Of a stretch of DNA of 62,182 nt, positions 1-62,182 are shown piece after piece. The position numbers and the translations under genes were made by a program. This DNA comes from an uncultured Pseudomonadota bacterium (GTDB taxonomy: Bacteria > Myxococcota_A > UBA796 > SXON01): NCBI GenBank assembly GCA_903921785.1, contig CAIXRH010000256.1:1-62182 (forward strand), written 5' to 3'. Below the pieces are notes generated by a model. That model saw only the letters and a program-made list of their open reading frames with translations, did not search any database and had not been told where the DNA came from. The first letter of the stretch is position 1; each line of letters opens with the position of its first letter.

Positions 1-35
1 GCCCCGCTCCGACGACGTCACCCGCCGCGTCAACG

Positions 36-65
36 AACCGACCACCGTCGGTGAAAACCGACCAC
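36..65. repeat. direct repeat pair with embedded GAAA hairpin
   Basis: AACCGACCAC occurs at 36-45 and again at 56-65, exactly 20 bp apart. Between and across them, GTCGGT (47-52) pairs with ACCGAC (57-62) around a GAAA loop. A repeat spaced by two helical turns suggests an operator or protein-binding site. It lies just upstream of the weak promoter-like sequence at 70-98. No gene follows directly on the plus strand, so its role is unknown. Confidence 0.35.
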
Positions 66-69
66 GAAC

Positions 70-98
70 TTGCGCATGCCGGGGAGCCCCTCTATAGC
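70..98 (+). promoter_or_regulatory. weak sigma70-like promoter candidate
   Basis: TTGCGC (70-75) and TATAGC (93-98) are separated by 17 bp. This is an acceptable but weak match. The predicted transcript would run antisense to the lipoprotein gene at 265-1656, so it may be fortuitous. Confidence 0.2.
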
Positions 99-200
99 TT
101 GCTGCCGGGCGAGGGTTCTTCCCGGACCGATCCGAGTCAGGGTCATTCGGTATGAGGCGCACTCTTGCCGAGGCCACAAGCGCTCGCCTGACGACGTCGT

Positions 201-243
201 GAATCCCGCCCCCCCGGCGCCGCGTCCTCGCCGGGTGAGCGGA
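201..243 (-). repeat. dispersed 3'-end repeat, copy 1 (terminator-like)
   Basis: This 43-nt stretch is nearly identical to 46541-46584, with one indel and one substitution. Weaker similarity extends about 40 bp further upstream in the same register. Both copies sit about 20 bp downstream of the stop of a minus-strand lipoprotein gene. On the minus strand the element can fold with CCCGGCG pairing to CGCCGGG, so it could act as a terminator or 3'-end stabiliser. There is no U-tract. Confidence 0.55.
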
Positions 244-264
244 GATCACGTTGGGTCGGCTGAC

Positions 265-1656
265 CTACGGGATCGAGATCGTGTACGTCTCGTCCAGGAT
301 CACCGACGGCCACGGCCCGAAGTAAGTGCCGTCGTAGCAGGCGTGCTCCGGGCAGGCGGAGAGGCAGATCTCGTCGTTGAGGCCCTGCGACTTGCCGGTG
401 CCCCAGTGGAGGATGAGCGGGTCGACCGCCGCGTCGCACGAGTTCTGGTCCACTGCGGTGATCTGCAGCGTGTCGCCGGGCATCGCCTCGAAGGAGATCG
501 GCGCGAGGTTGTCGTAGACGTCGTTGTTGTCGTCGTAGAACGACGCGCCGTTGAGGAGGAACTTGATGTCGTCGTCGATCGCGAAGTAGTCGAACTCCGA
601 CTCGCCGCCGGAGATGACGTACCGGAGCGGCTCGTCGTGCTTCCAGACCTTCACCGTCGTGCTGTCGGAGCCCTTGGCGCCCTCGCTGTCGAAGCAGCGG
701 AGCTCCACGTCCACGTCGCCCACGGGCAGCAGCGTCGCCCCGGCGACCACCCCGTCGATGCCGACGGTGCCGCTCGCGTCCCCGAGCTTCGTCCCGTCGC
801 CGTACCAGGCGCAGATGAGGTTGGTGACCGCTTCGTCGGCGTCGTAGACCGCGCCGGTGAGGGTGACCAGCTGGTTGTCGAGGAAATACTCCCCGGCGTT
901 GGGCGTGGTGATCTCCACCACGGGGGGCTCGTTCTCGGTGGGGTCGTCCACCGTGTTGCCCTTGAGCTTCACCGCGGAGGTGGAGTCATCCGGGTCGTTG
1001 CTCTCGAACCAGATCTCCCCCACCCACTCGTTGGTGTCCGGCGGGGCGAAGGTGACCTCCACGGTGAAGGAGAAGCCGGTGCGCAGCGCGTAGGGCGTCT
1101 CCCACCCGTCGGGGAGCTTCATCGAGTAGGCCGCTGCTTCGCCGCCCGGGAACGCCGCGTTGCCGATGTGCAGCGTGCCCGAGCACCCAGCGCGCACCTG
1201 GAAGGACTTGGTGGACGACTCGCCCGGCGCCACCGTGCCGAACCAGAGCAACTCCGGGTCGATGTCGATGCACGGTTTCACGCCCATCCCGGTGACCGAA
1301 ACCGGGAACACCGGCTTGTCCGGCTGGTTGGTGGAGAGGTTCAACGTGCCGAAGTCCTCGCCCTCCATGTCGGGCGTGTAGTGCACGACCAGCAGCCCCT
1401 CCTTGCCGGCCTCCAGCTCTTCGGGCCAGCTGAGCACCTGAAGGTCGGCGGACGCGCCGGATTCGAACTCCGCTCCGTCGATCTTGAGGGTGCCGAGCGC
1501 GTCGTTGCGCACCACGGCGCCGATCTCCCCGTAGTCGCCCACGACGATCTCTCCGAAGTCGATCGTGGCGGGCTCGACCACCAGCTCCGGCTCGGCGACG
1601 GCGAGCTGGTTGTCGGGATCGCAGCCTACCAGGACAAACAGAAGGAGGGGGCGCAT
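265..1656 (-). CDS. lipoprotein with ASH-like Ig domains
   Basis: This 463-aa protein begins MRPLLLFVLVGC, a short signal peptide ending in a lipobox with Asp at +2. After it come two repeats of a beta-sandwich pattern (about residues 25-125 and 135-240) with the ATIDFGEIVVGD type of strand. That pattern is typical of choice-of-anchor-D/ASH (HYDIN-like) Ig domains. A PKD-like domain follows (about 250-330), then a C-terminal region with no recognised family. The ATG at 1656 was chosen because it gives the signal peptide; the frame stays open far upstream without one. It is probably an envelope-anchored structural or adhesive protein; the ligand is unknown. It is divergent from the gene at 1696. 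Confidence 0.8.
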   Translation of the reverse strand: MRPLLLFVLVGCDPDNQLAVAEPELVVEPATIDFGEIVVGDYGEIGAVVRNDALGTLKIDGAEFESGASADLQVLSWPEELEAGKEGLLVVHYTPDMEGEDFGTLNLSTNQPDKPVFPVSVTGMGVKPCIDIDPELLWFGTVAPGESSTKSFQVRAGCSGTLHIGNAAFPGGEAAAYSMKLPDGWETPYALRTGFSFTVEVTFAPPDTNEWVGEIWFESNDPDDSTSAVKLKGNTVDDPTENEPPVVEITTPNAGEYFLDNQLVTLTGAVYDADEAVTNLICAWYGDGTKLGDASGTVGIDGVVAGATLLPVGDVDVELRCFDSEGAKGSDSTTVKVWKHDEPLRYVISGGESEFDYFAIDDDIKFLLNGASFYDDNNDVYDNLAPISFEAMPGDTLQITAVDQNSCDAAVDPLILHWGTGKSQGLNDEICLSACPEHACYDGTYFGPWPSVILDETYTISIP

Positions 1657-1695
1657 GACGGGGAGGCAGCTATATACGCACCGGCCGGAGGGCAA

Positions 1696-2745
1696 GTGGT
1701 CCGGGGAATTTCCGACGTACGTGCACGACTGTGGGGCCTCGCCCGCGAAGCGGAGACGCTCGCGGAGGCGGCCCATGCCCTGCTCGGGCAGGCGCCCGAA
1801 CCGGAGGACTGGGCGGACCTCCTCGACTTCGTGGCCACCGAGTGGCTCGACCCCACCGGCCGCACCCTCGCCGAGCGCCTCGCCGGCGAACCCGGCCTCG
1901 AGGACCTCGCCGAATGGCCGCTCGGGGTGCACACGGGCCTGTTCACGGTGGACGGACACGACGACGGACTCGTCCTGCTCCGCGACGTGGCCGACGACCG
2001 CGAGGTCGCTGTTCGCGTGGGCGCCGCGGCGCAAGCCGAACTGCCGCGCCGCACGGTGCTCAAGGCCCGGTTGGTGCCCTGGCGCGGCGGGATGGAGTTC
2101 TTCGGTGACCCGGGGCTCTACGGCGTGCGCGGGGTGATGGCGCGCATGGAGCTGCTGCACCAGTGGCGCGAAGGCCCCGAACCCGCGCAGCTCGCCCGGC
2201 TCCGAGAGCTCCGCGCAGGCTACGCCCGGCAACGGGACCAGCGTCGGGTCTTCCTCGAACACTTCAGCGCCGACCTGGTCGTTTTCCCCAATGCCGAGGC
2301 GATGGAGGACGCGCTCGACGCCTTCTACCGACACCTGCTCCACGAAGACCGGGGCCCCCGCGGCGACCGGCCGACCCGCGCCGAGACCCGCCGCGCGGCC
2401 ACGTCGGCGCCGGCGGAGGACGTCGGGATCCGGCTCGGCGACACCCTCCGCACCGGGCGGCCCGGGCTCTGGTTCCACGACGTCGAGGGCGCATTGTTCC
2501 TCCCTTCCTACGGAGAGCTTCAAGACCACCTCGCGGGACGTGACGATCATCCCGCCGTCGTCGAGCTCTGGTTGACGAACCCCGAGCTCCCGCGGGTGGC
2601 GTTGGCGCACGCCGGCCCAACGGCACGCCTCGCCGCGTGGCTGGGCGTCCCCGACGCGCCCCTTCACGAGCTGCTCGGCCCTTCGCCCCACGCGGGCGTG
2701 CGCACGCCGTCCCCTCTCCCTGAGTTCGACGATCAAACGGGCTGA
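1696..2745 (+). CDS. conserved-looking hypothetical protein
   Basis: I do not recognise this protein of about 349 aa. It has no signal peptide or membrane segment. The N-terminal third is helical (LWGLAREAETLAEAAHALLG). The middle is a beta-rich stretch with DGLVLLRDVADD and FFGDPGLYGV, and the C-terminus is mixed alpha/beta ending in EFDDQTG. The GTG at 1696 has a GGAGGG just upstream (1687-1692), but only 3 nt away, so the start is uncertain; CTG at 1729 is an alternative. The ORF extends upstream to 70, but that part is antisense to the lipoprotein gene. It is probably cytoplasmic. Confidence 0.6.
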   Translation: MVRGISDVRARLWGLAREAETLAEAAHALLGQAPEPEDWADLLDFVATEWLDPTGRTLAERLAGEPGLEDLAEWPLGVHTGLFTVDGHDDGLVLLRDVADDREVAVRVGAAAQAELPRRTVLKARLVPWRGGMEFFGDPGLYGVRGVMARMELLHQWREGPEPAQLARLRELRAGYARQRDQRRVFLEHFSADLVVFPNAEAMEDALDAFYRHLLHEDRGPRGDRPTRAETRRAATSAPAEDVGIRLGDTLRTGRPGLWFHDVEGALFLPSYGELQDHLAGRDDHPAVVELWLTNPELPRVALAHAGPTARLAAWLGVPDAPLHELLGPSPHAGVRTPSPLPEFDDQTG

Positions 2746-2990
2746 TCCTCCGCAATAGCGGGGTCGACCCTGTCGAGGGGCCGGTGGCGCCCCACGGACC
2801 TTCCGCCCGGACCCCTCGGCGGTCGAGGAGCCGTCGCCGCGAGCCTGGCGGGGCGGGCGGCCTGGCCGCGCGCTTTCATACGTCGCTCCCCCTCGGGACC
2901 CCTACGGGCTTGCCCGAGCCATGCCGCGCGGCACCTCCCGCGTCCGCAGCAGGCCGGACACGATGCCCCTGCGCCGTGTTCGGCTTTCAC

Positions 2991-3017
2991 TTGACCCGAA
3001 GCCCGATCCTGCATAAA
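2991..3017 (+). promoter_or_regulatory. promoter with near-leaderless start
   Basis: TTGACC (2991-2996) is followed after 15 bp by CATAAA (3012-3017). Transcription would begin near 3024, only a few bases before the GTG at 3029. No Shine-Dalgarno precedes that GTG, which fits a leaderless or very short-leader mRNA. Confidence 0.4.
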
Positions 3018-3028
3018 CGGGCGCCGCT

Positions 3029-4276
3029 GTGACCAACCCTCCGCCGTCGTCCCCTGGACCCGCCGCCGAACGCATCACCGTACGCGCATCCACGGGGGTG
3101 CAGGGGGGCGGATCGCTGAACTTCGGGAAGCTGGTGTGGCTCGAAGGCGCGCGGCTGCACGTGCAGGTCGACTGTTCGCTCAAGCCCATGGATCCGGTTG
3201 TGCTGAAGGTCGATCTTCAGCCGGTCCCCGGAAACGCCATGCTCCACGGCACCGTGATGCGGGCGCTCCCCACCGCCCAGGGCGAACCCACGGCGTACCT
3301 CGTTCGGCTGGACTCGGTGGCCAGCGACGATCAGGTGCGCTGGCACCAGTTCCTCAAGGTCAAGCGCAGCGGCGGCACGCTCAGCGACCTCTCCGATGTG
3401 CACGACGGGTCCGGGGCGATGAAGGCGACCTATTCCTCTGTCGCCGAGCGCGAACGCCGCGCGGCGCTCGAGCGGATGGGCGGCGGGGTCAAGCACCCCT
3501 CGGGCGTGGGCGGCGGCGCCACCCCCAGCAGCGCGGCCACCTGGTCCTCGAGCTCCCTGAGCGAAGGCGGCGGCCGGGCCGCGATGCGCGACGCGCTGAA
3601 GGCCGCCCTCACGCGTGGCTCCGAAGCGCCCCGACCCGCGGCAGCGTCGCCCGCCCCCTCGCCCAACGTGCCGCCCGCGCCCCCGGCCGCGCCCGCCACC
3701 CGGTACGTCTCCCACGCGAACCCCGAGTCGATGGGCGGCAACCCGCGCTCGACGGCGTCCACGTGGTCCCAGGCGTCCGCGCGGCCCGGCACGCCCATCC
3801 CCACCGGGATCCCGTCCACCTCGGCACACGTCCCGGCGCCCCAGGGCCCGGCGCCGCTGCGCTCGGGCGGCTTCGGCGGCCCGCCCGCGCCGCCGCCGCC
3901 CGCCTCCCCCGGCACCGTGGTCACCGACGACCCCACGTGGGTCGCGTCCAACCTTGGTGGAACGACCTACGTGAAGGTCGACTGGCGCACTCCGGAGGCC
4001 TTCTCCTTCGATGTGCACACCCAGCTCAGCGCGGGCGTGCTCACGCTGAACTCCGATGGGCGTCCCCTCCCCCAGACCGGCGCGATCTACTTTGTGTTGA
4101 ACCACCAGGGGATCCTGGTGCAGGCGAAGGGCACCGTGAGCGAACACCGCGGCTTCAGCGCGACCTACCGGGTGGAGCTGGATGCGAGCCACATCGCTGA
4201 GCTCCGGCGCGGCGCGCGGACCACGTCGACGGTGAGCGGGGTGGGCTCGGTCGATCCCGGGCGGCGCGCGCGCTGA
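3029..4276 (+). CDS. protein with two PilZ-like domains
   Basis: The 415-aa product has an N-terminal PilZ-like beta-barrel (about residues 15-115). A long Pro/Ala/Ser-rich linker (about 135-305) follows, with no predicted fold. A second barrel of similar pattern lies at about 310-400 (LSAGVLTLNSDG, GILVQAKGTVSEH). PilZ domains often bind cyclic di-GMP, but the RxxxR and D/NxSxxG signatures are not clearly present in either copy, so ligand binding is doubtful. It has no signal peptide and is likely a cytoplasmic regulator or motility-linked factor, as such proteins are abundant in myxobacteria. GTG start with no Shine-Dalgarno; see the promoter at 2991. Confidence 0.6.
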   Translation: MTNPPPSSPGPAAERITVRASTGVQGGGSLNFGKLVWLEGARLHVQVDCSLKPMDPVVLKVDLQPVPGNAMLHGTVMRALPTAQGEPTAYLVRLDSVASDDQVRWHQFLKVKRSGGTLSDLSDVHDGSGAMKATYSSVAERERRAALERMGGGVKHPSGVGGGATPSSAATWSSSSLSEGGGRAAMRDALKAALTRGSEAPRPAAASPAPSPNVPPAPPAAPATRYVSHANPESMGGNPRSTASTWSQASARPGTPIPTGIPSTSAHVPAPQGPAPLRSGGFGGPPAPPPPASPGTVVTDDPTWVASNLGGTTYVKVDWRTPEAFSFDVHTQLSAGVLTLNSDGRPLPQTGAIYFVLNHQGILVQAKGTVSEHRGFSATYRVELDASHIAELRRGARTTSTVSGVGSVDPGRRAR

Positions 4277-4337
4277 GTCGGAGCGGCCGTCGCGCCTCCT
4301 CCCGGGGCCCGCTGTCTCGGCCGCGCAGCCCCGCCGC

Positions 4338-5540
4338 TCACGGCACCAGCCACCCCCGCAGCACCCGCCGGAGGTCCGGCAGCGCGCCCACCGGCTCGCT
4401 GCCCGCCGGCGCCGGCCACCCCGCCTCGACGAGCAGCGCCTCGACCTCCGCAGGCGCGAGCGGCGCCCCGCGGCTCGCGATCGCCGTGGACTGCACCACC
4501 GCCACCGCCGCCGCCACCATCGCCGACGCCCCGCTCGTCCCCCCGAACTGGGCGGTGTACGCCTGCCGCGGGTCGGCGTCCGGGTACCAGAGGTCGGTGT
4601 AGGGCGGGCCGCCCACCGTGACGATGCCTGCGGACCAGCCCTGCACCACGACCGAGCTGCCCCAGTTGGAGCCGTCGCGCGCGCCGGGGAGGTCTCCGGT
4701 GGAGGGCTCCCCGCCGCCGACCCGGAGCACGCCCGTCTCGTCGGTGAAGGCCCCTTCGTAGACCGGGTCGTCCAGGTCGACAGCGTCGTTGCCGGCGGGC
4801 TCCACCACCACGATGCCCGCCGCGGTGGCGGCGCGGATCGCGTCGCGGACGCCGGCGTCGATGCTGATCGGGACGAACTCGAAGTCCGGGCCGTAGGCCT
4901 GCTGCTCGACGAGGATGACGTCTCCGGGGGAAAGCACCGCGGCGGCCTCCACGATCGCCCGCGCAGGATCGTACTCCAAGAGGCCGGTATCATTCGCGAA
5001 GTAGGGGTGTTCGACCAGCACGGCGGCCCCGGGCGCCCCGCCGACCACGCCGAAGCCGTTGTCCCCAGCGGCCAGGATGCCGAGGACACCTGAGCCGTGG
5101 AACTGCCACGTGGGGTCGGGCTCGCCGCCGAGGCGGGCGGCGCTGTGGAGGAGGTCTTCGTGGGCGGGGTCCCAGTCGAACTCCACGTCAACGATGGTGA
5201 CGTACTCCCCCGAACTTCCAGGGAATTGTGCGCCCTCATCGAAGCCCAGCCCCTCCGGCTCGACCCCCCGCCACGCTTGCGGGAACGCCGGCGTCTCGGG
5301 CGGGAGATCGTCGTCCGGGGGCGGCGCCGCGCGGAGCGCCCGCGCCGCCGTCTCGGCCCGGCCGGAGGCCAGGAGGCGCTCGGCTTGCGTGGCGGCGTCG
5401 GGGCCGCGGAGGACCCAGTGGTGAGCGAGCCGCCCGGCCGCCCCGGGGAACCGGGGCGAAGCGCCGGGCGGCGGCGCGTCCGCGACGAGGTAGACCCGCT
5501 CGGGCTCACGCCCCGGCCCCGGCAGGAGCTCGGGGATCAC
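4338..5540 (-). CDS. S8 (subtilisin-like) serine peptidase
   Basis: This 400-aa protein carries the S8 triad: Asp118 (VTIVDVEFDWDPAHEDL), His148 (FHGSGVLGILAAGDNG) and Ser336 (GGTSGASAM). The oxyanion Asn is at 251 (EPAGND). The N-terminal 110 residues are Pro/Ala-rich and could be a propeptide. No signal peptide is visible with the chosen GTG start, so it may be cytoplasmic or exported in an unrecognised way. That GTG overlaps the stop of the upstream Nudix gene (GTGA), suggesting translational coupling; the frame stays open further upstream, so an earlier start is possible. Substrate unknown. Confidence 0.8.
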   Translation of the reverse strand: MIPELLPGPGREPERVYLVADAPPPGASPRFPGAAGRLAHHWVLRGPDAATQAERLLASGRAETAARALRAAPPPDDDLPPETPAFPQAWRGVEPEGLGFDEGAQFPGSSGEYVTIVDVEFDWDPAHEDLLHSAARLGGEPDPTWQFHGSGVLGILAAGDNGFGVVGGAPGAAVLVEHPYFANDTGLLEYDPARAIVEAAAVLSPGDVILVEQQAYGPDFEFVPISIDAGVRDAIRAATAAGIVVVEPAGNDAVDLDDPVYEGAFTDETGVLRVGGGEPSTGDLPGARDGSNWGSSVVVQGWSAGIVTVGGPPYTDLWYPDADPRQAYTAQFGGTSGASAMVAAAVAVVQSTAIASRGAPLAPAEVEALLVEAGWPAPAGSEPVGALPDLRRVLRGWLVP

Positions 5541-6229
5541 GCCCGCGCCCACCACCGCCCGCGACTGAACTCGTATCGCCACGGCGGCTCCACCTGCTCC
5601 GCGGACGGATGCTCCGGGTCGCCCGGGAGCAAGACGAACGTCTGCTCCCCGTCCTGCACGAAGCGCGGCATGATCGGCGGCGTGTGACGGCGGGCAGCGA
5701 GCACCGCCTCGACCGAGTCGTACGGCGCCAGCTCCATCAGCGTGCGCAGCGTCGGCGGCGCCACCGGCAGCTCGCCGCGCTCGGACCGCGCCATCGCCTC
5801 GACCGGACGGAACCACCCGCCGCGGGTGGCCTCCTCGCCGTCCACCACGGCGTCGGCGCCCTCGGGCAGCTTCGCCACGAAGAACCACGTGTCGTACCGG
5901 CGCGGCTCCACCTCGGGGGTGATCCAGTGCGCCCACACGTTCACCCCGCGGAGGTCCCACGCTTCGCCGTCGCGGAGGGCCACGCCGGCCTCTTCGGCCA
6001 TCTCGCGGAGGGCGGCGGCCCAGAACGCCCGGGGGACGCGCTCCAGGTCCCCGCCGAGGACGGGCGTAGCTTCGTCCGCGGGGTCCACCCGACCACCGGG
6101 GAAGACCCACGCGCTCGGCATGAAGCCGACGGAGCGGCTGCGCTCCATGAGCCACACCTCGGGGCCGTCGGCCCCGTCGCGGAGGAGGATGACGGTGGCG
6201 GCGGGGCGGAGCGCGGCGGGCGTCGACAT
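5537..6229 (-). CDS. Nudix hydrolase, NUDT19-like
   Basis: The 230-aa protein opens with a beta-strand (AATVILLRDG) leading to AWVFPGGRVD. The Nudix box is then completed by REMAEEAGV (about residues 76-84). About 25 residues separate the GG from the REXXEE helix, an insertion typical of the NUDT19/NUDT7-type CoA and nucleotide-sugar diphosphatases. ATG 6229 (MSTPAALRP) was chosen over an in-frame ATG 57 nt upstream because it starts right at the domain. It is coupled by a GTGA overlap to the downstream peptidase. The likely reaction is hydrolysis of a nucleoside-diphosphate-linked substrate such as acyl-CoA; substrate is inferred from family only. Confidence 0.8.
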   Translation of the reverse strand: MSTPAALRPAATVILLRDGADGPEVWLMERSRSVGFMPSAWVFPGGRVDPADEATPVLGGDLERVPRAFWAAALREMAEEAGVALRDGEAWDLRGVNVWAHWITPEVEPRRYDTWFFVAKLPEGADAVVDGEEATRGGWFRPVEAMARSERGELPVAPPTLRTLMELAPYDSVEAVLAARRHTPPIMPRFVQDGEQTFVLLPGDPEHPSAEQVEPPWRYEFSRGRWWARA

Positions 6230-6382
6230 CCGCCCGAGGTATCCTGTCCCGGCGGCCGCCGGACGGGCCCCGGGGACGCGCCCCACCCGACCCTTCTCGC
6301 CCCGGCGGCTCCTCGACCGCGGCGCCGCCGGGCGAGAACGGCCGTCCGGCGCCTCGGCCCTTTGCCATGGGCTCGTCCTTGC

Positions 6383-6877
6383 TCAGCCGTAGGTGAGAAA
6401 CGGCGGTTCTCCCTCCGCGACATCCCCGAGGCGGCGCAGCCCACACCGCTCGAGCACCCGCTGCGACGCCACGTTCTCCGGGTGTACCCGCCCGACGATC
6501 CGCGCGCCGGACAACCGTTCGCGAGCGTCCGCCACCACGGCGAGCGCGCTCTCCGTGGCGTACCCGTGGCCGCGCGCGGCGACGTGCAGTCGATAACCAA
6601 GGTCGTACTGGTCTTCCTGGGCGTCGTAGCGGAGGCCGCACCAGCCGAGGAACACGCCATCCGCGGCGCGCACCACCGCGAGGCGCCCCACTCCGCGCGC
6701 GTACTGCGGCCGGATGCGATCGCGGAGCACCGCCGCCGCGCCCGTGCGGTCGACCGGGCCGTCCCCGGTGAACCGCAGCACGAGGGGGTCGTCGTTGAGC
6801 CGCACGAGCTCGTCGAGATCGCCCTCGTCCAGCGCCCGGAGCACGAGCCTCGGCGTTCGCAGCGGAACGCTCAACAT
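6383..6877 (-). CDS. GNAT family N-acetyltransferase (RimJ/RimL-type)
   Basis: The 164-aa protein has the classical RimJ/L-like layout: LRTPRLVLRALDEGDL at the N-terminus, then a central strand leading to the acetyl-CoA-binding loop GYRLHVAARGHGYATES. Near the C-terminus is ENVASQRVLERCGL, the conserved motif B region. It would transfer an acetyl group from acetyl-CoA to an amino group on a protein N-terminus or small molecule; the substrate is unknown. It starts 6 bp after the SGNH hydrolase and may be part of the mla transcript. Confidence 0.85.
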   Translation of the reverse strand: MLSVPLRTPRLVLRALDEGDLDELVRLNDDPLVLRFTGDGPVDRTGAAAVLRDRIRPQYARGVGRLAVVRAADGVFLGWCGLRYDAQEDQYDLGYRLHVAARGHGYATESALAVVADARERLSGARIVGRVHPENVASQRVLERCGLRRLGDVAEGEPPFLTYG

Positions 6878-6883
6878 GAAGCC

Positions 6884-7975
6884 CTAGATGTCGCCGTTCG
6901 CGAGCGAGCCCGCCACGCTGGTCTTCTGCGCGGGGGCGGTGCCGTCCCAGACGTCGGTTCCGACGTGGATGGGCGCAGCGGCCAACGGCACGGGCACGCG
7001 GGTGGGCCAGCCGGCGTCCTCCAGGGCGGTCGCGAGCGCGCGAGCGAGCAGCGTGTCCCCCTGGGCGGAGGGGTGGAGGTCGTCCACGAACAGCGCGCCG
7101 GAGCTCATCCCCGAGCGCTGGAACACCCGCATGGCGTCCACGTAAGGGAGGTTGTGGGCCTGGGCGACGCGATATTGGGCGTCGGAGTAGGGGTACACCG
7201 GATCGCTCTCGGTGCGCCCACGCGACACCATGGTGGTGGTGCAGAGGCCGAGGAAGACCACGCCGATGTCCCGCGTCCGGGCGTCTTCCACCAGCGCTTC
7301 CAGGTTCGCCGCGTAGTCCGCGAGCGGCACGCGCCGCACGCCGGTGTCCCCGGGCTGGGGCCAGGAGATGACCCGCTCCGCGGGCTTGCCGCGTGCCGAG
7401 TTGAACGTGCGCTTCACCACGCGGAACAAACCCAGCTTGGAGAGCTGGATCTCGGTGCGCGCCGCGAAGGTGCCGTACTGGTGGTACAGGTCCATGTCGC
7501 GGATGATGTCGAGCGTGGAGTCGCTCCACAGGTTGCCGATGACGAGGACCTTGGGCTGAAGGGACCAGCCGAGATCCTGCATCACGACCCGCGTCTGGAG
7601 CGTGGAGTAGCCGGGGACCGCCAACGAGCGGCCGCGCGCGGGCGACCCGTCCGCGGTGAGCGTAGCGGCGAGCTGCTCGTGGATGGTGTACCCGTCGGCC
7701 ACGCCGTCGCCAAAGATGCTGGAGTCGCCGACCGTGAGGATGAGCGGGGCGCCGTCGGGGCCGGGGGCGGTGGTCTGGCGGAAGCCGTCACTGTCCACCG
7801 CGTAGCTGCCGGCGAGGTTGGCGGACGCGGGGGCGAGGCGCCAGAGCCGGCGGGGATCGGGCTGGAGCATCCGCGCGTCCCCCACGGCGTAGCTCAGGTA
7901 GATCCGGGAGGCGATCTCCAGGACGACCAGCACGCCGAACATCCCCACCAGCCGACGGACCTTGGCGCGATTCAT
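6884..7975 (-). CDS. membrane-anchored SGNH/GDSL-like hydrolase
   Basis: This 363-aa protein has an N-terminal membrane anchor (about residues 9-28). An SGNH hydrolase domain follows, with block I at TVGDSS (Ser85 the likely nucleophile) and block V at DDLHPSAQG (about 298-306, Asp and His of the triad). Family members are esterases or acetyl/acyl-transferring enzymes acting on lipids or polysaccharides. Its ATG overlaps the MlaD stop (ATGA at 7972-7975), tying it to the lipid transport operon. A role in trimming or exchanging acyl groups on transported lipids is plausible but inferred from position. Confidence 0.8.
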   Translation of the reverse strand: MNRAKVRRLVGMFGVLVVLEIASRIYLSYAVGDARMLQPDPRRLWRLAPASANLAGSYAVDSDGFRQTTAPGPDGAPLILTVGDSSIFGDGVADGYTIHEQLAATLTADGSPARGRSLAVPGYSTLQTRVVMQDLGWSLQPKVLVIGNLWSDSTLDIIRDMDLYHQYGTFAARTEIQLSKLGLFRVVKRTFNSARGKPAERVISWPQPGDTGVRRVPLADYAANLEALVEDARTRDIGVVFLGLCTTTMVSRGRTESDPVYPYSDAQYRVAQAHNLPYVDAMRVFQRSGMSSGALFVDDLHPSAQGDTLLARALATALEDAGWPTRVPVPLAAAPIHVGTDVWDGTAPAQKTSVAGSLANGDI

Positions 7976-8907
7976 TTGTGTCCCTGCTCAGCGAGGATGT
8001 GCGCGTCCCGCGGGGAGAGGCGGATCAGGATGCCCTCCTCCTGGGTGATACGTAGCCAGTCTTCCCGAGTGAACGAGTCGGCCTTCACCAGGAGGCTCTC
8101 GATCCGCCCGGTCTGGCGGTTCACCTTCTCGATGACCACCCGGCCCTCCTTGGCGGCGGCGCTCAAGTCGTCCACCAGGGCGTCGACCTTCTTGGGGTCC
8201 ACCGAGGCGACGAGCGCGTCCGCCCGGTCCACCGCGCCGTCCACCTTGGTGAGCGTGCCGTTGGCGTGGGCGACGACGGGGCGGGCGCTCTCGCTGGTGC
8301 GCTCCACGCTCTCCAGGGTGGACTTCGCCTTCGTGGCGATCTCGGGGAACGCATCGGACGCGACCGCCGCGTTGTGGAGCAGCCGCTCGGCGTCGTCGAG
8401 CATGCGGGTGGCGCGCTCCGGATCGGCCTTCAACGCGTCGGTGAGCACCTTGAGCGCCTCGGGATCGAGCGCGTTGACCAGCGGGCCGAGGGAGGTGACC
8501 AGCTGGTCGATCTCCACGGGCTGGCCGACCGAGAGGAGCTTCCCGCCGTCGGCGAGCAGCGGCGCCGTGTCGGAGACCGGCGTGAGCTCCACGTACTTCT
8601 CGCCGAGCACGGAGCGGGCGCGGACCGCCACCTTCACGTCCTGGCGCAACCCCGCCTCCGCGTCGAGGCTCAGGGTGGCGACGGCGCCGCCGTGGGCCAC
8701 GCCCAGCTTCTCCACCCGCCCGACCGGCACGCCGGAGACCGAGACCACCGCGCCATCCGAGAGCCCGGCCGCATCGGAGAACGACGCTTCCACCGTGATG
8801 GAGCGGCCGAGGCCACGGATCGCCCCCACCTCGAGCGCCATGAACGCGAGGATCGCAGAGGCGCCCACGACCAGGAGGCCGACGCCGATCTCGTGACGAC
8901 GGGACAC
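7972..8907 (-). CDS. mlaD: MlaD-type MCE substrate-binding protein
   Basis: The 311-aa protein has a single N-terminal membrane helix (about 7-28) and then an MCE domain (about 36-115; YVELTP is the conserved core). A long helical C-terminal region rich in Ala/Asp/Glu runs to the end, much longer than the short tail of E. coli MlaD. MCE domains form hexameric rings that bind phospholipid in the periplasm, on the outer face of the MlaFE transporter. The long helices suggest an extended needle or tunnel of the LetB/PqiB kind. It is the fourth gene of the operon, 24 bp after mlaF. Confidence 0.88.
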   Translation of the reverse strand: MSRRHEIGVGLLVVGASAILAFMALEVGAIRGLGRSITVEASFSDAAGLSDGAVVSVSGVPVGRVEKLGVAHGGAVATLSLDAEAGLRQDVKVAVRARSVLGEKYVELTPVSDTAPLLADGGKLLSVGQPVEIDQLVTSLGPLVNALDPEALKVLTDALKADPERATRMLDDAERLLHNAAVASDAFPEIATKAKSTLESVERTSESARPVVAHANGTLTKVDGAVDRADALVASVDPKKVDALVDDLSAAAKEGRVVIEKVNRQTGRIESLLVKADSFTREDWLRITQEEGILIRLSPRDAHILAEQGHK

Positions 8908-8931
8908 GCGGCCGGGTAACCTCCCCCGCCC

Positions 8932-9729
8932 TCAGATGCTCGGAAGCCGCGCCGAAGCCGGGTCGTGCGGCGCGGGGAGGATCAGGTTGCGCCCCAGGAA
9001 GCGCCGCACGATGGGGTGCTCGCTGTGGGTCACCTCCGCGCAGGTCCCCCAGGCCACCAGCTTGCCGCCGTAGAGCATGGCGATGTGGTCGGCGACGTTG
9101 ATCGTGCCGACGATGTCGTGGGTGATCACCACGAAGGTGATGCCCAACGTCTCCTTCAAGTGGCCGATGAGCGCGTCGATCGCGTCCGACGTCATGGGAT
9201 CGAGGCCGGAGTTCGGCTCGTCGAAGAGCACCAGCTCCGGGCCGGTGACGATGGCGCGGGCGAGCCCGACCCGCTTCCGCTGGCCGCCCGACAGCGCGGG
9301 GGTGGGCCGGTCGTACAGCCCGGGCAGCTCCACCATGGCCAGCACCTCCTCCACCCGCGCGCGGCGTTGCGCCGGGGACATCTCCGGGTGGTGCTGCTTG
9401 AGCGGGAACTCGATGTTCTCGCCCGTGGAGAAGGAGTCGAAGAGCGCGCCGTCCTGGAAGAGCATGCCGAGGCGCTTGCGCACGGCGTAGACCTCGCGCT
9501 CCGGCGCGGTCGCCATGTTCGTGCCGAAGACCGACACCTCGCCCGCATCGGGCTTGATGAGCCCGACGATGTGCTTGAGGAGCACACTCTTGCCGGTGCC
9601 GGAGGGCCCGATGATCGCGGTGGTCTGGCCGCGGGGGATGTCGAGGCTCACGCCGTCGAGCACGGTGAGGGTGCCGAACCGCTTGTGCACGTCCACGAGG
9701 CGGACCGGGGCGTCCGTCGGCTCAGCCAT
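8932..9729 (-). CDS. mlaF: MlaF-type ABC ATPase
   Basis: This 265-aa ATPase has all the expected motifs: Walker A GPSGTGKS (about 43-50), signature LSGGQRKR (about 147-154), Walker B LVLFDEPNSGLDP and the H-loop VVITHD. It most resembles MlaF/Ttg2A, which powers phospholipid movement between the inner membrane and the MCE ring. Its start overlaps the second MlaE gene by 8 bp. No STAS-domain partner (MlaB) is encoded nearby. Confidence 0.92.
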   Translation of the reverse strand: MAEPTDAPVRLVDVHKRFGTLTVLDGVSLDIPRGQTTAIIGPSGTGKSVLLKHIVGLIKPDAGEVSVFGTNMATAPEREVYAVRKRLGMLFQDGALFDSFSTGENIEFPLKQHHPEMSPAQRRARVEEVLAMVELPGLYDRPTPALSGGQRKRVGLARAIVTGPELVLFDEPNSGLDPMTSDAIDALIGHLKETLGITFVVITHDIVGTINVADHIAMLYGGKLVAWGTCAEVTHSEHPIVRRFLGRNLILPAPHDPASARLPSI

Positions 9730-10459
9730 ACAGCACCTGGGACACGAGGTAGTTGAAGCTCACGCAGAGGATGCAGCTGAGCACCACCGCCTGGTTGGTC
9801 GCCTTGCCCACGCCCTCCGGCCCCTTCTCCGACCGAAAGCCGCAGTAGCAGCTCACAAAGCAGATGATCACCGCGAAGACCAGGGCCTTGAGCTCGCCGG
9901 TGAGGATGTCGCGGAGGTGGGTGGAGGTGCGGGCGTACTCCAAGAACGTGGGCCCGTTGAGCCCGAGCTGGAAGACGGCCACGCAGTAGGAAGCACACAC
10001 AGTCACGAAGACAGCGATGAGCGAGAGCGCCGGCATCACCGCGAGGATGGCGTAGAGGCGCGGGGTCACGAGGTACCAGTACGGGTTCACCGCCATCACC
10101 TCGAGCGCGTCGATCTGCTCGCGGGTGCGCATCACGGCGATCTGCGAGGCCATCTCGGTGCCGGCCTTGGCCGCGATCATCGCGGCAGCGATGAGCGGCG
10201 CGAGCTCGCGGACGCCCGCCATCGCCACGAACATCCCCACCAGCCGCTGGCCACCGAGCGGAACGAAGGCGTTGTAGCCCTGGAGCGCGAGGTTGGTCCC
10301 CACGAAGACGCTGATCGTGAGCAGCACCGGCAACGACTGCACCCCGATCCGGTAGGCCTCGATGAGCGTCTGCCCGGCGGGCGGACGGCGGGTCACGGCG
10401 ACCTTGAACCAGTCCCACGCGAAGTACGCGAGACCCCCGACCCAGGCGAGCGCGCTCAT
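9722..10459 (-). CDS. mlaE: MlaE-family permease, paralog 2
   Basis: This 245-aa polytopic membrane protein has the MlaE pattern: an amphipathic N-terminal helix, about five membrane segments, and the coupling region VRELAPLIAAAMIAAKAGTE followed by QIDALEVMAVNP. It differs clearly from its upstream neighbour, and the two genes overlap by 4 bp (ATGA), so equal amounts are expected. ATG 10459 (MSALAWVGG) was chosen at that overlap. Classical MlaE is a homodimer; this pair may form a heterodimer. Confidence 0.9.
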   Translation of the reverse strand: MSALAWVGGLAYFAWDWFKVAVTRRPPAGQTLIEAYRIGVQSLPVLLTISVFVGTNLALQGYNAFVPLGGQRLVGMFVAMAGVRELAPLIAAAMIAAKAGTEMASQIAVMRTREQIDALEVMAVNPYWYLVTPRLYAILAVMPALSLIAVFVTVCASYCVAVFQLGLNGPTFLEYARTSTHLRDILTGELKALVFAVIICFVSCYCGFRSEKGPEGVGKATNQAVVLSCILCVSFNYLVSQVLYG

Positions 10460-11196
10460 CCGAAGAGCGCCGAGGTGAGGAAGTAGTTCACCGCGAAGAA
10501 GCTGAGCGCCGCGCGCACGACCGTGTCGTTCACCGCCCGGCCCACCCCCGCGGCGCCGCCGGTGGCGTAAAATCCATGGTAGCAGGCGATCATCCCGATG
10601 ATCGCCCCGAAGATGGTGGTCTTGATGAGGCCGCCCACCACATCGGAAGGGTGGGTGAACACCCAGAGGTTCGCCAGGAAGACCCCACTCGGTTCGCCCT
10701 TCACCACCACGGCCATGGTGTAGCCGCCGGCGAGCCCCGCGAGGTCGCCCACGGTGTTGAGGATCGGGCAGGCGAGCATCAGCGCGGCCACGCGCGGCGC
10801 GACGTGCCAGCGGACGCTGTCGACGGCCATGATCTCCGTCGCGTCGAGCTCCTCCTTGATCCGCATCGATCCGAGCTCCGCGGCGTAGGAGCTGCCGGCC
10901 TGGGCGGCGACGAGCACGCTGGCGAGCACCGGCGAGAGCTCGCGGAGCACGGCCACCGAGATGAGGCTCGGCAGGAGGCGTTGGGCGCCGAAGAGGTCGA
11001 AGATCGCGAGGCCCTGGAGGCCGATGACCAGCCCGAACGGGAAGGTCACCGCGATGACCGGGAGGAGGCAACGTACGGAGACGGTCCACGCGTGGCGGAA
11101 GAAGTCCTCGTGGTTCCACGGAGGGGTCACCATCCGCACGGCGACGCGCCCGGCGAAGGCGCCGAAGTGGCCGATACGAGCGAGCAGGTCCGTCAT
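10456..11196 (-). CDS. mlaE: MlaE-family permease, paralog 1
   Basis: The 246-aa protein is first in the operon and has the same fold as the next gene. Its coupling segment is LRELSPVLASVLVAAQAGSS followed by ELDATEIMAVD, matching the EQVDALEVMGV-type motif of MlaE/YrbE. It carries about five membrane segments. ATG 11196 (MTDLLARIGHFG) was chosen because upstream sequence is low-complexity. With MlaF and MlaD it would make an inner-membrane lipid transporter. Confidence 0.88.
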   Translation of the reverse strand: MTDLLARIGHFGAFAGRVAVRMVTPPWNHEDFFRHAWTVSVRCLLPVIAVTFPFGLVIGLQGLAIFDLFGAQRLLPSLISVAVLRELSPVLASVLVAAQAGSSYAAELGSMRIKEELDATEIMAVDSVRWHVAPRVAALMLACPILNTVGDLAGLAGGYTMAVVVKGEPSGVFLANLWVFTHPSDVVGGLIKTTIFGAIIGMIACYHGFYATGGAAGVGRAVNDTVVRAALSFFAVNYFLTSALFG

Positions 11197-11252
11197 GCGC
11201 AGGGCCGGTATAGCCCGCGAAGGACCTGTGGGGTGCATCGGGCGGGGCGGCC

Positions 11253-11337
11253 GCGCTGGACAGCCGGGCGTGTCGGCTCCCTGCGGTCGCCGCCGGCCTC
11301 CCTCCGGGGTCGGGCCGGAGGCCCTCCGTTCCAGCGC
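11253..11337. repeat. nested inverted repeat
   Basis: GCGCTGGA (11253-11260) pairs with TCCAGCGC (11330-11337). Inside, GGCCTCC (11295-11301) pairs with GGAGGCC (11317-11323). It lies upstream of the mla operon and could be a structured leader or a REP-like element. Confidence 0.4.
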
Positions 11338-11484
11338 CGCGCGCGCCGGAACCGGCCGCGGCATATGCGCCCGGGCCGCCGAGCGCCCCGAGGCCGCGAC
11401 CGCCCTCCGGTCCGCCTCACGCGGACGAGCGCCGACGCCGGTCGTGGCTGGCCCACTTTGGGCTCGCGACGGTCCTGCCGAGGT

Positions 11485-11503
11485 GGGAGGGGGAACCCCT
11501 CCC
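11485..11503 (-). terminator. hairpin after the module A operon
   Basis: GGGAGGGG (11485-11492) and CCCCTCCC (11496-11503) form a perfect 8-bp stem with a 3-nt loop, 15 bp beyond the stop of the last gene of the operon. There is no U-tract, so it may block exonucleases or act with Rho. Confidence 0.5.
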
Positions 11504-11518
11504 CTCCCCTCGTTCAGC

Positions 11519-12568
11519 TCAGATCTTCCCCGTGATGTCGATCACGTGCAGCTGCCGCCAGTCGCTGCCCGCGGACGGGAGCGCCGTGAACGCGAGCCAG
11601 CTCTTGCCGCCTGCGGTAACCACGGAGGGCTCGCCGACGGCCGCCATGCCGGTCTTGATCTCAACGGTGCCGCTGCCGTCGAGCTTGGTGATGTACACCG
11701 AGCCGTCCTTCGCCGGCTCGCTGGAGCCATACACGACCGCCTTGCCGTCCGGAGTGAGGGCTGGCGCGGCCCGCTGAGGCAGGCGCACGTCCTTCGCGAG
11801 GATGCGGCGATCCCCGCCCGCGACCGGCACGATGCCGATGTCCCAGTGGTCGACGCCGCGCTCACCGGTGAAGTAGACGGTGTCCGTTCCCGCGAGGCGG
11901 GGCCGGGTCTGGTCGCCATTGCCGGTGGCGCCCTTCACCGGGGTCGCGGCCGTCTCACCGGCGCCGATGGTGAAGATGTCCTCCGAACCGTAGTTCTTGC
12001 GCGAGAACACCAGCCGCTTGCTGTCCGAGCCGAAGGTCGGGGCGTTCTCCGGCTCCTTGGTGCTCGGGAACGCCGCGGTGACCTTGTTCGTTGTCTGGGA
12101 GAACAACATCACGTCGCCCGAGCCGGAGGCCGAGCTGACGTACGCGACGGTGGTGCCGTCGGGCGAGATGGACGGCCACGCGAGCGCGCCGGGCGCCTGC
12201 GCCCCGCTGAGGTACTCCGCCGGCGCCGGGTTGGTGGCGGCCAGGTAGTACAGGCGCATCGTGCCGCCCGGGTTGGACCCCTGGAACAAGAGCACCTGCT
12301 GCTTCGGGTGCCAGACCGGCGCGGCCGCGAAGCCGCCACCTCCGGAGAAGCCCGAGGAGGAGCCGGGGATCACCACCTTGGTGGGCGCGCCCGGGGCCCC
12401 GGCGGTGATCTTCACCACGTACAGGTCCACCTTGTCGGCGTTGTTATTTACCTCGAACGCCAGGTAGTTTCCGTCGGCGGACCATTGGGGATTGCTCCCG
12501 TGACCTCCCCCGACCCAGGTGATCTCGGTGGCGTGGGCGAGCGTTGCGGCAAGCAGGGTGAGCATCAC
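11519..12568 (-). CDS. secreted TolB/PD40-type beta-propeller protein
   Basis: The 349-aa protein has a short signal peptide (about 1-14, ending AHA). Repeated blades follow, containing [42 protein letters not shown] and [14 protein letters not shown], the WD40-like PD40 repeats found in TolB and related periplasmic proteins. A propeller of six or so blades fits the length. Such domains bind partner proteins. It is the last gene of an eleven-gene operon and overlaps the preceding gene by 4 bp, so a role with the barrel-like protein and transporter is likely. No enzymatic motif is seen. Confidence 0.75.
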
Positions 12569-13785
12569 TTCTTCTTCCCTCCCTCGGCGGACGGGGCGAT
12601 GGTGAACGCGACCTGACCCCAGGGGTACAGGCGGCTGAGATCGGTCTGGGCGCCGCCTTCGACGCTGATCGCGCCGCGGAGGCTCCCGATGTCGGCGAAG
12701 GCGTAGGAGACGCTGGCCGCGCCCCCGCCTGCCATCAAGGTCCCGGTGAGCACCTCATACTCGGCGCCGGCGGCGTCGGAGTACGCGGCGTGACCCGTGG
12801 CGGGGTCCGTACAATCCAGCGATTTGCGGCAATCCGCCGCGACGCCCGTGACCGTGCCGGCGCCGATGCTCCAGATCGGGCCCGCGGCGACCCAGAAGTC
12901 GTCGAAGCGCAGGGAGGCGGCCAGCCATCCGTAGCCCATGTGGACCTGGTTGGTGGGAATCTCCACCCCGTCCTTCCGGGTGCCCTCCACCGTCGGGGCG
13001 CCGAAGAGGTCGTGGTACCCGACCTGGGCGATGACCCCGAAGTGTTCAGAGGCGCCGATCTCCAGCCCGAGCCCCACCCGCGCGCCCGGACCGCCGAACG
13101 CGCCGGGCTGCAAGCTGCCACCCGACTCCGGCTCACCGGAGAACAGCACGGCCGCGCCAGCGTCGATCCGCGGCCCCGCGTAGGCGAAGTGGAACAGGTG
13201 CCGCTTGTCGGTGGCCGCCGGAGCGATCGCCGCCACCGCGGGCGCCCCACCCACCGCCACCGTGATGGTGACCCCGGAGACGGTGTACTCGCCCGCGGGG
13301 AGGATGCCCTCGAAGTTGTGGTCGGCCACGTAGGTGGCGACCCAGGCGATGGCCGCGCGCTGGTCGGGGGCGAACGGAGGCACCGTGGGCACCAGCGAAC
13401 GCTCCCCGGTGTAGTCCGGATCAAAGGTGATCTTCACCGGGCCGTACTGCTGGTCGATCTCGGCGAGCCAGCTCACCACCTCGGGCTTGCCCTCGATCTT
13501 CGCAGCCTTGAGCAGGCGCGTCCGGCAGCCGCTCATGTCGCCGATGGAGCGGGCCGCTTCCGCCCCGAGCTTGTTCTCCTGGTAGGTCAGGACTTCGCCC
13601 TTGGCCTCCAGCTCCATGAGCTTCTCGTACTGGGCCTCGACCGCCGTCCAGGCGTTGCGCTGGGCGAGCTTCCGCATCTCCTCGCTCAGCCGGGTGTGCT
13701 CGGCGTGCGACACGTCGTCCGCGTGGGCGAGCGGGACGAGGATGGGGCTGAGCCCGAGGGCGCAGAGAATGAGCGTCCGGGTCAT
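12565..13785 (-). CDS. exported helical plus beta-barrel-like protein
   Basis: This 406-aa protein has a clear signal peptide (about 1-22, ending AHA). An Ala/Glu-rich alpha-helical part (about 25-110, TPR-like) follows, then a small beta domain ([12 protein letters not shown]). The C-terminal half alternates hydrophobic and polar residues with many Gly and aromatic residues ([43 protein letters not shown]). That pattern suits an outer-membrane beta-barrel, though no terminal aromatic is present and the protein ends in KKK. It overlaps both neighbours by 4 bp. It may be the outer-membrane component of the transport module; this is inferred. Confidence 0.6.
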
Positions 13786-14567
13786 GGGGCACCTCCGGGG
13801 TCGTGCCAGGGATCGAGGAGGGAGCGGGTGTAGGGGTGGCGGGCTTCTTCGTGGCGGAGGTCCACCACCTCGATCACCTCGCCTTCGAGCATCACCACCG
13901 CGCGGTGGCAATAGTCGACGGCGGCGTCGAGGTCGTGGGTCACCAGGATACACCCGGCCCCGGCGGGCAGGTTGCCGACCAGGTCTTCGAGCACGGCGGC
14001 GCGCCGGTCGGGATCGAGGCCGGAGGTGGGCTCGTCGGCGACGACGAGGCGGGGATTGAGCGCGAGCACGCGGGCGAGGGTGACCCGGCGTTGTTCGCCA
14101 CCGCTGAGCTCGCGAGGGAGCGCGTGGTGGCGGTGGGCAAGGCCGAGGCGGGCGAGCATCGTTGCGGCGACCTCCACCGCCTCCGCCGCCGACTTCCCGG
14201 CGAGGACGGTGAGCGTCTCCACGATGGCTTCGAGCACGGTCTGCTGGGGATCGAGCGCGGACATCGCGTCCTGCGGGATGTACTGGTAGGCCAGGCGCCG
14301 CGCCTGCCGCTCCCGCTCAGGCAAGTTGTCCCAGCGTTTTCCTTCGATCCAGATCTCCCCGAGGGTGGGGTTCTCCAGGCCGAGCACCATCCGCGAAAGC
14401 GTGGTCTTCCCCGAGCCGGACTGCCCGACCAGCGCCACGACCTCGTCGGGCTGAACCACCAGATCGACGCCGCGAACCGCATGAACCTGACGCCGCGGGC
14501 TCCATGGCCACGCGCCGGGCACGTCGAAGCGCTTGTGGACCCCCTTGACCTCGACGATCGCGCTCAT
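13782..14567 (-). CDS. Dpp/Opp-type ABC ATPase (DppF-like)
   Basis: The 261-aa ATPase has Walker A GQSGSGKT (about 50-57), signature LSGGEQRR, Walker [13 protein letters not shown] and H-loop VTHD. Near the C-terminus is HPYTRSLL, the motif that marks OppF/DppF-type subunits. It should power the permease pair encoded just upstream together with the next ATPase. The start ATG 14567 overlaps the previous stop (ATGA). The true substrate is unknown; family members import peptides, nickel and other solutes. Confidence 0.88.
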
Positions 14568-15301
14568 CCCGCCCCCCCGGCGCCGGCCGGCGCGGTGAGC
14601 CGCACGACGTGCTCCGCGATGCGGTGCACGGTGTCTTCGTGGTGGGAGATGAGCAGGATGCCGCAGTTGTGGGCCTTGCCGACCGTGAGCAAAAGCTCGA
14701 CGACCTGACGGCGAAGCACGGGGTCCAACCCGGTCTCCGGCTCGTCGGCGATGAGCAGGCGGGGGTCGGACGCCATGGCGATGGCGAGGGCGGCGCGCTG
14801 GCACTGCCCGCCGGAGAGCTCACCGGGAAGCGCGGAGGAGGCCCGCGCCGGCAGCCCGACCTCGCGGAGCAGCTCGGCCATCGCGGCCGCGGCGTCGGCC
14901 GGGCGCTTCTCCCGGCGCGAGACCGCGATCTCCATCTGCCGCCCGATGGTGCGCCCGGGGTTGAGCGCGCTGGACGCGGCCTGCGGCGAGTAGCTGATGT
15001 ACCCGCCGCGCAGCGCCTCGGTGGTCCGCAGGAGCCGGGCGTGCCCCGGCGCACCCGCCCCGGCGACGCCGGAGTACCAGTCGTGGTCGCCCCGCTCCGG
15101 CAGGTGCAAGGATCCGCCGGCGAGCCCGGGGAGCACGTCGATGACCCCCATGCAGGCCCGCGCCGTGAGCGACTTTCCCGAGCCCGAGGGCCCGCAGAGC
15201 GCCGTGACCTGCCCGGCGTGGACGGTGATGTCCACCCCCTCGACGAGCGGGCGGTCGGGCGCGCGGATCGCGAGCTGACGCAGGCGGAGGAGCTCGCTCA
15301 T
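14564..15301 (-). CDS. Dpp/Opp-type ABC ATPase (DppD-like, shortened)
   Basis: This 245-aa ATPase carries Walker A GPSGSGKS (about 36-43), signature LSGGQCQR, Walker B LLIADEPETGLD and H-loop ISHHED. It is about 80 residues shorter than usual DppD/OppD (around 325 aa): the C-terminal oligopeptide-transporter extension with its Cys cluster is missing. About 30 unusual residues (including DHDWYSGVAGAG) lie between Walker A and the Q-loop. It overlaps its neighbours by 4 bp on both sides and would pair with the DppF-like ATPase. Confidence 0.85.
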   Translation of the reverse strand: MSELLRLRQLAIRAPDRPLVEGVDITVHAGQVTALCGPSGSGKSLTARACMGVIDVLPGLAGGSLHLPERGDHDWYSGVAGAGAPGHARLLRTTEALRGGYISYSPQAASSALNPGRTIGRQMEIAVSRREKRPADAAAAMAELLREVGLPARASSALPGELSGGQCQRAALAIAMASDPRLLIADEPETGLDPVLRRQVVELLLTVGKAHNCGILLISHHEDTVHRIAEHVVRLTAPAGAGGAG

Positions 15302-16125
15302 CGCGCCCTCACCGCGGTGGTGGTGGAGCGGGCGATCACCGTGGTGAGCGCGACCAGGCCGAGGCCGAGCGCCAACGCGTGCCAGGTCGGCGTGCCGAGG
15401 CCGATGGCGGTGTACCCCATATAGAGCAGGTCAGCCCAGGACTTCAGCGAGTCGGGGTGGGTGAAGCTCGCTTCGTTCCCCTGCACGGCGAGGTAGCTGA
15501 GGCCGAGCTCGAGGAACGTGACCTGGAGGAGGACCTCCGCCGCCTGGCGCACCACCACCGGGCGAAGGTTCAACGCCACGATGTGGTAGAGGAACACCCG
15601 GCTCCACGAGAATCCGTGGGCACGGAGCGCCTCCACGAACCGGGCGCCGCCGAGCCGCTCGGCCACAGCCGCCGCTTCGTCCATCGCGCCGGGCGCCGCG
15701 AGGAGCGCCCACACCAGCGCGAGCGGGAGCAGCCCGCGGGACGTGCTGGGGATGAGCAGCGCCGCCACCAGGATGACCACCATTCGGGGCAGCGCGCCGA
15801 GCACCTCGCCGAGGCCCTGGATCAGGGCATCGACCCGCTGGTCGCCCACACAGCGAAGCAGCCCGCCCGCGATGCTGAGCACGGCCACGAAGCACGCCGC
15901 AGCCAACGCCGGGCCGATCACGATCTCGGCGCCCTGCTGCGCGTACTGCAACAGCGGCCGCCCGAGACGGTCCGCGCCGAAGGGCGGGAGCACGCTCGGC
16001 GACGCGAAGCGCATCGAGGGCTCGAGGGTCGCGTCGGAGAGGTGGGCGGGCGCGGTGATCGCCAGCAGGAACAACGCGGCGAACGCCGCGAGCGCCAGCC
16101 CGGCGGAGAAGCGGCGGGAGCTCAC
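15298..16125 (-). CDS. ABC permease, DppC-like
   Basis: The 275-aa inner-membrane protein starts with GTG overlapping the previous stop (GTGA). It has an N-terminal membrane helix, a short periplasmic stretch ending PFGADRLGRPLL (the family's GTDxxGRD region), and about five more helices. The EAA-like coupling loop lies around VEALRAHGFSWSRVFLYHI, where SWSRVFLYHI replaces the usual RIIxRHILPN. It would form the transmembrane pore with the DppB-like protein. Confidence 0.85.
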   Translation of the reverse strand: MSSRRFSAGLALAAFAALFLLAITAPAHLSDATLEPSMRFASPSVLPPFGADRLGRPLLQYAQQGAEIVIGPALAAACFVAVLSIAGGLLRCVGDQRVDALIQGLGEVLGALPRMVVILVAALLIPSTSRGLLPLALVWALLAAPGAMDEAAAVAERLGGARFVEALRAHGFSWSRVFLYHIVALNLRPVVVRQAAEVLLQVTFLELGLSYLAVQGNEASFTHPDSLKSWADLLYMGYTAIGLGTPTWHALALGLGLVALTTVIARSTTTAVRAR

Positions 16126-17060
16126 GCGGCCACCCGCGCCACGTCGGCGAGGACGGGGGCGCGGCGTACGTGCAGCGCGACGCCCACCTCGACGGCCGCC
16201 TGCACCACGAGGAGGAACGCGCTGAAACACGCGAAGGTCGTCGCGGCGGCGAGCACGACGCCGAAGTCCTGCTTCAGGGTGCCGCTCCAGAGCAGGTCGC
16301 CGACGCCGGTGAGGCCGAGGACGACCTCCACCACCACCGCGCCGCTGAGCAGGTGGAGGATGCGGGCGCGCAGCTGCCCGGTGAGGGCGGGCGCCACATT
16401 GGGGAGCATGTTCGCGAGCGGACGCTCCCCCCGGAGGATCGCGATGCTCACGTAGCGCTGGTTGCGCTCCGCGGAGAACACACCGCGAACACCGCTGACC
16501 GCAGACGCGAACGCGCCGTCGGAGAAGCCGAGCACCGCCGCGCCCACCACCAGCCGCCAGAGATTGGCCTCGCTGTCGAAGGCGCCCGCGCCGAACTTCA
16601 CCACGATCGCGGCCGAGCCGAGCAGGGAGAAAACCAGCGCGGGGACGAGGCCCACCGCGGAGAACAGGCCGTCCGTGCGCGCGGGGAGCAGGCCCGTGGC
16701 GGCGCCCACCACGCCCAGGAGGATGGGGATCAGGCTGAGCACCACCAGCTTCACGGTGACCGGGACGGAGTCGACCAGCAGGTCGGCCACCGGGAGCCCC
16801 TGCTCCACGCGCCAGCTGTTGCCGAAGTCCCCGTGCACGGCGTTGCCGACCCACTGCACGAAGAAGCTCCACGCCCCCTTGTCCAGGTGCCAGCGCGCGG
16901 CCAGCTCCGCGGTGCCGCTGCAGGTTGCCTTGGGGCAGATGATCTCCGAGGGATCGCCCGGGAGCGCCCAGATGAGCGCCGTGATGATCGCCGGCACCAG
17001 GAGCGGCAGCAAAACTGCGGCCAACAGGCGAACGCCAGGGCGAACCCACCACGCCTTCAT
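16122..17060 (-). CDS. ABC permease, DppB-like
   Basis: The 312-aa protein has a first membrane helix (about 11-33) ending in PGDPSE, as in DppB/OppB. A periplasmic stretch with GDFGNSW follows, then five further helices. The coupling loop is AERNQRYVSIAILRGERPL, a diverged EAA motif. The periplasmic part carries two cysteines (ICPKATC) that could form a disulfide. It lies 51 bp after the binding-protein gene and overlaps the DppC-like gene by 4 bp. Confidence 0.85.
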   Translation of the reverse strand: MKAWWVRPGVRLLAAVLLPLLVPAIITALIWALPGDPSEIICPKATCSGTAELAARWHLDKGAWSFFVQWVGNAVHGDFGNSWRVEQGLPVADLLVDSVPVTVKLVVLSLIPILLGVVGAATGLLPARTDGLFSAVGLVPALVFSLLGSAAIVVKFGAGAFDSEANLWRLVVGAAVLGFSDGAFASAVSGVRGVFSAERNQRYVSIAILRGERPLANMLPNVAPALTGQLRARILHLLSGAVVVEVVLGLTGVGDLLWSGTLKQDFGVVLAAATTFACFSAFLLVVQAAVEVGVALHVRRAPVLADVARVAA

Positions 17061-17111
17061 CGTGGGGCCCTCATCCGCTTCGGGTCCTGGCGAACCGCCG
17101 TCATCACCGGG

Positions 17112-18683
17112 CTACTGGAGCTTCCAGCCGTCGACCTCGGTCCAATAGTAGAACGGCGAGATCACGTTGCCCCGCACTTCGGTGCGCCAGGCGCTCTTGG
17201 TGTCGAGCTTCCAGAGGAACAGGTAGGGCAGGTCGGTGGCCAGGAGCGCGTGGAGCTTGTGGTAGGCATCGAACGCGGCGGTGTCGGTGCGCGCCTGGTT
17301 GTACTCGACCATCAACTGGTCGGCTTCCGGGTTGCTGTAGTTGAAGATGTTCCGCGAGCCGGTGCTGGTGCCCGAGCGGGTCTGGAAGAGGTCGTTGACC
17401 TCCTCCACGAGGCCGAACGACCACTTCCCGACCAGGAGGTCAAAGTCGGTGGCCTGACCGGACTCCACCTTCCGGGACCAGTCGTCCGCCGAGACCTTGG
17501 ACTCCTGGCGGTCGAAGCCGGCGGCGCTGAGCTGGTTGCCGATCTGGGTGAGCAGGTCGGGCGCTTCGTTCTCCAGGGAGGAGAGCATGCCGATGTTGAA
17601 GGTGACCGGGGCGCCCTTGTAGTGCCAGCGGCCGCCGATCTGGGTGAGGCCCGCGTCGGTGAGCAGCTTGGTGGCCGCCGTGCGGTCGGACTTCTCGTGG
17701 AACGTCACCTGCCGGTTGTAGAACGGCGAGGACTGCACGAACGGCCCGGAGATGAACTCGCACGGGCTGTTCTGCTCGCCGGGCTTTACGCCGATGGTGA
17801 GCTGGCGGAGGTCGGAACGATCGAGGATGAGGTCGAGCGCCTGGCGCACCTTGGGCACGGCGAGCGCGCCCTTCTTGGTGTTCACCGAGATGAACCACCA
17901 GGAGCGGAGGTCGTAGCTCTTGAGCTGCAGCTCGTCTGACGAGCTGACCTCGGGCCGGTACTGCGGCGCCACCGCGATGATCCCCTGCACGCCGTTGTTC
18001 CGCACCGTCGTGACCTGCACCTGCGGGTCCTGGACCTCCTGCAGCGAGAGCTGGGAGATCGTGGCCGCGTGATGCCCGTTGCCGTAGGCCTCGAAGGTGA
18101 CCCCCCGGCGACCCTTGCTGCCCTTGTACGGGCCGGAGCCCACCGGGTGCTGGCTGAAGTCGCTGTCGGGCACGATCTTGGTGTCCGTGAACTTCTCCGC
18201 CGGCAAGAGCGCGAACATCAGCCGCTCCTGGGGGTTGTGGAACACCTTCGTGAAGCGGATGGTGGCGATGGTGGGCGCCGTGGCGTCGCACCCGGCGAGG
18301 ATGCTGCGGTACCCCTCGGCGATGGGGCTGGTGGTGCCCTTGTCGAGCATCGCGGAGACGGTGAAGCACACGTCCTTGCTGGTGACCGGGTTGCCGGAGT
18401 GCCACTTCAAGCCCGACTTCAGGGTCAGCTTGTAGGACTTGCCACCGTCGGCCAGCTCATACTTCTCCACCACCCGGCTCACCATGCGGTTGTCGAGCGG
18501 GGAGTGGTAGAAGATGCGGTCGAAGATGAGCTCTTGCGACCGGTAGTCGGTCATCGAGCTCGCGTACAGCGGGTTGAGCGTGCCGGGGAGCTGCTCCTCG
18601 TAGAACGAGAGCTGCGCGCCCGCGAGGACGCTGGTGGCGGCGAGGCCGAGGGCGACGAGGGCGCCGCGAGAGAGAGAGGGCAT
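17112..18683 (-). CDS. family-5 solute-binding protein (module A)
   Basis: The 523-aa protein has a signal peptide (about 1-23, cleavage after LAGA) with no lipobox, so it should be free in the periplasm. The mature part follows the SBP_bac_5 pattern: PGTLNPLYA, then LKSGLKWHSGNPVTSKDVCF (the family signature), GSGPYK, VRQALDLILDRSDL and ISGPFVQSSPFYN. GAGGAG lies 5-10 nt upstream of ATG 18683. Family members deliver peptides or other solutes to Dpp/Opp transporters; the ligand cannot be read from sequence. A paralog at 60653-62158 shares the layout, including a matching ISGPFVPSSPYYN. Confidence 0.88.
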   Translation of the reverse strand: MPSLSRGALVALGLAATSVLAGAQLSFYEEQLPGTLNPLYASSMTDYRSQELIFDRIFYHSPLDNRMVSRVVEKYELADGGKSYKLTLKSGLKWHSGNPVTSKDVCFTVSAMLDKGTTSPIAEGYRSILAGCDATAPTIATIRFTKVFHNPQERLMFALLPAEKFTDTKIVPDSDFSQHPVGSGPYKGSKGRRGVTFEAYGNGHHAATISQLSLQEVQDPQVQVTTVRNNGVQGIIAVAPQYRPEVSSSDELQLKSYDLRSWWFISVNTKKGALAVPKVRQALDLILDRSDLRQLTIGVKPGEQNSPCEFISGPFVQSSPFYNRQVTFHEKSDRTAATKLLTDAGLTQIGGRWHYKGAPVTFNIGMLSSLENEAPDLLTQIGNQLSAAGFDRQESKVSADDWSRKVESGQATDFDLLVGKWSFGLVEEVNDLFQTRSGTSTGSRNIFNYSNPEADQLMVEYNQARTDTAAFDAYHKLHALLATDLPYLFLWKLDTKSAWRTEVRGNVISPFYYWTEVDGWKLQ

Positions 18684-18692
18684 GGAGACTCC

Positions 18693-20042
18693 TCAGTGCG
18701 TGGGGACGCCGGGGGCGGCGTTCCGGCTCAGTCGGATGTGGAGGGCGTCGAGCGGAGCGCGTGCGATGACGAGCCCCGGCACGGTGGACAGTTGCTGGTG
18801 GACCAGCTCGGTGGCGCGCGTGGTGTTGCGGTTGCCCGCGTCCCATGCGGCGAGGAAGACGATGAACACGGGGTCGGCCGCGTGGCCGATCGAACGGTCG
18901 AACGAGTTGATGCGGAGCACCCCGGAGGTGTCGTTCTCCCCGCGGGCTCGCGCGTAGAGGTCGACCGCGCGCAACGCGCCCGCCCGCGCATAGTCGGCGA
19001 AGGGCCGGTGGAACCCATCCGGCTGCCCCCCGTTCTGCGCCGCCATCCCCGCCTCGATCGCCTGACCCAGCTGCGCGGCCTGATCAATCACGCAGTCGGC
19101 GTCCACCTTGCCGGTGGTGCTGCACGCGTGGGCGATCGCCGCGTAGGCGCTGGTGGGCGCGAGCGCTTCGGCGCCGGGGAGGTCCCCCGCCGCGATCTTG
19201 GAGACGAACTGCATGTCGGCGGCGGAAGTGTACGCCGACATGAACAGCCAGGTGTCGGACACCGGGGCGCCGGTGGCGAGGTGTCGAGCCTCGAACGGCA
19301 ATCGGAACGGATCGAGCACCAGATCGACCGCCTCGGCGGAAGCCGGGTCGGCGGCGCGGGCCTGCGCTTCGTGCCAGCGCGAGAGCGCGTACAGGTCCGC
19401 GGGGTCGCCGCCATCCACCGCGCCCGGCTCGCCGACGAGGGGCAGCGGGGTGGGCACGAGCGAGCCGCCCGGGAGGTCCCCCGGCTTGCCCTGGATCGCC
19501 GCGAGGCCCGACGGCTCGTCCGGCATCGCCGCCGGGTTGGCCTTGACCCAGGCGGCCCACGTCGCGTCGCGCTTGGCGAAGTCGCCGGCGGTGCTCGTGC
19601 CGTTCTTGCCAAGGGAAGCAGAAGGATCGCCCTGCTTGGTGAAAAACCGGGCCACGCCGAGGAGGTAGTCGACCTCGGCCGGGTCGCTGGGCTGGCGATC
19701 GTCTCCGTACACCTGGAGCGCGGCGTTGGCGGCGATGAGCGCCGCCTGTCGGTAGATGGCGGCGTATTCCGCGTGCGCACGGGAGAGACCGGGGCCGTCG
19801 GACTCGCTGGCGAAGGCCGCGAGCGCCTCAGGCCGGCGCTGGTCGTACCAGGCGAGCCAGCTTCCCCGGCCCTCGAAGGGCGCGCGCGCATCGGCCTTGG
19901 CCATGCGCACCTGCCAGGTGGCCGCCACCACGTCGGCGCTGGCGCCGAGCGGTACCTGGATGATCGCGGCCGGAGGGGCCACCGCCTCCTCGCTGCCGCA
20001 GGCCGCGAGGCTGAGCACGAACCAGAACATACCCGGCGTCAT
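18693..20042 (-). CDS. helical lipoprotein of module A
   Basis: This 449-aa lipoprotein (signal peptide ending LAAC, Cys15) is Ala-rich and mostly alpha-helical, with no recognised family. Part of it resembles the lipoprotein at 59508-60638: both have a Trp/Arg-rich stretch followed by SRAH-E-A-YR (here [16 protein letters not shown], there SRAHGELARYYRVLAEL). Both precede a family-5 binding protein. This conserved pairing suggests it holds or assists the binding protein. It starts in an ATGA overlap with the previous gene and ends 9 bp before the binding-protein gene. Confidence 0.7.
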
Positions 20043-21376
20043 CCCTCGCAGAACGCGCGGTTTCCGGACGCGGATACGCAGATCGCCATGGCGCTCTTGG
20101 TGTCCTGACCGCTGGCCTTGGCGTAGTCGAGCCACTCCCGGGCGAAGTCCTTGGTCTGGCCGCGCCACTTGGCGGCGGTCGCCTCGTTCTCGTCGGTGTG
20201 CTCCTTGGTGGCGTAGGTCTCTTCGGCGTCGGTCCAAAGCTTGTTGGCGGCTTCGGTCTTGAGCCGGTAGAGGTCGTACACCCGCTTGGTGTAGGTGGTG
20301 CCGGACCAACGCTGCTTGTTGTCCAGCGCGTAGTCAGACCAGCGGATCACGCCTTGCGCACGCCCCGTGCCGCCGCGGCTGAGCTGGGTGGCGTACTTGA
20401 AGCACATGTCGGGGTCGGAACGATCGATGTCTTCGAGGTGGCGCTTGACGAGGCGCTCCCACTCCACCTTGTCGCCCTTGCCTTCGGCGTTGGCGATGAG
20501 CACGCGGGAGAGCTTGTCCTTCATGGTCTGGGCACCTTCGGTGCCGATGCGGCCCTCGATACACTTGACCTGACCCGTACGCAGCTGCCCGAGCATGGCC
20601 TGCGGCTCGAGCTTCACCAGATCGGTGCACGTGTCATCGGTGGCGGCCGCCGCCGTGGGCGGGGGGACCGACTTCATCGCGGTCGCGGTGGGCGCCGCGG
20701 GAGTCGGCGCGGCGGTGGGGGCCGGGGTGGGCGCGGGCGTCTTCGCCGCCGTGGCGGTCGGGGCCGCGGGCGTCGGCGTCGGCGCCGGGGTGGGCGCGGG
20801 GGTCTTCGCGGCCGTGGCCGTCGGCGCCGCCGGGGTAGGAGCGGGCGTGGGAGCCGGCGTCGGCGCCTTCGCAACGGGCGTAGGAGTGGGCGTGGGCGTG
20901 GGCGTCGGGGTCGGCGTCTTCGCAACCGGCGTCGGGGTTGGCGCGGGCGTGGGCGTCGGCGTGGGGGCCGCCACGGGCGGCGTGTTCACCGCCACGGGCG
21001 GCGTGGCCTCCACCGGCGGCGCAGCCTCAACGGGCGGCGCGGCTTCCACCGGAGGAGCGGCCTCCACCGGCGCCGCCGCTGCGACTCCACCGACCGGGCC
21101 GGTGTAGACCGAGAGGGTGACGAACGGCGAGAAGACGGCGGTCGGCTTCAGGTCGAACCAGCCGATTCGAGCGTCGGACTGGATCGGGCGACCGGCCGCG
21201 TCATGCGCCATGCCGGGGCCCACGGCGACCGTGCCGACGCGACAGCCGGCCCACCCGTCCGGGCAAGGCTGGGCGGGGAAGGCGGAGTTGTAGCTCGACC
21301 ACCCGCCGGCGAGGGCGGGAACGGCGAACAACGCCAGGCCGAGGACGCCGGTGCTCATGAGCGCGCGGATACGCAT
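20039..21376 (-). CDS. exported protein with Thr/Pro/Ala stalk and helical C-terminal domain
   Basis: The 445-aa protein has a signal peptide (about 1-23, ending ALA) and a small Cys/Trp-containing N-terminal domain (about 24-85). A stalk of Thr/Pro/Ala repeats (about 90-245) follows, built from TPTPTP runs and three copies of AAPTATA(A/M)K. The C-terminal helical domain (about 249-445) resembles the end of the pseudokinase at 55993-59085. Shared positions include [13 protein letters not shown] / [24 protein letters not shown] / NPVFLADYA and the TKRVYDLY / KKTEIYEV helix. It probably spans the periplasm. Position in the operon links it to the binding protein and transporter. Confidence 0.7.
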
Positions 21377-21381
21377 GTCGC

Positions 21382-21810
21382 CTACTCCTTGGACTCGCGG
21401 GGAACATCCCGCCCGAAAGTGATCATCGGCTCTTCGATCTGCTCGACCTCGTTCTCGATCTTGTGCAGCTTGAGCTCGACGACGTTGCGCCGCTTACGAA
21501 TCTGGTACTGGAAGACCTGGGTGACGTAGCCGGGGGCGCTGATCTCCAGGTCGACCGTCTGGCCGGGGGTGAAACGAAGCTCGGTGCCGTCGGGCAGGTA
21601 GAGCACGCTGGTCTCCCAGCTGCCGTCTACGGAGTTCACCCGATGGCGATCGGCCTCGAGGGGGTGACGGACCACCGCAGTCGCGATGGGCTTGTTCTCA
21701 TCATCCTTGACGATGACCTTGACGGGGACGCCCTCGTTGGGGTCCTTGGGCTTGGCCTCGGCGACGCCAACACTGGCGATAAGGCCAAGGAGAAGGAAGA
21801 GATTACGCAT
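21382..21810 (-). CDS. small exported carboxypeptidase-regulatory-like protein
   Basis: The 142-aa protein has a signal peptide (about 1-19, ending AEA) and one beta-sandwich domain of the carboxypeptidase-regulatory type. [11 protein letters not shown] starts the repeat, DGSWETSV turns it, and [18 protein letters not shown] closes it. The tail is acidic. The protein at 59082-59507 has the same domain with matching landmarks (KPIGRANVALAP, DGRFMIDYL). Such domains bind surfaces or partner proteins and are not enzymatic. It lies 1 bp after the TPR lipoprotein and 5 bp before the stalk protein. Confidence 0.72.
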
Positions 21811-21811
21811 T

Positions 21812-22834
21812 TCAGCCTCCCGCGGCGGGCGCGAATTGGGCCTTGAACACCGGATCGACCGCGACCGTTCCCGCCGTTTGCAGATCGCCCAGGAGCGCCC
21901 AGGCACGCGCGGCAGCGTCGCCCGACTGGCCCTCGAGGAGCTTGCGGGCCGTTTCTCCATCGCGCTCGGCGATGAGCAGGGCGGCGGTGGCGCGGGCATC
22001 CGCCAGACCGTCGGCCGGGGCGATGGCGCTCACCTTCTCGAAGCCGCCGAGGCAATCCGCGCCGTTGCCCTCGGCGCAGGCGACCATCGCGCGGGTGGCC
22101 TGGAGGCGCCAGACCTGCCCCGGCGGTGCGACCGGGATGGCATCGAGCAGGTTGGTGGCGATCGCCGGCTCCCCTACCGTGGCGGCGCGGCCGGCCCAGA
22201 GCAGGAGCTGATCGGCACCATCGTCGCGAACCTGGGCGTAGGCGACCACGAGGTCTTCCACGGAGCGCACCGCGATGGGGCGCTGACCGAGCGCCCAGAG
22301 CGCCTGCACCTCCGAGAGACCGGCGACGCGCGTGTCGGGATCGTTGATGAGGCCGAGGTAGGCCTTGGCGGTATCCCCGACCGCGCCTGCCTCGCCCTGA
22401 ATCGCCTCGAGCTGACCCTTGGCCGTGGCCTTGTCGCCATCGGCGAGGGCGACCTCTGCGACCAGAAGCTTCGCCTCGGGGGTGCCGGCGTCGGTCGCCT
22501 GCTTCTTCACGGCGTCGAGATCGCCGGTCTCAATGGCGACCAGCGCGCGGCGCATCTTGATCTCCGAGAGCCGCGGCCCGGCCTGCGCTTCGGCGGCGGC
22601 GAGCAGCGTGTCGGCCGCGGCAGGGTTTCCCTGAAGCAGCTTCACGTAGGCGGCACCGGAGACCAGGTCGAGGTTTCCCGGGGCCTTTTGCAGCGCGGCG
22701 TCGTACACGGCGGCGGCGCCGTCCAGATCGCCGGCCTTGAGCTTCGTTTCGGCCTCGGCCGCCTGCTTGGCGGGGTCGGCGAGGAAGCCCTGCACCACCG
22801 CACAGCCCCACAACGACATCAACAGCACGGACAT
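21812..22834 (-). CDS. TPR-like lipoprotein heading the module A operon
   Basis: This 340-aa protein starts MSVLLMSLWGC, a very short signal peptide with lipobox Cys11. Ala-rich helical hairpins follow (AKQAAEAETKLKAGDLDGAAAVYDAALQKAP and so on), the TPR pattern through most of the length. TPR domains mediate protein-protein contacts. It is the first gene of the eleven-gene minus-strand operon; the divergent kinase gene starts 135 bp away, so the region between probably holds both promoters. There is no obvious counterpart in module B. Confidence 0.75.
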   Translation of the reverse strand: MSVLLMSLWGCAVVQGFLADPAKQAAEAETKLKAGDLDGAAAVYDAALQKAPGNLDLVSGAAYVKLLQGNPAAADTLLAAAEAQAGPRLSEIKMRRALVAIETGDLDAVKKQATDAGTPEAKLLVAEVALADGDKATAKGQLEAIQGEAGAVGDTAKAYLGLINDPDTRVAGLSEVQALWALGQRPIAVRSVEDLVVAYAQVRDDGADQLLLWAGRAATVGEPAIATNLLDAIPVAPPGQVWRLQATRAMVACAEGNGADCLGGFEKVSAIAPADGLADARATAALLIAERDGETARKLLEGQSGDAAARAWALLGDLQTAGTVAVDPVFKAQFAPAAGG

Positions 22835-22969
22835 GAAGGGCAGACTCCGCGGGGAGGATATGCCGGGGGCGATCGCGGCGCAACGGGCCTCCCTCCGCCT
22901 CCCGTGAGGTCGTGCGGGAGCGCGCGGCGGTCCGGCGGAATACAGCTCAGCTGGAGTCATAGCAAACCG

Positions 22970-24697
22970 ATGGACGCTGGCGCTGGCGCACGCGGAGTGG
23001 AGCTTCGGCTCCTCCACGAGATCAACGCCGGAACCTTTGCCCGCCTGTACCTGGCGGAGATCAGCGGCGCTGCCGGCCTTGATCGAATCGTCGCGGTGAA
23101 GCTCCTGCGCGAACAGTGGAACGAGCAGCAGGACATCGTCGCGCGCACCCGCGATGAAGCGCGGCTGCTCGCCCGGCTGCGCCACAAGAACATCCTCCGG
23201 GTCGAGGATCTCGTGGAGGTCGACGGGCAGACCGCGATCATCATGGAGTATGTCGACGGGCTCGATCTCAAGCAGCTCGTGGACGGGCTCCGGGATCGCC
23301 GGCAGCGGGTGCCCGCCAAGGTGGCGCTCCAGGTGGCGCTGCAGGCGGCCTCGGCGCTGGAGGCCGCCTACTTCCGCGTGCCCACCGGCATGGATCAGCC
23401 GCTCCGCGTCGTGCATCGGGACGTGAAGCCGAGCAACATCATGCTCAGCGTGGAGGGCGAGGTCCGCGTGCTCGACTTCGGCACGGCCCGCTCCAACCAC
23501 ATCTCCCGCTCGGCGCAGACCGTGGCCATGCGCTTCGGCTCCCCGAAGTACATGTCGCCTGAGCGGAAGGAAGGAGATCGGGGCGAACACGCAGGCGACA
23601 TCTACGCGCTCGGGCTGGTGCTGCTCGAGCTGCTCCGCACCGACTGGCTCCCGATGCTCCCGATGGACGTCGGCGAGCACGACGAGGCGATCACCCAGGC
23701 CATCGCGCGGCTCGATCAGCTCGGCATGCCCAACTCCGAGTGGGACATGACGCTGCGGCAGGTGCTCGGGCAGATGCTCGCGAGCGAGCCGAGCGTCCGT
23801 CCCACCGCCGAACAGCTGGTGAAGCTGCTCCGGGCGTTCGTCGAGCAGGCGTCGGGCCCCATGCTCGACCGGTTCGCCCACGAGACCGTCCTCCCGCTCA
23901 CGCGGGAGCTCCGGGAGCCCACGGGCGGTGGCGCGCTCGCCGGCCGACGGCTGCTGGTGCAGGCGCTCGGCGAGGCCAACCGCGGCGGTTCCGGGCCGCA
24001 CCCCACCCCGCAGCCCTCGCGCACGGCGGACCCTCAGGGGCGCTCGGGGGGGAACGCGCCGGCTCCGCGGGCATCGAGCCCAGCGCCGACCCCACAACCC
24101 CGGGCCTCGAACCCGCGGTCGGCCCCGGTGCCCGCTCCCCCAGAGGTAGAGGGCGGCGGGAACACCGCGCTGGCGGTGGGCGCCGGCCTCTTCGTGCTCG
24201 TCGGCGTCGGGCTGGTGGTCGTGGTGCTTCTCGGCGGTCTCGGCTGGTATTTCTGGGGGCGCGGCGACGTTGCCTCCCCTCCCCCGGTCGTGGTGAGCGC
24301 CGATCCATCCACGGGCACGACCGGCGGCAGCTCCGCGGGCGGCGGCACGACGGCCGGCGGCGGCACCGCGGGAACGACGACCGGCGTCTCCGCGGATCCC
24401 GGGGGCACACCGGGCGCCAGCCGGTCTGGCGCGCCGGTGCTCGTCACCACGGGCGGCGAGCCGACCCAGTGGGTGCACCTGGAGTCCGGGGGGAGCACCG
24501 TGGCGGAGGGCCGCGGAAAGCTCGACGCGTCCGCCCCTCCGGGAGACTACGAGCTGGCCGTGAAGCTGGTCGGCCGGGAGGTGCTCCGGGGCTCGATCTC
24601 GGTGCCCGAGGCCGGCGTGAAGCTCGACTGCACGACGGATGCCCACAAGAACCTCAAGTGCACCTCCGGCAAGCGCACGTACACCCTCAAGCCTTGA
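22970..24697 (+). CDS. transmembrane Hanks-type Ser/Thr protein kinase
   Basis: The 575-aa protein has a complete kinase domain (about 10-285): Lys44 in VAVK, Glu63 in helix C, HRDVKPSN with Asp151 and Asn156, DFG at 169-171, and SPE later. The glycine loop is degenerate (INAGTFARLYLA). A disordered Pro/Ser-rich linker follows, then one membrane helix (about 399-425), a Gly/Thr/Ser spacer and a PEGA-like extracytoplasmic domain (about 495-575). It should phosphorylate Ser/Thr in the cytoplasm in response to an envelope signal. It is transcribed divergently from the module A operon, which likely makes it that operon's kinase. Confidence 0.9.
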   Translation: MDAGAGARGVELRLLHEINAGTFARLYLAEISGAAGLDRIVAVKLLREQWNEQQDIVARTRDEARLLARLRHKNILRVEDLVEVDGQTAIIMEYVDGLDLKQLVDGLRDRRQRVPAKVALQVALQAASALEAAYFRVPTGMDQPLRVVHRDVKPSNIMLSVEGEVRVLDFGTARSNHISRSAQTVAMRFGSPKYMSPERKEGDRGEHAGDIYALGLVLLELLRTDWLPMLPMDVGEHDEAITQAIARLDQLGMPNSEWDMTLRQVLGQMLASEPSVRPTAEQLVKLLRAFVEQASGPMLDRFAHETVLPLTRELREPTGGGALAGRRLLVQALGEANRGGSGPHPTPQPSRTADPQGRSGGNAPAPRASSPAPTPQPRASNPRSAPVPAPPEVEGGGNTALAVGAGLFVLVGVGLVVVVLLGGLGWYFWGRGDVASPPPVVVSADPSTGTTGGSSAGGGTTAGGGTAGTTTGVSADPGGTPGASRSGAPVLVTTGGEPTQWVHLESGGSTVAEGRGKLDASAPPGDYELAVKLVGREVLRGSISVPEAGVKLDCTTDAHKNLKCTSGKRTYTLKP

Positions 24698-24743
24698 GGC
24701 AGTGGCATCGTACGAGGCCGGTTTCGGGATACACTCGCCCGCG

Positions 24744-27458
24744 ATGCGCGCGGCGACACCCCTTCTTCTCCTCCTCGCCCTGACGTCGGTCGGCTGCTCC
24801 AAGGCGTTCGATTCGAAGAACAGCTCAGTTGACCTGCTGGATTCCGGCGGGGACGACACCGAGACCGGCAGCGACACCGACACGGACACCGGCTCCCCCG
24901 GGGACACCTATGTCCTCGCCGGGGTGGTCGTCGGGGCCGATGCCCTGCCCCTCGAAGGGGTCACGGTGTCCAGCTCGCGGGGATCGGTCACCACGGGAAC
25001 CGACGGCACGTTCTCCGTCCAGGGGAAAGGAACCGCCACGGTCACCTTTGTGAAGGCCGGGCGCTACACCGCCACCCGAGAGTACGCGGCGGCCGCTGGA
25101 CACATCCGCGTCGGCCTGCTCCCGCGCCGGTCCGCCGCCGCAGTGGATGTGTCGCTCGGCGGCACCGTCTCCGCCGGCGGCGCCTCCCTGGTGATCCCCG
25201 CCGCCGCGCTCGGCGACGTGGGGATGGATGCCATCACGCTCAACCCGCTGGATGTCAGCGTCGGCCTGCACGCGCTCCCCGCGGGGGTAGCCGGCGAGGG
25301 GGACCAGGTGGCGTCGATCTACGGCGCCGCGGTCATCGGGCTGGAGTCGGTCAAGGGCGCGGTCACCGCCTCCTCGGCGCTCTCTGTGAGCCTCCCGCTG
25401 GATGTGGACGCGCCGGGCGGCGCCGCGTCGGTGCTCGTGGAGCGCGGCGGCGTGTGGACGGACACCGGCGCCAACGCCACCATCGCCTCCGACGGCACCC
25501 GCTACATCGCCAGCTTCACCGTGACCGAGGGCGGCACCTACGCGGTGGGGGAGCTCTCGGCCGGCGGCTGCGCGACGGGCACGGCGGTGGACGGCAATGG
25601 CGCCCCGGCGGCGGGCGCGCTGGTGCGCGCCTACGTGAGGCCGGTAGCCACGGGCGTCGCCGGCTACCTCGGGGAGACCACCGCGGCGGCTGACGGCACG
25701 TTCTGCGCGCCCGCCTCGGGTGGCGGCGTCTCGCTGCTCGTGGACTACACCGACGGCGCCGGTGCGGTGTGGTCGAGCGCCACCACCGCCAATGCCGGTG
25801 GGGACGCCGGAAACGTCCAACTGGAGCTCGCCGGCTGCGCCACCGGCAACCTCTACGCCCCGGACGGCAGCCAGATGGTCGCCTCCCCGTTCGTCTGGGA
25901 AGAGGGCGACGTCGTCACCAGTGACGCGTCGGGCGGCACCAGCACGATCACCTTCTATGCGCGCGCCGGGAACACGTTCACCCTCGTCGGGCCAGGGGGG
26001 CTGGAGAAGGCGTTCTCCACCACGGCCGGGAGCACCCCGGAGGCGGCGAACTGCGCCCGCCTCGGCAACCTCCAGGCGCTCGATCAGTGCGTGATGGAGG
26101 ACGTGGCCAGCGGCGGCGTGCCTGTGGAGGCCGCGGAGGTCAGCTCGAACAAGGGAGGATGGTCCGCCACGGACGACGCCGGCGAAGTCTGCATCGCCAG
26201 CGACGACGGGACGACGACGTTCACGGCGGCATGGCTCGAGGGCGCGCAGCCGGTGGTCGCCGACCAATCGGTCGAGGTGACCGCGGGCGCGGGGAGCTGT
26301 CAGTCTGGGGAGTGTTTCCCCGGCCCGAGCCTCGCGGGCCCCGAGAGCGGCTGCGTCACCGGGGTCGTCCGCGGGGAAGGCGGCGTCGTGGCCGCTGGCG
26401 TCACGGTCTACTCGGCGGACTGGACGTCTGCGGTGACCGGCGCCGACGGCGCCTTCAGCCTGACCACCGCCGGGACCGGCACGGGCGCGGTGTGGGCGGA
26501 CGATTGGGGGCTCACGAGCTTCACCGACGGCCCCTCCGCGGGCGGCTGCGCCTCGGTGAACCTCTTCGCCGACGCGGGCGCGGCGCCCGCGCTGGTCATC
26601 GCCTCCGGCAAGAACATCTGGCGGATGAACGCCGACTACAGCCGTAGCGACCTCAAGCTCGGCGCGGTGGTGGACGTCGCCGACATCTCCGTGGACACGA
26701 CGGCGGACCTCGCGATCGGCCTGCTCAACGTCTACGCCTGGGCAGGAGACGCCGACGGCGTCGGCTGGGACTACTTCGACTACCCGTCGGGCCTCTGGTC
26801 CGCGGTGAGGATCGCGCCGGATGGCGGGTCCGTCGCGATGCAGGGCTACGGGGCGTCCAACAGCGCGGTGTGGATCTACAAGCTCGACGGCACCACATCG
26901 GTGAAGCTGAGCACCACCTCGGGCACCGACACCGACGGCCTCGCCTGGTCGGACGACAGCGCCTGGGTCGCCAGTACGCGGAAGGACGGAGGCATCGAAG
27001 TGACGCCCGCGAACGCCAGCCGCGGCCCCACCACCATCGCCGCGAGCCCCTGCGCCCACCCCGTGTGGTTCGACACCGACACGGTCGCGCTGGAGTGCAG
27101 CGGCGACATGATGCTGTATGAGATGGATGGTTCGGGCTCCGTGAGCTGGCACTCCACCGGCAGCGACGAGCGGATCTGGGCGGTCACCGCCAAGGATCGG
27201 GTGGTCTACACCCGGGACGAAGAGCTGCACATCGCCAACATCGACGACAGCTCCGACACCACGCTCTACATCGGCACCCCGGGCACCACGTACGCCAAGG
27301 TGCGCGCCAACGCGGACGGCACCTGGATCGCCGCCGTGGTCAAGGACCCCTCGACGGGCACCGACGTCATGGAGGTGGCCGATCAAGCCCCCTACACCGT
27401 CACCTGGGCCACGAGCACCCCGTCGGAGGTCGAGACCGCCGTCGACTGGCCGGACTGA
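24744..27458 (+). CDS. large lipoprotein with carboxypeptidase-regulatory repeats and propeller-like C-terminus
   Basis: The 904-aa protein has a signal peptide ending SVGC (Cys18) and an Asp/Thr/Ser/Gly tether (about 30-52). At least four carboxypeptidase-regulatory-like beta domains follow, each with a VxGxxxxG(V/A)xV start and a TGTDGTFSV-type turn. The C-terminal 250 residues look like propeller blades (GLAWSDDSAWVAST, VRANADGTWIAAVV). No catalytic residues stand out. It is likely a surface-exposed lipoprotein. It starts 46 bp after the kinase gene, and its stop shares one base with the corA start (TGATG), so corA is probably translated from the same mRNA. Confidence 0.75.
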   Translation: MRAATPLLLLLALTSVGCSKAFDSKNSSVDLLDSGGDDTETGSDTDTDTGSPGDTYVLAGVVVGADALPLEGVTVSSSRGSVTTGTDGTFSVQGKGTATVTFVKAGRYTATREYAAAAGHIRVGLLPRRSAAAVDVSLGGTVSAGGASLVIPAAALGDVGMDAITLNPLDVSVGLHALPAGVAGEGDQVASIYGAAVIGLESVKGAVTASSALSVSLPLDVDAPGGAASVLVERGGVWTDTGANATIASDGTRYIASFTVTEGGTYAVGELSAGGCATGTAVDGNGAPAAGALVRAYVRPVATGVAGYLGETTAAADGTFCAPASGGGVSLLVDYTDGAGAVWSSATTANAGGDAGNVQLELAGCATGNLYAPDGSQMVASPFVWEEGDVVTSDASGGTSTITFYARAGNTFTLVGPGGLEKAFSTTAGSTPEAANCARLGNLQALDQCVMEDVASGGVPVEAAEVSSNKGGWSATDDAGEVCIASDDGTTTFTAAWLEGAQPVVADQSVEVTAGAGSCQSGECFPGPSLAGPESGCVTGVVRGEGGVVAAGVTVYSADWTSAVTGADGAFSLTTAGTGTGAVWADDWGLTSFTDGPSAGGCASVNLFADAGAAPALVIASGKNIWRMNADYSRSDLKLGAVVDVADISVDTTADLAIGLLNVYAWAGDADGVGWDYFDYPSGLWSAVRIAPDGGSVAMQGYGASNSAVWIYKLDGTTSVKLSTTSGTDTDGLAWSDDSAWVASTRKDGGIEVTPANASRGPTTIAASPCAHPVWFDTDTVALECSGDMMLYEMDGSGSVSWHSTGSDERIWAVTAKDRVVYTRDEELHIANIDDSSDTTLYIGTPGTTYAKVRANADGTWIAAVVKDPSTGTDVMEVADQAPYTVTWATSTPSEVETAVDWPD

Positions 27459-28411
27459 TGATCCGCACCCATTTGCTCCTCCCCGACGGTCAGGTCCGGG
27501 TGGCGGAGGGGCTCGCGCTCGCCCTCACCCCACCCGACGGCGCCACCGTCTGGGTCGACATCGTGGCCTCGACCGAGGCGGAGCTCGCCCAGCTCCCCGC
27601 AGAGTGGCGGTTCCACCCCCTCGCGATCGAAGACTGCATCCACGAGCAGCGCCGGTCGAAGTACGAGCGGTACCCCGGGCACGCGTTCCTCGTGCTCCAC
27701 GCGCTCGACACGGCCACCGAGGCCGACCTCGACACCCTCGCGGTGCGAATCTTCGTACGTCCCGGGCTGGTGGTGTCGGTGCATCACACCCCCCTCACCT
27801 CGCTTGACCGGGTTGACCGGATGGTGCTCCGGGAGGCCGAGCGGGTGGGGCAAGGCGCCGATCGGGTGATCCACGCCATCGTGGACGCGATCGTCGACGA
27901 GTTCATGCACCTCCTCGATGGCTGGGAGCAGCAGCTCGACACCCTCGAGCACCAGGTGGCGGTCCAGCGTGACCTTCGGGTCACCGACCAATTCATCCAG
28001 CTCCGGCGGAACCTCCTGGTGCTTCGCCGGATCATGCTCCCGCAGCAGGAGGTGGTGAAGCGGCTGATGGACAGCCCCGAGACCACCGACATCGGGCGCA
28101 TCTATTACCGCGACGTCCTCGACCACATGGACGCCATCGCCGACACCGCTGCGCTGCACGTGGAGGTGTGCGCGGGTTCGCTCCAGGTGCAGGCAGAGCG
28201 CGCGAACGAACGTTTGAACAAGGTGATGAAGTACTTCGGCGTAGTGAGCACGCTGCTGCTCCCGATGACCGTCATCTCCGGCATCTTCGGGATGAACTTC
28301 GACGTGATCCCCAGCGCGCACGCGGCCTACGGGTTTTGGACCGCGATCGGGATGATGCTCAGCAGCGCCCTGGTGCTCCTCTGGTGGTTCCGGCGGAGGC
28401 GGTGGATCTGA
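27458..28411 (+). CDS. corA: CorA-family magnesium/divalent cation transporter
   Basis: This 317-aa protein follows the CorA plan: a cytoplasmic alpha/beta N-terminal domain (with the conserved HPLAIEDC at about 52-59), a long helical stalk, then two C-terminal membrane helices. The GMN selectivity motif is at about 278-280 in IFGMNFDVIP. Family members form pentameric channels for Mg2+, Co2+ or related ions. The loop after GMN lacks the classical MPEL motif. It starts in a TGATG overlap with the lipoprotein gene before it. Confidence 0.9.
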   Translation: MIRTHLLLPDGQVRVAEGLALALTPPDGATVWVDIVASTEAELAQLPAEWRFHPLAIEDCIHEQRRSKYERYPGHAFLVLHALDTATEADLDTLAVRIFVRPGLVVSVHHTPLTSLDRVDRMVLREAERVGQGADRVIHAIVDAIVDEFMHLLDGWEQQLDTLEHQVAVQRDLRVTDQFIQLRRNLLVLRRIMLPQQEVVKRLMDSPETTDIGRIYYRDVLDHMDAIADTAALHVEVCAGSLQVQAERANERLNKVMKYFGVVSTLLLPMTVISGIFGMNFDVIPSAHAAYGFWTAIGMMLSSALVLLWWFRRRRWI

Positions 28412-29053
28412 TCCGGAGCCGAGCCGGCGCGGACGGGCGGCGCTGCGGTGCCCGATCGGCCTGACCCCAGGGCCCCGCGAGGCGATCCCCCACCTCGAAC
28501 CGGTGGATGTCCCCGGCTCCGGCGATCGAAATGCGATCGTGAGGGTCGAACCCTGGGCGCTGGCGCCAACGAGGCCCTCCCGGACGATCACCCTTCCCCT
28601 TGTTCTCCCGCGGAGACAAACGCGCGCCTCCCCCGACGGGGTCAGGCCGATCGCATTTCATTTGGCGCCCCGGAGGGGGCCAACGGGCCCGGTTCCGGCG
28701 CTCGGGCGAAGCGAACGGGCCCGGAAATCGAATGCGATCGGCCTGACCCCTCGGGGGGTGACGGGCCACCTTCCGGCGATCCCGTTCTTCAAACGTGCTG
28801 AACTGCCGCTGTGGTCGGCGCGGAAATACGATCGGGCGCGGCCGTGGCCTCAGCTCGGGAGCCGCGGCGGCCACGGCCCGCGCCCGCACGACCTCGGGCG
28901 ACCGGGAGGGAGCAGACGGGGGGCCCGGAGAGGCTTGCCCGTGCAAATTGTGTTGTTTTGTCCTTCCTCCCGTCCCCTCCCCACCCTCGCGAGCCCAACG
29001 TACGCCCGCCATGACCCACGCCGGCGGCGCCGTCGGTCCGGCGGCGATCGGTC
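28412..29053. other. 642-bp non-coding region between convergent genes
   Basis: No gene is supported: ORFs here are short, overlapping and lack start signals. The region lies between the ends of corA (plus) and the helicase (minus). It is built from repeated GATCGGCCTGACCCC units, direct at 28454-28468 and 28736-28750 and inverted at 28636-28650, plus other CGATCG-containing pieces. It is probably a repeat island and bidirectional terminator zone. Confidence 0.6.
28628..28757. repeat. large palindromic element
   Basis: A perfect 19-bp inverted repeat pairs 28636-28654 with 28732-28750 (ATGCGATCGGCCTGACCCC). It extends by seven more pairs (28628-28634 with 28751-28757) across a 1-nt bulge. 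The 77-bp loop holds a direct repeat AACGGGCCCGG (28682-28692 and 28714-28724). A third arm copy lies at 28454-28468. It resembles REP/BIME-type extragenic palindromes. Confidence 0.7.
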
Positions 29054-31489
29054 TCAGCGTCCTCGTCGACGCATCCGCTCCACCCGCTGCCGCGGGGTCT
29101 CGGTGGTGGCGACGTTCTTGGTCAAGCGGGATTCCACCAGGGGCATCGCCAAGGGAGACGGGCGTGGCGGGTGGGTGAGGACCACCCGTTCGCCCTCGAG
29201 TCGCCGCAGGGCGTCGCCGAGGCGGACCTGGTCGAAGTGTTGTTCGATCACCTCCCGCCGCGCCTGCTGGAGGAGCGGGTTCTCGGGGTCGTAGCGGGTG
29301 AAGACGTCGTACAGCAGGCTCGCGGACGCCTGGATCTGCCGCGCGGTCTTCTGCTCCCACGGCAACCCCGGGTGGATGAAGCCGGCCACCCGCGCGATCT
29401 CCCGGAAGCGCCGGCGCATCAGCTCGCTGATGTGGACGCTGGCGAGAATGTCGTCCACGAGGTTGGTCGTGGCGAACAGCTCTGGCGGGAGCAGGGTTTC
29501 CCAGGGGAGCGGCTCCGGGTGCAAGAGCTCGATCCCGTGATCGTCGGTGGCGATGGTGAAGGTGGCCGGGTGCTGCCGCCCGACCCGCAGCGCGATCAGC
29601 GCGCCGAGGCCCTCGTGGACCCGCCGCCCCTCGAACGGGAAGAGGAAGAGGTGGTGGCCCTCCTCGGTCTGCACCTGCTCCGCGAGGAGCGTCCCGGCCC
29701 GCGGGATCGCGGAGATCGCCGCCTGCTCCGCCAGGAGTGGCTCGGCCGCCACGAGCTCCGGCGCGTCCCGCCGGCCCTCGGCCGCCTCGTGCAACGTGCG
29801 CCGCAGAGCATGGCCGAGCGCGCCGGTGATTGGGAGCTTCACCCCCGGCCAATGGACGGTGAGCGTGCTGCGCTTCGTGGCCTTCTTGGTGTACGCCACC
29901 ATCGCCCGGATGCCCACCAGCTCCATCCGCTCACCGGCGAAGACGAACACGTCCCCCGGCTTGAGCGCCGCCACGAAGCCCTCGTCGATCGTGCCGACCT
30001 TCCCCTTCCCGGCCAGGTGCACCGCGAGCGTGGTGTCCGACACGATGGTGCCGATCGCCGCCCGGTGCAGCCGACCGATGCCCGCGTCCGGGACGGTGTG
30101 CACCCCGTCTTCCCCCGGGACGATCTTCCGGAATTCCGGGTAGGCCGCCAGCGTGACCCCGCCTTCGCGTACCAGGGAGAGCGCGCGGTCGAACTCCTCG
30201 CGGGTCAGCGTGCGGTAGCTCCAGGCGGTGCGCACCTCCGCGAAGAGCGCGTCCGGGCGGAACCCGCCGCCGAGCCCTACGGTGACCATGTGTTGGGCGA
30301 GCACGTCGAACGGCTTGGACAGCGGGGTTCGCGGCTCGACCTCCCCGCGGGCGATGGCGTCCCGGCAGGCGACGATCTCGAAGAGCTGGAGCGCGTGCGT
30401 CGGCACACACAGCACATCGGCCGTGGCGCCGGGCCGGTGGGCGGCGCGCCCGGCGCGCTGCACCAGCTTGGCGATGCCCTTCGGCGAGCCGATCTGCACG
30501 ACGCGGTCCACCGGCGCGAGGTCAACGCCGAGGTCCAGCGACGAGGTGCAGACCACGAGCTTGAGTTGGCCGGACTTCAATCCGTCTTCGACGCGCGCCC
30601 GTTCGTCGCCGTCGACGCTGCCGTGGTGGAGCCCCATCCACTCGAACCAGCCGGGATCGTGGAGCACCAGCGCCTGGTACCAGAGCTCGGCCTGGGCGCG
30701 GGTGTTGGTGAAGACCAGGGTTGGGCGCTCCAGGTCCAGGCGCTCGGCCAGCTTCGGGGCCATCTTGGTGCCGAAATGACCGCTGTACGGGAGCGGCCGC
30801 TCGGCGGTGGGCAGCAGCGTCTCGATACGAATCGGGCGCTCGATCTTCGCTTGCACCAGGGAGTAGGGGCGCCCGGCGCCGACCACCGCCTGCGCTGCCT
30901 CGGCGAGGTTCTGCACCGTCGCGGAGAGCGCCCACGTGCGGAGCCGCGGGTTGAACGCCCGGAGCCGGCTCAGCGCCAGCTCAACCTGGGTGCCGCGTTT
31001 GTTGTCGATGAGCTCGTGCCACTCGTCCACCACGACCAGCGACAGGTCCGCGAAGCGCTCCGGCGCGTCCGGCCAGCTCAGCAGCAGGCTCAGGGACTCA
31101 GGGGTGGTGACGAGCACGTGGGGCAGGCCGGCCTTCTGCCGGGCGCGGATGTGCCCGGCGGTGTCGCCCGTGCGGGTCTCGACGCGGAGGCCGAGGGCGA
31201 GGTCCTCGACCGGGCGGCTCAGCGCCTTCTGGAGGTCCCGCGCCATCGCCCGGAGCGGCGAGAGGTAGAGGATACGCTCGCCGGCACAGATCGCGGAGAG
31301 GGTGGCCGCGTAGGTCTTGCCGGAGCCGGTGGGCACCGAGAGCAGCCCGCTCTCGCCCGCCGTGATGCGGGCCCAGGCCTCCCGCTGGAAGTCGTGCGGC
31401 GCCCAGCCCCGGCTGGCGAACCACACCTCCGCCCGCGCCGCGGGATCGGCGGGGAGGAGCGGGGCGGGGGTGGGCGTCCGACGGGCCAT
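29054..31489 (-). CDS. Lhr-type DEXH helicase (ligase-associated family)
   Basis: The 811-aa protein is a superfamily-2 helicase: Q-motif region near HDFQREAW, Walker A PTGSGKT (53-59), DEWH box (155-158), SAT (189-191), and the motif VI region QRAGRAAHR. The C-terminal half matches the Lhr winged-helix/beta domain. Length and order fit the ligase-associated DNA damage response DEXH helicases, which normally sit beside an ATP-dependent ligase, an exonuclease and a phosphoesterase. None is encoded here, so it acts with partners elsewhere or alone. ATG 31489 (MARRTPTPAP) was chosen; the frame upstream is antisense to another gene. Confidence 0.88.
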   Translation of the reverse strand: MARRTPTPAPLLPADPAARAEVWFASRGWAPHDFQREAWARITAGESGLLSVPTGSGKTYAATLSAICAGERILYLSPLRAMARDLQKALSRPVEDLALGLRVETRTGDTAGHIRARQKAGLPHVLVTTPESLSLLLSWPDAPERFADLSLVVVDEWHELIDNKRGTQVELALSRLRAFNPRLRTWALSATVQNLAEAAQAVVGAGRPYSLVQAKIERPIRIETLLPTAERPLPYSGHFGTKMAPKLAERLDLERPTLVFTNTRAQAELWYQALVLHDPGWFEWMGLHHGSVDGDERARVEDGLKSGQLKLVVCTSSLDLGVDLAPVDRVVQIGSPKGIAKLVQRAGRAAHRPGATADVLCVPTHALQLFEIVACRDAIARGEVEPRTPLSKPFDVLAQHMVTVGLGGGFRPDALFAEVRTAWSYRTLTREEFDRALSLVREGGVTLAAYPEFRKIVPGEDGVHTVPDAGIGRLHRAAIGTIVSDTTLAVHLAGKGKVGTIDEGFVAALKPGDVFVFAGERMELVGIRAMVAYTKKATKRSTLTVHWPGVKLPITGALGHALRRTLHEAAEGRRDAPELVAAEPLLAEQAAISAIPRAGTLLAEQVQTEEGHHLFLFPFEGRRVHEGLGALIALRVGRQHPATFTIATDDHGIELLHPEPLPWETLLPPELFATTNLVDDILASVHISELMRRRFREIARVAGFIHPGLPWEQKTARQIQASASLLYDVFTRYDPENPLLQQARREVIEQHFDQVRLGDALRRLEGERVVLTHPPRPSPLAMPLVESRLTKNVATTETPRQRVERMRRRGR

Positions 31490-31540
31490 CGCACCGGGTC
31501 CTATTCCGGCCGCGCCCCGCTTCGGATAGACTGCCGCCCC

Positions 31541-31888
31541 ATGCTGCTCGCCCTCCTGTTCGTCGCCTGCCCCGAACCCACCGACTCGGGCGACTCCGTC
31601 GTCGTCGAAGACAACGACCCGCCCGATCCCGCGGTGTGCGACCCCGCGGTGATCGAGTACGACGGGCCGGACGAGCCGCACGTCAACGACGTCTGGAAGT
31701 TCTGGCTCACCTGCGACGGCACCATGCACATGGGCGTGGCCAAGGTCTCGGTCGACCCGGTGGACGCGGGCAGCTTCGCCGACGGCGCGAGCACCCCCGA
31801 GGTGACCTGGCTCAAGGCCGGAACCCACACGCTCAAGATCCAGAGCGGCACGTTCAAGGGCGAGCGGGAAGTCACCGTCCTGGAGTAG
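31541..31888 (+). CDS. small lipoprotein
   Basis: The 115-aa protein begins MLLALLFVAC, a minimal signal peptide with the lipobox Cys at 10, followed by an acidic Asp/Pro-rich tether. One compact beta domain follows (about 35-115), with strands DVWKFWLTCDG, VTWLKAGTHTLKI and GEREVTVLE, an Ig-like pattern. It is divergent from the helicase (51 bp apart) and convergent with the propeller lipoprotein cluster, whose last stop lies 2 bp away. Function unknown. Confidence 0.65.
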   Translation: MLLALLFVACPEPTDSGDSVVVEDNDPPDPAVCDPAVIEYDGPDEPHVNDVWKFWLTCDGTMHMGVAKVSVDPVDAGSFADGASTPEVTWLKAGTHTLKIQSGTFKGEREVTVLE

Positions 31889-31890
31889 AC

Positions 31891-32862
31891 CTAAGGGGTC
31901 GCCACGCCGCCGATCGTCCTCACCCGCCCGTTCTGCATGTCCGCGACGACGAGCGTGCCGTCGTCGAGCAGGAGCGTGTCCGCCGGCCAGGAGAAGCGGG
32001 CCTCGGTGGCCGGGCCGCCGTCGCCGGAGAAGCCGGCCTCGCCCGTACCGGCCACGAGCTCCACCTCGCCATCGACCAGCCGGAAGATGCGGTTCTCGCC
32101 GCTGCTGGTCACGTAGATCGCGCCGTCCCACGCGAGGGTGGCGGACCAGGGCAGCTCGAAGCCCTCGCCGAGCACCGTCACGTCGCCCTCCGGGGAGACG
32201 TCGAGGACCCGCCCCGCGTAGGTGTCCGTCACGATGACGTGGTCCCCCTCCCCCGGCCGAACCCGCTGCACGCCGGCGAGCCCGGACACGACCGTGGACA
32301 CGATCCCCGCCTCATCGACCCGCCGCAGCGCGCCATTGAGCGTGTCCGCGATCCACAAGCTCCCGTCGTTGCCCCAGGTGAACCCGCAAGGCTGCGCGAA
32401 GGTGGCGTCGACGGCGGGGCCGCCGTCGCCGGTGTAGCCCTCGTCGCCGGTCCCTGCGATGATCTCCAGGTTCCCCATCGCGTCTTCGCGGACGACGCGG
32501 GACTCGTGCGCGGGCAGCACGGTGAGCCGCCCGTCGTGCCACTGGGCCTCGATCGGGTTGTCGAACGGCGTCTGCACCATGGGTACTCCGGGCGTGGAGT
32601 ACTCGTGGATTCCGGTACCCGCCACGGTCACCAGCGTGCCGCCCGCGAGGCAGCGGACGCGCTGGTTGTTGAAGTCGGCGATGCAGAGCCGGCCGTCGGG
32701 GTCGAGGGCGAGGCCGCTGGGGAGGTACAACCAGCTCTCGTCGGCCGGCAGCCCCTCCCCGTTGAACCCCGAAACCTCGGCGCCCGCGACCGTACACACC
32801 TCCCCGGGGCCGCACGGCGCAGCCTCACAGCCGACGAGGAGGGTGAGCCAGACTAGCGCCAG
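31891..32862 (-). CDS. NHL-repeat lipoprotein 3 (probable CTG start)
   Basis: The nearest usual start (GTG 32799) gives a 302-aa protein with no signal peptide. Extending in frame to CTG 32862 adds ALVWLTLLVGC, a typical lipobox, and overlaps the preceding stop, as in the rest of the cluster. I therefore prefer the 323-aa form. The mature protein has NHL-type blades with GLALDPDGRLCIADFNNQRV and GFSGDGGPATEARF repeats, and likely folds as a beta-propeller. It is the last of four tandem propeller lipoprotein genes. Ligand unknown. Confidence 0.7.
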   Translation of the reverse strand: MALVWLTLLVGCEAAPCGPGEVCTVAGAEVSGFNGEGLPADESWLYLPSGLALDPDGRLCIADFNNQRVRCLAGGTLVTVAGTGIHEYSTPGVPMVQTPFDNPIEAQWHDGRLTVLPAHESRVVREDAMGNLEIIAGTGDEGYTGDGGPAVDATFAQPCGFTWGNDGSLWIADTLNGALRRVDEAGIVSTVVSGLAGVQRVRPGEGDHVIVTDTYAGRVLDVSPEGDVTVLGEGFELPWSATLAWDGAIYVTSSGENRIFRLVDGEVELVAGTGEAGFSGDGGPATEARFSWPADTLLLDDGTLVVADMQNGRVRTIGGVATP

Positions 32863-33989
32863 ATTGCCCGGATGGAGTGGTTGTAGGTGTCGGCCACGAA
32901 GACGTTGCCGGCGGCGTCGACCGCCACACCGTACGGCTTGTTGATCCGCGCCTCGGTCGCCGGCCCGTTGTCGCCGGTGTAGTCCGGCTCGGTGCAGATG
33001 CCGGCGAAGGTGCTGATCACCCCGTCGCGGACCACGCGCACACAGGAATTCTCGGTGTCGGCGATGTAGATTTCGCCGTCGAGGCCCACCGCCACGTCGG
33101 ACGGGGAGAAGATGCTCGCGCTCTTCGCGTCCCCGCCGTCGCCGCTGTACCCGGGGGTGCCGCTGCCCGCGAACGTGTCGATCGTGCCGGAGACGAGGTC
33201 GAGCACCCGGATGCGCTGGTTGAGCGTGTCCGCGATGTAGAGCTCCTGCTCCGGCGAGATGTCCATCCGCCCGACCGGCGCGGCGGCCTGGCCCTTCGGG
33301 TTGTTGAGCTCGGCCGTCGCCGCCGGCCCGCCGTCCCCGAGGAAGCCGGGGGTGCCGTCGCCCGCGACGGTGTGGAGGATGCCATCCGGGGTGATCGACC
33401 GGATGCGCTGGTTGGCGGTGTCGGTGATGTAGAGCGTGCCGTCGGCCGCCTGCACGATGCTGGACGGGAGGTCGAAGATGCCGAGCTTCGCGTCGCCCTC
33501 GTCGCCGCCGAAGCTACGGGAGCCGGTGCCACCGATGAAGCTCAGCATGCCCGTGGCCATGTCGATCTTCTCCACCCGGCTGTTGTGCCAGGCGGCGATG
33601 AGCATGTTGCCGTCGCTGTCGAAGTTGAGGTTGGTCGGGTGGTTGAACGACGCCGACTTCGCGTCGCCCTCGGGGCCGTCGCCGAGCAGGGCGTTGCCGG
33701 CGATCGTCTGGACCACGCCGTCCGTGCCGATGCGGCGGATGCGATGGTTGTTCCAGTCGAGCACGTAGGCGGCGCCGTCGGGGCCGAAGCTGAGGTCCTG
33801 CGGCAGGTAGAGGTAGGACTCGTTGGCCGGCACCGCTTCCTGGCCGAGGGCGGCCAGGCCCTGGTAGCCGGCGAAGGTGCAGATGTGGCCGGAGACGTGG
33901 TCGCACTCGACCGGTCCGTCCGCGGCCGTGTCGTCAGGGACCCCGGAGTCGTCCGTCGCGCAGGCGGAGAGGAGGAGGAAGGCGATCAT
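32853..33989 (-). CDS. NHL-repeat lipoprotein 2
   Basis: The 378-aa protein has signal peptide MIAFLLLSAC and the tether ATDDSGVPDDTAADG, identical in its first 12 residues to the preceding gene's tether. Five or six NHL blades follow, each with a (D/P)GxxYIADTxNxRIR core and a GTPGFLGDGGPA-type turn. NHL propellers bind proteins, RNA or sugars; an envelope binding role is likely here. It overlaps the next two coding regions by 4-10 bp. It is clearly a tandem duplicate of its neighbour. Confidence 0.8.
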   Translation of the reverse strand: MIAFLLLSACATDDSGVPDDTAADGPVECDHVSGHICTFAGYQGLAALGQEAVPANESYLYLPQDLSFGPDGAAYVLDWNNHRIRRIGTDGVVQTIAGNALLGDGPEGDAKSASFNHPTNLNFDSDGNMLIAAWHNSRVEKIDMATGMLSFIGGTGSRSFGGDEGDAKLGIFDLPSSIVQAADGTLYITDTANQRIRSITPDGILHTVAGDGTPGFLGDGGPAATAELNNPKGQAAAPVGRMDISPEQELYIADTLNQRIRVLDLVSGTIDTFAGSGTPGYSGDGGDAKSASIFSPSDVAVGLDGEIYIADTENSCVRVVRDGVISTFAGICTEPDYTGDNGPATEARINKPYGVAVDAAGNVFVADTYNHSIRAIWR

Positions 33990-35140
33990 GGGGCCACCCG
34001 GCGGATCACGTGGTTGAACATGTCGGCGATGTAGAGCGCGCCGTCGGGACCCACGCCGACGCCCGTGGGGCCGTAGAGCGAAGCCTCCGTGGCGGGGCCG
34101 CCGTCGCCCGAGAATTCGGCAGTACCGTTGCCGGCAACGGTCTGGATCGTGCCGGTGGCGAGGTCCACCGTGCGGACGCGGTTGTTGTCGGCGTCGGCGA
34201 TGTAGAGCACGCCGTCCTGGACCTCGATGTCCATCGGGTAGTTGAGCTGCGCGTCGATCGCGGGGCCGCCATCGCCCGAGAAGCCGGCGGTGCCGGTGCC
34301 GACCACGGTCTCGACCGTACCGGTCGCGAGGTCGATGGTGCGGATGCGGTGGTTCTCGGTGTCCGCCACGTAGAGCAGTCCGCCATCCACCGTGATCGCG
34401 CCGCCGGGGCGGGGGTTCGCGCTCTTGGGGAAGGCGAAGACCGCGGAGAGGGCAGGGCCGCCGTCCCCGCCGAAGCCCTGGTCGCCCGTGCCGGCGACCG
34501 TGGTGATCACGTTGTCGGGATCGATGCAGCGGATGCGCTCGTTGCGCATGTCCACGATGTAGAGGTTGCCAGTGTTCTCGTCGTAGACCGCGCCCTTCGG
34601 CTGGTTGAGCAGGGCGAGGCTGGCATCGCCCCCATCGCCCGCGAAGCCGACGCCCGCGCCGGTGGCCACGTAGGCGAGGCCGGTGTTCATGTCCATCACC
34701 CGCGCCTTGTGGGTGTGCCACGAGGTGTGCCACATCGTGCCGTCGGGCAGGTAGATGACGTCGGTCGGGTGGTTGAGGTTGATCGACGTGCCCGGAGCGC
34801 CGGGCGCCGTGCGATCGGAGAGGTCCGGCGGGCCGTCGCCGACGAAGGACGTGCCCATCACGGTCGTGAGCGTGTCGTCCGCGTTCAGGGTGCGGATCCG
34901 GTGGTTGTTCCAGTCGAGGATCGTGGGGGGACCGAACTCGTCGACCTCCACGTCCACCGGGAAGTAGAGCCAGGAGTCGCGGCGATCGATGCCGTCGCCA
35001 TTGAAGCCGGCCTGCGGGGTGCCGGCCCAGGTGCAGATGTTGCCGGGGACGGACTCGTCGCAGCGCTCCACGACGGCGGTGTCGTCGGGCACGCCGCTGT
35101 CGTCGGTCGCACAGGCGACCAACACGATCAAGAGACTCAT
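33986..35140 (-). CDS. NHL-repeat lipoprotein 1
   Basis: The 384-aa protein has signal peptide MSLLIVLVAC with the same ATDDSGVPDDTA tether as the next gene. Six NHL-type blades follow (NHRIRTIDLATGTVETVVGT is a clear one) with regular GFSGDGGPAIDAQL turns. It is an extracytoplasmic beta-propeller lipoprotein. It starts 4 bp after the BNR-type lipoprotein and ends in an ATGA overlap with the next copy, so the whole set is one operon. Confidence 0.82.
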   Translation of the reverse strand: MSLLIVLVACATDDSGVPDDTAVVERCDESVPGNICTWAGTPQAGFNGDGIDRRDSWLYFPVDVEVDEFGPPTILDWNNHRIRTLNADDTLTTVMGTSFVGDGPPDLSDRTAPGAPGTSINLNHPTDVIYLPDGTMWHTSWHTHKARVMDMNTGLAYVATGAGVGFAGDGGDASLALLNQPKGAVYDENTGNLYIVDMRNERIRCIDPDNVITTVAGTGDQGFGGDGGPALSAVFAFPKSANPRPGGAITVDGGLLYVADTENHRIRTIDLATGTVETVVGTGTAGFSGDGGPAIDAQLNYPMDIEVQDGVLYIADADNNRVRTVDLATGTIQTVAGNGTAEFSGDGGPATEASLYGPTGVGVGPDGALYIADMFNHVIRRVAP

Positions 35141-35144
35141 GCGC

Positions 35145-36125
35145 TCACTCCAGGGTCGGCGCGATCATATCCCCAGAATAGACGAGGGTGCCCTGGATGA
35201 GCGGCGCGGCGGAGATGTGGCCTCCCGCCGCCCAGATCCCCCCCTCGGGATCGCGCCAGACGGCGTGCAGGTCCTGGTAGGTGGGCTTGGCCCTGGGATC
35301 CGCCTCCCAGCCTGCTTCTCCGCGGGTCCACACACTTCCTTGACTTCCGACCGCGACGGGCTCGGAACCGCCAGAAACCCCCGTCAGCGGGTACGCGAAT
35401 TGTGGCGATTCGTCCGTCCACGTGGTGGAACCAGAGAGGTGCAGGACGGTGCCGGAGCTGTCTCCGCCCACCGCGAAACCGTCGTGAACGGTGAAGAGGT
35501 TCACAAAACTGAGGGTGTCGACGAAGCTCCACGCGGACCCGTCGTAGTGCAAGGCCACCCCGCCCGCCCCCACGGCCCACACGTCGTTCGCGGCCGCGCC
35601 CCACACCTTGTAGAGCGCGTACTGCGCCGCGGCCTCGGGCGGGAGCTCGACCTGCGTCCAGGCGGTGCCGTCGAAGTGCCACATCTGGGCGGCGTCCGCG
35701 GGGAGGTCGGGGTTGCCGCCGACGGTCCACGCGGTGCCGTCCCCCGGGCCCCACACCCCGTAGAGGGTGAGTGTGGGGTCGGTGATCCCTTCGACGAAGC
35801 CGGTGCCGTCAGCGGCGCCGTGCTCCACCCGCCCCCCCGTGCCGCAGATCCACACCCCATCGGCGCCGGCGTGGACCCACCAGAGATCGCCGCTGCTGAG
35901 GCCGGTCATCGCGGTCCACGTGCCGCCGGCGAGGTGCCAGGCGCCCGGGCCGCTCCCGGCGTCCGCGCCGACGAGGAAGACGTCGTCCGCGGCGTAGCCG
36001 TCCACGGAGAAGAAGGCGCCCGGCGCGTTCGCCACGATCGTCTGCCAGGCAGGCAGGTCCGAGGCCGTATCCCCCGAGTCGGTGGTGTCGGTCGCGCAGG
36101 CGGAGAGGATCAGGAAGGCCAACAT
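35145..36125 (-). CDS. lipoprotein with BNR/WD-like propeller
   Basis: The 326-aa protein has signal peptide MLAFLILSAC and tether ATDTTDSGDTASD. Repeats of WxVHAGADGVWICGTGG, LYGVWGPGDGTAWTVGG and YKVWGAAANDVWAVGAGG follow. This VWG-(A/S)-xDVWAVG pattern is common in propeller lipoproteins of myxobacteria. It heads a four-gene cluster of propeller lipoproteins and is divergent from the MYXO-CTERM protein gene (78 bp between). Function unknown; a surface sensor or binding protein is likely. Confidence 0.78.
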   Translation of the reverse strand: MLAFLILSACATDTTDSGDTASDLPAWQTIVANAPGAFFSVDGYAADDVFLVGADAGSGPGAWHLAGGTWTAMTGLSSGDLWWVHAGADGVWICGTGGRVEHGAADGTGFVEGITDPTLTLYGVWGPGDGTAWTVGGNPDLPADAAQMWHFDGTAWTQVELPPEAAAQYALYKVWGAAANDVWAVGAGGVALHYDGSAWSFVDTLSFVNLFTVHDGFAVGGDSSGTVLHLSGSTTWTDESPQFAYPLTGVSGGSEPVAVGSQGSVWTRGEAGWEADPRAKPTYQDLHAVWRDPEGGIWAAGGHISAAPLIQGTLVYSGDMIAPTLE

Positions 36126-36203
36126 GGGGGCAAGGTACAACCAACGCCGGCGCTCCGCCACGTGGAGCCGGCGGCTCGCGGCCCCGTCGGATACCCTGCG
36201 AAC

Positions 36204-36986
36204 ATGCTCTGGTCCGTGCCCCTCGCCCACGCCATCGCGGCCTTCGACAGCGGCGGGAGCTGCAACGCCGGCGGCGACGTGATCTTCTCGATCCCCTCCG
36301 CCGACGCCGTCGGCGTCCCCGTGGACATCGCCCCCGCCTTCGTCTTCTCCCCCAACGGCTGCGGCGTGCTCGAGTCCACGCTCACGCTCGCCGAGGCGCA
36401 GAGCGGCGCCGCCGTGAGCTCCGACACGGTGGACGTGAGCCAGGGCCTCGGCGGCCTCGACCCCGAGACCGAGCTCGCGACGTCCACCGCGTTCACCTTC
36501 ACCTCCACCACGGACTTCGCGGAGACCGCCATCGGGTTCACCACGGGCACCGTCGCGAGCACGCCCGCCGGGGTCATCCCCACGGTGGAGTCGGTGACGG
36601 CGAGCTGGATGACCGACCCCGCCGAGCTCCAGATCGACGCCACAGTCCGCTACTCGGGCAGCGGCGGCGGCGATCTCATCGCCCAATGGCGCGACGGCCC
36701 GCCGGATTCGGGGGTCGGCTCCGCCATCACCCGAACCGGGGCGCCGGGCCGCACCGACTCGGGGAGCTGGGTGAGCACCCACGTGCTCTCCGAAGCGCCC
36801 GCCGAGTGGTGCGTCTCCGCCCGAACCCGCGAGCTCGACGGGAGCTGGGTGGACAGCGAGCCGACCTGCGTCCCGGTGGAGAGCGCCGCGCTCTGCGGCT
36901 GCTCGACGACCCATTCGGCGGCGCCGCTCGCCGGGATCGCGGCCGCCGCGCTCGCGCTGGTCACCCGCCGCCGCGCCCGCGGATGA
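36204..36986 (+). CDS. exported protein with MYXO-CTERM-like tail
   Basis: The 260-aa protein has a short signal peptide (MLWSVPLAHAIA) and a beta-rich body with Ser/Thr/Gly stretches and four or more cysteines. The C-terminus has a CGC motif (231-233), about 15 hydrophobic residues (APLAGIAAAALALVT) and a terminal RRRARG. This matches the MYXO-CTERM sorting signal found almost only in myxobacteria, in which the protein is processed and anchored at the cell surface. The stop overlaps the start of the biotin carboxylase gene (ATGA). Confidence 0.78.
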   Translation: MLWSVPLAHAIAAFDSGGSCNAGGDVIFSIPSADAVGVPVDIAPAFVFSPNGCGVLESTLTLAEAQSGAAVSSDTVDVSQGLGGLDPETELATSTAFTFTSTTDFAETAIGFTTGTVASTPAGVIPTVESVTASWMTDPAELQIDATVRYSGSGGGDLIAQWRDGPPDSGVGSAITRTGAPGRTDSGSWVSTHVLSEAPAEWCVSARTRELDGSWVDSEPTCVPVESAALCGCSTTHSAAPLAGIAAAALALVTRRRARG

Positions 36987-38434
36987 AGCTCCTCGTCGCC
37001 AACCGCGGCGAGATCGCCGTGCGGGTCATCCGCGCCGCCCGCGAGCTCGGAATCCCCACGGTCGCGGTGCACTCTGCCGCCGACGCGACCGCCCTCCACG
37101 TGCGCCTCGCCGACGAGGCGATCGCGCTGGGGCCGGAAGCTCCGGCCGAGAGCTACCTCCACCTCGGGCGGCTCCTCGCCGCCGCCGCGGCCACCGGCGC
37201 CACGGCAGTGCACCCCGGCTACGGCTTCCTCGCCGAGAACCCGGCCTTCGCGCGCGCGGTCGCCGAAGCCGGTCTCCTCTGGATCGGGCCCGACGCCGCG
37301 GCCATCACCGCGATGGGCGACAAGCTCGCCGCGCGCGAGCGGATGGCGGCCGCCGGCGTGCCCGTGCTCCCTGCCGCGACCGGCTCCACCGCCGCCGACT
37401 TCGCCCCCCTCGGGTTTCCGCTGGTGGTGAAGGCGGTCGCCGGCGGCGGCGGGCGAGGCATGCGCGTGGTGCCGGACGCCGACACGCTGGGCGAAGCCGT
37501 CGCCGCGGCGGGCGCCGAGGCCACGGCCGCGTTCGGGGACGGGCGGCTCTACGCGGAGCGCCTCGTCGATCCGGCGCGCCACGTGGAGGTGCAGGTGCTC
37601 GGGGATCGGGCGGGGCGGGTGGTCGCGCTCGGGGCACGGGAGTGCTCGGTGCAGCGGCGCGCCCAGAAGCTCCTCGAAGAGTCGCCGGTGCCGGGCCTGG
37701 CTCCGGACACGCTCACCGCGATGGAGCAGGCCGCCGTGCGCGCCGCCGCGGCCGTCGGCTACGTCGGCGCCGGCACGGTGGAGTTCCTCCTCGCGCCCGA
37801 CGGCGCGTTCTGGTTCCTGGAGATGAACACCCGGATCCAGGTGGAGCACGGCGTCACCGAGCTGGTGACCGGGCTCGACCTCGTGGCAGCGCAGCTTCGC
37901 CTCGCGATGGGCGGCGCGGTGCCCCAGGTGCCGGCGCCCCGCGGGCACGCCATCGAGGTGCGGCTCTGCGCCGAGGACGTCGCCCGCGGCTTCCTCCCCT
38001 CCCCCGCCCGCCTCACCCGGGTGCGCTGGCCTGGCGGTCCCGGCGTGCGGATCGACGCAGGCTACGCCGAGGGCGACGTGGTCCCGGCCGCGTACGACTC
38101 GCTCGTGGCGAAGCTGCTGGTCCATGCGGAAGATCGCCCCCGCGCCCTCGCGCGCCTCCGCCGCGCGCTCGACGAGCTGGAGCTCGAAGGTCTGCCCCAC
38201 ACCGGCGGGCTGCTCCGGGCCGCGATCGACCACCCGGACGTCATCGCGGGGACGGCGCACACCCGGTGGCTGGAGGGCTTCGCGGCCGGGAGGGAGCGCA
38301 CGGCAGCCGACATCGTTTGTTTCGCGGCGGCGTTCGCGTTCGCGGCAGAGGCGCGGGTGGGGGCGACCGCGACCGCTGAGGGCTCGCCAACCCCCGCCGC
38401 CACGCCCTGGCGCCAGCTCGGGAGCTGGCCGTGA
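36983..38434 (+). CDS. biotin carboxylase (acyl-CoA carboxylase alpha, N-terminal part)
   Basis: The 483-aa protein opens KLLVANRGEIAVRVIRAA and has the full biotin carboxylase fold: HPGYGFLAENP, the ATP-grasp loop KAVAGGGGRGMR, DPARHVEVQVLGD and EMNTRIQVEHGVTE. The usual Pro in the last motif (QVEHPVTE) is Gly here. It would carboxylate biotin using ATP and bicarbonate. The biotin-bearing domain is in the next gene, joined by a GTGA overlap. Together (about 638 aa) they match the length of a one-piece propionyl- or methylcrotonyl-CoA carboxylase alpha chain. No carboxyltransferase gene is nearby. Confidence 0.88.
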   Translation: MKLLVANRGEIAVRVIRAARELGIPTVAVHSAADATALHVRLADEAIALGPEAPAESYLHLGRLLAAAAATGATAVHPGYGFLAENPAFARAVAEAGLLWIGPDAAAITAMGDKLAARERMAAAGVPVLPAATGSTAADFAPLGFPLVVKAVAGGGGRGMRVVPDADTLGEAVAAAGAEATAAFGDGRLYAERLVDPARHVEVQVLGDRAGRVVALGARECSVQRRAQKLLEESPVPGLAPDTLTAMEQAAVRAAAAVGYVGAGTVEFLLAPDGAFWFLEMNTRIQVEHGVTELVTGLDLVAAQLRLAMGGAVPQVPAPRGHAIEVRLCAEDVARGFLPSPARLTRVRWPGGPGVRIDAGYAEGDVVPAAYDSLVAKLLVHAEDRPRALARLRRALDELELEGLPHTGGLLRAAIDHPDVIAGTAHTRWLEGFAAGRERTAADIVCFAAAFAFAAEARVGATATAEGSPTPAATPWRQLGSWP

Positions 38435-38898
38435 AGCTCAGCGTCGACGGGGCGGAGGTGGAGGCGGAGGTCGCGGGAGACACGCTCGTCGTGCGCCACG
38501 CGGGGAGAGAGTGGCGGTTCCAGGCGGAGCCACTCGGCTCCGGGCGCCTGCGCCTGCGCCTGCGCGGCGAGGGCCTCGACCGCGTGGTCTGGGCTTCCGG
38601 GACGACGGTCGGGGCCGGCGGGGACGTGGCGACGGTGGAGCGGGTGATCGCGCGACGCGGCGCCGCCGGTGGCGGGCTGCGGGCGCCGATGCCGGCCACC
38701 GTGGTGCGCGTGCTCGTGGAGCTCGGTGCATCCGTGGAAGCAGGCACCCCGCTCGTCGTGCTCAGCGCGATGAAGACCGAGGTGGTCTTGCGGGCGCCGC
38801 ACGCGGGGACCGTCGCGGCGGTGCACGCGAAGGCAGGCGAGACCGTGGAGGCCGGGGCCGTCGTGGTGGAGCTGGCGCGCGCGGCCGAAGGCCGCTGA
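38431..38898 (+). CDS. biotin carboxyl carrier domain protein (alpha subunit, C-terminal part)
   Basis: The 155-aa protein starts GTG in a GTGA overlap. Its first 75 residues look like the BT domain that follows biotin carboxylase in one-piece alpha subunits. Residues about 80-155 form a biotinyl domain with PMPATVVRVLVELG and the biotin-attachment site SAMKTEV. The Lys is present, but the residue after it is Thr instead of the usual Met (AMKM). It would carry carboxybiotin to a carboxyltransferase. A hairpin at 38918-38942 follows. Confidence 0.85.
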   Translation: MKLSVDGAEVEAEVAGDTLVVRHAGREWRFQAEPLGSGRLRLRLRGEGLDRVVWASGTTVGAGGDVATVERVIARRGAAGGGLRAPMPATVVRVLVELGASVEAGTPLVVLSAMKTEVVLRAPHAGTVAAVHAKAGETVEAGAVVVELARAAEGR

Positions 38899-38917
38899 GC
38901 GGGCGCCCCGGCGTCCT

Positions 38918-38942
38918 CCCTCGCCCCACCCGGGGGCGAGGG
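38918..38942 (+). terminator. hairpin after the carboxylase genes
   Basis: CCCTCGCCCC (38918-38927) and GGGGCGAGGG (38933-38942) form a perfect 10-bp stem with a 5-nt loop, 20 bp after the stop. No U-tract follows. Confidence 0.55.
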
Positions 38943-39076
38943 TCGGGGAGTGGGGGTGGGGAGCCCCGGCGCGGAGCCCCGGGGCGGGAACCGAAGGCTC
39001 GGAGAGACTCCGCCCCCCGCGGCCGGGCGCGCCGCCGTCCGACGCACGCTTCGGCGAACCCGCGTACACACAACCC

Positions 39077-39105
39077 TTGCCAACCGCGAGATCTCAGTCT
39101 ACATC
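39077..39105 (+). promoter_or_regulatory. promoter candidate for the MopE/FG-GAP gene
   Basis: TTGCCA (39077-39082) and TACATC (39100-39105) are spaced 17 bp apart, 21 bp before ATG 39127. The -10 is a weak match. Confidence 0.3.
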
Positions 39106-39126
39106 CGGCCATCCGTCGAGTTTCGC

Positions 39127-41172
39127 ATGCGTCCCATCCTCCTCCCGCTCGCCCCCGCCCTCCTCTTCTCGTTCGCCTGCACCGGGATCCTCGGCGGCGA
39201 CACGGGGGACACCGCCGGCGGTGACGCCCCCGACGCGTGCGTCTGGTACCGCGACCAGGACGGCGACGGGTTCGGCGACCCCTCGCGCAAGGAGCCGGGC
39301 TGCGACAAGCCCTCCGGCTACGTCGAGGACAAGACCGATTGCGACGACCAGGACCCCGGTGTCCACCCCGGCGCGAAGGAGGTGTGCGACGAAGTGGACG
39401 CGGACGAAGACTGCGACGGCATGGCCGACGAGGACGACGACAGCCTCGAGGTGACCGTCTGGTACGCGGACGAAGACCACGACGGCTACGGGGACCCCGG
39501 GGCCACCCAGGGCGCGTGCGACCAGCCGGAAGGCTTCGTGGACAACGCCGACGACTGCGACGACACCGAGCGCAAGATCAACCCCGAGGGGCAGGAGATC
39601 TGCGACGGCAACGGGGGCGACGAAGACTGCGACGGCCTCGTCGACAGCGACGACGACACCATGGACGACAGCGTCCTCCCGTACTGGTACAAGGACAACG
39701 ACAAGGACGGCTACGGCGACCCTTCGAGCTCGACCAAACACCAATGCGACGCGCCGAGCGGCTACGCAGCCAACGACGAAGATTGCGACGACTCGGACAA
39801 GAACGTGAACCCCGGCGAGACCGAGGTCTGCGGCAACGACCAGGACGACAACTGCGACGGCTCCGCCAACGGCTGCGGCCTCACCGGCGACATCGATCTG
39901 AGCACCGCCGACGTGCGCATCGCCGGCCCGGCCAGCGGCAGCCTCGGCTACTCCCTCGCGGGCGTCGGCGACATCGACAACGACGGCCTCGACGACGTCG
40001 TGGTGGGCGCGTTCTCCTACTCCAACGACGGCACCGCCTACGCGTTCTACGGGGGCGCCACGGGCGCGCTCACCGCCTCCTCCGCGGACGTCACCTTCAC
40101 CGGCGAGTCCTCGGGCAACTCCTTCGGCTTCTCCATCGAGGGCGGCGATCTCAACAAGGACGGCAAGGCCGACGTACTCATCGGGGATCCCGCGTATACC
40201 TACAGCTCGTCGTACAGCTCGGGAGGGCGGGTCTACCTGTTCACCAGCTCGTTGTCGTCGAGCGAGGCCGCCGGGAGCGCCAACACGATCTGGACGAACA
40301 ACACCGGCACGAACCAGCAATTCGGCTACTCCGTCACCGTCGGCGACTGGAACGGCGACACGAAGGATGACGCCTTCTTCGGCTGCGCGAAGTCCTACGT
40401 CTACGCGGACTACGGCACCATCTCCTCGAGCACCGGCAAGGACATCACCGGGGTGAACGAGTTCGAGGGCACGCTGGACTACTTCGGGGACGTGGCCAGC
40501 GGCGGCGACCTCGACGGCGACGGCGCCGACGATCTTGCGGTCGCCAACCTCAACACCTCCACCGGCACCGTGACCGCCTACTCCGGCGGGTTCGGCGGCA
40601 CCGTCGACCTGAGCACCAAGGAAGACGCCACCATCAACGGAACGAAGTCCGGGGATGCCTTCGGCTACCACATCGCCATCGACGGCGACCTCAACGGCGA
40701 CGGCTACGCCGACCTCCTCGCCGGAGCCACCAACGCCAAGGGCGACGCGACCTCCAGCGGCGTGGCCTACGGCTGCTTCGGCCCCCTGTCGGGCTCCACC
40801 CTCGCCTCCGCCTGCGACCTCACCCTCAAGGGCGCTGGGGCCAGCGACCTCTTCGGCTACGACGTCGCCTACATCGGCGACGAGAACGCCGACGGCGAGG
40901 TCGACATCGTCATCGGCGCGCCGGGGGCCGATGGAAAGGTCGCCGGGGCGGGGGCCGCCTACCTCTTCGACGGGCCGTTCAGCGCGGGGTCGATGAGCGC
41001 CTCGGCGGCGAACGCGACGCTGCTCGGGGCCTCGGGCGGCGGCTCGCTGGGCGCCGCGGTGGACGGCGCGGGCGACTTCAACGGCGACGGCGCCGCCGAC
41101 CTGCTCGTCGGGGGGTATTCGGTCAAGGGTTCCGACGGCGCAGCGTACATCGTGTTCGGCGGCGGGCTGTAA
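39127..41172 (+). CDS. lipoprotein with MopE-type metal-binding and FG-GAP repeats
   Basis: The 681-aa lipoprotein (signal peptide ending FSFAC, Cys18) has two parts. Residues about 37-250 hold four MopE-type units, each with (Y/W)YxDxDxDGYGDP, a DCDD pair and an E(V/I)CDxxDxDCDG motif. These Asp/Cys repeats are annotated as putative metal-binding in myxobacteria. Residues about 255-681 hold about seven FG-GAP repeats (GDLNGDGYADLLAGA type), which form an integrin-alpha-like propeller with Ca2+ loops. It is likely an exposed, calcium-binding adhesion or binding protein. A hairpin at 41191-41218 follows. Confidence 0.85.
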   Translation: MRPILLPLAPALLFSFACTGILGGDTGDTAGGDAPDACVWYRDQDGDGFGDPSRKEPGCDKPSGYVEDKTDCDDQDPGVHPGAKEVCDEVDADEDCDGMADEDDDSLEVTVWYADEDHDGYGDPGATQGACDQPEGFVDNADDCDDTERKINPEGQEICDGNGGDEDCDGLVDSDDDTMDDSVLPYWYKDNDKDGYGDPSSSTKHQCDAPSGYAANDEDCDDSDKNVNPGETEVCGNDQDDNCDGSANGCGLTGDIDLSTADVRIAGPASGSLGYSLAGVGDIDNDGLDDVVVGAFSYSNDGTAYAFYGGATGALTASSADVTFTGESSGNSFGFSIEGGDLNKDGKADVLIGDPAYTYSSSYSSGGRVYLFTSSLSSSEAAGSANTIWTNNTGTNQQFGYSVTVGDWNGDTKDDAFFGCAKSYVYADYGTISSSTGKDITGVNEFEGTLDYFGDVASGGDLDGDGADDLAVANLNTSTGTVTAYSGGFGGTVDLSTKEDATINGTKSGDAFGYHIAIDGDLNGDGYADLLAGATNAKGDATSSGVAYGCFGPLSGSTLASACDLTLKGAGASDLFGYDVAYIGDENADGEVDIVIGAPGADGKVAGAGAAYLFDGPFSAGSMSASAANATLLGASGGGSLGAAVDGAGDFNGDGAADLLVGGYSVKGSDGAAYIVFGGGL

Positions 41173-41190
41173 ACTCCGGGGTTGCGGTTC

Positions 41191-41218
41191 GGCCTCCGGC
41201 CGCACCACGCCGGAGGCC
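41191..41218 (+). terminator. hairpin after the MopE/FG-GAP gene
   Basis: GGCCTCCGGC (41191-41200) pairs perfectly with GCCGGAGGCC (41209-41218) around an 8-nt loop, 18 bp after the stop. No U-tract. Confidence 0.5.
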
Positions 41219-41285
41219 ACGTGGGTTATTCTCCCGACGAGCCCTCCCCGGATTCGCCCTGCGCCTCTCGCAGACTTTCACCCTC

Positions 41286-44240
41286 GTGCTCGTCGGCGCC
41301 TTCGTGCTGCCCACGATGGGCATGGGCGTGTTCGGCCATCAGGCGCTGCTGAGCACCCGGGACCGCGCCGGGGACGAAGCGGTGCGTGTCGCCACCGAGG
41401 CCGAGCGGGACCGGCTCGCCGAGCTCACCGGTCGCTCCGCCGACCGGATCGAGGCGGAGCTGCGGCAGCTCCAGGCCGAAGTTGAAGACCTGCGGGCGGA
41501 GTTCGAAGGAGCCGAGCCTACGGCGGTCACTGGGGAACAACGCGCGCACCTCCACAACTACGACGGGGAGGACACCGCGGGCCTCCCCGCCTACGGACGG
41601 TTCGACCCCGCGGTCGGGGTCTACGCCGACTTCGAACACCGGGGTGACGCGGCCGTCTGGGTGCCCCGTGGAACGCTGAAGCGGCAGGGAGAACCCGGCT
41701 TCCATGAAGAGACAATCGCCGCGCTCCACCGCTGTGTCGGCGTCGCGCGCGCGTTGGCCCGATTTGCACGCCACGGCGCCGCGCTCGACCTCGCCTGGGT
41801 GGTGACCGACGTCGGGGTCACGATCAACTGGCCGCCGTACGACTTCTACGGGAGCATCCGGGACAACCCGAGCGTCGTGGACCTCGACGAAGCGAGCATG
41901 GACTACGTCCAGATCGCCGCACCGACCGCCGACCCCGGGCGCGCCCCCCGCTGGACCGATCCCTACATCGATCGGTTCAAGGGGGTGTGGATGACCTCCG
42001 TGGTGAGCCCGATCTACCTGGAGGGGCAGTTCCGCGGCACCGTCGGTGCCGACCTCCGCCTCTCCGCCATCCGCGACCAGGTGCTCGCGCTCGACCTCCA
42101 CGGGCAGGGCTACCCGGTGCTGGTGGGGCCGCACGGGGAGATCATCGCCACGACCAACGCGGGGGTAGATGCCCTGGCCTGGACGCCCGAGTTCCACGCT
42201 GCGCTCTTGGAGGCGGTCAATCCGTCCCAGACCGGAGAGTGGTCCGCGGCGCGCGAACGAACGCTGACCGAGACCCACCTCCACGACGCACCCGACGAAG
42301 GACGGGCCACCCTGGCGAAGTTGGCGCTCGCGGCGATCGCCGGGGAAGGCACCGTGGAGATGGGCGGCTCGCGGCAGTTGGTGGCGCACGCGCCCATCGC
42401 CACGTCAGGGTGGGGGCTGGCGATCGTCGTGCCGGAGGCCACGGTCGCGGCGCGAGCGGACGCGGTGCGAGGCGCGGTCGAGCTGGGCTCCCTGGAGGTG
42501 CACCGTGAGTTCACGGTTTTCGGGGTGCTGCTCTTCGTGGTCGGCCTTGGCGCCGCGCTGCTCTTGGAGCGCCTGACGATCCGCCCGCTCGAGGACCTCG
42601 CTCGTCGTGTCGAAGCGCTCACCTTCGACCATCTCCGCCTCGAACGCTCCCACCCCCAGCCGAAAAACGAGATCGGGCACCTCGAACACAAGGTGGAGGA
42701 GCTCCTCGGGCTCATCACCCGCGCGCGCGACGGGGAGCGCGACGAACATGCGCGCCTGGGCGCCGTGCTCGCGGCGATGGCCGACGCGGTCATCGCCACC
42801 GACGCGTCCGGCCGGGTGCGGCTGCTCAACCCCCGGGCCGAGGCGCTGATCGCCCGCCCCCGCGCCCAGGCGCTCGGCGCGCCGCTCGTGGATGTGCTCG
42901 ACCTCCGTCGGGAAGCCGACGGCACCCCGCTCCCCGACCTCGCCGCCCACATCCTCAGCGCCGGCACCCCGGTCGAGGTGACGGAGCGGGTGGTGACGCG
43001 GCTGGCCGACGGGGAGCGCGCCGTGGAGGTCCGCGGGGCGCCGCTCGCCGAGCCGGGCTCCCCGCCGGGCGGCGTGGTCGTCGTGCTCCGCGATGTCACG
43101 CACGCGCGCCGCGTCGAGGACGAGCTGATGCGGGTGCAGAAGCTGGAGACCGTGCGGGTCCTCGCGGCGGGGATCGCCCACGACTTCAACAACCTGCTCG
43201 CCGGCGTGCTCGGCTACGTGAGCCTCGCCCGCGCCATCATCGATCCCGACAGCCCGGCCCAGGATCGGCTCGAGCGCGCCGAGGGCGCGGTGGACCGGGC
43301 CCGCGGGCTGACCCTGCAGCTCTTGACCTTCTCCCGGGGTGGGGAGCCGGTGCGCACCCTCACCGATCTCCGCCCGGTGATCACCGATGCGGCCGAGCTC
43401 GCGCTCCGGGGCGCCTCCAGCCAGCTTGAGTTCGACGTGGACCCGCACCTCTGGTCTGCCGACGTCGACGCCGGGCAGATCGGGCAGGTGGTGCAGAACC
43501 TGGTGATCAACGCGGCGCAGGCGATGCCGGACGGGGGGCGCGTGCAGGTCCGGGCGCGAAACGCGGCGGCGCTGGGCAACGCCTCCGGGGGACGCTTCGT
43601 GGAAATCTCCGTGCACGATCACGGCGCGGGCATCCCCCGAGACCAACTCTCCCGAATCTTCGATCCGTTCTACACCACGAAGGCCCGGGGCTCCGGGCTC
43701 GGGCTCCCCGTCTGCTTCAGCATCGTCTCCCGGCACGGCGGGCGCATTGACGTCGAGTCCGAAGTCGGCGTCGGGAGCACGTTCCGCGTGTGGCTCCCGG
43801 CGGCGGGCGGCGGGGTGCCCGCGGTGGCCCACACCGAGACGCGCCCGTCACTCCAGGCGCACGTGCTCTTCATGGACGACGATGAGGACCTGCGCGATGT
43901 CCTGGCCGCGATGCTCCGGCGCATCGGCTGCGACAGCGTGGGCGCGGCCGACGGCGCCGAGGCGGTCCGGCTCTACCGGGAGGCCCGTGACGCCGGCCGA
44001 CCGTTCACCCTGGTGATGCTCGACCTCACCGTGCCCGGCAGGGTGGGAGGCGTGGAAGCCCTCCGCCAACTCCGGGCGATCGACCCCGACGTCCGCGCGA
44101 TCGTGTGCAGCGGCTACGGCGAAGACCCCGTGCTCGCCCAGCCGCGGTCCTACGGTTTCCGCGCCGCGCTCCGCAAGCCCTACAACCTCGCGCGGCTCGC
44201 AGCGGCGCTCCAGGCCGGGATGCCCGACCCGGCGGCCTAG
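41286..44240 (+). CDS. membrane hybrid histidine kinase with receiver
   Basis: The 984-aa protein has an N-terminal membrane helix, a large periplasmic sensor (about 25-395, likely dCache; EGQFRGTVGADLRLSAI is its membrane-proximal motif) and a second helix (about 410-430). A HAMP-like coil, a PAS domain (about 490-610), and the phosphoacceptor His632 in GIAHDFNN follow. The ATPase domain holds NLVINAAQAM and GSGLGLPV. The C-terminal receiver carries Asp913 (MLDLTVPG). It would sense an extracellular ligand and relay phosphate. Start uncertain: an in-frame CTG at 41259 adds RLSQTFTL, a better membrane N-terminus. Its stop shares CTAG with the grpE stop on the other strand. Confidence 0.88.
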   Translation: MLVGAFVLPTMGMGVFGHQALLSTRDRAGDEAVRVATEAERDRLAELTGRSADRIEAELRQLQAEVEDLRAEFEGAEPTAVTGEQRAHLHNYDGEDTAGLPAYGRFDPAVGVYADFEHRGDAAVWVPRGTLKRQGEPGFHEETIAALHRCVGVARALARFARHGAALDLAWVVTDVGVTINWPPYDFYGSIRDNPSVVDLDEASMDYVQIAAPTADPGRAPRWTDPYIDRFKGVWMTSVVSPIYLEGQFRGTVGADLRLSAIRDQVLALDLHGQGYPVLVGPHGEIIATTNAGVDALAWTPEFHAALLEAVNPSQTGEWSAARERTLTETHLHDAPDEGRATLAKLALAAIAGEGTVEMGGSRQLVAHAPIATSGWGLAIVVPEATVAARADAVRGAVELGSLEVHREFTVFGVLLFVVGLGAALLLERLTIRPLEDLARRVEALTFDHLRLERSHPQPKNEIGHLEHKVEELLGLITRARDGERDEHARLGAVLAAMADAVIATDASGRVRLLNPRAEALIARPRAQALGAPLVDVLDLRREADGTPLPDLAAHILSAGTPVEVTERVVTRLADGERAVEVRGAPLAEPGSPPGGVVVVLRDVTHARRVEDELMRVQKLETVRVLAAGIAHDFNNLLAGVLGYVSLARAIIDPDSPAQDRLERAEGAVDRARGLTLQLLTFSRGGEPVRTLTDLRPVITDAAELALRGASSQLEFDVDPHLWSADVDAGQIGQVVQNLVINAAQAMPDGGRVQVRARNAAALGNASGGRFVEISVHDHGAGIPRDQLSRIFDPFYTTKARGSGLGLPVCFSIVSRHGGRIDVESEVGVGSTFRVWLPAAGGGVPAVAHTETRPSLQAHVLFMDDDEDLRDVLAAMLRRIGCDSVGAADGAEAVRLYREARDAGRPFTLVMLDLTVPGRVGGVEALRQLRAIDPDVRAIVCSGYGEDPVLAQPRSYGFRAALRKPYNLARLAAALQAGMPDPAA

Positions 44241-44767
44241 GCCTCCGAGTAGACCCCGATCACCACCCGGGCGGGGCGGATGAGCTGGCGCCCGTTGCGG
44301 TAGCCGAAGGCGAAAACGCGCCTCACCAGCTGGTCCTGCGCCTTGTCGGCGACCGGCTCGCTCGCGATGGCCTCATGGAGGTTCGGATCGAACCGCTCGC
44401 CCTCCACGCCGACCTCTTCCAGGCCGAGGCCCCGGAGCGCCGCCATGAACTGCTGGTGCACCATGGTGAGCCCCGCAGCTTCTTCGGCCGAGACGACCTT
44501 GAGCGGCTGGATCGCCCGATGGAGGTTCTCCACGGGCTCGAACAACGCGGCCACGACCTCGCCCCGGCGGACCTCTTCGCGGAGCAGCGCGTTGCGCTCG
44601 AGGCGGGTCTTGGTCGCCTCGATCTCGTCGGCCTTCTGCTTGTAGGCCGCGCTCACGGAGCGCAGGCGCGCTTCGAGCTCCGCCACCTGGGACCGGAGCT
44701 TCTCCTCCACGCCGGCCTCCGCCGCTTCGCTGTCGGATTTCGTCACGCCCTCTCCTTCGTTGCTCAT
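44237..44767 (-). CDS. grpE: GrpE nucleotide exchange factor
   Basis: The 176-aa protein has a long N-terminal coiled coil (about 18-75, ELEARLRSVSAAYKQKADEIEATKTRLERN). The GrpE C-terminal beta-wing follows, with GVEGERFDPNLHEAI (the family's FDPxxHEA motif) and VRRVFAFGYRNGRQLIRPARVVI. GrpE opens DnaK to release ADP. ATG 44767 (MSNEGEGVTK) was chosen over an in-frame ATG 12 codons upstream. dnaK and dnaJ are not in the window. Divergent from the DUF4340 gene. Confidence 0.92.
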   Translation of the reverse strand: MSNEGEGVTKSDSEAAEAGVEEKLRSQVAELEARLRSVSAAYKQKADEIEATKTRLERNALLREEVRRGEVVAALFEPVENLHRAIQPLKVVSAEEAAGLTMVHQQFMAALRGLGLEEVGVEGERFDPNLHEAIASEPVADKAQDQLVRRVFAFGYRNGRQLIRPARVVIGVYSEA

Positions 44768-44828
44768 GCGCCGTGCCTCTGCCGCGGGCGGGAGGATACG
44801 CACCCTGCCGCTCCCGTCAAGGCACCCC

Positions 44829-46220
44829 GTGGACCGTCAGACCCGTCAGCTCACCGTCCTCTCTCTCGTGCTCCTCGTCATCGTCGCCTTTGTGGTGATG
44901 GATCAGGACCGCGCCGATCGTGATCGCCCCACGAGCGACGACGCGCCCGCGAGCCACGACCTCTTCGCTTACACCAGCGAGCAGATCACCCACGTGAAGC
45001 TCACCCGCCCCGAAGGGGTGCTGGAATTCGAGAAGAAGGAGGGCGAGTGGGCGATGACCGCCCCCGTCTCCGTCGGCGCGGAGTCCAGCAAGGTCGATGC
45101 GATCGTCGATCGTTTCGAAGGACTCCGCATCGAGGAGGCCGAGCTCGGCAAGAACCTCGGCGACTACGGTCTGGACGACGAACACCGCACCGAGGTTCGG
45201 CTCGAAAAGGCCGACGGATCGGCGTACACCGTGTACATCGGGAAGGACACGGCGGCCGGCTACAAGACCTACGCCCAGGTCCCGGGAGACCCGGCGGCCC
45301 ACGTCGTCGACAACCAGGTGGCCTCGCTCGTCAGCAAGGCCGCCGAAGACTTCCGGGACCGCAACCTGCTCTCCTTCGCGGCGGGCGGCGCGAACCGCTT
45401 GACCATCGAGCAGGGCGGCGCCAAGACGATCCTCCGCAAGGACGACAGCGGATGGTGGGTCGGCGACAAGGGCCCGCGCGCGGACGCGAAGGTGGTGGAA
45501 GACTACGTCTCCGCGATCACCCTGATGAAGGTGGAGTCCTTCCTCGACGGGAAGACCCTCGCCGACGAGGGGCTCGACAACCCGTTCGCCACCGTGACGG
45601 TGGAGGATGAAGGTGGCACCCACACCCTGCGCATCGCCACCCCCGACGCCGACGGCGTCTCCGCCGCCGCGAGCGACCTCCCGGTGCGGATGAAGCAGGC
45701 CGACCTCGATGCGCTCCTCGCGCCCCACGCCTGGCCGAGCACCCGGCTCGTCGAGGTGAAGTCCTGGAAGGTGGAGAGCGTGTCGCTCCAGCTCGGCGAC
45801 AAGAAGCTGGAGGCCAACCGCAAGGATGGCGCCTGGAAGGACGGCACCGGGGCCGAGACCAAGGGCCTCGACGACGTGGTGGCCGTGGTCGTGGACCTGC
45901 CGGTGGATCGCTCCGCAACCCCGGCGATGGCCGGGAAATACGGGCACGTCACGCTCGGGCTCGGCGCGGGAAAAACCGTCTCCATCCAGATCGGCGACGA
46001 GCTCACCGGCGGCGCGCGCGTCGCCCAGGAGGACGCCGGCGGGCCCGCGTTCTCCGTCCCCAAGGACACGCTCGCCCTGCTCCAGGACGCGATCGATGGC
46101 AAGGCGAAGCCCAAGGCGCTCCCCGAATCGCCGGACGCCGAAGAAGGCGCGGGCGGCGGTCTGCCCCCGGGGATGGACATCGAGGAGCTGCTCCGTCAGG
46201 CGGGCGCAGGCGGGCAGTAG
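44829..46220 (+). CDS. membrane-anchored DUF4340 protein
   Basis: The 463-aa protein starts GTG and has one N-terminal membrane helix (about 8-25). Repeated beta-rich DUF4340 units follow (KLTRPEGVLEFEKKEGEWAM, LTIEQGGAKTILRKDDSGWW, VSLQLGDKKLEANRKDGAWK), in which a strand pair ends in a Trp. The C-terminus is Pro/Gly-rich. DUF4340 proteins often accompany GldG/ABC-2 type exporters in other genomes, but none is encoded here. The body is probably extracytoplasmic. A hairpin follows at 46318-46336. Confidence 0.85.
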   Translation: MDRQTRQLTVLSLVLLVIVAFVVMDQDRADRDRPTSDDAPASHDLFAYTSEQITHVKLTRPEGVLEFEKKEGEWAMTAPVSVGAESSKVDAIVDRFEGLRIEEAELGKNLGDYGLDDEHRTEVRLEKADGSAYTVYIGKDTAAGYKTYAQVPGDPAAHVVDNQVASLVSKAAEDFRDRNLLSFAAGGANRLTIEQGGAKTILRKDDSGWWVGDKGPRADAKVVEDYVSAITLMKVESFLDGKTLADEGLDNPFATVTVEDEGGTHTLRIATPDADGVSAAASDLPVRMKQADLDALLAPHAWPSTRLVEVKSWKVESVSLQLGDKKLEANRKDGAWKDGTGAETKGLDDVVAVVVDLPVDRSATPAMAGKYGHVTLGLGAGKTVSIQIGDELTGGARVAQEDAGGPAFSVPKDTLALLQDAIDGKAKPKALPESPDAEEGAGGGLPPGMDIEELLRQAGAGGQ

Positions 46221-46317
46221 TCGGCGGGAGTACGCGCGGCACGGAAGCCCAGCGCCCCGCCCGCTCATACGGTCTGGCCCTGAGGAAGATCGTTCGCCCG
46301 TCGCGGCGGCGCTGAGC

Positions 46318-46336
46318 GAGCCCGTGCAACGGGCTC
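46318..46336 (+). terminator. hairpin after the DUF4340 gene
   Basis: GAGCCCGT (46318-46325) and ACGGGCTC (46329-46336) form a perfect 8-bp stem with a 3-nt loop, about 100 bp after the stop. No U-tract. Confidence 0.45.
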
Positions 46337-46540
46337 CCACGGGCTTCCCGGCGTCGCGTGACAACCTTGTCCTTGTTCGCCGACGGTTCAGGGTGAGGTG
46401 ACGGGCCCGAAAGTGGGCCAGGCGTGTGACGTCACGGGCGAACCGGCCGAGCGCAGCGCGGGCCGGGCGCTCGTGGCGGCAGGACCCAGCGCCAACCCTC
46501 ACGTTCGCCGAGGCAACCGTGACGAAACTCGCGACGCCGG

Positions 46541-46584
46541 GAATCCCGCCTCCCCCGGCGCCGCGTCCTCGCCGGGCGAGCGGA
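46541..46584 (-). repeat. dispersed 3'-end repeat, copy 2
   Basis: This 44-nt sequence matches 201-243 with one indel and one substitution. It lies 19 bp downstream of the stop of the minus-strand lipoprotein at 46603, the same arrangement as copy 1. Confidence 0.6.
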
Positions 46585-46602
46585 ACTCAGGGGCAGACCG
46601 AA

Positions 46603-47394
46603 TCAGCCGTTGTCGACGATCCAGCCGTCGTGGTTCTGGAACAGCTCGTTCATCCCCAGCTCGGTGGTCCAGGCGACCAGGGTCTCGTCTTGGGGGGACT
46701 CAAACGTGGTCTCCGCCCAGAGGACGAGCAGGCGGAGCGTCGTGCCGTCCTCCTGTTCGACCCACAGCTCGATCGCGAAGGACTGCTCGATGCGGTCGGC
46801 GTTGGTGGTGGAGTCCGCGCCCTCCTCCATCCACCCCCGTGAAGCGCGGGCCGGGCGCCCATCGGAGAGCGCGAACGCCCGCCAGTCCTTCTTCAGCGTG
46901 AAGGGGACGGTCATCTCCGGATTGTCCTTGACCATCTCGTTGGACGTGCGGAGGAACGCGCAGGTGTCGGGGTAACAGTCGTGCCCGTCGAGGAACGTGC
47001 GGGTGTAGCTATCGGCGAAGGGCTCGATCCCCACCTGGTCCGCGACCATCACGATCCGGTCGTGCTCGGCGACCGGATGCGGCGAGAGCCAGGCCAGCGC
47101 GACTGGGAGGGTCAGCGCCGGATCGCGGTCGGGTCGCGTGAGCCCCTCCACGTCGGCGGCGGCGAGGTCGTGGGGCGTCAACGCGCGCTTCGTGAAGTCG
47201 GCGGCGGTCGGGTCCACCTGGTCGAAGGTCTCGCCCTCCAGCTGCTCGAACGCACGAACCAGGGTGTCCGGGTCTTCGTCGTCGAAGGCGCCGAGCGCGG
47301 CGATGGCCGCGTCCGAGAACGGCTCGGTGGCTGCAGGAGCGCTGTCGCAGCCGGCGGCGGCGAGGAGGAGCACGACCAAGGCTGAATCACGCAC
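46603..47394 (-). CDS. lipoprotein of unknown function
   Basis: The 263-aa protein (GTG 47394) begins MRDSALVVLLLAAAGC, a clear lipobox with Asp at +2. In E. coli that residue keeps lipoproteins in the inner membrane. The body contains HDCYPDTCAFLRTSNEM, with two nearby cysteines, and ELWVEQEDGTTLRLLVLW; no family is recognised. An in-frame ATG at 47424 is an alternative start but lies inside the histidine kinase gene. It overlaps that gene by 8 bp and probably forms an operon with it, so it may be the kinase's accessory or input protein. Confidence 0.7.
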   Translation of the reverse strand: MRDSALVVLLLAAAGCDSAPAATEPFSDAAIAALGAFDDEDPDTLVRAFEQLEGETFDQVDPTAADFTKRALTPHDLAAADVEGLTRPDRDPALTLPVALAWLSPHPVAEHDRIVMVADQVGIEPFADSYTRTFLDGHDCYPDTCAFLRTSNEMVKDNPEMTVPFTLKKDWRAFALSDGRPARASRGWMEEGADSTTNADRIEQSFAIELWVEQEDGTTLRLLVLWAETTFESPQDETLVAWTTELGMNELFQNHDGWIVDNG

Positions 47395-50185
47395 GGGAGC
47401 TCCACAACGACGCGACCTGCTCATCGACGAGGCGACGGAGCTCGCGCAGGTCGAACGGCTTGAGGAGGGTGGTGGCGTTGGCGTCGAGGACGAACCGCGC
47501 GACTTCCGGCGTCATCGAGCCTCCGGTCATGAAGATCACCCGCGTGGCGAGGACGGAGCCGCGATCGGCCAGCTCTCGCCACAAGCTGATGCCCGAGTGG
47601 GGGCCCAGGTGGAGGTCGAGGATCACCACGTCCCAGTCGGACGCCTCGATCTCGCGCCACGCGGCGGGCCCGTCGGTGGCGACCGTGACGTCGTGGTGCT
47701 CGAGGAACCCACGGATCACCTCGGTGAGCGCCACCTCGTCGTCGACGACGAGCACCCGCCCTCGCGGAGCCGACGACCCGACGCCTCCGCGTGCTTCACG
47801 GCTCACCGGCGCCGTCGCAGCGCGGCGCGGCGCGGCCGCCGGCGCCGGGAGCACGGACGCCACGGTCTCCTCGAACGCCGGCGGACCTGAGGCACCCGAG
47901 CCCGTCGGCTCGCCAACCGGCGCGGGCCGCTCGGTCCCGTTCGCCAGCGCCGCCCCGCCTTCCGCCGCCCGCAACCACAGGCTGAACGTCGCCCCCTCCG
48001 GCGTGGACTCCCGGAGCTCCAACCTGCCCCCCATGCGCCCCGCCAGCTCGCGGCAGATGTAGAGCCCGAGCCCCGACCCCTCCCCCCTGGCCCGAGTGGA
48101 CACGAACGGGTCGAAGAGCTGGGCCCGCACGGACTCGTCCACCCCTGGGCCAGAGTCCGCCACGTCGATCCGGACCTCGTCGCCCACCCGCTCGGCCCGC
48201 ACCACCACCCGACGGCGCTCCAGCGCGCGCGTTCCGAGCGCGAGCAGCGCGTTGGTGAGGAGGTTGACGAGAATCTGCCCGATCCAGATACCGTTGCCGT
48301 TCGCGACCAACGTAGGGTCGAGCTCCTGGATCACCCGTGCCGGAGGGAGTCCCACCCCCGTGGCGACCCCGATGGAGTGATCCGCGACCGGACCGAGCTC
48401 CACCGGACCGAGCTCCACCGCGCCCGCCGTGGCGATGGCCCGCAGCTGCGCCACGACCTGCCGGACCCGAACCGCCCCCCCGAGCGCCCGGGACACGCGC
48501 CCCGCGACGTCCCCGTAGCCCTCGGCGGCGAGCTCGAGGTTGCCGATGACGTAGGTCAGCGGGTTGTTGATCTCGTGCGCCAGGCCCGCCGCGAGCCCGC
48601 CAAGCGCGATCATCCGCTCGGCCGCACGCAGCTGCGACTCCACCCGGACCCGCGCGCCGACGTCGTGGGCCACGATGAGGCGGGCGGGCTCGCCGACCCA
48701 CTCCACGGCCGCGGGCGCACAGATCTCAACCGACGCCGTACCCCCGCCCACCACGTTGACGCGAACCGGAGAGCCGCGGCCCGCCGCCGATCGGAGCGTC
48801 GGGAGCACGGTCGCCAGTCCGCCCGCCCCGAACATCACTCGGGCGGCGGCGTTGGAGAAGAGCACCCTGTCCTCGGTGCAGGCGATCACCACGTCGGGCA
48901 TGGCGTCGAGGACGGCGCGGAGCTCCGCCTCGGAGGCGCGCACCCGTTCGTTCGCGGCGCGGGAGAGCTCCTCGGCGTTCACCCGCTCGGTCACGTCGGC
49001 GAGCGCGACGACCTCGGCGGGCGCGCCCGTCGCCCCCACGTGGGAGTGGCCGGTCCAGATCGCCTCGAGGTGGCGGACGGCCCCCGCGGGCCCCGGGAGC
49101 GACACCACGCGCCGGCCCCGCGGCTGATCTCCCCCGCACGTGGGGCACGTGCTCGTGCCCGGTGGACGCACCTTCTCCCTCACCTTCGCCCAGAGCTCGG
49201 AGGGAGAGCCCCACGGGGCGGCGAGGGCGACGCTCGCCGAGTTGTAGTGATCCGGGTGGCCGCCCGCGCCCAAGGTGAGCACCGCGAGGCCGGTGGCATC
49301 GGCCACGTGGGCGAGGGCCGCCGAGCGCTGCTTCGCTTCGTGGGCGCGGCGGAGTTGATCGACGTCGGTGGTCCAGCAGGCCACCCGCTCGGCGCGACCG
49401 GCCGCATCGCGTTCGGCGAGGCCTCGACTGAGCACCCAGCGCCAGGTCCCCGCGGCGTCCAGCAGGCGGTACTCCGCCTCAAACGGCCCCTCTCCACGCT
49501 CGACGTGGCGATCGAGCGTGGCGCGCAACGCCGCGGCATCCTCGGGGTGCACCCGGCGGAGCCAATCTTCGAGGGTCGCGCCGCCGACGCCGGTCATCCG
49601 GGTCCATCCGCCGGCGAACACCACCACGCCGGTCGCGAGGTCCCACTCCCAGAGCCCGTCGTGAGTCGCCTCGGTGAGCAGGTGGAGGCGACGTTTTTCC
49701 CGCCGCGACGTCGCCAGGGCCCGGAGCGCGGCGAGGAGCGCGGCGAGGCACCCGGCGCCGAGCGTGAGCCCCCCGATCACGGCGTAGCGGGCCTGGTCGA
49801 CACGCTCGCCGATCCTCACCGAATCCGCGCGGTTCTCGGCCCGAAGGAGGGTGGCGGCGCGAGCGCGGGCCGCGGTGGAGGAGGTCTTCGGCTCCACCAG
49901 GGCGTCCGCGAGGTCGGCCAACGCCGCGTCGAGCGCGGCGGCGTCCTCCCCGACGGTGATCGGCTCGGCGCGAGCCGCCGCCTGGACCTTGCGGACCTCG
50001 GCCGGACCCTCCGCGCCCTCGAGCATCCCCAACCAGCCCACGCGATCGCTCACGCGCGCCCGAAGCCGGGAGACATCCTCGAACACCGAGTAGAAGCCGC
50101 CCGCGTACCCGGCCAGCGCGAGCGCGACCAGCGCCGGGAGACCGACGTGGACCAAGAGGCTGCGCGGCGATCGGGTGGGGGTCAC
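47387..50185 (-). CDS. membrane hybrid histidine kinase with PAS domains and receiver
   Basis: The 932-aa protein (GTG start) has two N-terminal membrane helices (about 10-32 and 134-157) around a short periplasmic helical sensor (four-helix-bundle-like). At least two PAS-type domains follow (about 165-290 and 410-515), with a CPTCGG motif at about 350 that could bind metal. Phosphoacceptor His537 is in GLAHEINNPLTYV. The ATPase domain has NLLTNALLAL, DSGPGV and GSGLGLYI. A Pro/Ala linker leads to a receiver with Asp857 (VILDLHLG). It is divergent from the MopE lipoprotein gene (84 bp between) and coupled to the lipoprotein downstream. Confidence 0.88.
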   Translation of the reverse strand: MTPTRSPRSLLVHVGLPALVALALAGYAGGFYSVFEDVSRLRARVSDRVGWLGMLEGAEGPAEVRKVQAAARAEPITVGEDAAALDAALADLADALVEPKTSSTAARARAATLLRAENRADSVRIGERVDQARYAVIGGLTLGAGCLAALLAALRALATSRREKRRLHLLTEATHDGLWEWDLATGVVVFAGGWTRMTGVGGATLEDWLRRVHPEDAAALRATLDRHVERGEGPFEAEYRLLDAAGTWRWVLSRGLAERDAAGRAERVACWTTDVDQLRRAHEAKQRSAALAHVADATGLAVLTLGAGGHPDHYNSASVALAAPWGSPSELWAKVREKVRPPGTSTCPTCGGDQPRGRRVVSLPGPAGAVRHLEAIWTGHSHVGATGAPAEVVALADVTERVNAEELSRAANERVRASEAELRAVLDAMPDVVIACTEDRVLFSNAAARVMFGAGGLATVLPTLRSAAGRGSPVRVNVVGGGTASVEICAPAAVEWVGEPARLIVAHDVGARVRVESQLRAAERMIALGGLAAGLAHEINNPLTYVIGNLELAAEGYGDVAGRVSRALGGAVRVRQVVAQLRAIATAGAVELGPVELGPVADHSIGVATGVGLPPARVIQELDPTLVANGNGIWIGQILVNLLTNALLALGTRALERRRVVVRAERVGDEVRIDVADSGPGVDESVRAQLFDPFVSTRARGEGSGLGLYICRELAGRMGGRLELRESTPEGATFSLWLRAAEGGAALANGTERPAPVGEPTGSGASGPPAFEETVASVLPAPAAAPRRAATAPVSREARGGVGSSAPRGRVLVVDDEVALTEVIRGFLEHHDVTVATDGPAAWREIEASDWDVVILDLHLGPHSGISLWRELADRGSVLATRVIFMTGGSMTPEVARFVLDANATTLLKPFDLRELRRLVDEQVASLWSSRA

Positions 50186-50269
50186 ACGACACCGTCGCCC
50201 GATCCAGGCCGGACGTCAACGCGCGGCGCCGAGGATGCGCGCGGGCCGCTCCCGTGACACACTCCTCGC

Positions 50270-52423
50270 ATGGTGCTCCTCCTCCTGCTCGGCTGCCCGA
50301 ACGACCAGAAGCTGGGCGTCTACGACGCGCTGCCCACCGCCACCCTCGCCAGCCCGGTCGACGGGCAGACCTTCCCGGCCCACACCGCGATCGCATTCGA
50401 GGGGGAGGTCCACGATCAAGAGACCGATCTCGCCGATCTGGGGGTGAGCCTCTCGTCGAACCTCGACGGAGTGGTCGTCCCCTCCCTCGTGCCCAGCGCC
50501 GACGGCGCCATCGACTACCCGGTGGCCAGCCTCTCCGTGGGAACGCACACCATCACCCTCGCGGTGGTCGACGACATCGGGCAGCAGGCCGTCGCCAACG
50601 TCACCCTCACGATCGAGGCGGTGCCCGACGCGCCGGAGGTGGCGGTCGTCCACCCCGTGCTCGGCGAGACGGGCAGGGACGACGCCCCGTTCACCTTCGT
50701 GGGCCAGCTCGCCGACGCGACCGACGCCCTCGACACCCTCACCTTCACCGTGACCGCGGAGGACGTGGGCGAGGTGTGCACCGCCCCCGCAGACGCCGCC
50801 GGGGTCGCCGCCTGCGCCGGCAACCTCCCCCCGGGGACCGCGTACCTCACCTTCACGGCGACGGACCCTGGCGGGCTCACCGGCACCGCCGAGGCCGGCC
50901 TGGTGGTGGCCAGCCACCTCGACCTCGACGACGACGCCGACGGATGGACCGAGAACCAGGGCGACTGCGACGATGCCCGGGACTCCGTGCACCCCGGCGC
51001 CACCGAGACCTTCGACGACGTGGACGAAGACTGCGACGGAGTGGTCGACAACGGCACGACCAACCACGACGACGACGGCGACGGGCTCGCCGAGGTGGAC
51101 GGGGACTGCGACGACGCCGACGCGAGCAGCTTCCCGGGCGGCGTGGAGGTGATCGACGGCGCCGACAACGACTGCGACGGCCTCGTGGACGACCAGACCT
51201 CGATCTGGGACGACGACGCCGACGGCTACGCCGAGACCGACGGCGACTGCGACGACGCCGAGGCCGGCGTACACCCCGGCGCCAGCGAGCTCGAAGACGG
51301 CGTGGACCAGGACTGCGACGGCGTCGTCGACGAAGGCACCGCCGCGTTCGACGACGACGGCGACGGCGTGACCGAGAACGCCGGCGACTGCGACGACGGC
51401 GACCCCAGCGCCTATCCGGGCGCCCCCGAGAACCTCTCCGACAGCGTGGACCAGGACTGCGACGGCGTCGCCCAGCAGGACGCCGACGGCGACGGCGCGA
51501 TCTCGCTCGCCACCGGCGGCGACGACTGCGACGACACCGATGACGCCACGTTCCCCGGGGCGGCGTACGCGGAAGCGGACCCGACGATCTGCGCCACCGA
51601 CGCCGACGGCGACGGCTTCGGCGACGACGTGCCCGTCTCCGGGGTCGACGCCGGCTCCGACTGCGATGACGGCAACCCGGCCGTGAACCCGGACGTCAGC
51701 GAAGACGCGTCGAACTACGTGGACGAAGACTGCGACGGCACCGCGCAGCTCGACCTCGACGTGGACGGCTACGTCTCCATCGGCACCGGCGGCGACGACT
51801 GCGACGACCACGACGCGTCCACCCATCCGAACCTCGCCTACAACGAAACGAACCCCGCGCTCTGCTACACCGACACCGACGGCGACGGCTTCGGCGACGA
51901 CGCCCCGACCGGCACGGTGACCGCTGGTAGCGACTGCGACGACGGCGACAGCGGCATCAACCCCGACGCCACCGAGACCTGCGACAGCGCCGACAACGAC
52001 TGCGACGGCTCCGTGGACGAAGAGAACGCCACCGGCTGCACCACGTACTACTACGACTACGACGGCGACGCGTACGGCAGCAAGACGACGGCGGGCAAGT
52101 GCCTCTGCGCCCCCACCGGCTACTACACTTCCTCGTACAAGACCGATTGTTACGACAACAACGCCTCGGCCAACCCCAGCGCCACCAGCTACTACACGAC
52201 CGACCGGGGCGACGGCGACTACGACTACAACTGCAACTCGGTCGAGGACAAGAAGTACCCCGACCTCGGGGATTGTTCGGGTTGGCCGCTGTGCACCCTC
52301 TCCTCCGGGTGGAAGAGCTCCGTGCGCTCCTGCGGCACGACCGGCACCTACTACACCGGCTGTTCCCTCGACTGGACGAGCTGCTCGTCCACCGTCACCT
52401 CCCGAACCCAGAGCTGCCGCTGA
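50270..52423 (+). CDS. large lipoprotein with MopE-type Asp/Cys repeats
   Basis: The 717-aa protein has the minimal signal peptide MVLLLLLGC. Two Ig/cadherin-like beta domains follow (about 20-120 and 125-215). About eight MopE-type repeats (about 218-610) contain DDDxDGxxExxGDCDD, with DCDG closing each. The C-terminal 100 residues are Cys-, Tyr- and Ser-rich. It is very acidic, so strong Ca2+ or other metal binding is expected; MopE of Methylococcus binds copper, but that role should not be assumed. It ends in a TGATG overlap with slyX. Confidence 0.82.
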   Translation: MVLLLLLGCPNDQKLGVYDALPTATLASPVDGQTFPAHTAIAFEGEVHDQETDLADLGVSLSSNLDGVVVPSLVPSADGAIDYPVASLSVGTHTITLAVVDDIGQQAVANVTLTIEAVPDAPEVAVVHPVLGETGRDDAPFTFVGQLADATDALDTLTFTVTAEDVGEVCTAPADAAGVAACAGNLPPGTAYLTFTATDPGGLTGTAEAGLVVASHLDLDDDADGWTENQGDCDDARDSVHPGATETFDDVDEDCDGVVDNGTTNHDDDGDGLAEVDGDCDDADASSFPGGVEVIDGADNDCDGLVDDQTSIWDDDADGYAETDGDCDDAEAGVHPGASELEDGVDQDCDGVVDEGTAAFDDDGDGVTENAGDCDDGDPSAYPGAPENLSDSVDQDCDGVAQQDADGDGAISLATGGDDCDDTDDATFPGAAYAEADPTICATDADGDGFGDDVPVSGVDAGSDCDDGNPAVNPDVSEDASNYVDEDCDGTAQLDLDVDGYVSIGTGGDDCDDHDASTHPNLAYNETNPALCYTDTDGDGFGDDAPTGTVTAGSDCDDGDSGINPDATETCDSADNDCDGSVDEENATGCTTYYYDYDGDAYGSKTTAGKCLCAPTGYYTSSYKTDCYDNNASANPSATSYYTTDRGDGDYDYNCNSVEDKKYPDLGDCSGWPLCTLSSGWKSSVRSCGTTGTYYTGCSLDWTSCSSTVTSRTQSCR

Positions 52424-52623
52424 TGAACGATCGCATCGACGCCGTCGAGGCCCGCGTGGCCTGGCTGGAGAAGAACCTGTCCGATCTCGACGAGGTCGTG
52501 CGCGCCCTCGGCGACGATCTCCGCCTGATGCGCGCCGAGCTGGAGCGGATGCGCGAGGCCCAGACGGCCGCCGGAGACGACCTCTCCAGCGGGCAGAAGT
52601 GGGAGGTTCCACCGCATTATTGA
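52423..52623 (+). CDS. slyX: SlyX family protein
   Basis: This 66-aa protein is a short coiled coil: DRIDAVEARVAWLEKNLSDL and a following heptad helix, ending GQKWEVPPHY. The -VPPHY ending is the characteristic SlyX signature. The function of SlyX is poorly known; in E. coli it lies beside slyD. Here its ATG overlaps the stop of the MopE lipoprotein gene (TGATG), which implies co-translation. Confidence 0.85.
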   Translation: MNDRIDAVEARVAWLEKNLSDLDEVVRALGDDLRLMRAELERMREAQTAAGDDLSSGQKWEVPPHY

Positions 52624-53020
52624 GGCGGCTGGAGGCTTCAGCCTTCAGGCTTTAGGGGCGCAGGGATCGGCGCGTGGGCGACCTTCCGCCCCTCCCCCCC
52701 TTCGAAAATGGGCGTCGTTCCCACCCTTCTCCCTCTTGGAGAAGGGGCGCGGAGCGCCGGATGAGGGGATTCACGTCGCCCCACCGAGCCGCCATCGCCC
52801 GGCCGCCATCCCCCCGCGCCACCGCCCCTCCGGGAGCGGGCGACCTCCCTCCCCCCTCGAGAATGGGCGCCCTTCCTCCCGTTCTCCCTCCGGGAGAAGG
52901 TGGCGCGGAGCGCCGGATGAGGGGACTCACGCCGCCCCACCGAGCCACCATCGCCCCTCCGCGCGAACGCCGCGCGATTGTCACCGGGATCCGCTACGAT
53001 GCGGACGACCCCGGAAGCCC
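52624..53020. other. 397-bp intergenic region with tandem repeats
   Basis: No gene is visible. It contains a small AGGC-TTCA-GCCT hairpin region just after slyX (about 52632-52650) and two tandem copies of a repeat unit (see 52676-52956), then the start region of the FG-GAP lipoprotein. Confidence 0.6.
52676..52956. repeat. tandem duplicated intergenic repeat, period about 162 bp
   Basis: Unit 1 (52676-52800) and unit 2 (52838-52956) share GGGCGACC, an AATGGGCG block, a TTCTCCCTC...GGAGAAGG hairpin, the perfect GGCGCGGAGCGCCGGATGAG block, and CCCCACCGAGCC. The motif GCGCGGAGCGCCGGATGAG resembles dispersed intergenic repeats I know from many Proteobacteria. Confidence 0.75.
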
Positions 53021-54952
53021 ATGCGTCGTCTCGCGCCCGTGTCCGTCCTTTTGCTCGTCGCCTGCGTCACCGAGAACGCCATCAACGGCAAGAACGACCC
53101 CGCGGGGTTTGACACCAGCACCGACGACTGGACGCCGCCCGACGGCGACACCGCCGACACATCCGCGGACACGCCGCCCGAAGAGTGCAACGGCGTGGAC
53201 GACGACGGCGACGGCGCGGTGGACGAAGACTTCCCCGACGACGACGGCGACGGCATCGCCAACTGCATGGACTGCGCCGCGCTCGCCGAGACACCCGGCG
53301 GCACCGTGGCGGTGCTCGCGGAGTGCGAAGGCACCGGCGTCACCACGGTGACCGACCCCTGGAACGTGGGGATCGAGTGGCAGTACACCACCAGTGGCAG
53401 CGGCGTCATCGTGATGCCCGCCGTAGGGAACATGACCGACGACAACGGCGACGGCGCCGTCGACGACCGCGACATCCCCGACATCGCCTACACCACCTGG
53501 GGCGACAACACGCTCTGCCTGCTCTCCGGCGACGGCAGCGGGCTCATCTTCCAGGTGAGCGGCTACAGCGGGCAGGGAGGCGTCACCATCGCGGACGTGG
53601 ACGACGACGGCGATCCGGAGATCGTGGCGATCACCAACGGCAATGAGATCGCGGCCGTGGACGCCACCGGCGCCGCCGAGTGGACCTCCAACACCTTCGG
53701 GATGATGGCCTACCCCCAGCCCGCCGTGGCCGACCTCGACGAAGACGGGTACCCCGAGGTGATCGGCGACGTGGGCCTGGTCAACGGCGAAGACGGCTCG
53801 AAGATCGCCGAGCTCTCCGGCATCACCAACAGCTGGCGCACGCCAGTGGCCGCCGATCTGGATCAGGACGGCACGCAGGAGATCATCCTCGGCAACGTGG
53901 TCTACGACGACAAGGGCAAGAAGCTCTGGACCAACGGGGGCACCGGCGCGGGCAACTTCGCCGCCGTGGGCGACGTGGACGGCGACCCGGGCGGCGAGGT
54001 GATCTTCGTGAGCGGCTCCACCGCCTACGTACACGACGACGACGGGACGCTGCTCAACACCTTCGCGATCCCCGGCTCCAACCCCGGCCCGCCCGCGATG
54101 GCCGACTTCGACGGCGACGGAGAGGTGGAGATCGCCATCCCGGCCAACACGTACCTCTCCGTGTTCGACATCGACGGCACCAAGCTGTGGACCATGCCGA
54201 TCCAGGACAACTCCGGCCTCGCCGGCTGTTCCGGCTACGACATCAACGGGGACGGCGCCTACGAGGTGCTCTACGCCGACGAGACCGACATGCGCATCTA
54301 CGACGGCACGACCGGGAAGGTGCTCTACGACAACCCCAGCCACGACTCGGGCACCGTATGGGAATACCCGGTGATCGCAGACGTGGACAAGGACGGCTCC
54401 GCGGAGATCATCTACGCCAGCAACGGCGCTACCCAGGCGATCACCGTGCTCGGCCACGCCGGCAGCGGCTGGGCGAAGTCCGGCGAGACCTGGGGCACCC
54501 ACGACTTCGCGGTCACCAACCTCAACGCCGACGGCTCCGTACCGGTCATCCCCGAAGCGAGCTGGCAGAAGTACAACGTCTTCCGCGCCCGCCCCACCGT
54601 GGACGACCCCTCCACGCCCGACCTCGTGGTGTCGATCACCGACGTCTGCGTCGTCTGCGACTCCGGGGCGGCCGAGCTCACCTTCTCGGTGTACAACCAG
54701 GGCGGTCAGGACGTGGACCTCGGCGTGGCGGTGAACCTCTACGCCGACACCGACCTGGGGCTCTCGCTGGTGCACACCGAGGTTTTGCCCGCCATCCCCG
54801 CCGGCACCCGCCTCGACCCCATCGCCGTGGACCTCACCGGCCTCGAGCTCGGAAAGTACGGCTACGTCGCGGTGATCGACGAAGCGGATGGCGAGTCGGA
54901 GTGCGACGAGACCAACAACGTCGACGACTACGAAGAGCAGTTCTGCTTCTGA
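53021..54952 (+). CDS. FG-GAP/VCBS lipoprotein with CARDB-like C-terminus
   Basis: The 643-aa protein has a signal peptide ending LLVAC (Cys15) and an Asp/Thr tether with one MopE-like CNGVDDDGDGAVDEDF motif. FG-GAP/VCBS-type repeats (about 110-500) follow, with DxDxDGxxEI Ca2+ loops (for example VADLDEDGYPEVI), forming a propeller. A CARDB-like Ig domain closes the protein (about 525-640; LVVSITDVCVVCDSGAAELT, DETNNVDDY). It is likely surface-exposed and calcium-binding. The preceding DNA is the tandem repeat region. Confidence 0.82.
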   Translation: MRRLAPVSVLLLVACVTENAINGKNDPAGFDTSTDDWTPPDGDTADTSADTPPEECNGVDDDGDGAVDEDFPDDDGDGIANCMDCAALAETPGGTVAVLAECEGTGVTTVTDPWNVGIEWQYTTSGSGVIVMPAVGNMTDDNGDGAVDDRDIPDIAYTTWGDNTLCLLSGDGSGLIFQVSGYSGQGGVTIADVDDDGDPEIVAITNGNEIAAVDATGAAEWTSNTFGMMAYPQPAVADLDEDGYPEVIGDVGLVNGEDGSKIAELSGITNSWRTPVAADLDQDGTQEIILGNVVYDDKGKKLWTNGGTGAGNFAAVGDVDGDPGGEVIFVSGSTAYVHDDDGTLLNTFAIPGSNPGPPAMADFDGDGEVEIAIPANTYLSVFDIDGTKLWTMPIQDNSGLAGCSGYDINGDGAYEVLYADETDMRIYDGTTGKVLYDNPSHDSGTVWEYPVIADVDKDGSAEIIYASNGATQAITVLGHAGSGWAKSGETWGTHDFAVTNLNADGSVPVIPEASWQKYNVFRARPTVDDPSTPDLVVSITDVCVVCDSGAAELTFSVYNQGGQDVDLGVAVNLYADTDLGLSLVHTEVLPAIPAGTRLDPIAVDLTGLELGKYGYVAVIDEADGESECDETNNVDDYEEQFCF

Positions 54953-55327
54953 TCGGGTAGCCGAGGCGGCCCGGGGGCGATTTTCATCGTTCCCCCTCCC
55001 GTCTCGGCAGGAGCGTCGCGAGCCAGGACAGACGTCGGTGGCGGAGGGTGCCGCCGAGGCCCCCGGATTTTCACCACAGAGGACGCGGAGGACGCGGAGA
55101 CCGGAGGAGGAAGCGGCCCCGGGGCGCGCCTCCCTCTTCCTCTGTGCCCTCCGCGCCCTCCGCGGTGCCCCTCTTCGGACGCCGCGGCCGACGGAGCGCG
55201 CCTCCTGGCCGTGGGCGCCACCGGGGAAAGCGCCGACGCCCGTCCTGGCTCGCGAGGGTGGAGCAGGGCCGGGAGGTGGGACCCAAAACCCCTCCCCCGT
55301 GACCGAAACGCCAGCTTTCAAGGCAGT
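54953..55327. other. 375-bp intergenic region with nested palindrome
   Basis: No gene is supported. It lies between the FG-GAP lipoprotein (plus) and the 3' end of selC (minus), and is dominated by the nested inverted repeat at 55016-55255. Confidence 0.65.
55016..55255. repeat. nested inverted-repeat element next to selC
   Basis: Outer arms 55016-55037 and 55234-55255 match at 20 of 22 positions (TCGCGAGCCAGGACAGACGTCG). Inner arms at 55072-55100 (CACCACAGAGGACGCGGAGG type) and 55139-55167 are complementary at roughly three quarters of positions. The ACCACAGAGGA...CTCTGTG theme resembles known dispersed intergenic repeats in several phyla. Confidence 0.65.
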
Positions 55328-55428
55328 TGGCGGCAGGCCATGAGAATCGAACTCACCGGGCAACCCCTTCCGAGGCGCCCCGACCGGTTTTGAAGACCGG
55401 GGCCGGCACCAGCGCGGCACGGCCTGCC
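55328..55428 (-). tRNA. selC: tRNA-Sec (UCA anticodon)
   Basis: Read on the minus strand, this 101-nt gene has an 8-bp acceptor stem (GGCAGGCC with GGCCTGCC), a 5-bp T stem (GTGAG with CTCAT), and the encoded G discriminator plus CCA. The 8+5 bp pattern is the bacterial selenocysteine form. The anticodon arm is CCGGT-CTTCAAA-ACCGG with anticodon TCA at 55391-55393, and there is a long variable arm. It reads in-frame UGA as selenocysteine. selA, selB and selD are not in the window. Confidence 0.95.
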
Positions 55429-55462
55429 ACTCCGGAGGGTATCGCGGTCGGGGGGCCCGGCG

Positions 55463-55906
55463 CTACTTGCCGTCTTCGGGGAGGAGCCGCCGCCAGGCCA
55501 TCACCCGCACCTGCCCCGGCCCGACGATGGTCCCGACGATCAGCACCGGGTCCCCGGCGAAGCGGCGCAGCTCGGGCGCCTGCTGGTCGTCGAGCACGAG
55601 GGTGGTGCCGGTGTTGCGGTCGTCGAGGAGCACCCGGGCGCCGTAGGCCTGCAGCACGCCGACGAAGCCGCTGGAGCCGTCCCCCGCGTCTTTCACCCGC
55701 CAGTCGGTGACGACCAGTCCGGCCGGCGTACGCGTGCCCTCCACCTCCACGACGCAACCCTGCAGGTAGCGGATGGGCGCGGATGTCTCATCGAGCACCA
55801 GGGCAACCCGGCCGCCCTGGTAGCCGTCGAGGAACACCGTCGTGGGCGTGGGCGCCACCAGACCGGCGCGGGTGACGTGAAAAGCACACCCGAGAAGCAA
55901 GCTCAT
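55463..55906 (-). CDS. small lipoprotein, OB-fold-like
   Basis: The 147-aa protein begins MSLLLGC, an extremely short signal peptide with Cys7. Beta strands follow in an OB-like order (VALVLDETSAPIRYLQGCVVEVEG, GLVVTDWRV, RVLLDDRNTGTTLVLDD, PVLIVGTIV). ATG 55906 was chosen; an in-frame ATG 18 nt upstream would add MEGGMW. No family is recognised. selC lies 34 bp downstream. It is divergent from the pseudokinase gene (86 bp between), so it may be co-regulated with module B. Confidence 0.6.
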   Translation of the reverse strand: MSLLLGCAFHVTRAGLVAPTPTTVFLDGYQGGRVALVLDETSAPIRYLQGCVVEVEGTRTPAGLVVTDWRVKDAGDGSSGFVGVLQAYGARVLLDDRNTGTTLVLDDQQAPELRRFAGDPVLIVGTIVGPGQVRVMAWRRLLPEDGK

Positions 55907-55992
55907 CCACATCCCACCCTCCACGGAGCGCTTGACGGCGACCCCTCGCCAAAGTAGCCTCCTGGCTGGTTCGGACGCTCGCTGGAGCCGAA

Positions 55993-59081
<3,089 letters not shown>

Positions 59082-59085
<4 letters not shown>

Positions 59086-59507
59086 CCCGCTCCGCCTGGG
59101 TGCTCGCCGCCCTGCTCCTCGCGAGCGGCTGCGCGAAGCACCACGCCATCCTCGGCCAGGTGATCGACCGCAACGGCAAGCCCATCGGCCGCGCCAACGT
59201 GGCCCTCGCGCCCGGCAACGTGGAGATCATCACCGACGACGACGGCCGGTTCATGATCGACTACCTCCGCGACGCCGAGGGCACCCGGGTGAAGCTCGGC
59301 CGGCGCACCGACTACAAGGTCGAGTACTTCAAGGTCGGCTACCACCCCAGCGAAGCGGCGTTCTACTACAAGAACGGCGAGCTGGTCCTCGACCCGGTCA
59401 CGCTGACCGAAGACACGATCCACGTGAGCGAGGCGGGCGGGCAGTTCGATCCGGCCACCGCTCCGGACCGCGGTCAGGACGGCGGCGGAAGCTACGAGGG
59501 GGAGTAG
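59082..59507 (+). CDS. carboxypeptidase-regulatory-like lipoprotein (module B)
   Basis: The 141-aa protein has a signal peptide ending LASGC (Cys17). One carboxypeptidase-regulatory-type beta domain follows (AILGQVIDRNGKPIGRANVA, DDDGRFMIDYL, YKVEYFKVGYHPSEAAFYY) and an acidic Gly-rich tail. It is the counterpart of the protein at 21382-21810, with the same landmarks, but here it is lipid-anchored. ATG 59082 overlaps the pseudokinase stop, and its own stop is directly followed by the next GTG. Confidence 0.8.
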
Positions 59508-60638
59508 GTGCGGTTCGGCGGGCTCGCGCTCCTCGCGGGGCTCGTCGCGTGTGGCACCGAGGACTCGGAGCCCACGCGGTCCGTCTCGCCGATCGAGGCG
59601 ACGTGGATGGCCAAGATCGTGAAAGATCCCGGCTCGTTCACCACCCGGGTGTCGGCTTCACGTGAAGGGTGGATCGCGGTCCATCGAAACGACTGGAGCG
59701 CGGCGGTCGCGGCGGGCGGAGACCCCGCATCCCGCGCCCATGGCGAGCTCGCCCGCTACTACCGGGTGCTCGCCGAGCTGGACGGCGAGGTGTGGGCGCG
59801 TCTGGGCGAACGTTGGCGCGCCCGCGGTCCCCTCCCCGCCGGCTCCCAGATCGACTGGTTCGTCGGCACCGCGCTCAACGACGCCGGCCGCGAAGAAGAA
59901 GCGAAAGCCTGGCGCTCGGGCGACAACCCCGACGCGACGATCACCGCGCGGAAGGCCCTCCACGACACCATCCGGGGTGGAGCTGGTGACGCCGCGGCGC
60001 TGCGCGCACCCGGCTTCGCCACGTTGTTGCACGAGCCGGCCGACGGCGGCACGCGGGACCTGAGCGACCCGTGGCTCCTGCACACCCTCGCGCTCGATGA
60101 AGCGCGTCGCGCCAGCGCCGCCCCGCCGCTGGACCCTTCGCTCTTCTCCGGCGACCTCGGCGCCCCGCTCGCCCTGCCCGAACCCGACACCGACCCGGTC
60201 GCCGACGCCGATGCCTGCCGGGAGCGGGTGCGCGCCATGGACGCCGAGCTCGACGCCTGGCGGGTCGGCGCCACCGCCGCCGCGAGCCCCGACGGACTCG
60301 CGCTCCTCCACGACCTCCGCCTCGTGGACGCCACCCGCGCCCGCGCCCTGGTCGACGCCGCCGTCGGCGCGCTCGACGCGGGGCGCCCCGCCTGCGCCCT
60401 CGCCCTGGGGCAGCTCGCGCTCGACCACGAGTCGCCCCGCGAAGTCGGACCTGCCAATTCCCCCACGCTCTTCGCGGTGGTGGCCAGCGCGGACCTTCGC
60501 GTCGGCCGCACCCGCGAAGCGCTCGACGCCATTGACGTGCTCGCCCACGACGCCCCCGAGGTCGAGGGGCTGGCCGAGACGCTCGGCACCCTGGTGGTGC
60601 TCGAGGGCCTGGACCGCCGCGGCGACAGCCGCGAGTGA
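59508..60638 (+). CDS. helical lipoprotein of module B
   Basis: The 376-aa protein (GTG start immediately after the previous stop) has a signal peptide ending LVAC (Cys15). It is Ala/Asp-rich and alpha-helical. It resembles the lipoprotein at 18693-20042, including SRAHGELARYYRVLAEL, and like it precedes a family-5 binding protein. Shorter by about 70 residues. Probably a holder or accessory factor for the binding protein; unknown family. Confidence 0.72.
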   Translation: MRFGGLALLAGLVACGTEDSEPTRSVSPIEATWMAKIVKDPGSFTTRVSASREGWIAVHRNDWSAAVAAGGDPASRAHGELARYYRVLAELDGEVWARLGERWRARGPLPAGSQIDWFVGTALNDAGREEEAKAWRSGDNPDATITARKALHDTIRGGAGDAAALRAPGFATLLHEPADGGTRDLSDPWLLHTLALDEARRASAAPPLDPSLFSGDLGAPLALPEPDTDPVADADACRERVRAMDAELDAWRVGATAAASPDGLALLHDLRLVDATRARALVDAAVGALDAGRPACALALGQLALDHESPREVGPANSPTLFAVVASADLRVGRTREALDAIDVLAHDAPEVEGLAETLGTLVVLEGLDRRGDSRE

Positions 60639-60652
60639 ACCCTGGATACCCC

Positions 60653-62158
60653 ATGAACCGATCGATGCTCTCCGCCCTGCTCCTGCTCCCGCTCGCCGCC
60701 TACGCGGGCAACCTCCGCTACGCGGAGGACCAGGCGCCCGCCCTGCTCAACCCCGTCTTCGGCGCCTCGATGGCCGAAGCCCGGGCCAACGAGCTGGTCT
60801 TCGAGAGCTTGTACACCGACAACCCCGAGCTGCAGACCACGCCGGCGCTCGCCGAGTCCGCCGAGGTCGCGGCCGACAAGCTCTCGATGGTCGTGACGCT
60901 CCGCTCGGACGTCACCTGGCACGACGGGCAGGCCTTCTCCGCGGACGACGTCGTCTACACCGTGAAGACCATGCAGGACAAGGCCACCGCGTCCACCGAA
61001 TACGGGCGGGTCTCCTGGATCAAGGACATCTCCGCGGACGACGCGACGCACGTGCGCATGACGTTTGTGCACCCCGAGGTCCGCCCGGAGGACAAGCTCT
61101 TCTTCAAGATCCTCCCCAAGCACAGCTTCGCCGCCGGGCCGATGAAGCGCACCGACCCGTTCCGCACCAAGCCAATCGGCACCGGGCCTTGGAAGGTCAC
61201 CCAGTTCAACGAAGACAACTCGGTCACGTTCTCCAAGAACCCCGGGTGGCGGAGCTCGGTGGGCATCGACCAGGTGACGCTCCGCGAGGTGGCGGACAAG
61301 AACTACCAGGCGAAGCTCGTGCTCTATGAGAGCCTGGAGGCGCTGGTGCGGGTGCTCCCGCGGGACCTCGCCATCCTCCAGAACAACCGCAAGGTGGAGC
61401 TGTACCCCTACCAGACCAACTCCTGGTGGTACCTCGGCTACAACCTCAACCGCCCGCTGCTCGCCAACGCCTCGGTTCGCCACGGGATCGCCGATCTGGT
61501 CGATGTGGACGCGCTCCTCGCCCCCGTCGGGACGGGCGCCCGCATCAGCGGCCCGTTCGTGCCGTCGAGCCCCTACTACAACCACGACGTGACCCTCGCC
61601 GAGCCCGACGACGACGCCGCGGCGACCCTCCTCGCCCAGGGTGGGCTGGTGAAGACCAACGACGACTGGACGCAGGGTGGCCGCCCCGTGGTGCTCACCG
61701 CGGTGGCCCACAAGTCGGTGGAGAGCGTGCAAGAGGTGGCGATCAACCTCCAGTCGCAGCTGCAGACGGCGGGGATCCAGCTCAAGGTCGACTTCCTCGA
61801 CGACGCCGAGTGGAAGCAGCGGGTGTGGAAGGACCACGACTACGACCTGCTGCTGAGCCAGTGGACCTTCGACCGCAACGAAGACATTCGTGAACAATTC
61901 CACAGCCAAGGCACCCGGAACTTCGTGGGCTACGCCAACCCGGCGGTAGACACGTTGCTCGACAAGGCCCGCGACGCCACCGACCCCTTCGTGCGCAAGG
62001 CCGCGCTCCGCGACGTGCACAAGCTCGTCGCCGCCGACCAGCCGATGGTCTTCTTGTGGACGCTCGACAGCTACGCGGCCCTCTCGGTGAAGGTCAAGAA
62101 CGTGGTGGTGCACCCGTTCTACTTCTTCACCTTCGCCCCGCAGTGGGGGCTCAAGTAG
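60653..62158 (+). CDS. family-5 solute-binding protein (module B)
   Basis: The 501-aa protein has a signal peptide (about 1-18, ending AYA) without lipobox. The SBP_bac_5 pattern follows: ALLNPVFGAS, LRSDVTWHDGQAFSADDVVY (family signature), GTGPWKVTQF, ISGPFVPSSPYYN and QWTFDRNEDI. It is a paralog of the protein at 17112-18683. An in-frame GTG at 60635, in a GTGA overlap with the previous gene, is an alternative start that adds six residues. Its cognate permease and ATPase genes are expected beyond the right edge. Confidence 0.88.
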   Translation: MNRSMLSALLLLPLAAYAGNLRYAEDQAPALLNPVFGASMAEARANELVFESLYTDNPELQTTPALAESAEVAADKLSMVVTLRSDVTWHDGQAFSADDVVYTVKTMQDKATASTEYGRVSWIKDISADDATHVRMTFVHPEVRPEDKLFFKILPKHSFAAGPMKRTDPFRTKPIGTGPWKVTQFNEDNSVTFSKNPGWRSSVGIDQVTLREVADKNYQAKLVLYESLEALVRVLPRDLAILQNNRKVELYPYQTNSWWYLGYNLNRPLLANASVRHGIADLVDVDALLAPVGTGARISGPFVPSSPYYNHDVTLAEPDDDAAATLLAQGGLVKTNDDWTQGGRPVVLTAVAHKSVESVQEVAINLQSQLQTAGIQLKVDFLDDAEWKQRVWKDHDYDLLLSQWTFDRNEDIREQFHSQGTRNFVGYANPAVDTLLDKARDATDPFVRKAALRDVHKLVAADQPMVFLWTLDSYAALSVKVKNVVVHPFYFFTFAPQWGLK

Positions 62159-62182
62159 GGGTGGAGGGGCGCCCCGCGGCCA

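What the first reader, a model, noticed from the sequence alone, without database searches (positions are those of the whole stretch)
11519..62158. Two paralogous kinase-linked Dpp-type transport modules (possible undescribed system)
Module A (11519-24697) and module B (55993-62158) share four kinds of component in the same order. These are a Pro/Ala stalk plus helical domain, a carboxypeptidase-regulatory-like small protein, a helical lipoprotein with SRAH-type motif, and a family-5 binding protein. Each module also has a Hanks-type kinase fold: separate and active beside A, fused and inactive in B. The fusion in B of parts that are separate in A is a Rosetta-stone argument that kinase and stalk protein act together. 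Known Dpp/Opp systems lack these parts. I infer an envelope-spanning solute uptake or sensing machine controlled by phosphorylation.
Basis: partly seen in the sequence, partly recalled or inferred. Interest (0 to 1): 0.85.

Follow-up and report, generated by a model that had tools for sequence, protein, structure and literature searches.

The report
Kinase-linked peptide-type transport operons, duplicated
Uncultured relatives of myxobacteria carry two related gene sets that each join a peptide-type nutrient transporter to a protein kinase or to a kinase that has lost its active site; the layout is conserved across dozens of genera and looks like an undescribed way of sensing a small molecule outside the cell and passing the signal in.

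Summary
The core observation holds. Module A and module B are paralogous operons. Profile comparisons link their SBPs (E 1.7e-83), kinase folds (7e-40), lipoproteins (3.7e-9) and CarbReg proteins (2.5e-9). The stalk TPR domains link only through sister-order intermediates (3.1e-5). One detail is wrong: the order differs. A is TPR-CarbReg-stalk-lipoprotein-SBP-DppBCDF-OMP-PD40; B is pseudokinase:stalk-CarbReg-lipoprotein-SBP, then usually DppBCDF and often PD40 in relatives (this contig ends there).

The arrangement is strongly conserved. In the same order, 17 of 19 A loci have a divergent kinase and 19 of 21 B loci the kinase-fold fusion. Related operons occur in other families of the class and in three families beyond it. 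Zero of 17 generic family-5 SBP loci had a kinase nearby.

B's kinase is a pseudokinase in every genome read from the order, under purifying selection. The same fusion is catalytically canonical in a sister order, so activity was probably lost. One relative encodes a direct kinase:SBP fusion.

Best reading: an SBP-sensing, kinase-signalling envelope system tied to a Dpp-type importer, working like actinobacterial GlnH-GlnX-PknG but built from different parts. Ligand, substrate and contacts are inferred. I found no description in open-access papers.

The parts
22970..24697 (+). Module A Hanks-type Ser/Thr kinase, one TM, weakly PEGA-like C-terminus; divergent from the operon
   Evidence: Pfam Pkinase 5.3e-35; VAVK, E, HRDVKPSN, DFG present; TM C-terminal of kinase domain in 17/17; divergent neighbour in 17/19 assessable A loci; the PEGA-like reading is by eye
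21812..22834 (-). Module A TPR lipoprotein
   Evidence: TPR_19 3.7e-7; conserved in 19 A loci including the window
21382..21810 (-). Module A CarbReg-like small secreted protein
   Evidence: hhalign to module B counterpart 2.5e-9
20039..21376 (-). Module A stalk protein: signal peptide, N-terminal domain, Pro/Ala stalk, TPR-like domain with five invariant Cys
   Evidence: alignment A1; AF2 pLDDT 95; domain in 57 of 63 genomes of the order, none elsewhere in the phylum sample
18693..20042 (-). Module A helical lipoprotein (invariant R..H motif)
   Evidence: hhalign to B counterpart 3.7e-9; invariant R87, H89
17112..18683 (-). Module A family-5 solute-binding protein
   Evidence: SBP_bac_5 1.7e-39
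16122..17060 (-). DppB-like permease
   Evidence: BPD_transp_1 2.9e-8
15298..16125 (-). DppC-like permease (divergent)
   Evidence: BPD_transp_1 0.015, below cut-off; position conserved across A loci
14564..15301 (-). DppD-like ATPase
   Evidence: ABC_tran 1.1e-19; ATP-binding motifs intact
13782..14567 (-). DppF-like ATPase
   Evidence: ABC_tran 1e-31; ATP-binding motifs intact
12565..13785 (-). Secreted protein with helical N-terminus and barrel-like C-terminus (putative outer-membrane protein)
   Evidence: no Pfam hit; conserved at this place in the A loci that reach it; barrel reading is by eye
11519..12568 (-). PD40 beta-propeller secreted protein
   Evidence: PD40 9e-17; conserved last gene of the operon
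55993..59085 (+). Module B fusion: pseudokinase, Pro/Ala linker, TM, Pro/Ala stalk, periplasmic TPR-like domain (58588-59082)
   Evidence: Pkinase 2e-24; K->R, E->R, HRD->HLS, DFG->GYG; TM between the domains in 22/22; AF2 pLDDT 93; dN/dS 0.03-0.16
59082..59507 (+). Module B CarbReg-like lipoprotein
   Evidence: CarboxypepD_reg 3.3e-7
59508..60638 (+). Module B helical lipoprotein
60635..62158 (+). Module B family-5 solute-binding protein; last gene before the contig end
   Evidence: SBP_bac_5 3.7e-63

Best explanation
The two modules are paralogous, anciently conserved operons for a kinase-coupled solute-binding system. Proposed working: a family-5 SBP captures a peptide-like solute in the periplasm. 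The SBP, the lipoprotein and the CarbReg protein dock with the TPR-like domain of a stalk protein that is fused to, or encoded beside, a single-pass Ser/Thr kinase. Occupancy of the SBP is thereby passed across the inner membrane to the kinase (module A) or to a pseudokinase that acts as an allosteric switch or scaffold (module B). The DppBCDF importer removes or takes up the ligand. The barrel-like and PD40 proteins link the complex to the outer membrane or wall. Shown: the genes, homologies, synteny, topology patterns, catalytic-site status, constraint, and one direct kinase:SBP fusion. Inferred: ligand class, protein contacts, direction of signalling, and kinase substrate.
For: Layout conserved in 19 A and 21 B assessable loci, with nearly constant spacing. 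Related operons in sister families f7 and f9 and outside the class in f24, f17 and f38. Natural series: separate active kinase plus stalk, fused canonical, fused pseudokinase. 0 of 17 generic family-5 SBP loci have a kinase in the fetched 17-20 kb. Direct kinase - probable TM - SBP fusion in one relative, and a lone A-type SBP next to a kinase without permeases in another. A module B with no DppBCDF downstream in another genus. One TM between cytoplasmic and periplasmic parts in every module A kinase and module B fusion scanned. Pseudokinase dN/dS 0.03-0.16, as low as the active kinase. All module SBPs form one clade apart from the generic SBPs sampled, 100/100. Precedent: an SBP controls a TPR-containing Ser/Thr kinase in GlnH-GlnX-PknG (PMC6069109, PMC9769921).
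Against: No experiment. The kinase:SBP fusion was seen once in 71 genomes of the class. Transporter ATPases keep their motifs, so uptake may be the main role with the kinase secondary. In genus g2 the pseudokinase fusion lies on a different contig from module B. No kinase was found beside the second f9 module, and no clear one in the f38 loci. Conserved neighbourhood shows a functional link, not a direction of signalling.
Confidence: 0.55

Rival explanations
1. A nutrient importer gated by phosphorylation: the kinase responds to cytoplasmic or membrane state and phosphorylates the DppD/F ATPases or permeases; the SBP is only the uptake receptor.
For: DppBCDF next to nearly all modules, ATPase motifs intact.
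Against: SBP fused directly to a kinase, a lone SBP beside a kinase without permeases, a module B without permeases, and a catalytically dead kinase fold in B.
Confidence: 0.25
2. A structural trans-envelope importer: stalk, TPR, CarbReg, barrel and PD40 proteins form a bridge bringing ligand through the outer membrane; the kinase fold is mainly a cytoplasmic anchor or assembly scaffold.
For: Pseudokinase in B kept under strong selection without catalytic residues; kinase-free TM stalk in the second f9 module; envelope proteins co-conserved.
Against: Kinase A keeps the catalytic residues in most genomes and sister-order fusions are canonical; a scaffold role alone would not need them.
Confidence: 0.13
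3. Mere genomic proximity of a transporter and unrelated kinase genes in kinase-rich genomes.
For: These genomes are kinase-rich; one search finds many kinase matches per genome.
Against: 0/17 control loci against 17/19 and 19/21; fixed spacing and orientation across six families; fusions.
Confidence: 0.02

Closest known systems
GlnH-GlnX-PknG signalling of Actinobacteria (PMC6069109, PMC9769921)
   Same: A periplasmic SBP is genetically coupled to a Ser/Thr kinase whose activation depends on a TPR domain; genes are co-conserved.
   Different: There the SBP is the amino-acid-binding GlnH, the transmitter is a four-TM receptor and PknG bears the TPR domain itself; here a family-5 SBP, single-pass kinase or pseudokinase, periplasmic TPR-like stalk, and a complete Dpp-type importer in the operon. 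It works like it; it is not filed as a member.
Dpp/Opp peptide ABC importers (TC 3.A.1.5)
   Same: Family-5 SBP, two permeases, two ATPases with intact motifs.
   Different: Module A ATPases lack a detectable oligo_HPY C-terminal region; operon adds kinase, stalk, TPR and CarbReg proteins, a helical lipoprotein, barrel-like and PD40 proteins.
PASTA-type receptor kinases (PknB/Stk1)
   Same: Cytoplasmic Hanks kinase, one TM, extracytoplasmic part.
   Different: No PASTA repeats found; 160 bits against a cut-off of 450.
Described bacterial Ser/Thr pseudokinase families (review PMC12599244)
   Same: Conserved loss of the catalytic motifs.
   Different: That text does not mention Myxococcota, solute-binding proteins, ABC transporters or TPR; sequence comparison with those families was not done.

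Membership tests
Dpp/Opp peptide ABC importer | family-5 solute-binding protein | tested here: met
   SBP_bac_5 1.7e-39 and 3.7e-63
Dpp/Opp peptide ABC importer | two BPD_transp_1 permeases | tested here: met
   DppB 2.9e-8; window DppC only 0.015; module B pair in L107 7.1e-13 and 2.9e-9
Dpp/Opp peptide ABC importer | two ABC ATPases with Walker A/B and signature | tested here: met
   40/40 module A ATPases; the B pattern misses examined are mostly conservative Walker B variants
Dpp/Opp peptide ABC importer | oligo_HPY C-terminal region on ATPases | tested here: not met
   no match at E<=0.1 in the window nor in L107; weak 1.5e-4, below cut-off, in L296
Dpp/Opp peptide ABC importer | imports peptides | not testable with these tools
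   no assay
Hanks-type Ser/Thr kinase (active) | K, E, HRD, DFG catalytic set in module A | tested here: met
   window copy and most orthologues
Hanks-type Ser/Thr kinase (active) | same set in module B | tested here: not met
   K->R/H and HRD Asp lost in every order copy read, DFG altered in all but one; hence pseudokinase
GlnH-GlnX-PknG | SBP gene co-conserved with a Ser/Thr kinase gene | tested here: met
GlnH-GlnX-PknG | GlnX-type four-TM transmitter | tested here: inconclusive
   none recognised among conserved operon genes; no direct GlnX search
GlnH-GlnX-PknG | FHA-domain substrate (GarA/OdhI) | not tested
   no FHA scan of the genome
PASTA kinase | PASTA repeats and NF033483 cut-off | tested here: not met
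   160 vs 450 bits, no PASTA domain

The most novel reading that the evidence does not exclude
A previously undescribed class of bacterial receptor machine in which a Dpp-type importer, a periplasmic TPR-like stalk and a transmembrane kinase/pseudokinase pair form one complex that measures solute occupancy of the SBP, with the module B pseudokinase acting as an allosteric partner of the module A kinase.
Probability: 0.3. Interest if true: 0.88.

Novelty: new variant of a known kind. Interest (0 to 1): 0.7.

Why it matters
What activates bacterial Ser/Thr kinases is called an outstanding question (PMC6069109). Here nature supplies a conserved SBP-stalk-kinase set, a one-polypeptide kinase:SBP fusion, and an active-to-dead kinase series in the same architecture, so ligand sensing by a Hanks-type kinase and the function of a bacterial pseudokinase become directly testable.

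Tried and rejected
Coincidence of kinase and transporter genes: rejected (0/17 controls against 17/19 and 19/21). The stalk domain as homologous by direct A-B comparison alone: not significant (0.011); accepted only with intermediates. Fold search of the stalk domains against the PDB gave only generic TPR matches with no E below 0.001, so no functional clue. Completing module B in the same genome: a barrel-like relative lies on contig C345 next to what reads by eye as a two-component signalling protein, not the importer, and no close module-B ATPase was found; the assembly gap remains. Conserved flanking genes: purH and a small protein beside B, nothing functional. Literature searches found no description of the operon; subscription journals and preprints are not covered. 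Structure prediction of SBP/stalk complexes was not possible (both jobs used).
Full report
WHAT IS THERE. The window is one complete contig, C256, of a 7.5 Mb genome. Related sequences in named records come from uncultured Deltaproteobacteria/Myxococcota MAGs. After correcting starts, module A is an eleven-gene operon on the minus strand: TPR lipoprotein, CarbReg-like protein, Pro/Ala stalk protein with a helical domain, helical lipoprotein, family-5 SBP, DppB, DppC, DppD, DppF, a barrel-like protein and a PD40 propeller, with a Ser/Thr kinase divergent from it. Module B on the plus strand is a kinase-fold:stalk fusion, CarbReg protein, lipoprotein and SBP. It ends with the contig 24 bases after the SBP stop.

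CHECK OF THE PAIRS. Using alignments from 20 A loci and 20 B loci, hhalign gives SBP 1.7e-83, kinase fold 7e-40, lipoprotein 3.7e-9 and CarbReg 2.5e-9. Mismatched pairs give 0.04-0.8. The stalk domain alone gives 0.011, which is not convincing. Sister-order stalks are recognised by the module B profile (for example 6e-15 for two of the second f9 modules); with them included, A against B becomes 3.1e-5. Both domains are predicted with high confidence as TPR-like bundles with corresponding helix order, but the PDB matches are generic TPR folds. I regard stalk homology as likely, not proven. The claim of identical order is wrong: CarbReg and stalk are swapped between A and B.

CONSERVATION. In the same order of bacteria the A layout, including spacing, is nearly invariant. 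The divergent kinase is present in 17 of 19 assessable loci. The B layout carries the kinase-fold fusion in 19 of 21, window included, and in most relatives DppBCDF follows, with PD40 in many. In genus g2 the fusion has moved to another contig. The stalk-A domain is found in 57 of 63 genomes of the order and nowhere else in the phylum sample. The stalk-B domain is found in the order, in families f7, f8 and f9 of the same class, and with a broader profile in f24 (9 of 13 genomes held), f38 and f17. There it again sits with a CarbReg gene and, where the contig reaches, the SBP, permease genes and PD40, and in five f24 loci with a separate kinase that has all catalytic residues. As a base rate, none of 17 generic family-5 SBP loci from the same order has a kinase in the fetched 17-20 kb. 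Three further loci chosen as controls turned out to hold A-type SBP paralogues and are not counted.

EVOLUTION OF THE KINASE. In f7 and f24 kinase and stalk are separate genes. In three f9 genomes they are fused with canonical catalytic residues, next to a second kinase gene. In module B of this order they are fused, and in every copy read the catalytic Lys is Arg or His, the HRD Asp is lost, and DFG is altered in all but one. Yet the pseudokinase domain has dN/dS 0.03-0.16 within the genus, like the active kinase of module A. So activity was probably lost once, early in the order, and the fold is still needed. Three A kinases (L118, L127, L134) also show altered motifs, and two more (L131, L133) a changed residue at the Glu column. 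The SBP tree puts all module SBPs in one clade apart from the generic SBPs sampled, with A and B each monophyletic and broadly following the species families. The placing of the two f9 modules beside A is uncertain because of the long A stem.

TOPOLOGY. All 17 module A kinases have a hydrophobic segment after the kinase domain. All 22 module B fusions have one between kinase fold and TPR domain. Five invariant cysteines in the stalk-A domain fit a periplasmic, disulphide-bonded fold. Lipobox-like motifs occur in most TPR and helical lipoproteins.

LINK BETWEEN SBP AND KINASE. In one relative (L311) a single open frame encodes an apparently active kinase, a probable TM segment (read by eye; it falls under the hydropathy threshold used) and an A-type SBP. 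No second copy was found in the class, so an assembly error is not excluded. In another (L309) an A-type SBP paralogue lies about 1.4 kb from a kinase without permeases, and in a third (L310) an AHSA1-type domain is joined to an A-type SBP. In genome G012 (L101) module B has no DppBCDF in the 8.9 kb downstream. These cases make sense if the SBP is a sensor whose partner is the kinase. The ATPases keep their motifs, so transport probably still happens.

MECHANISM. I think the most likely working is: SBP binds a peptide-like solute; lipoprotein, CarbReg and the TPR-like domain read its state; the single-pass kinase (A) or pseudokinase (B) carries the signal to the cytoplasm; the importer clears or uses the ligand. 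Ligand class rests only on the SBP family, whose nearest solved relatives are peptide, nickel and other binders. Direction of signalling, contacts and substrates are inference.

COMPARISON. The closest functional precedent is GlnH-GlnX-PknG, where an SBP controls a TPR-containing Ser/Thr kinase. The parts are different, so this is a resemblance in working, not membership. The transporter core belongs near the Dpp/Opp importers but module A lacks a detectable oligo_HPY region. No paper in the open-access library describes the operon; that search cannot exclude subscription literature.

LIMITS. Most genomes are fragmented MAGs; loci near contig ends were not counted. Relatives beyond the named records are unnamed. 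Kinase detection used a profile built from module kinases and neighbouring kinases. Topology calls use a simple hydropathy scan, and the barrel reading of the 12565-13785 protein is by eye.

Noticed in passing
L311:8036-10690 (+): Single open frame: Ser/Thr kinase, probable TM, family-5 SBP; the only such fusion seen in the class.
   Followed up: partly
L310:8201-10672 (+): AHSA1/SRPBCC-type domain joined through a hydrophobic segment to an A-type SBP.
   Followed up: no
L222:9684-11603 (-): Secreted caspase-like (C14) protein carrying the stalk-A TPR-like domain; the expected catalytic Cys appears replaced. A second stalk-A-domain copy occurs in most genomes of the order, and those read in f1, f2, f4, f5 and f6 look of this kind.
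   Followed up: partly
L274, L275, L276: In family f9 two Ser/Thr kinase genes stand in tandem inside the operon, the second fused to the stalk.
   Followed up: partly
window 24744-27458 (+): Large CarbReg-containing lipoprotein downstream of kinase A, conserved in the genus and in G012.
   Followed up: partly
window 55463-55924 (-): Small protein upstream of module B; in relatives a small protein and purH lie beside module B, so the locus position is conserved.
   Followed up: partly
L136, L144, L146, L151: Public MAG records named Klebsiella pneumoniae or Bifidobacterium breve that hold this Myxococcota-type locus; the names look wrong.
   Followed up: no
L277, L279, L280, L290: First ATPase of the second f9 module shows no Walker A at the aligned place in all four; possibly degenerate, or an effect of where the profile match begins.
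   Followed up: no
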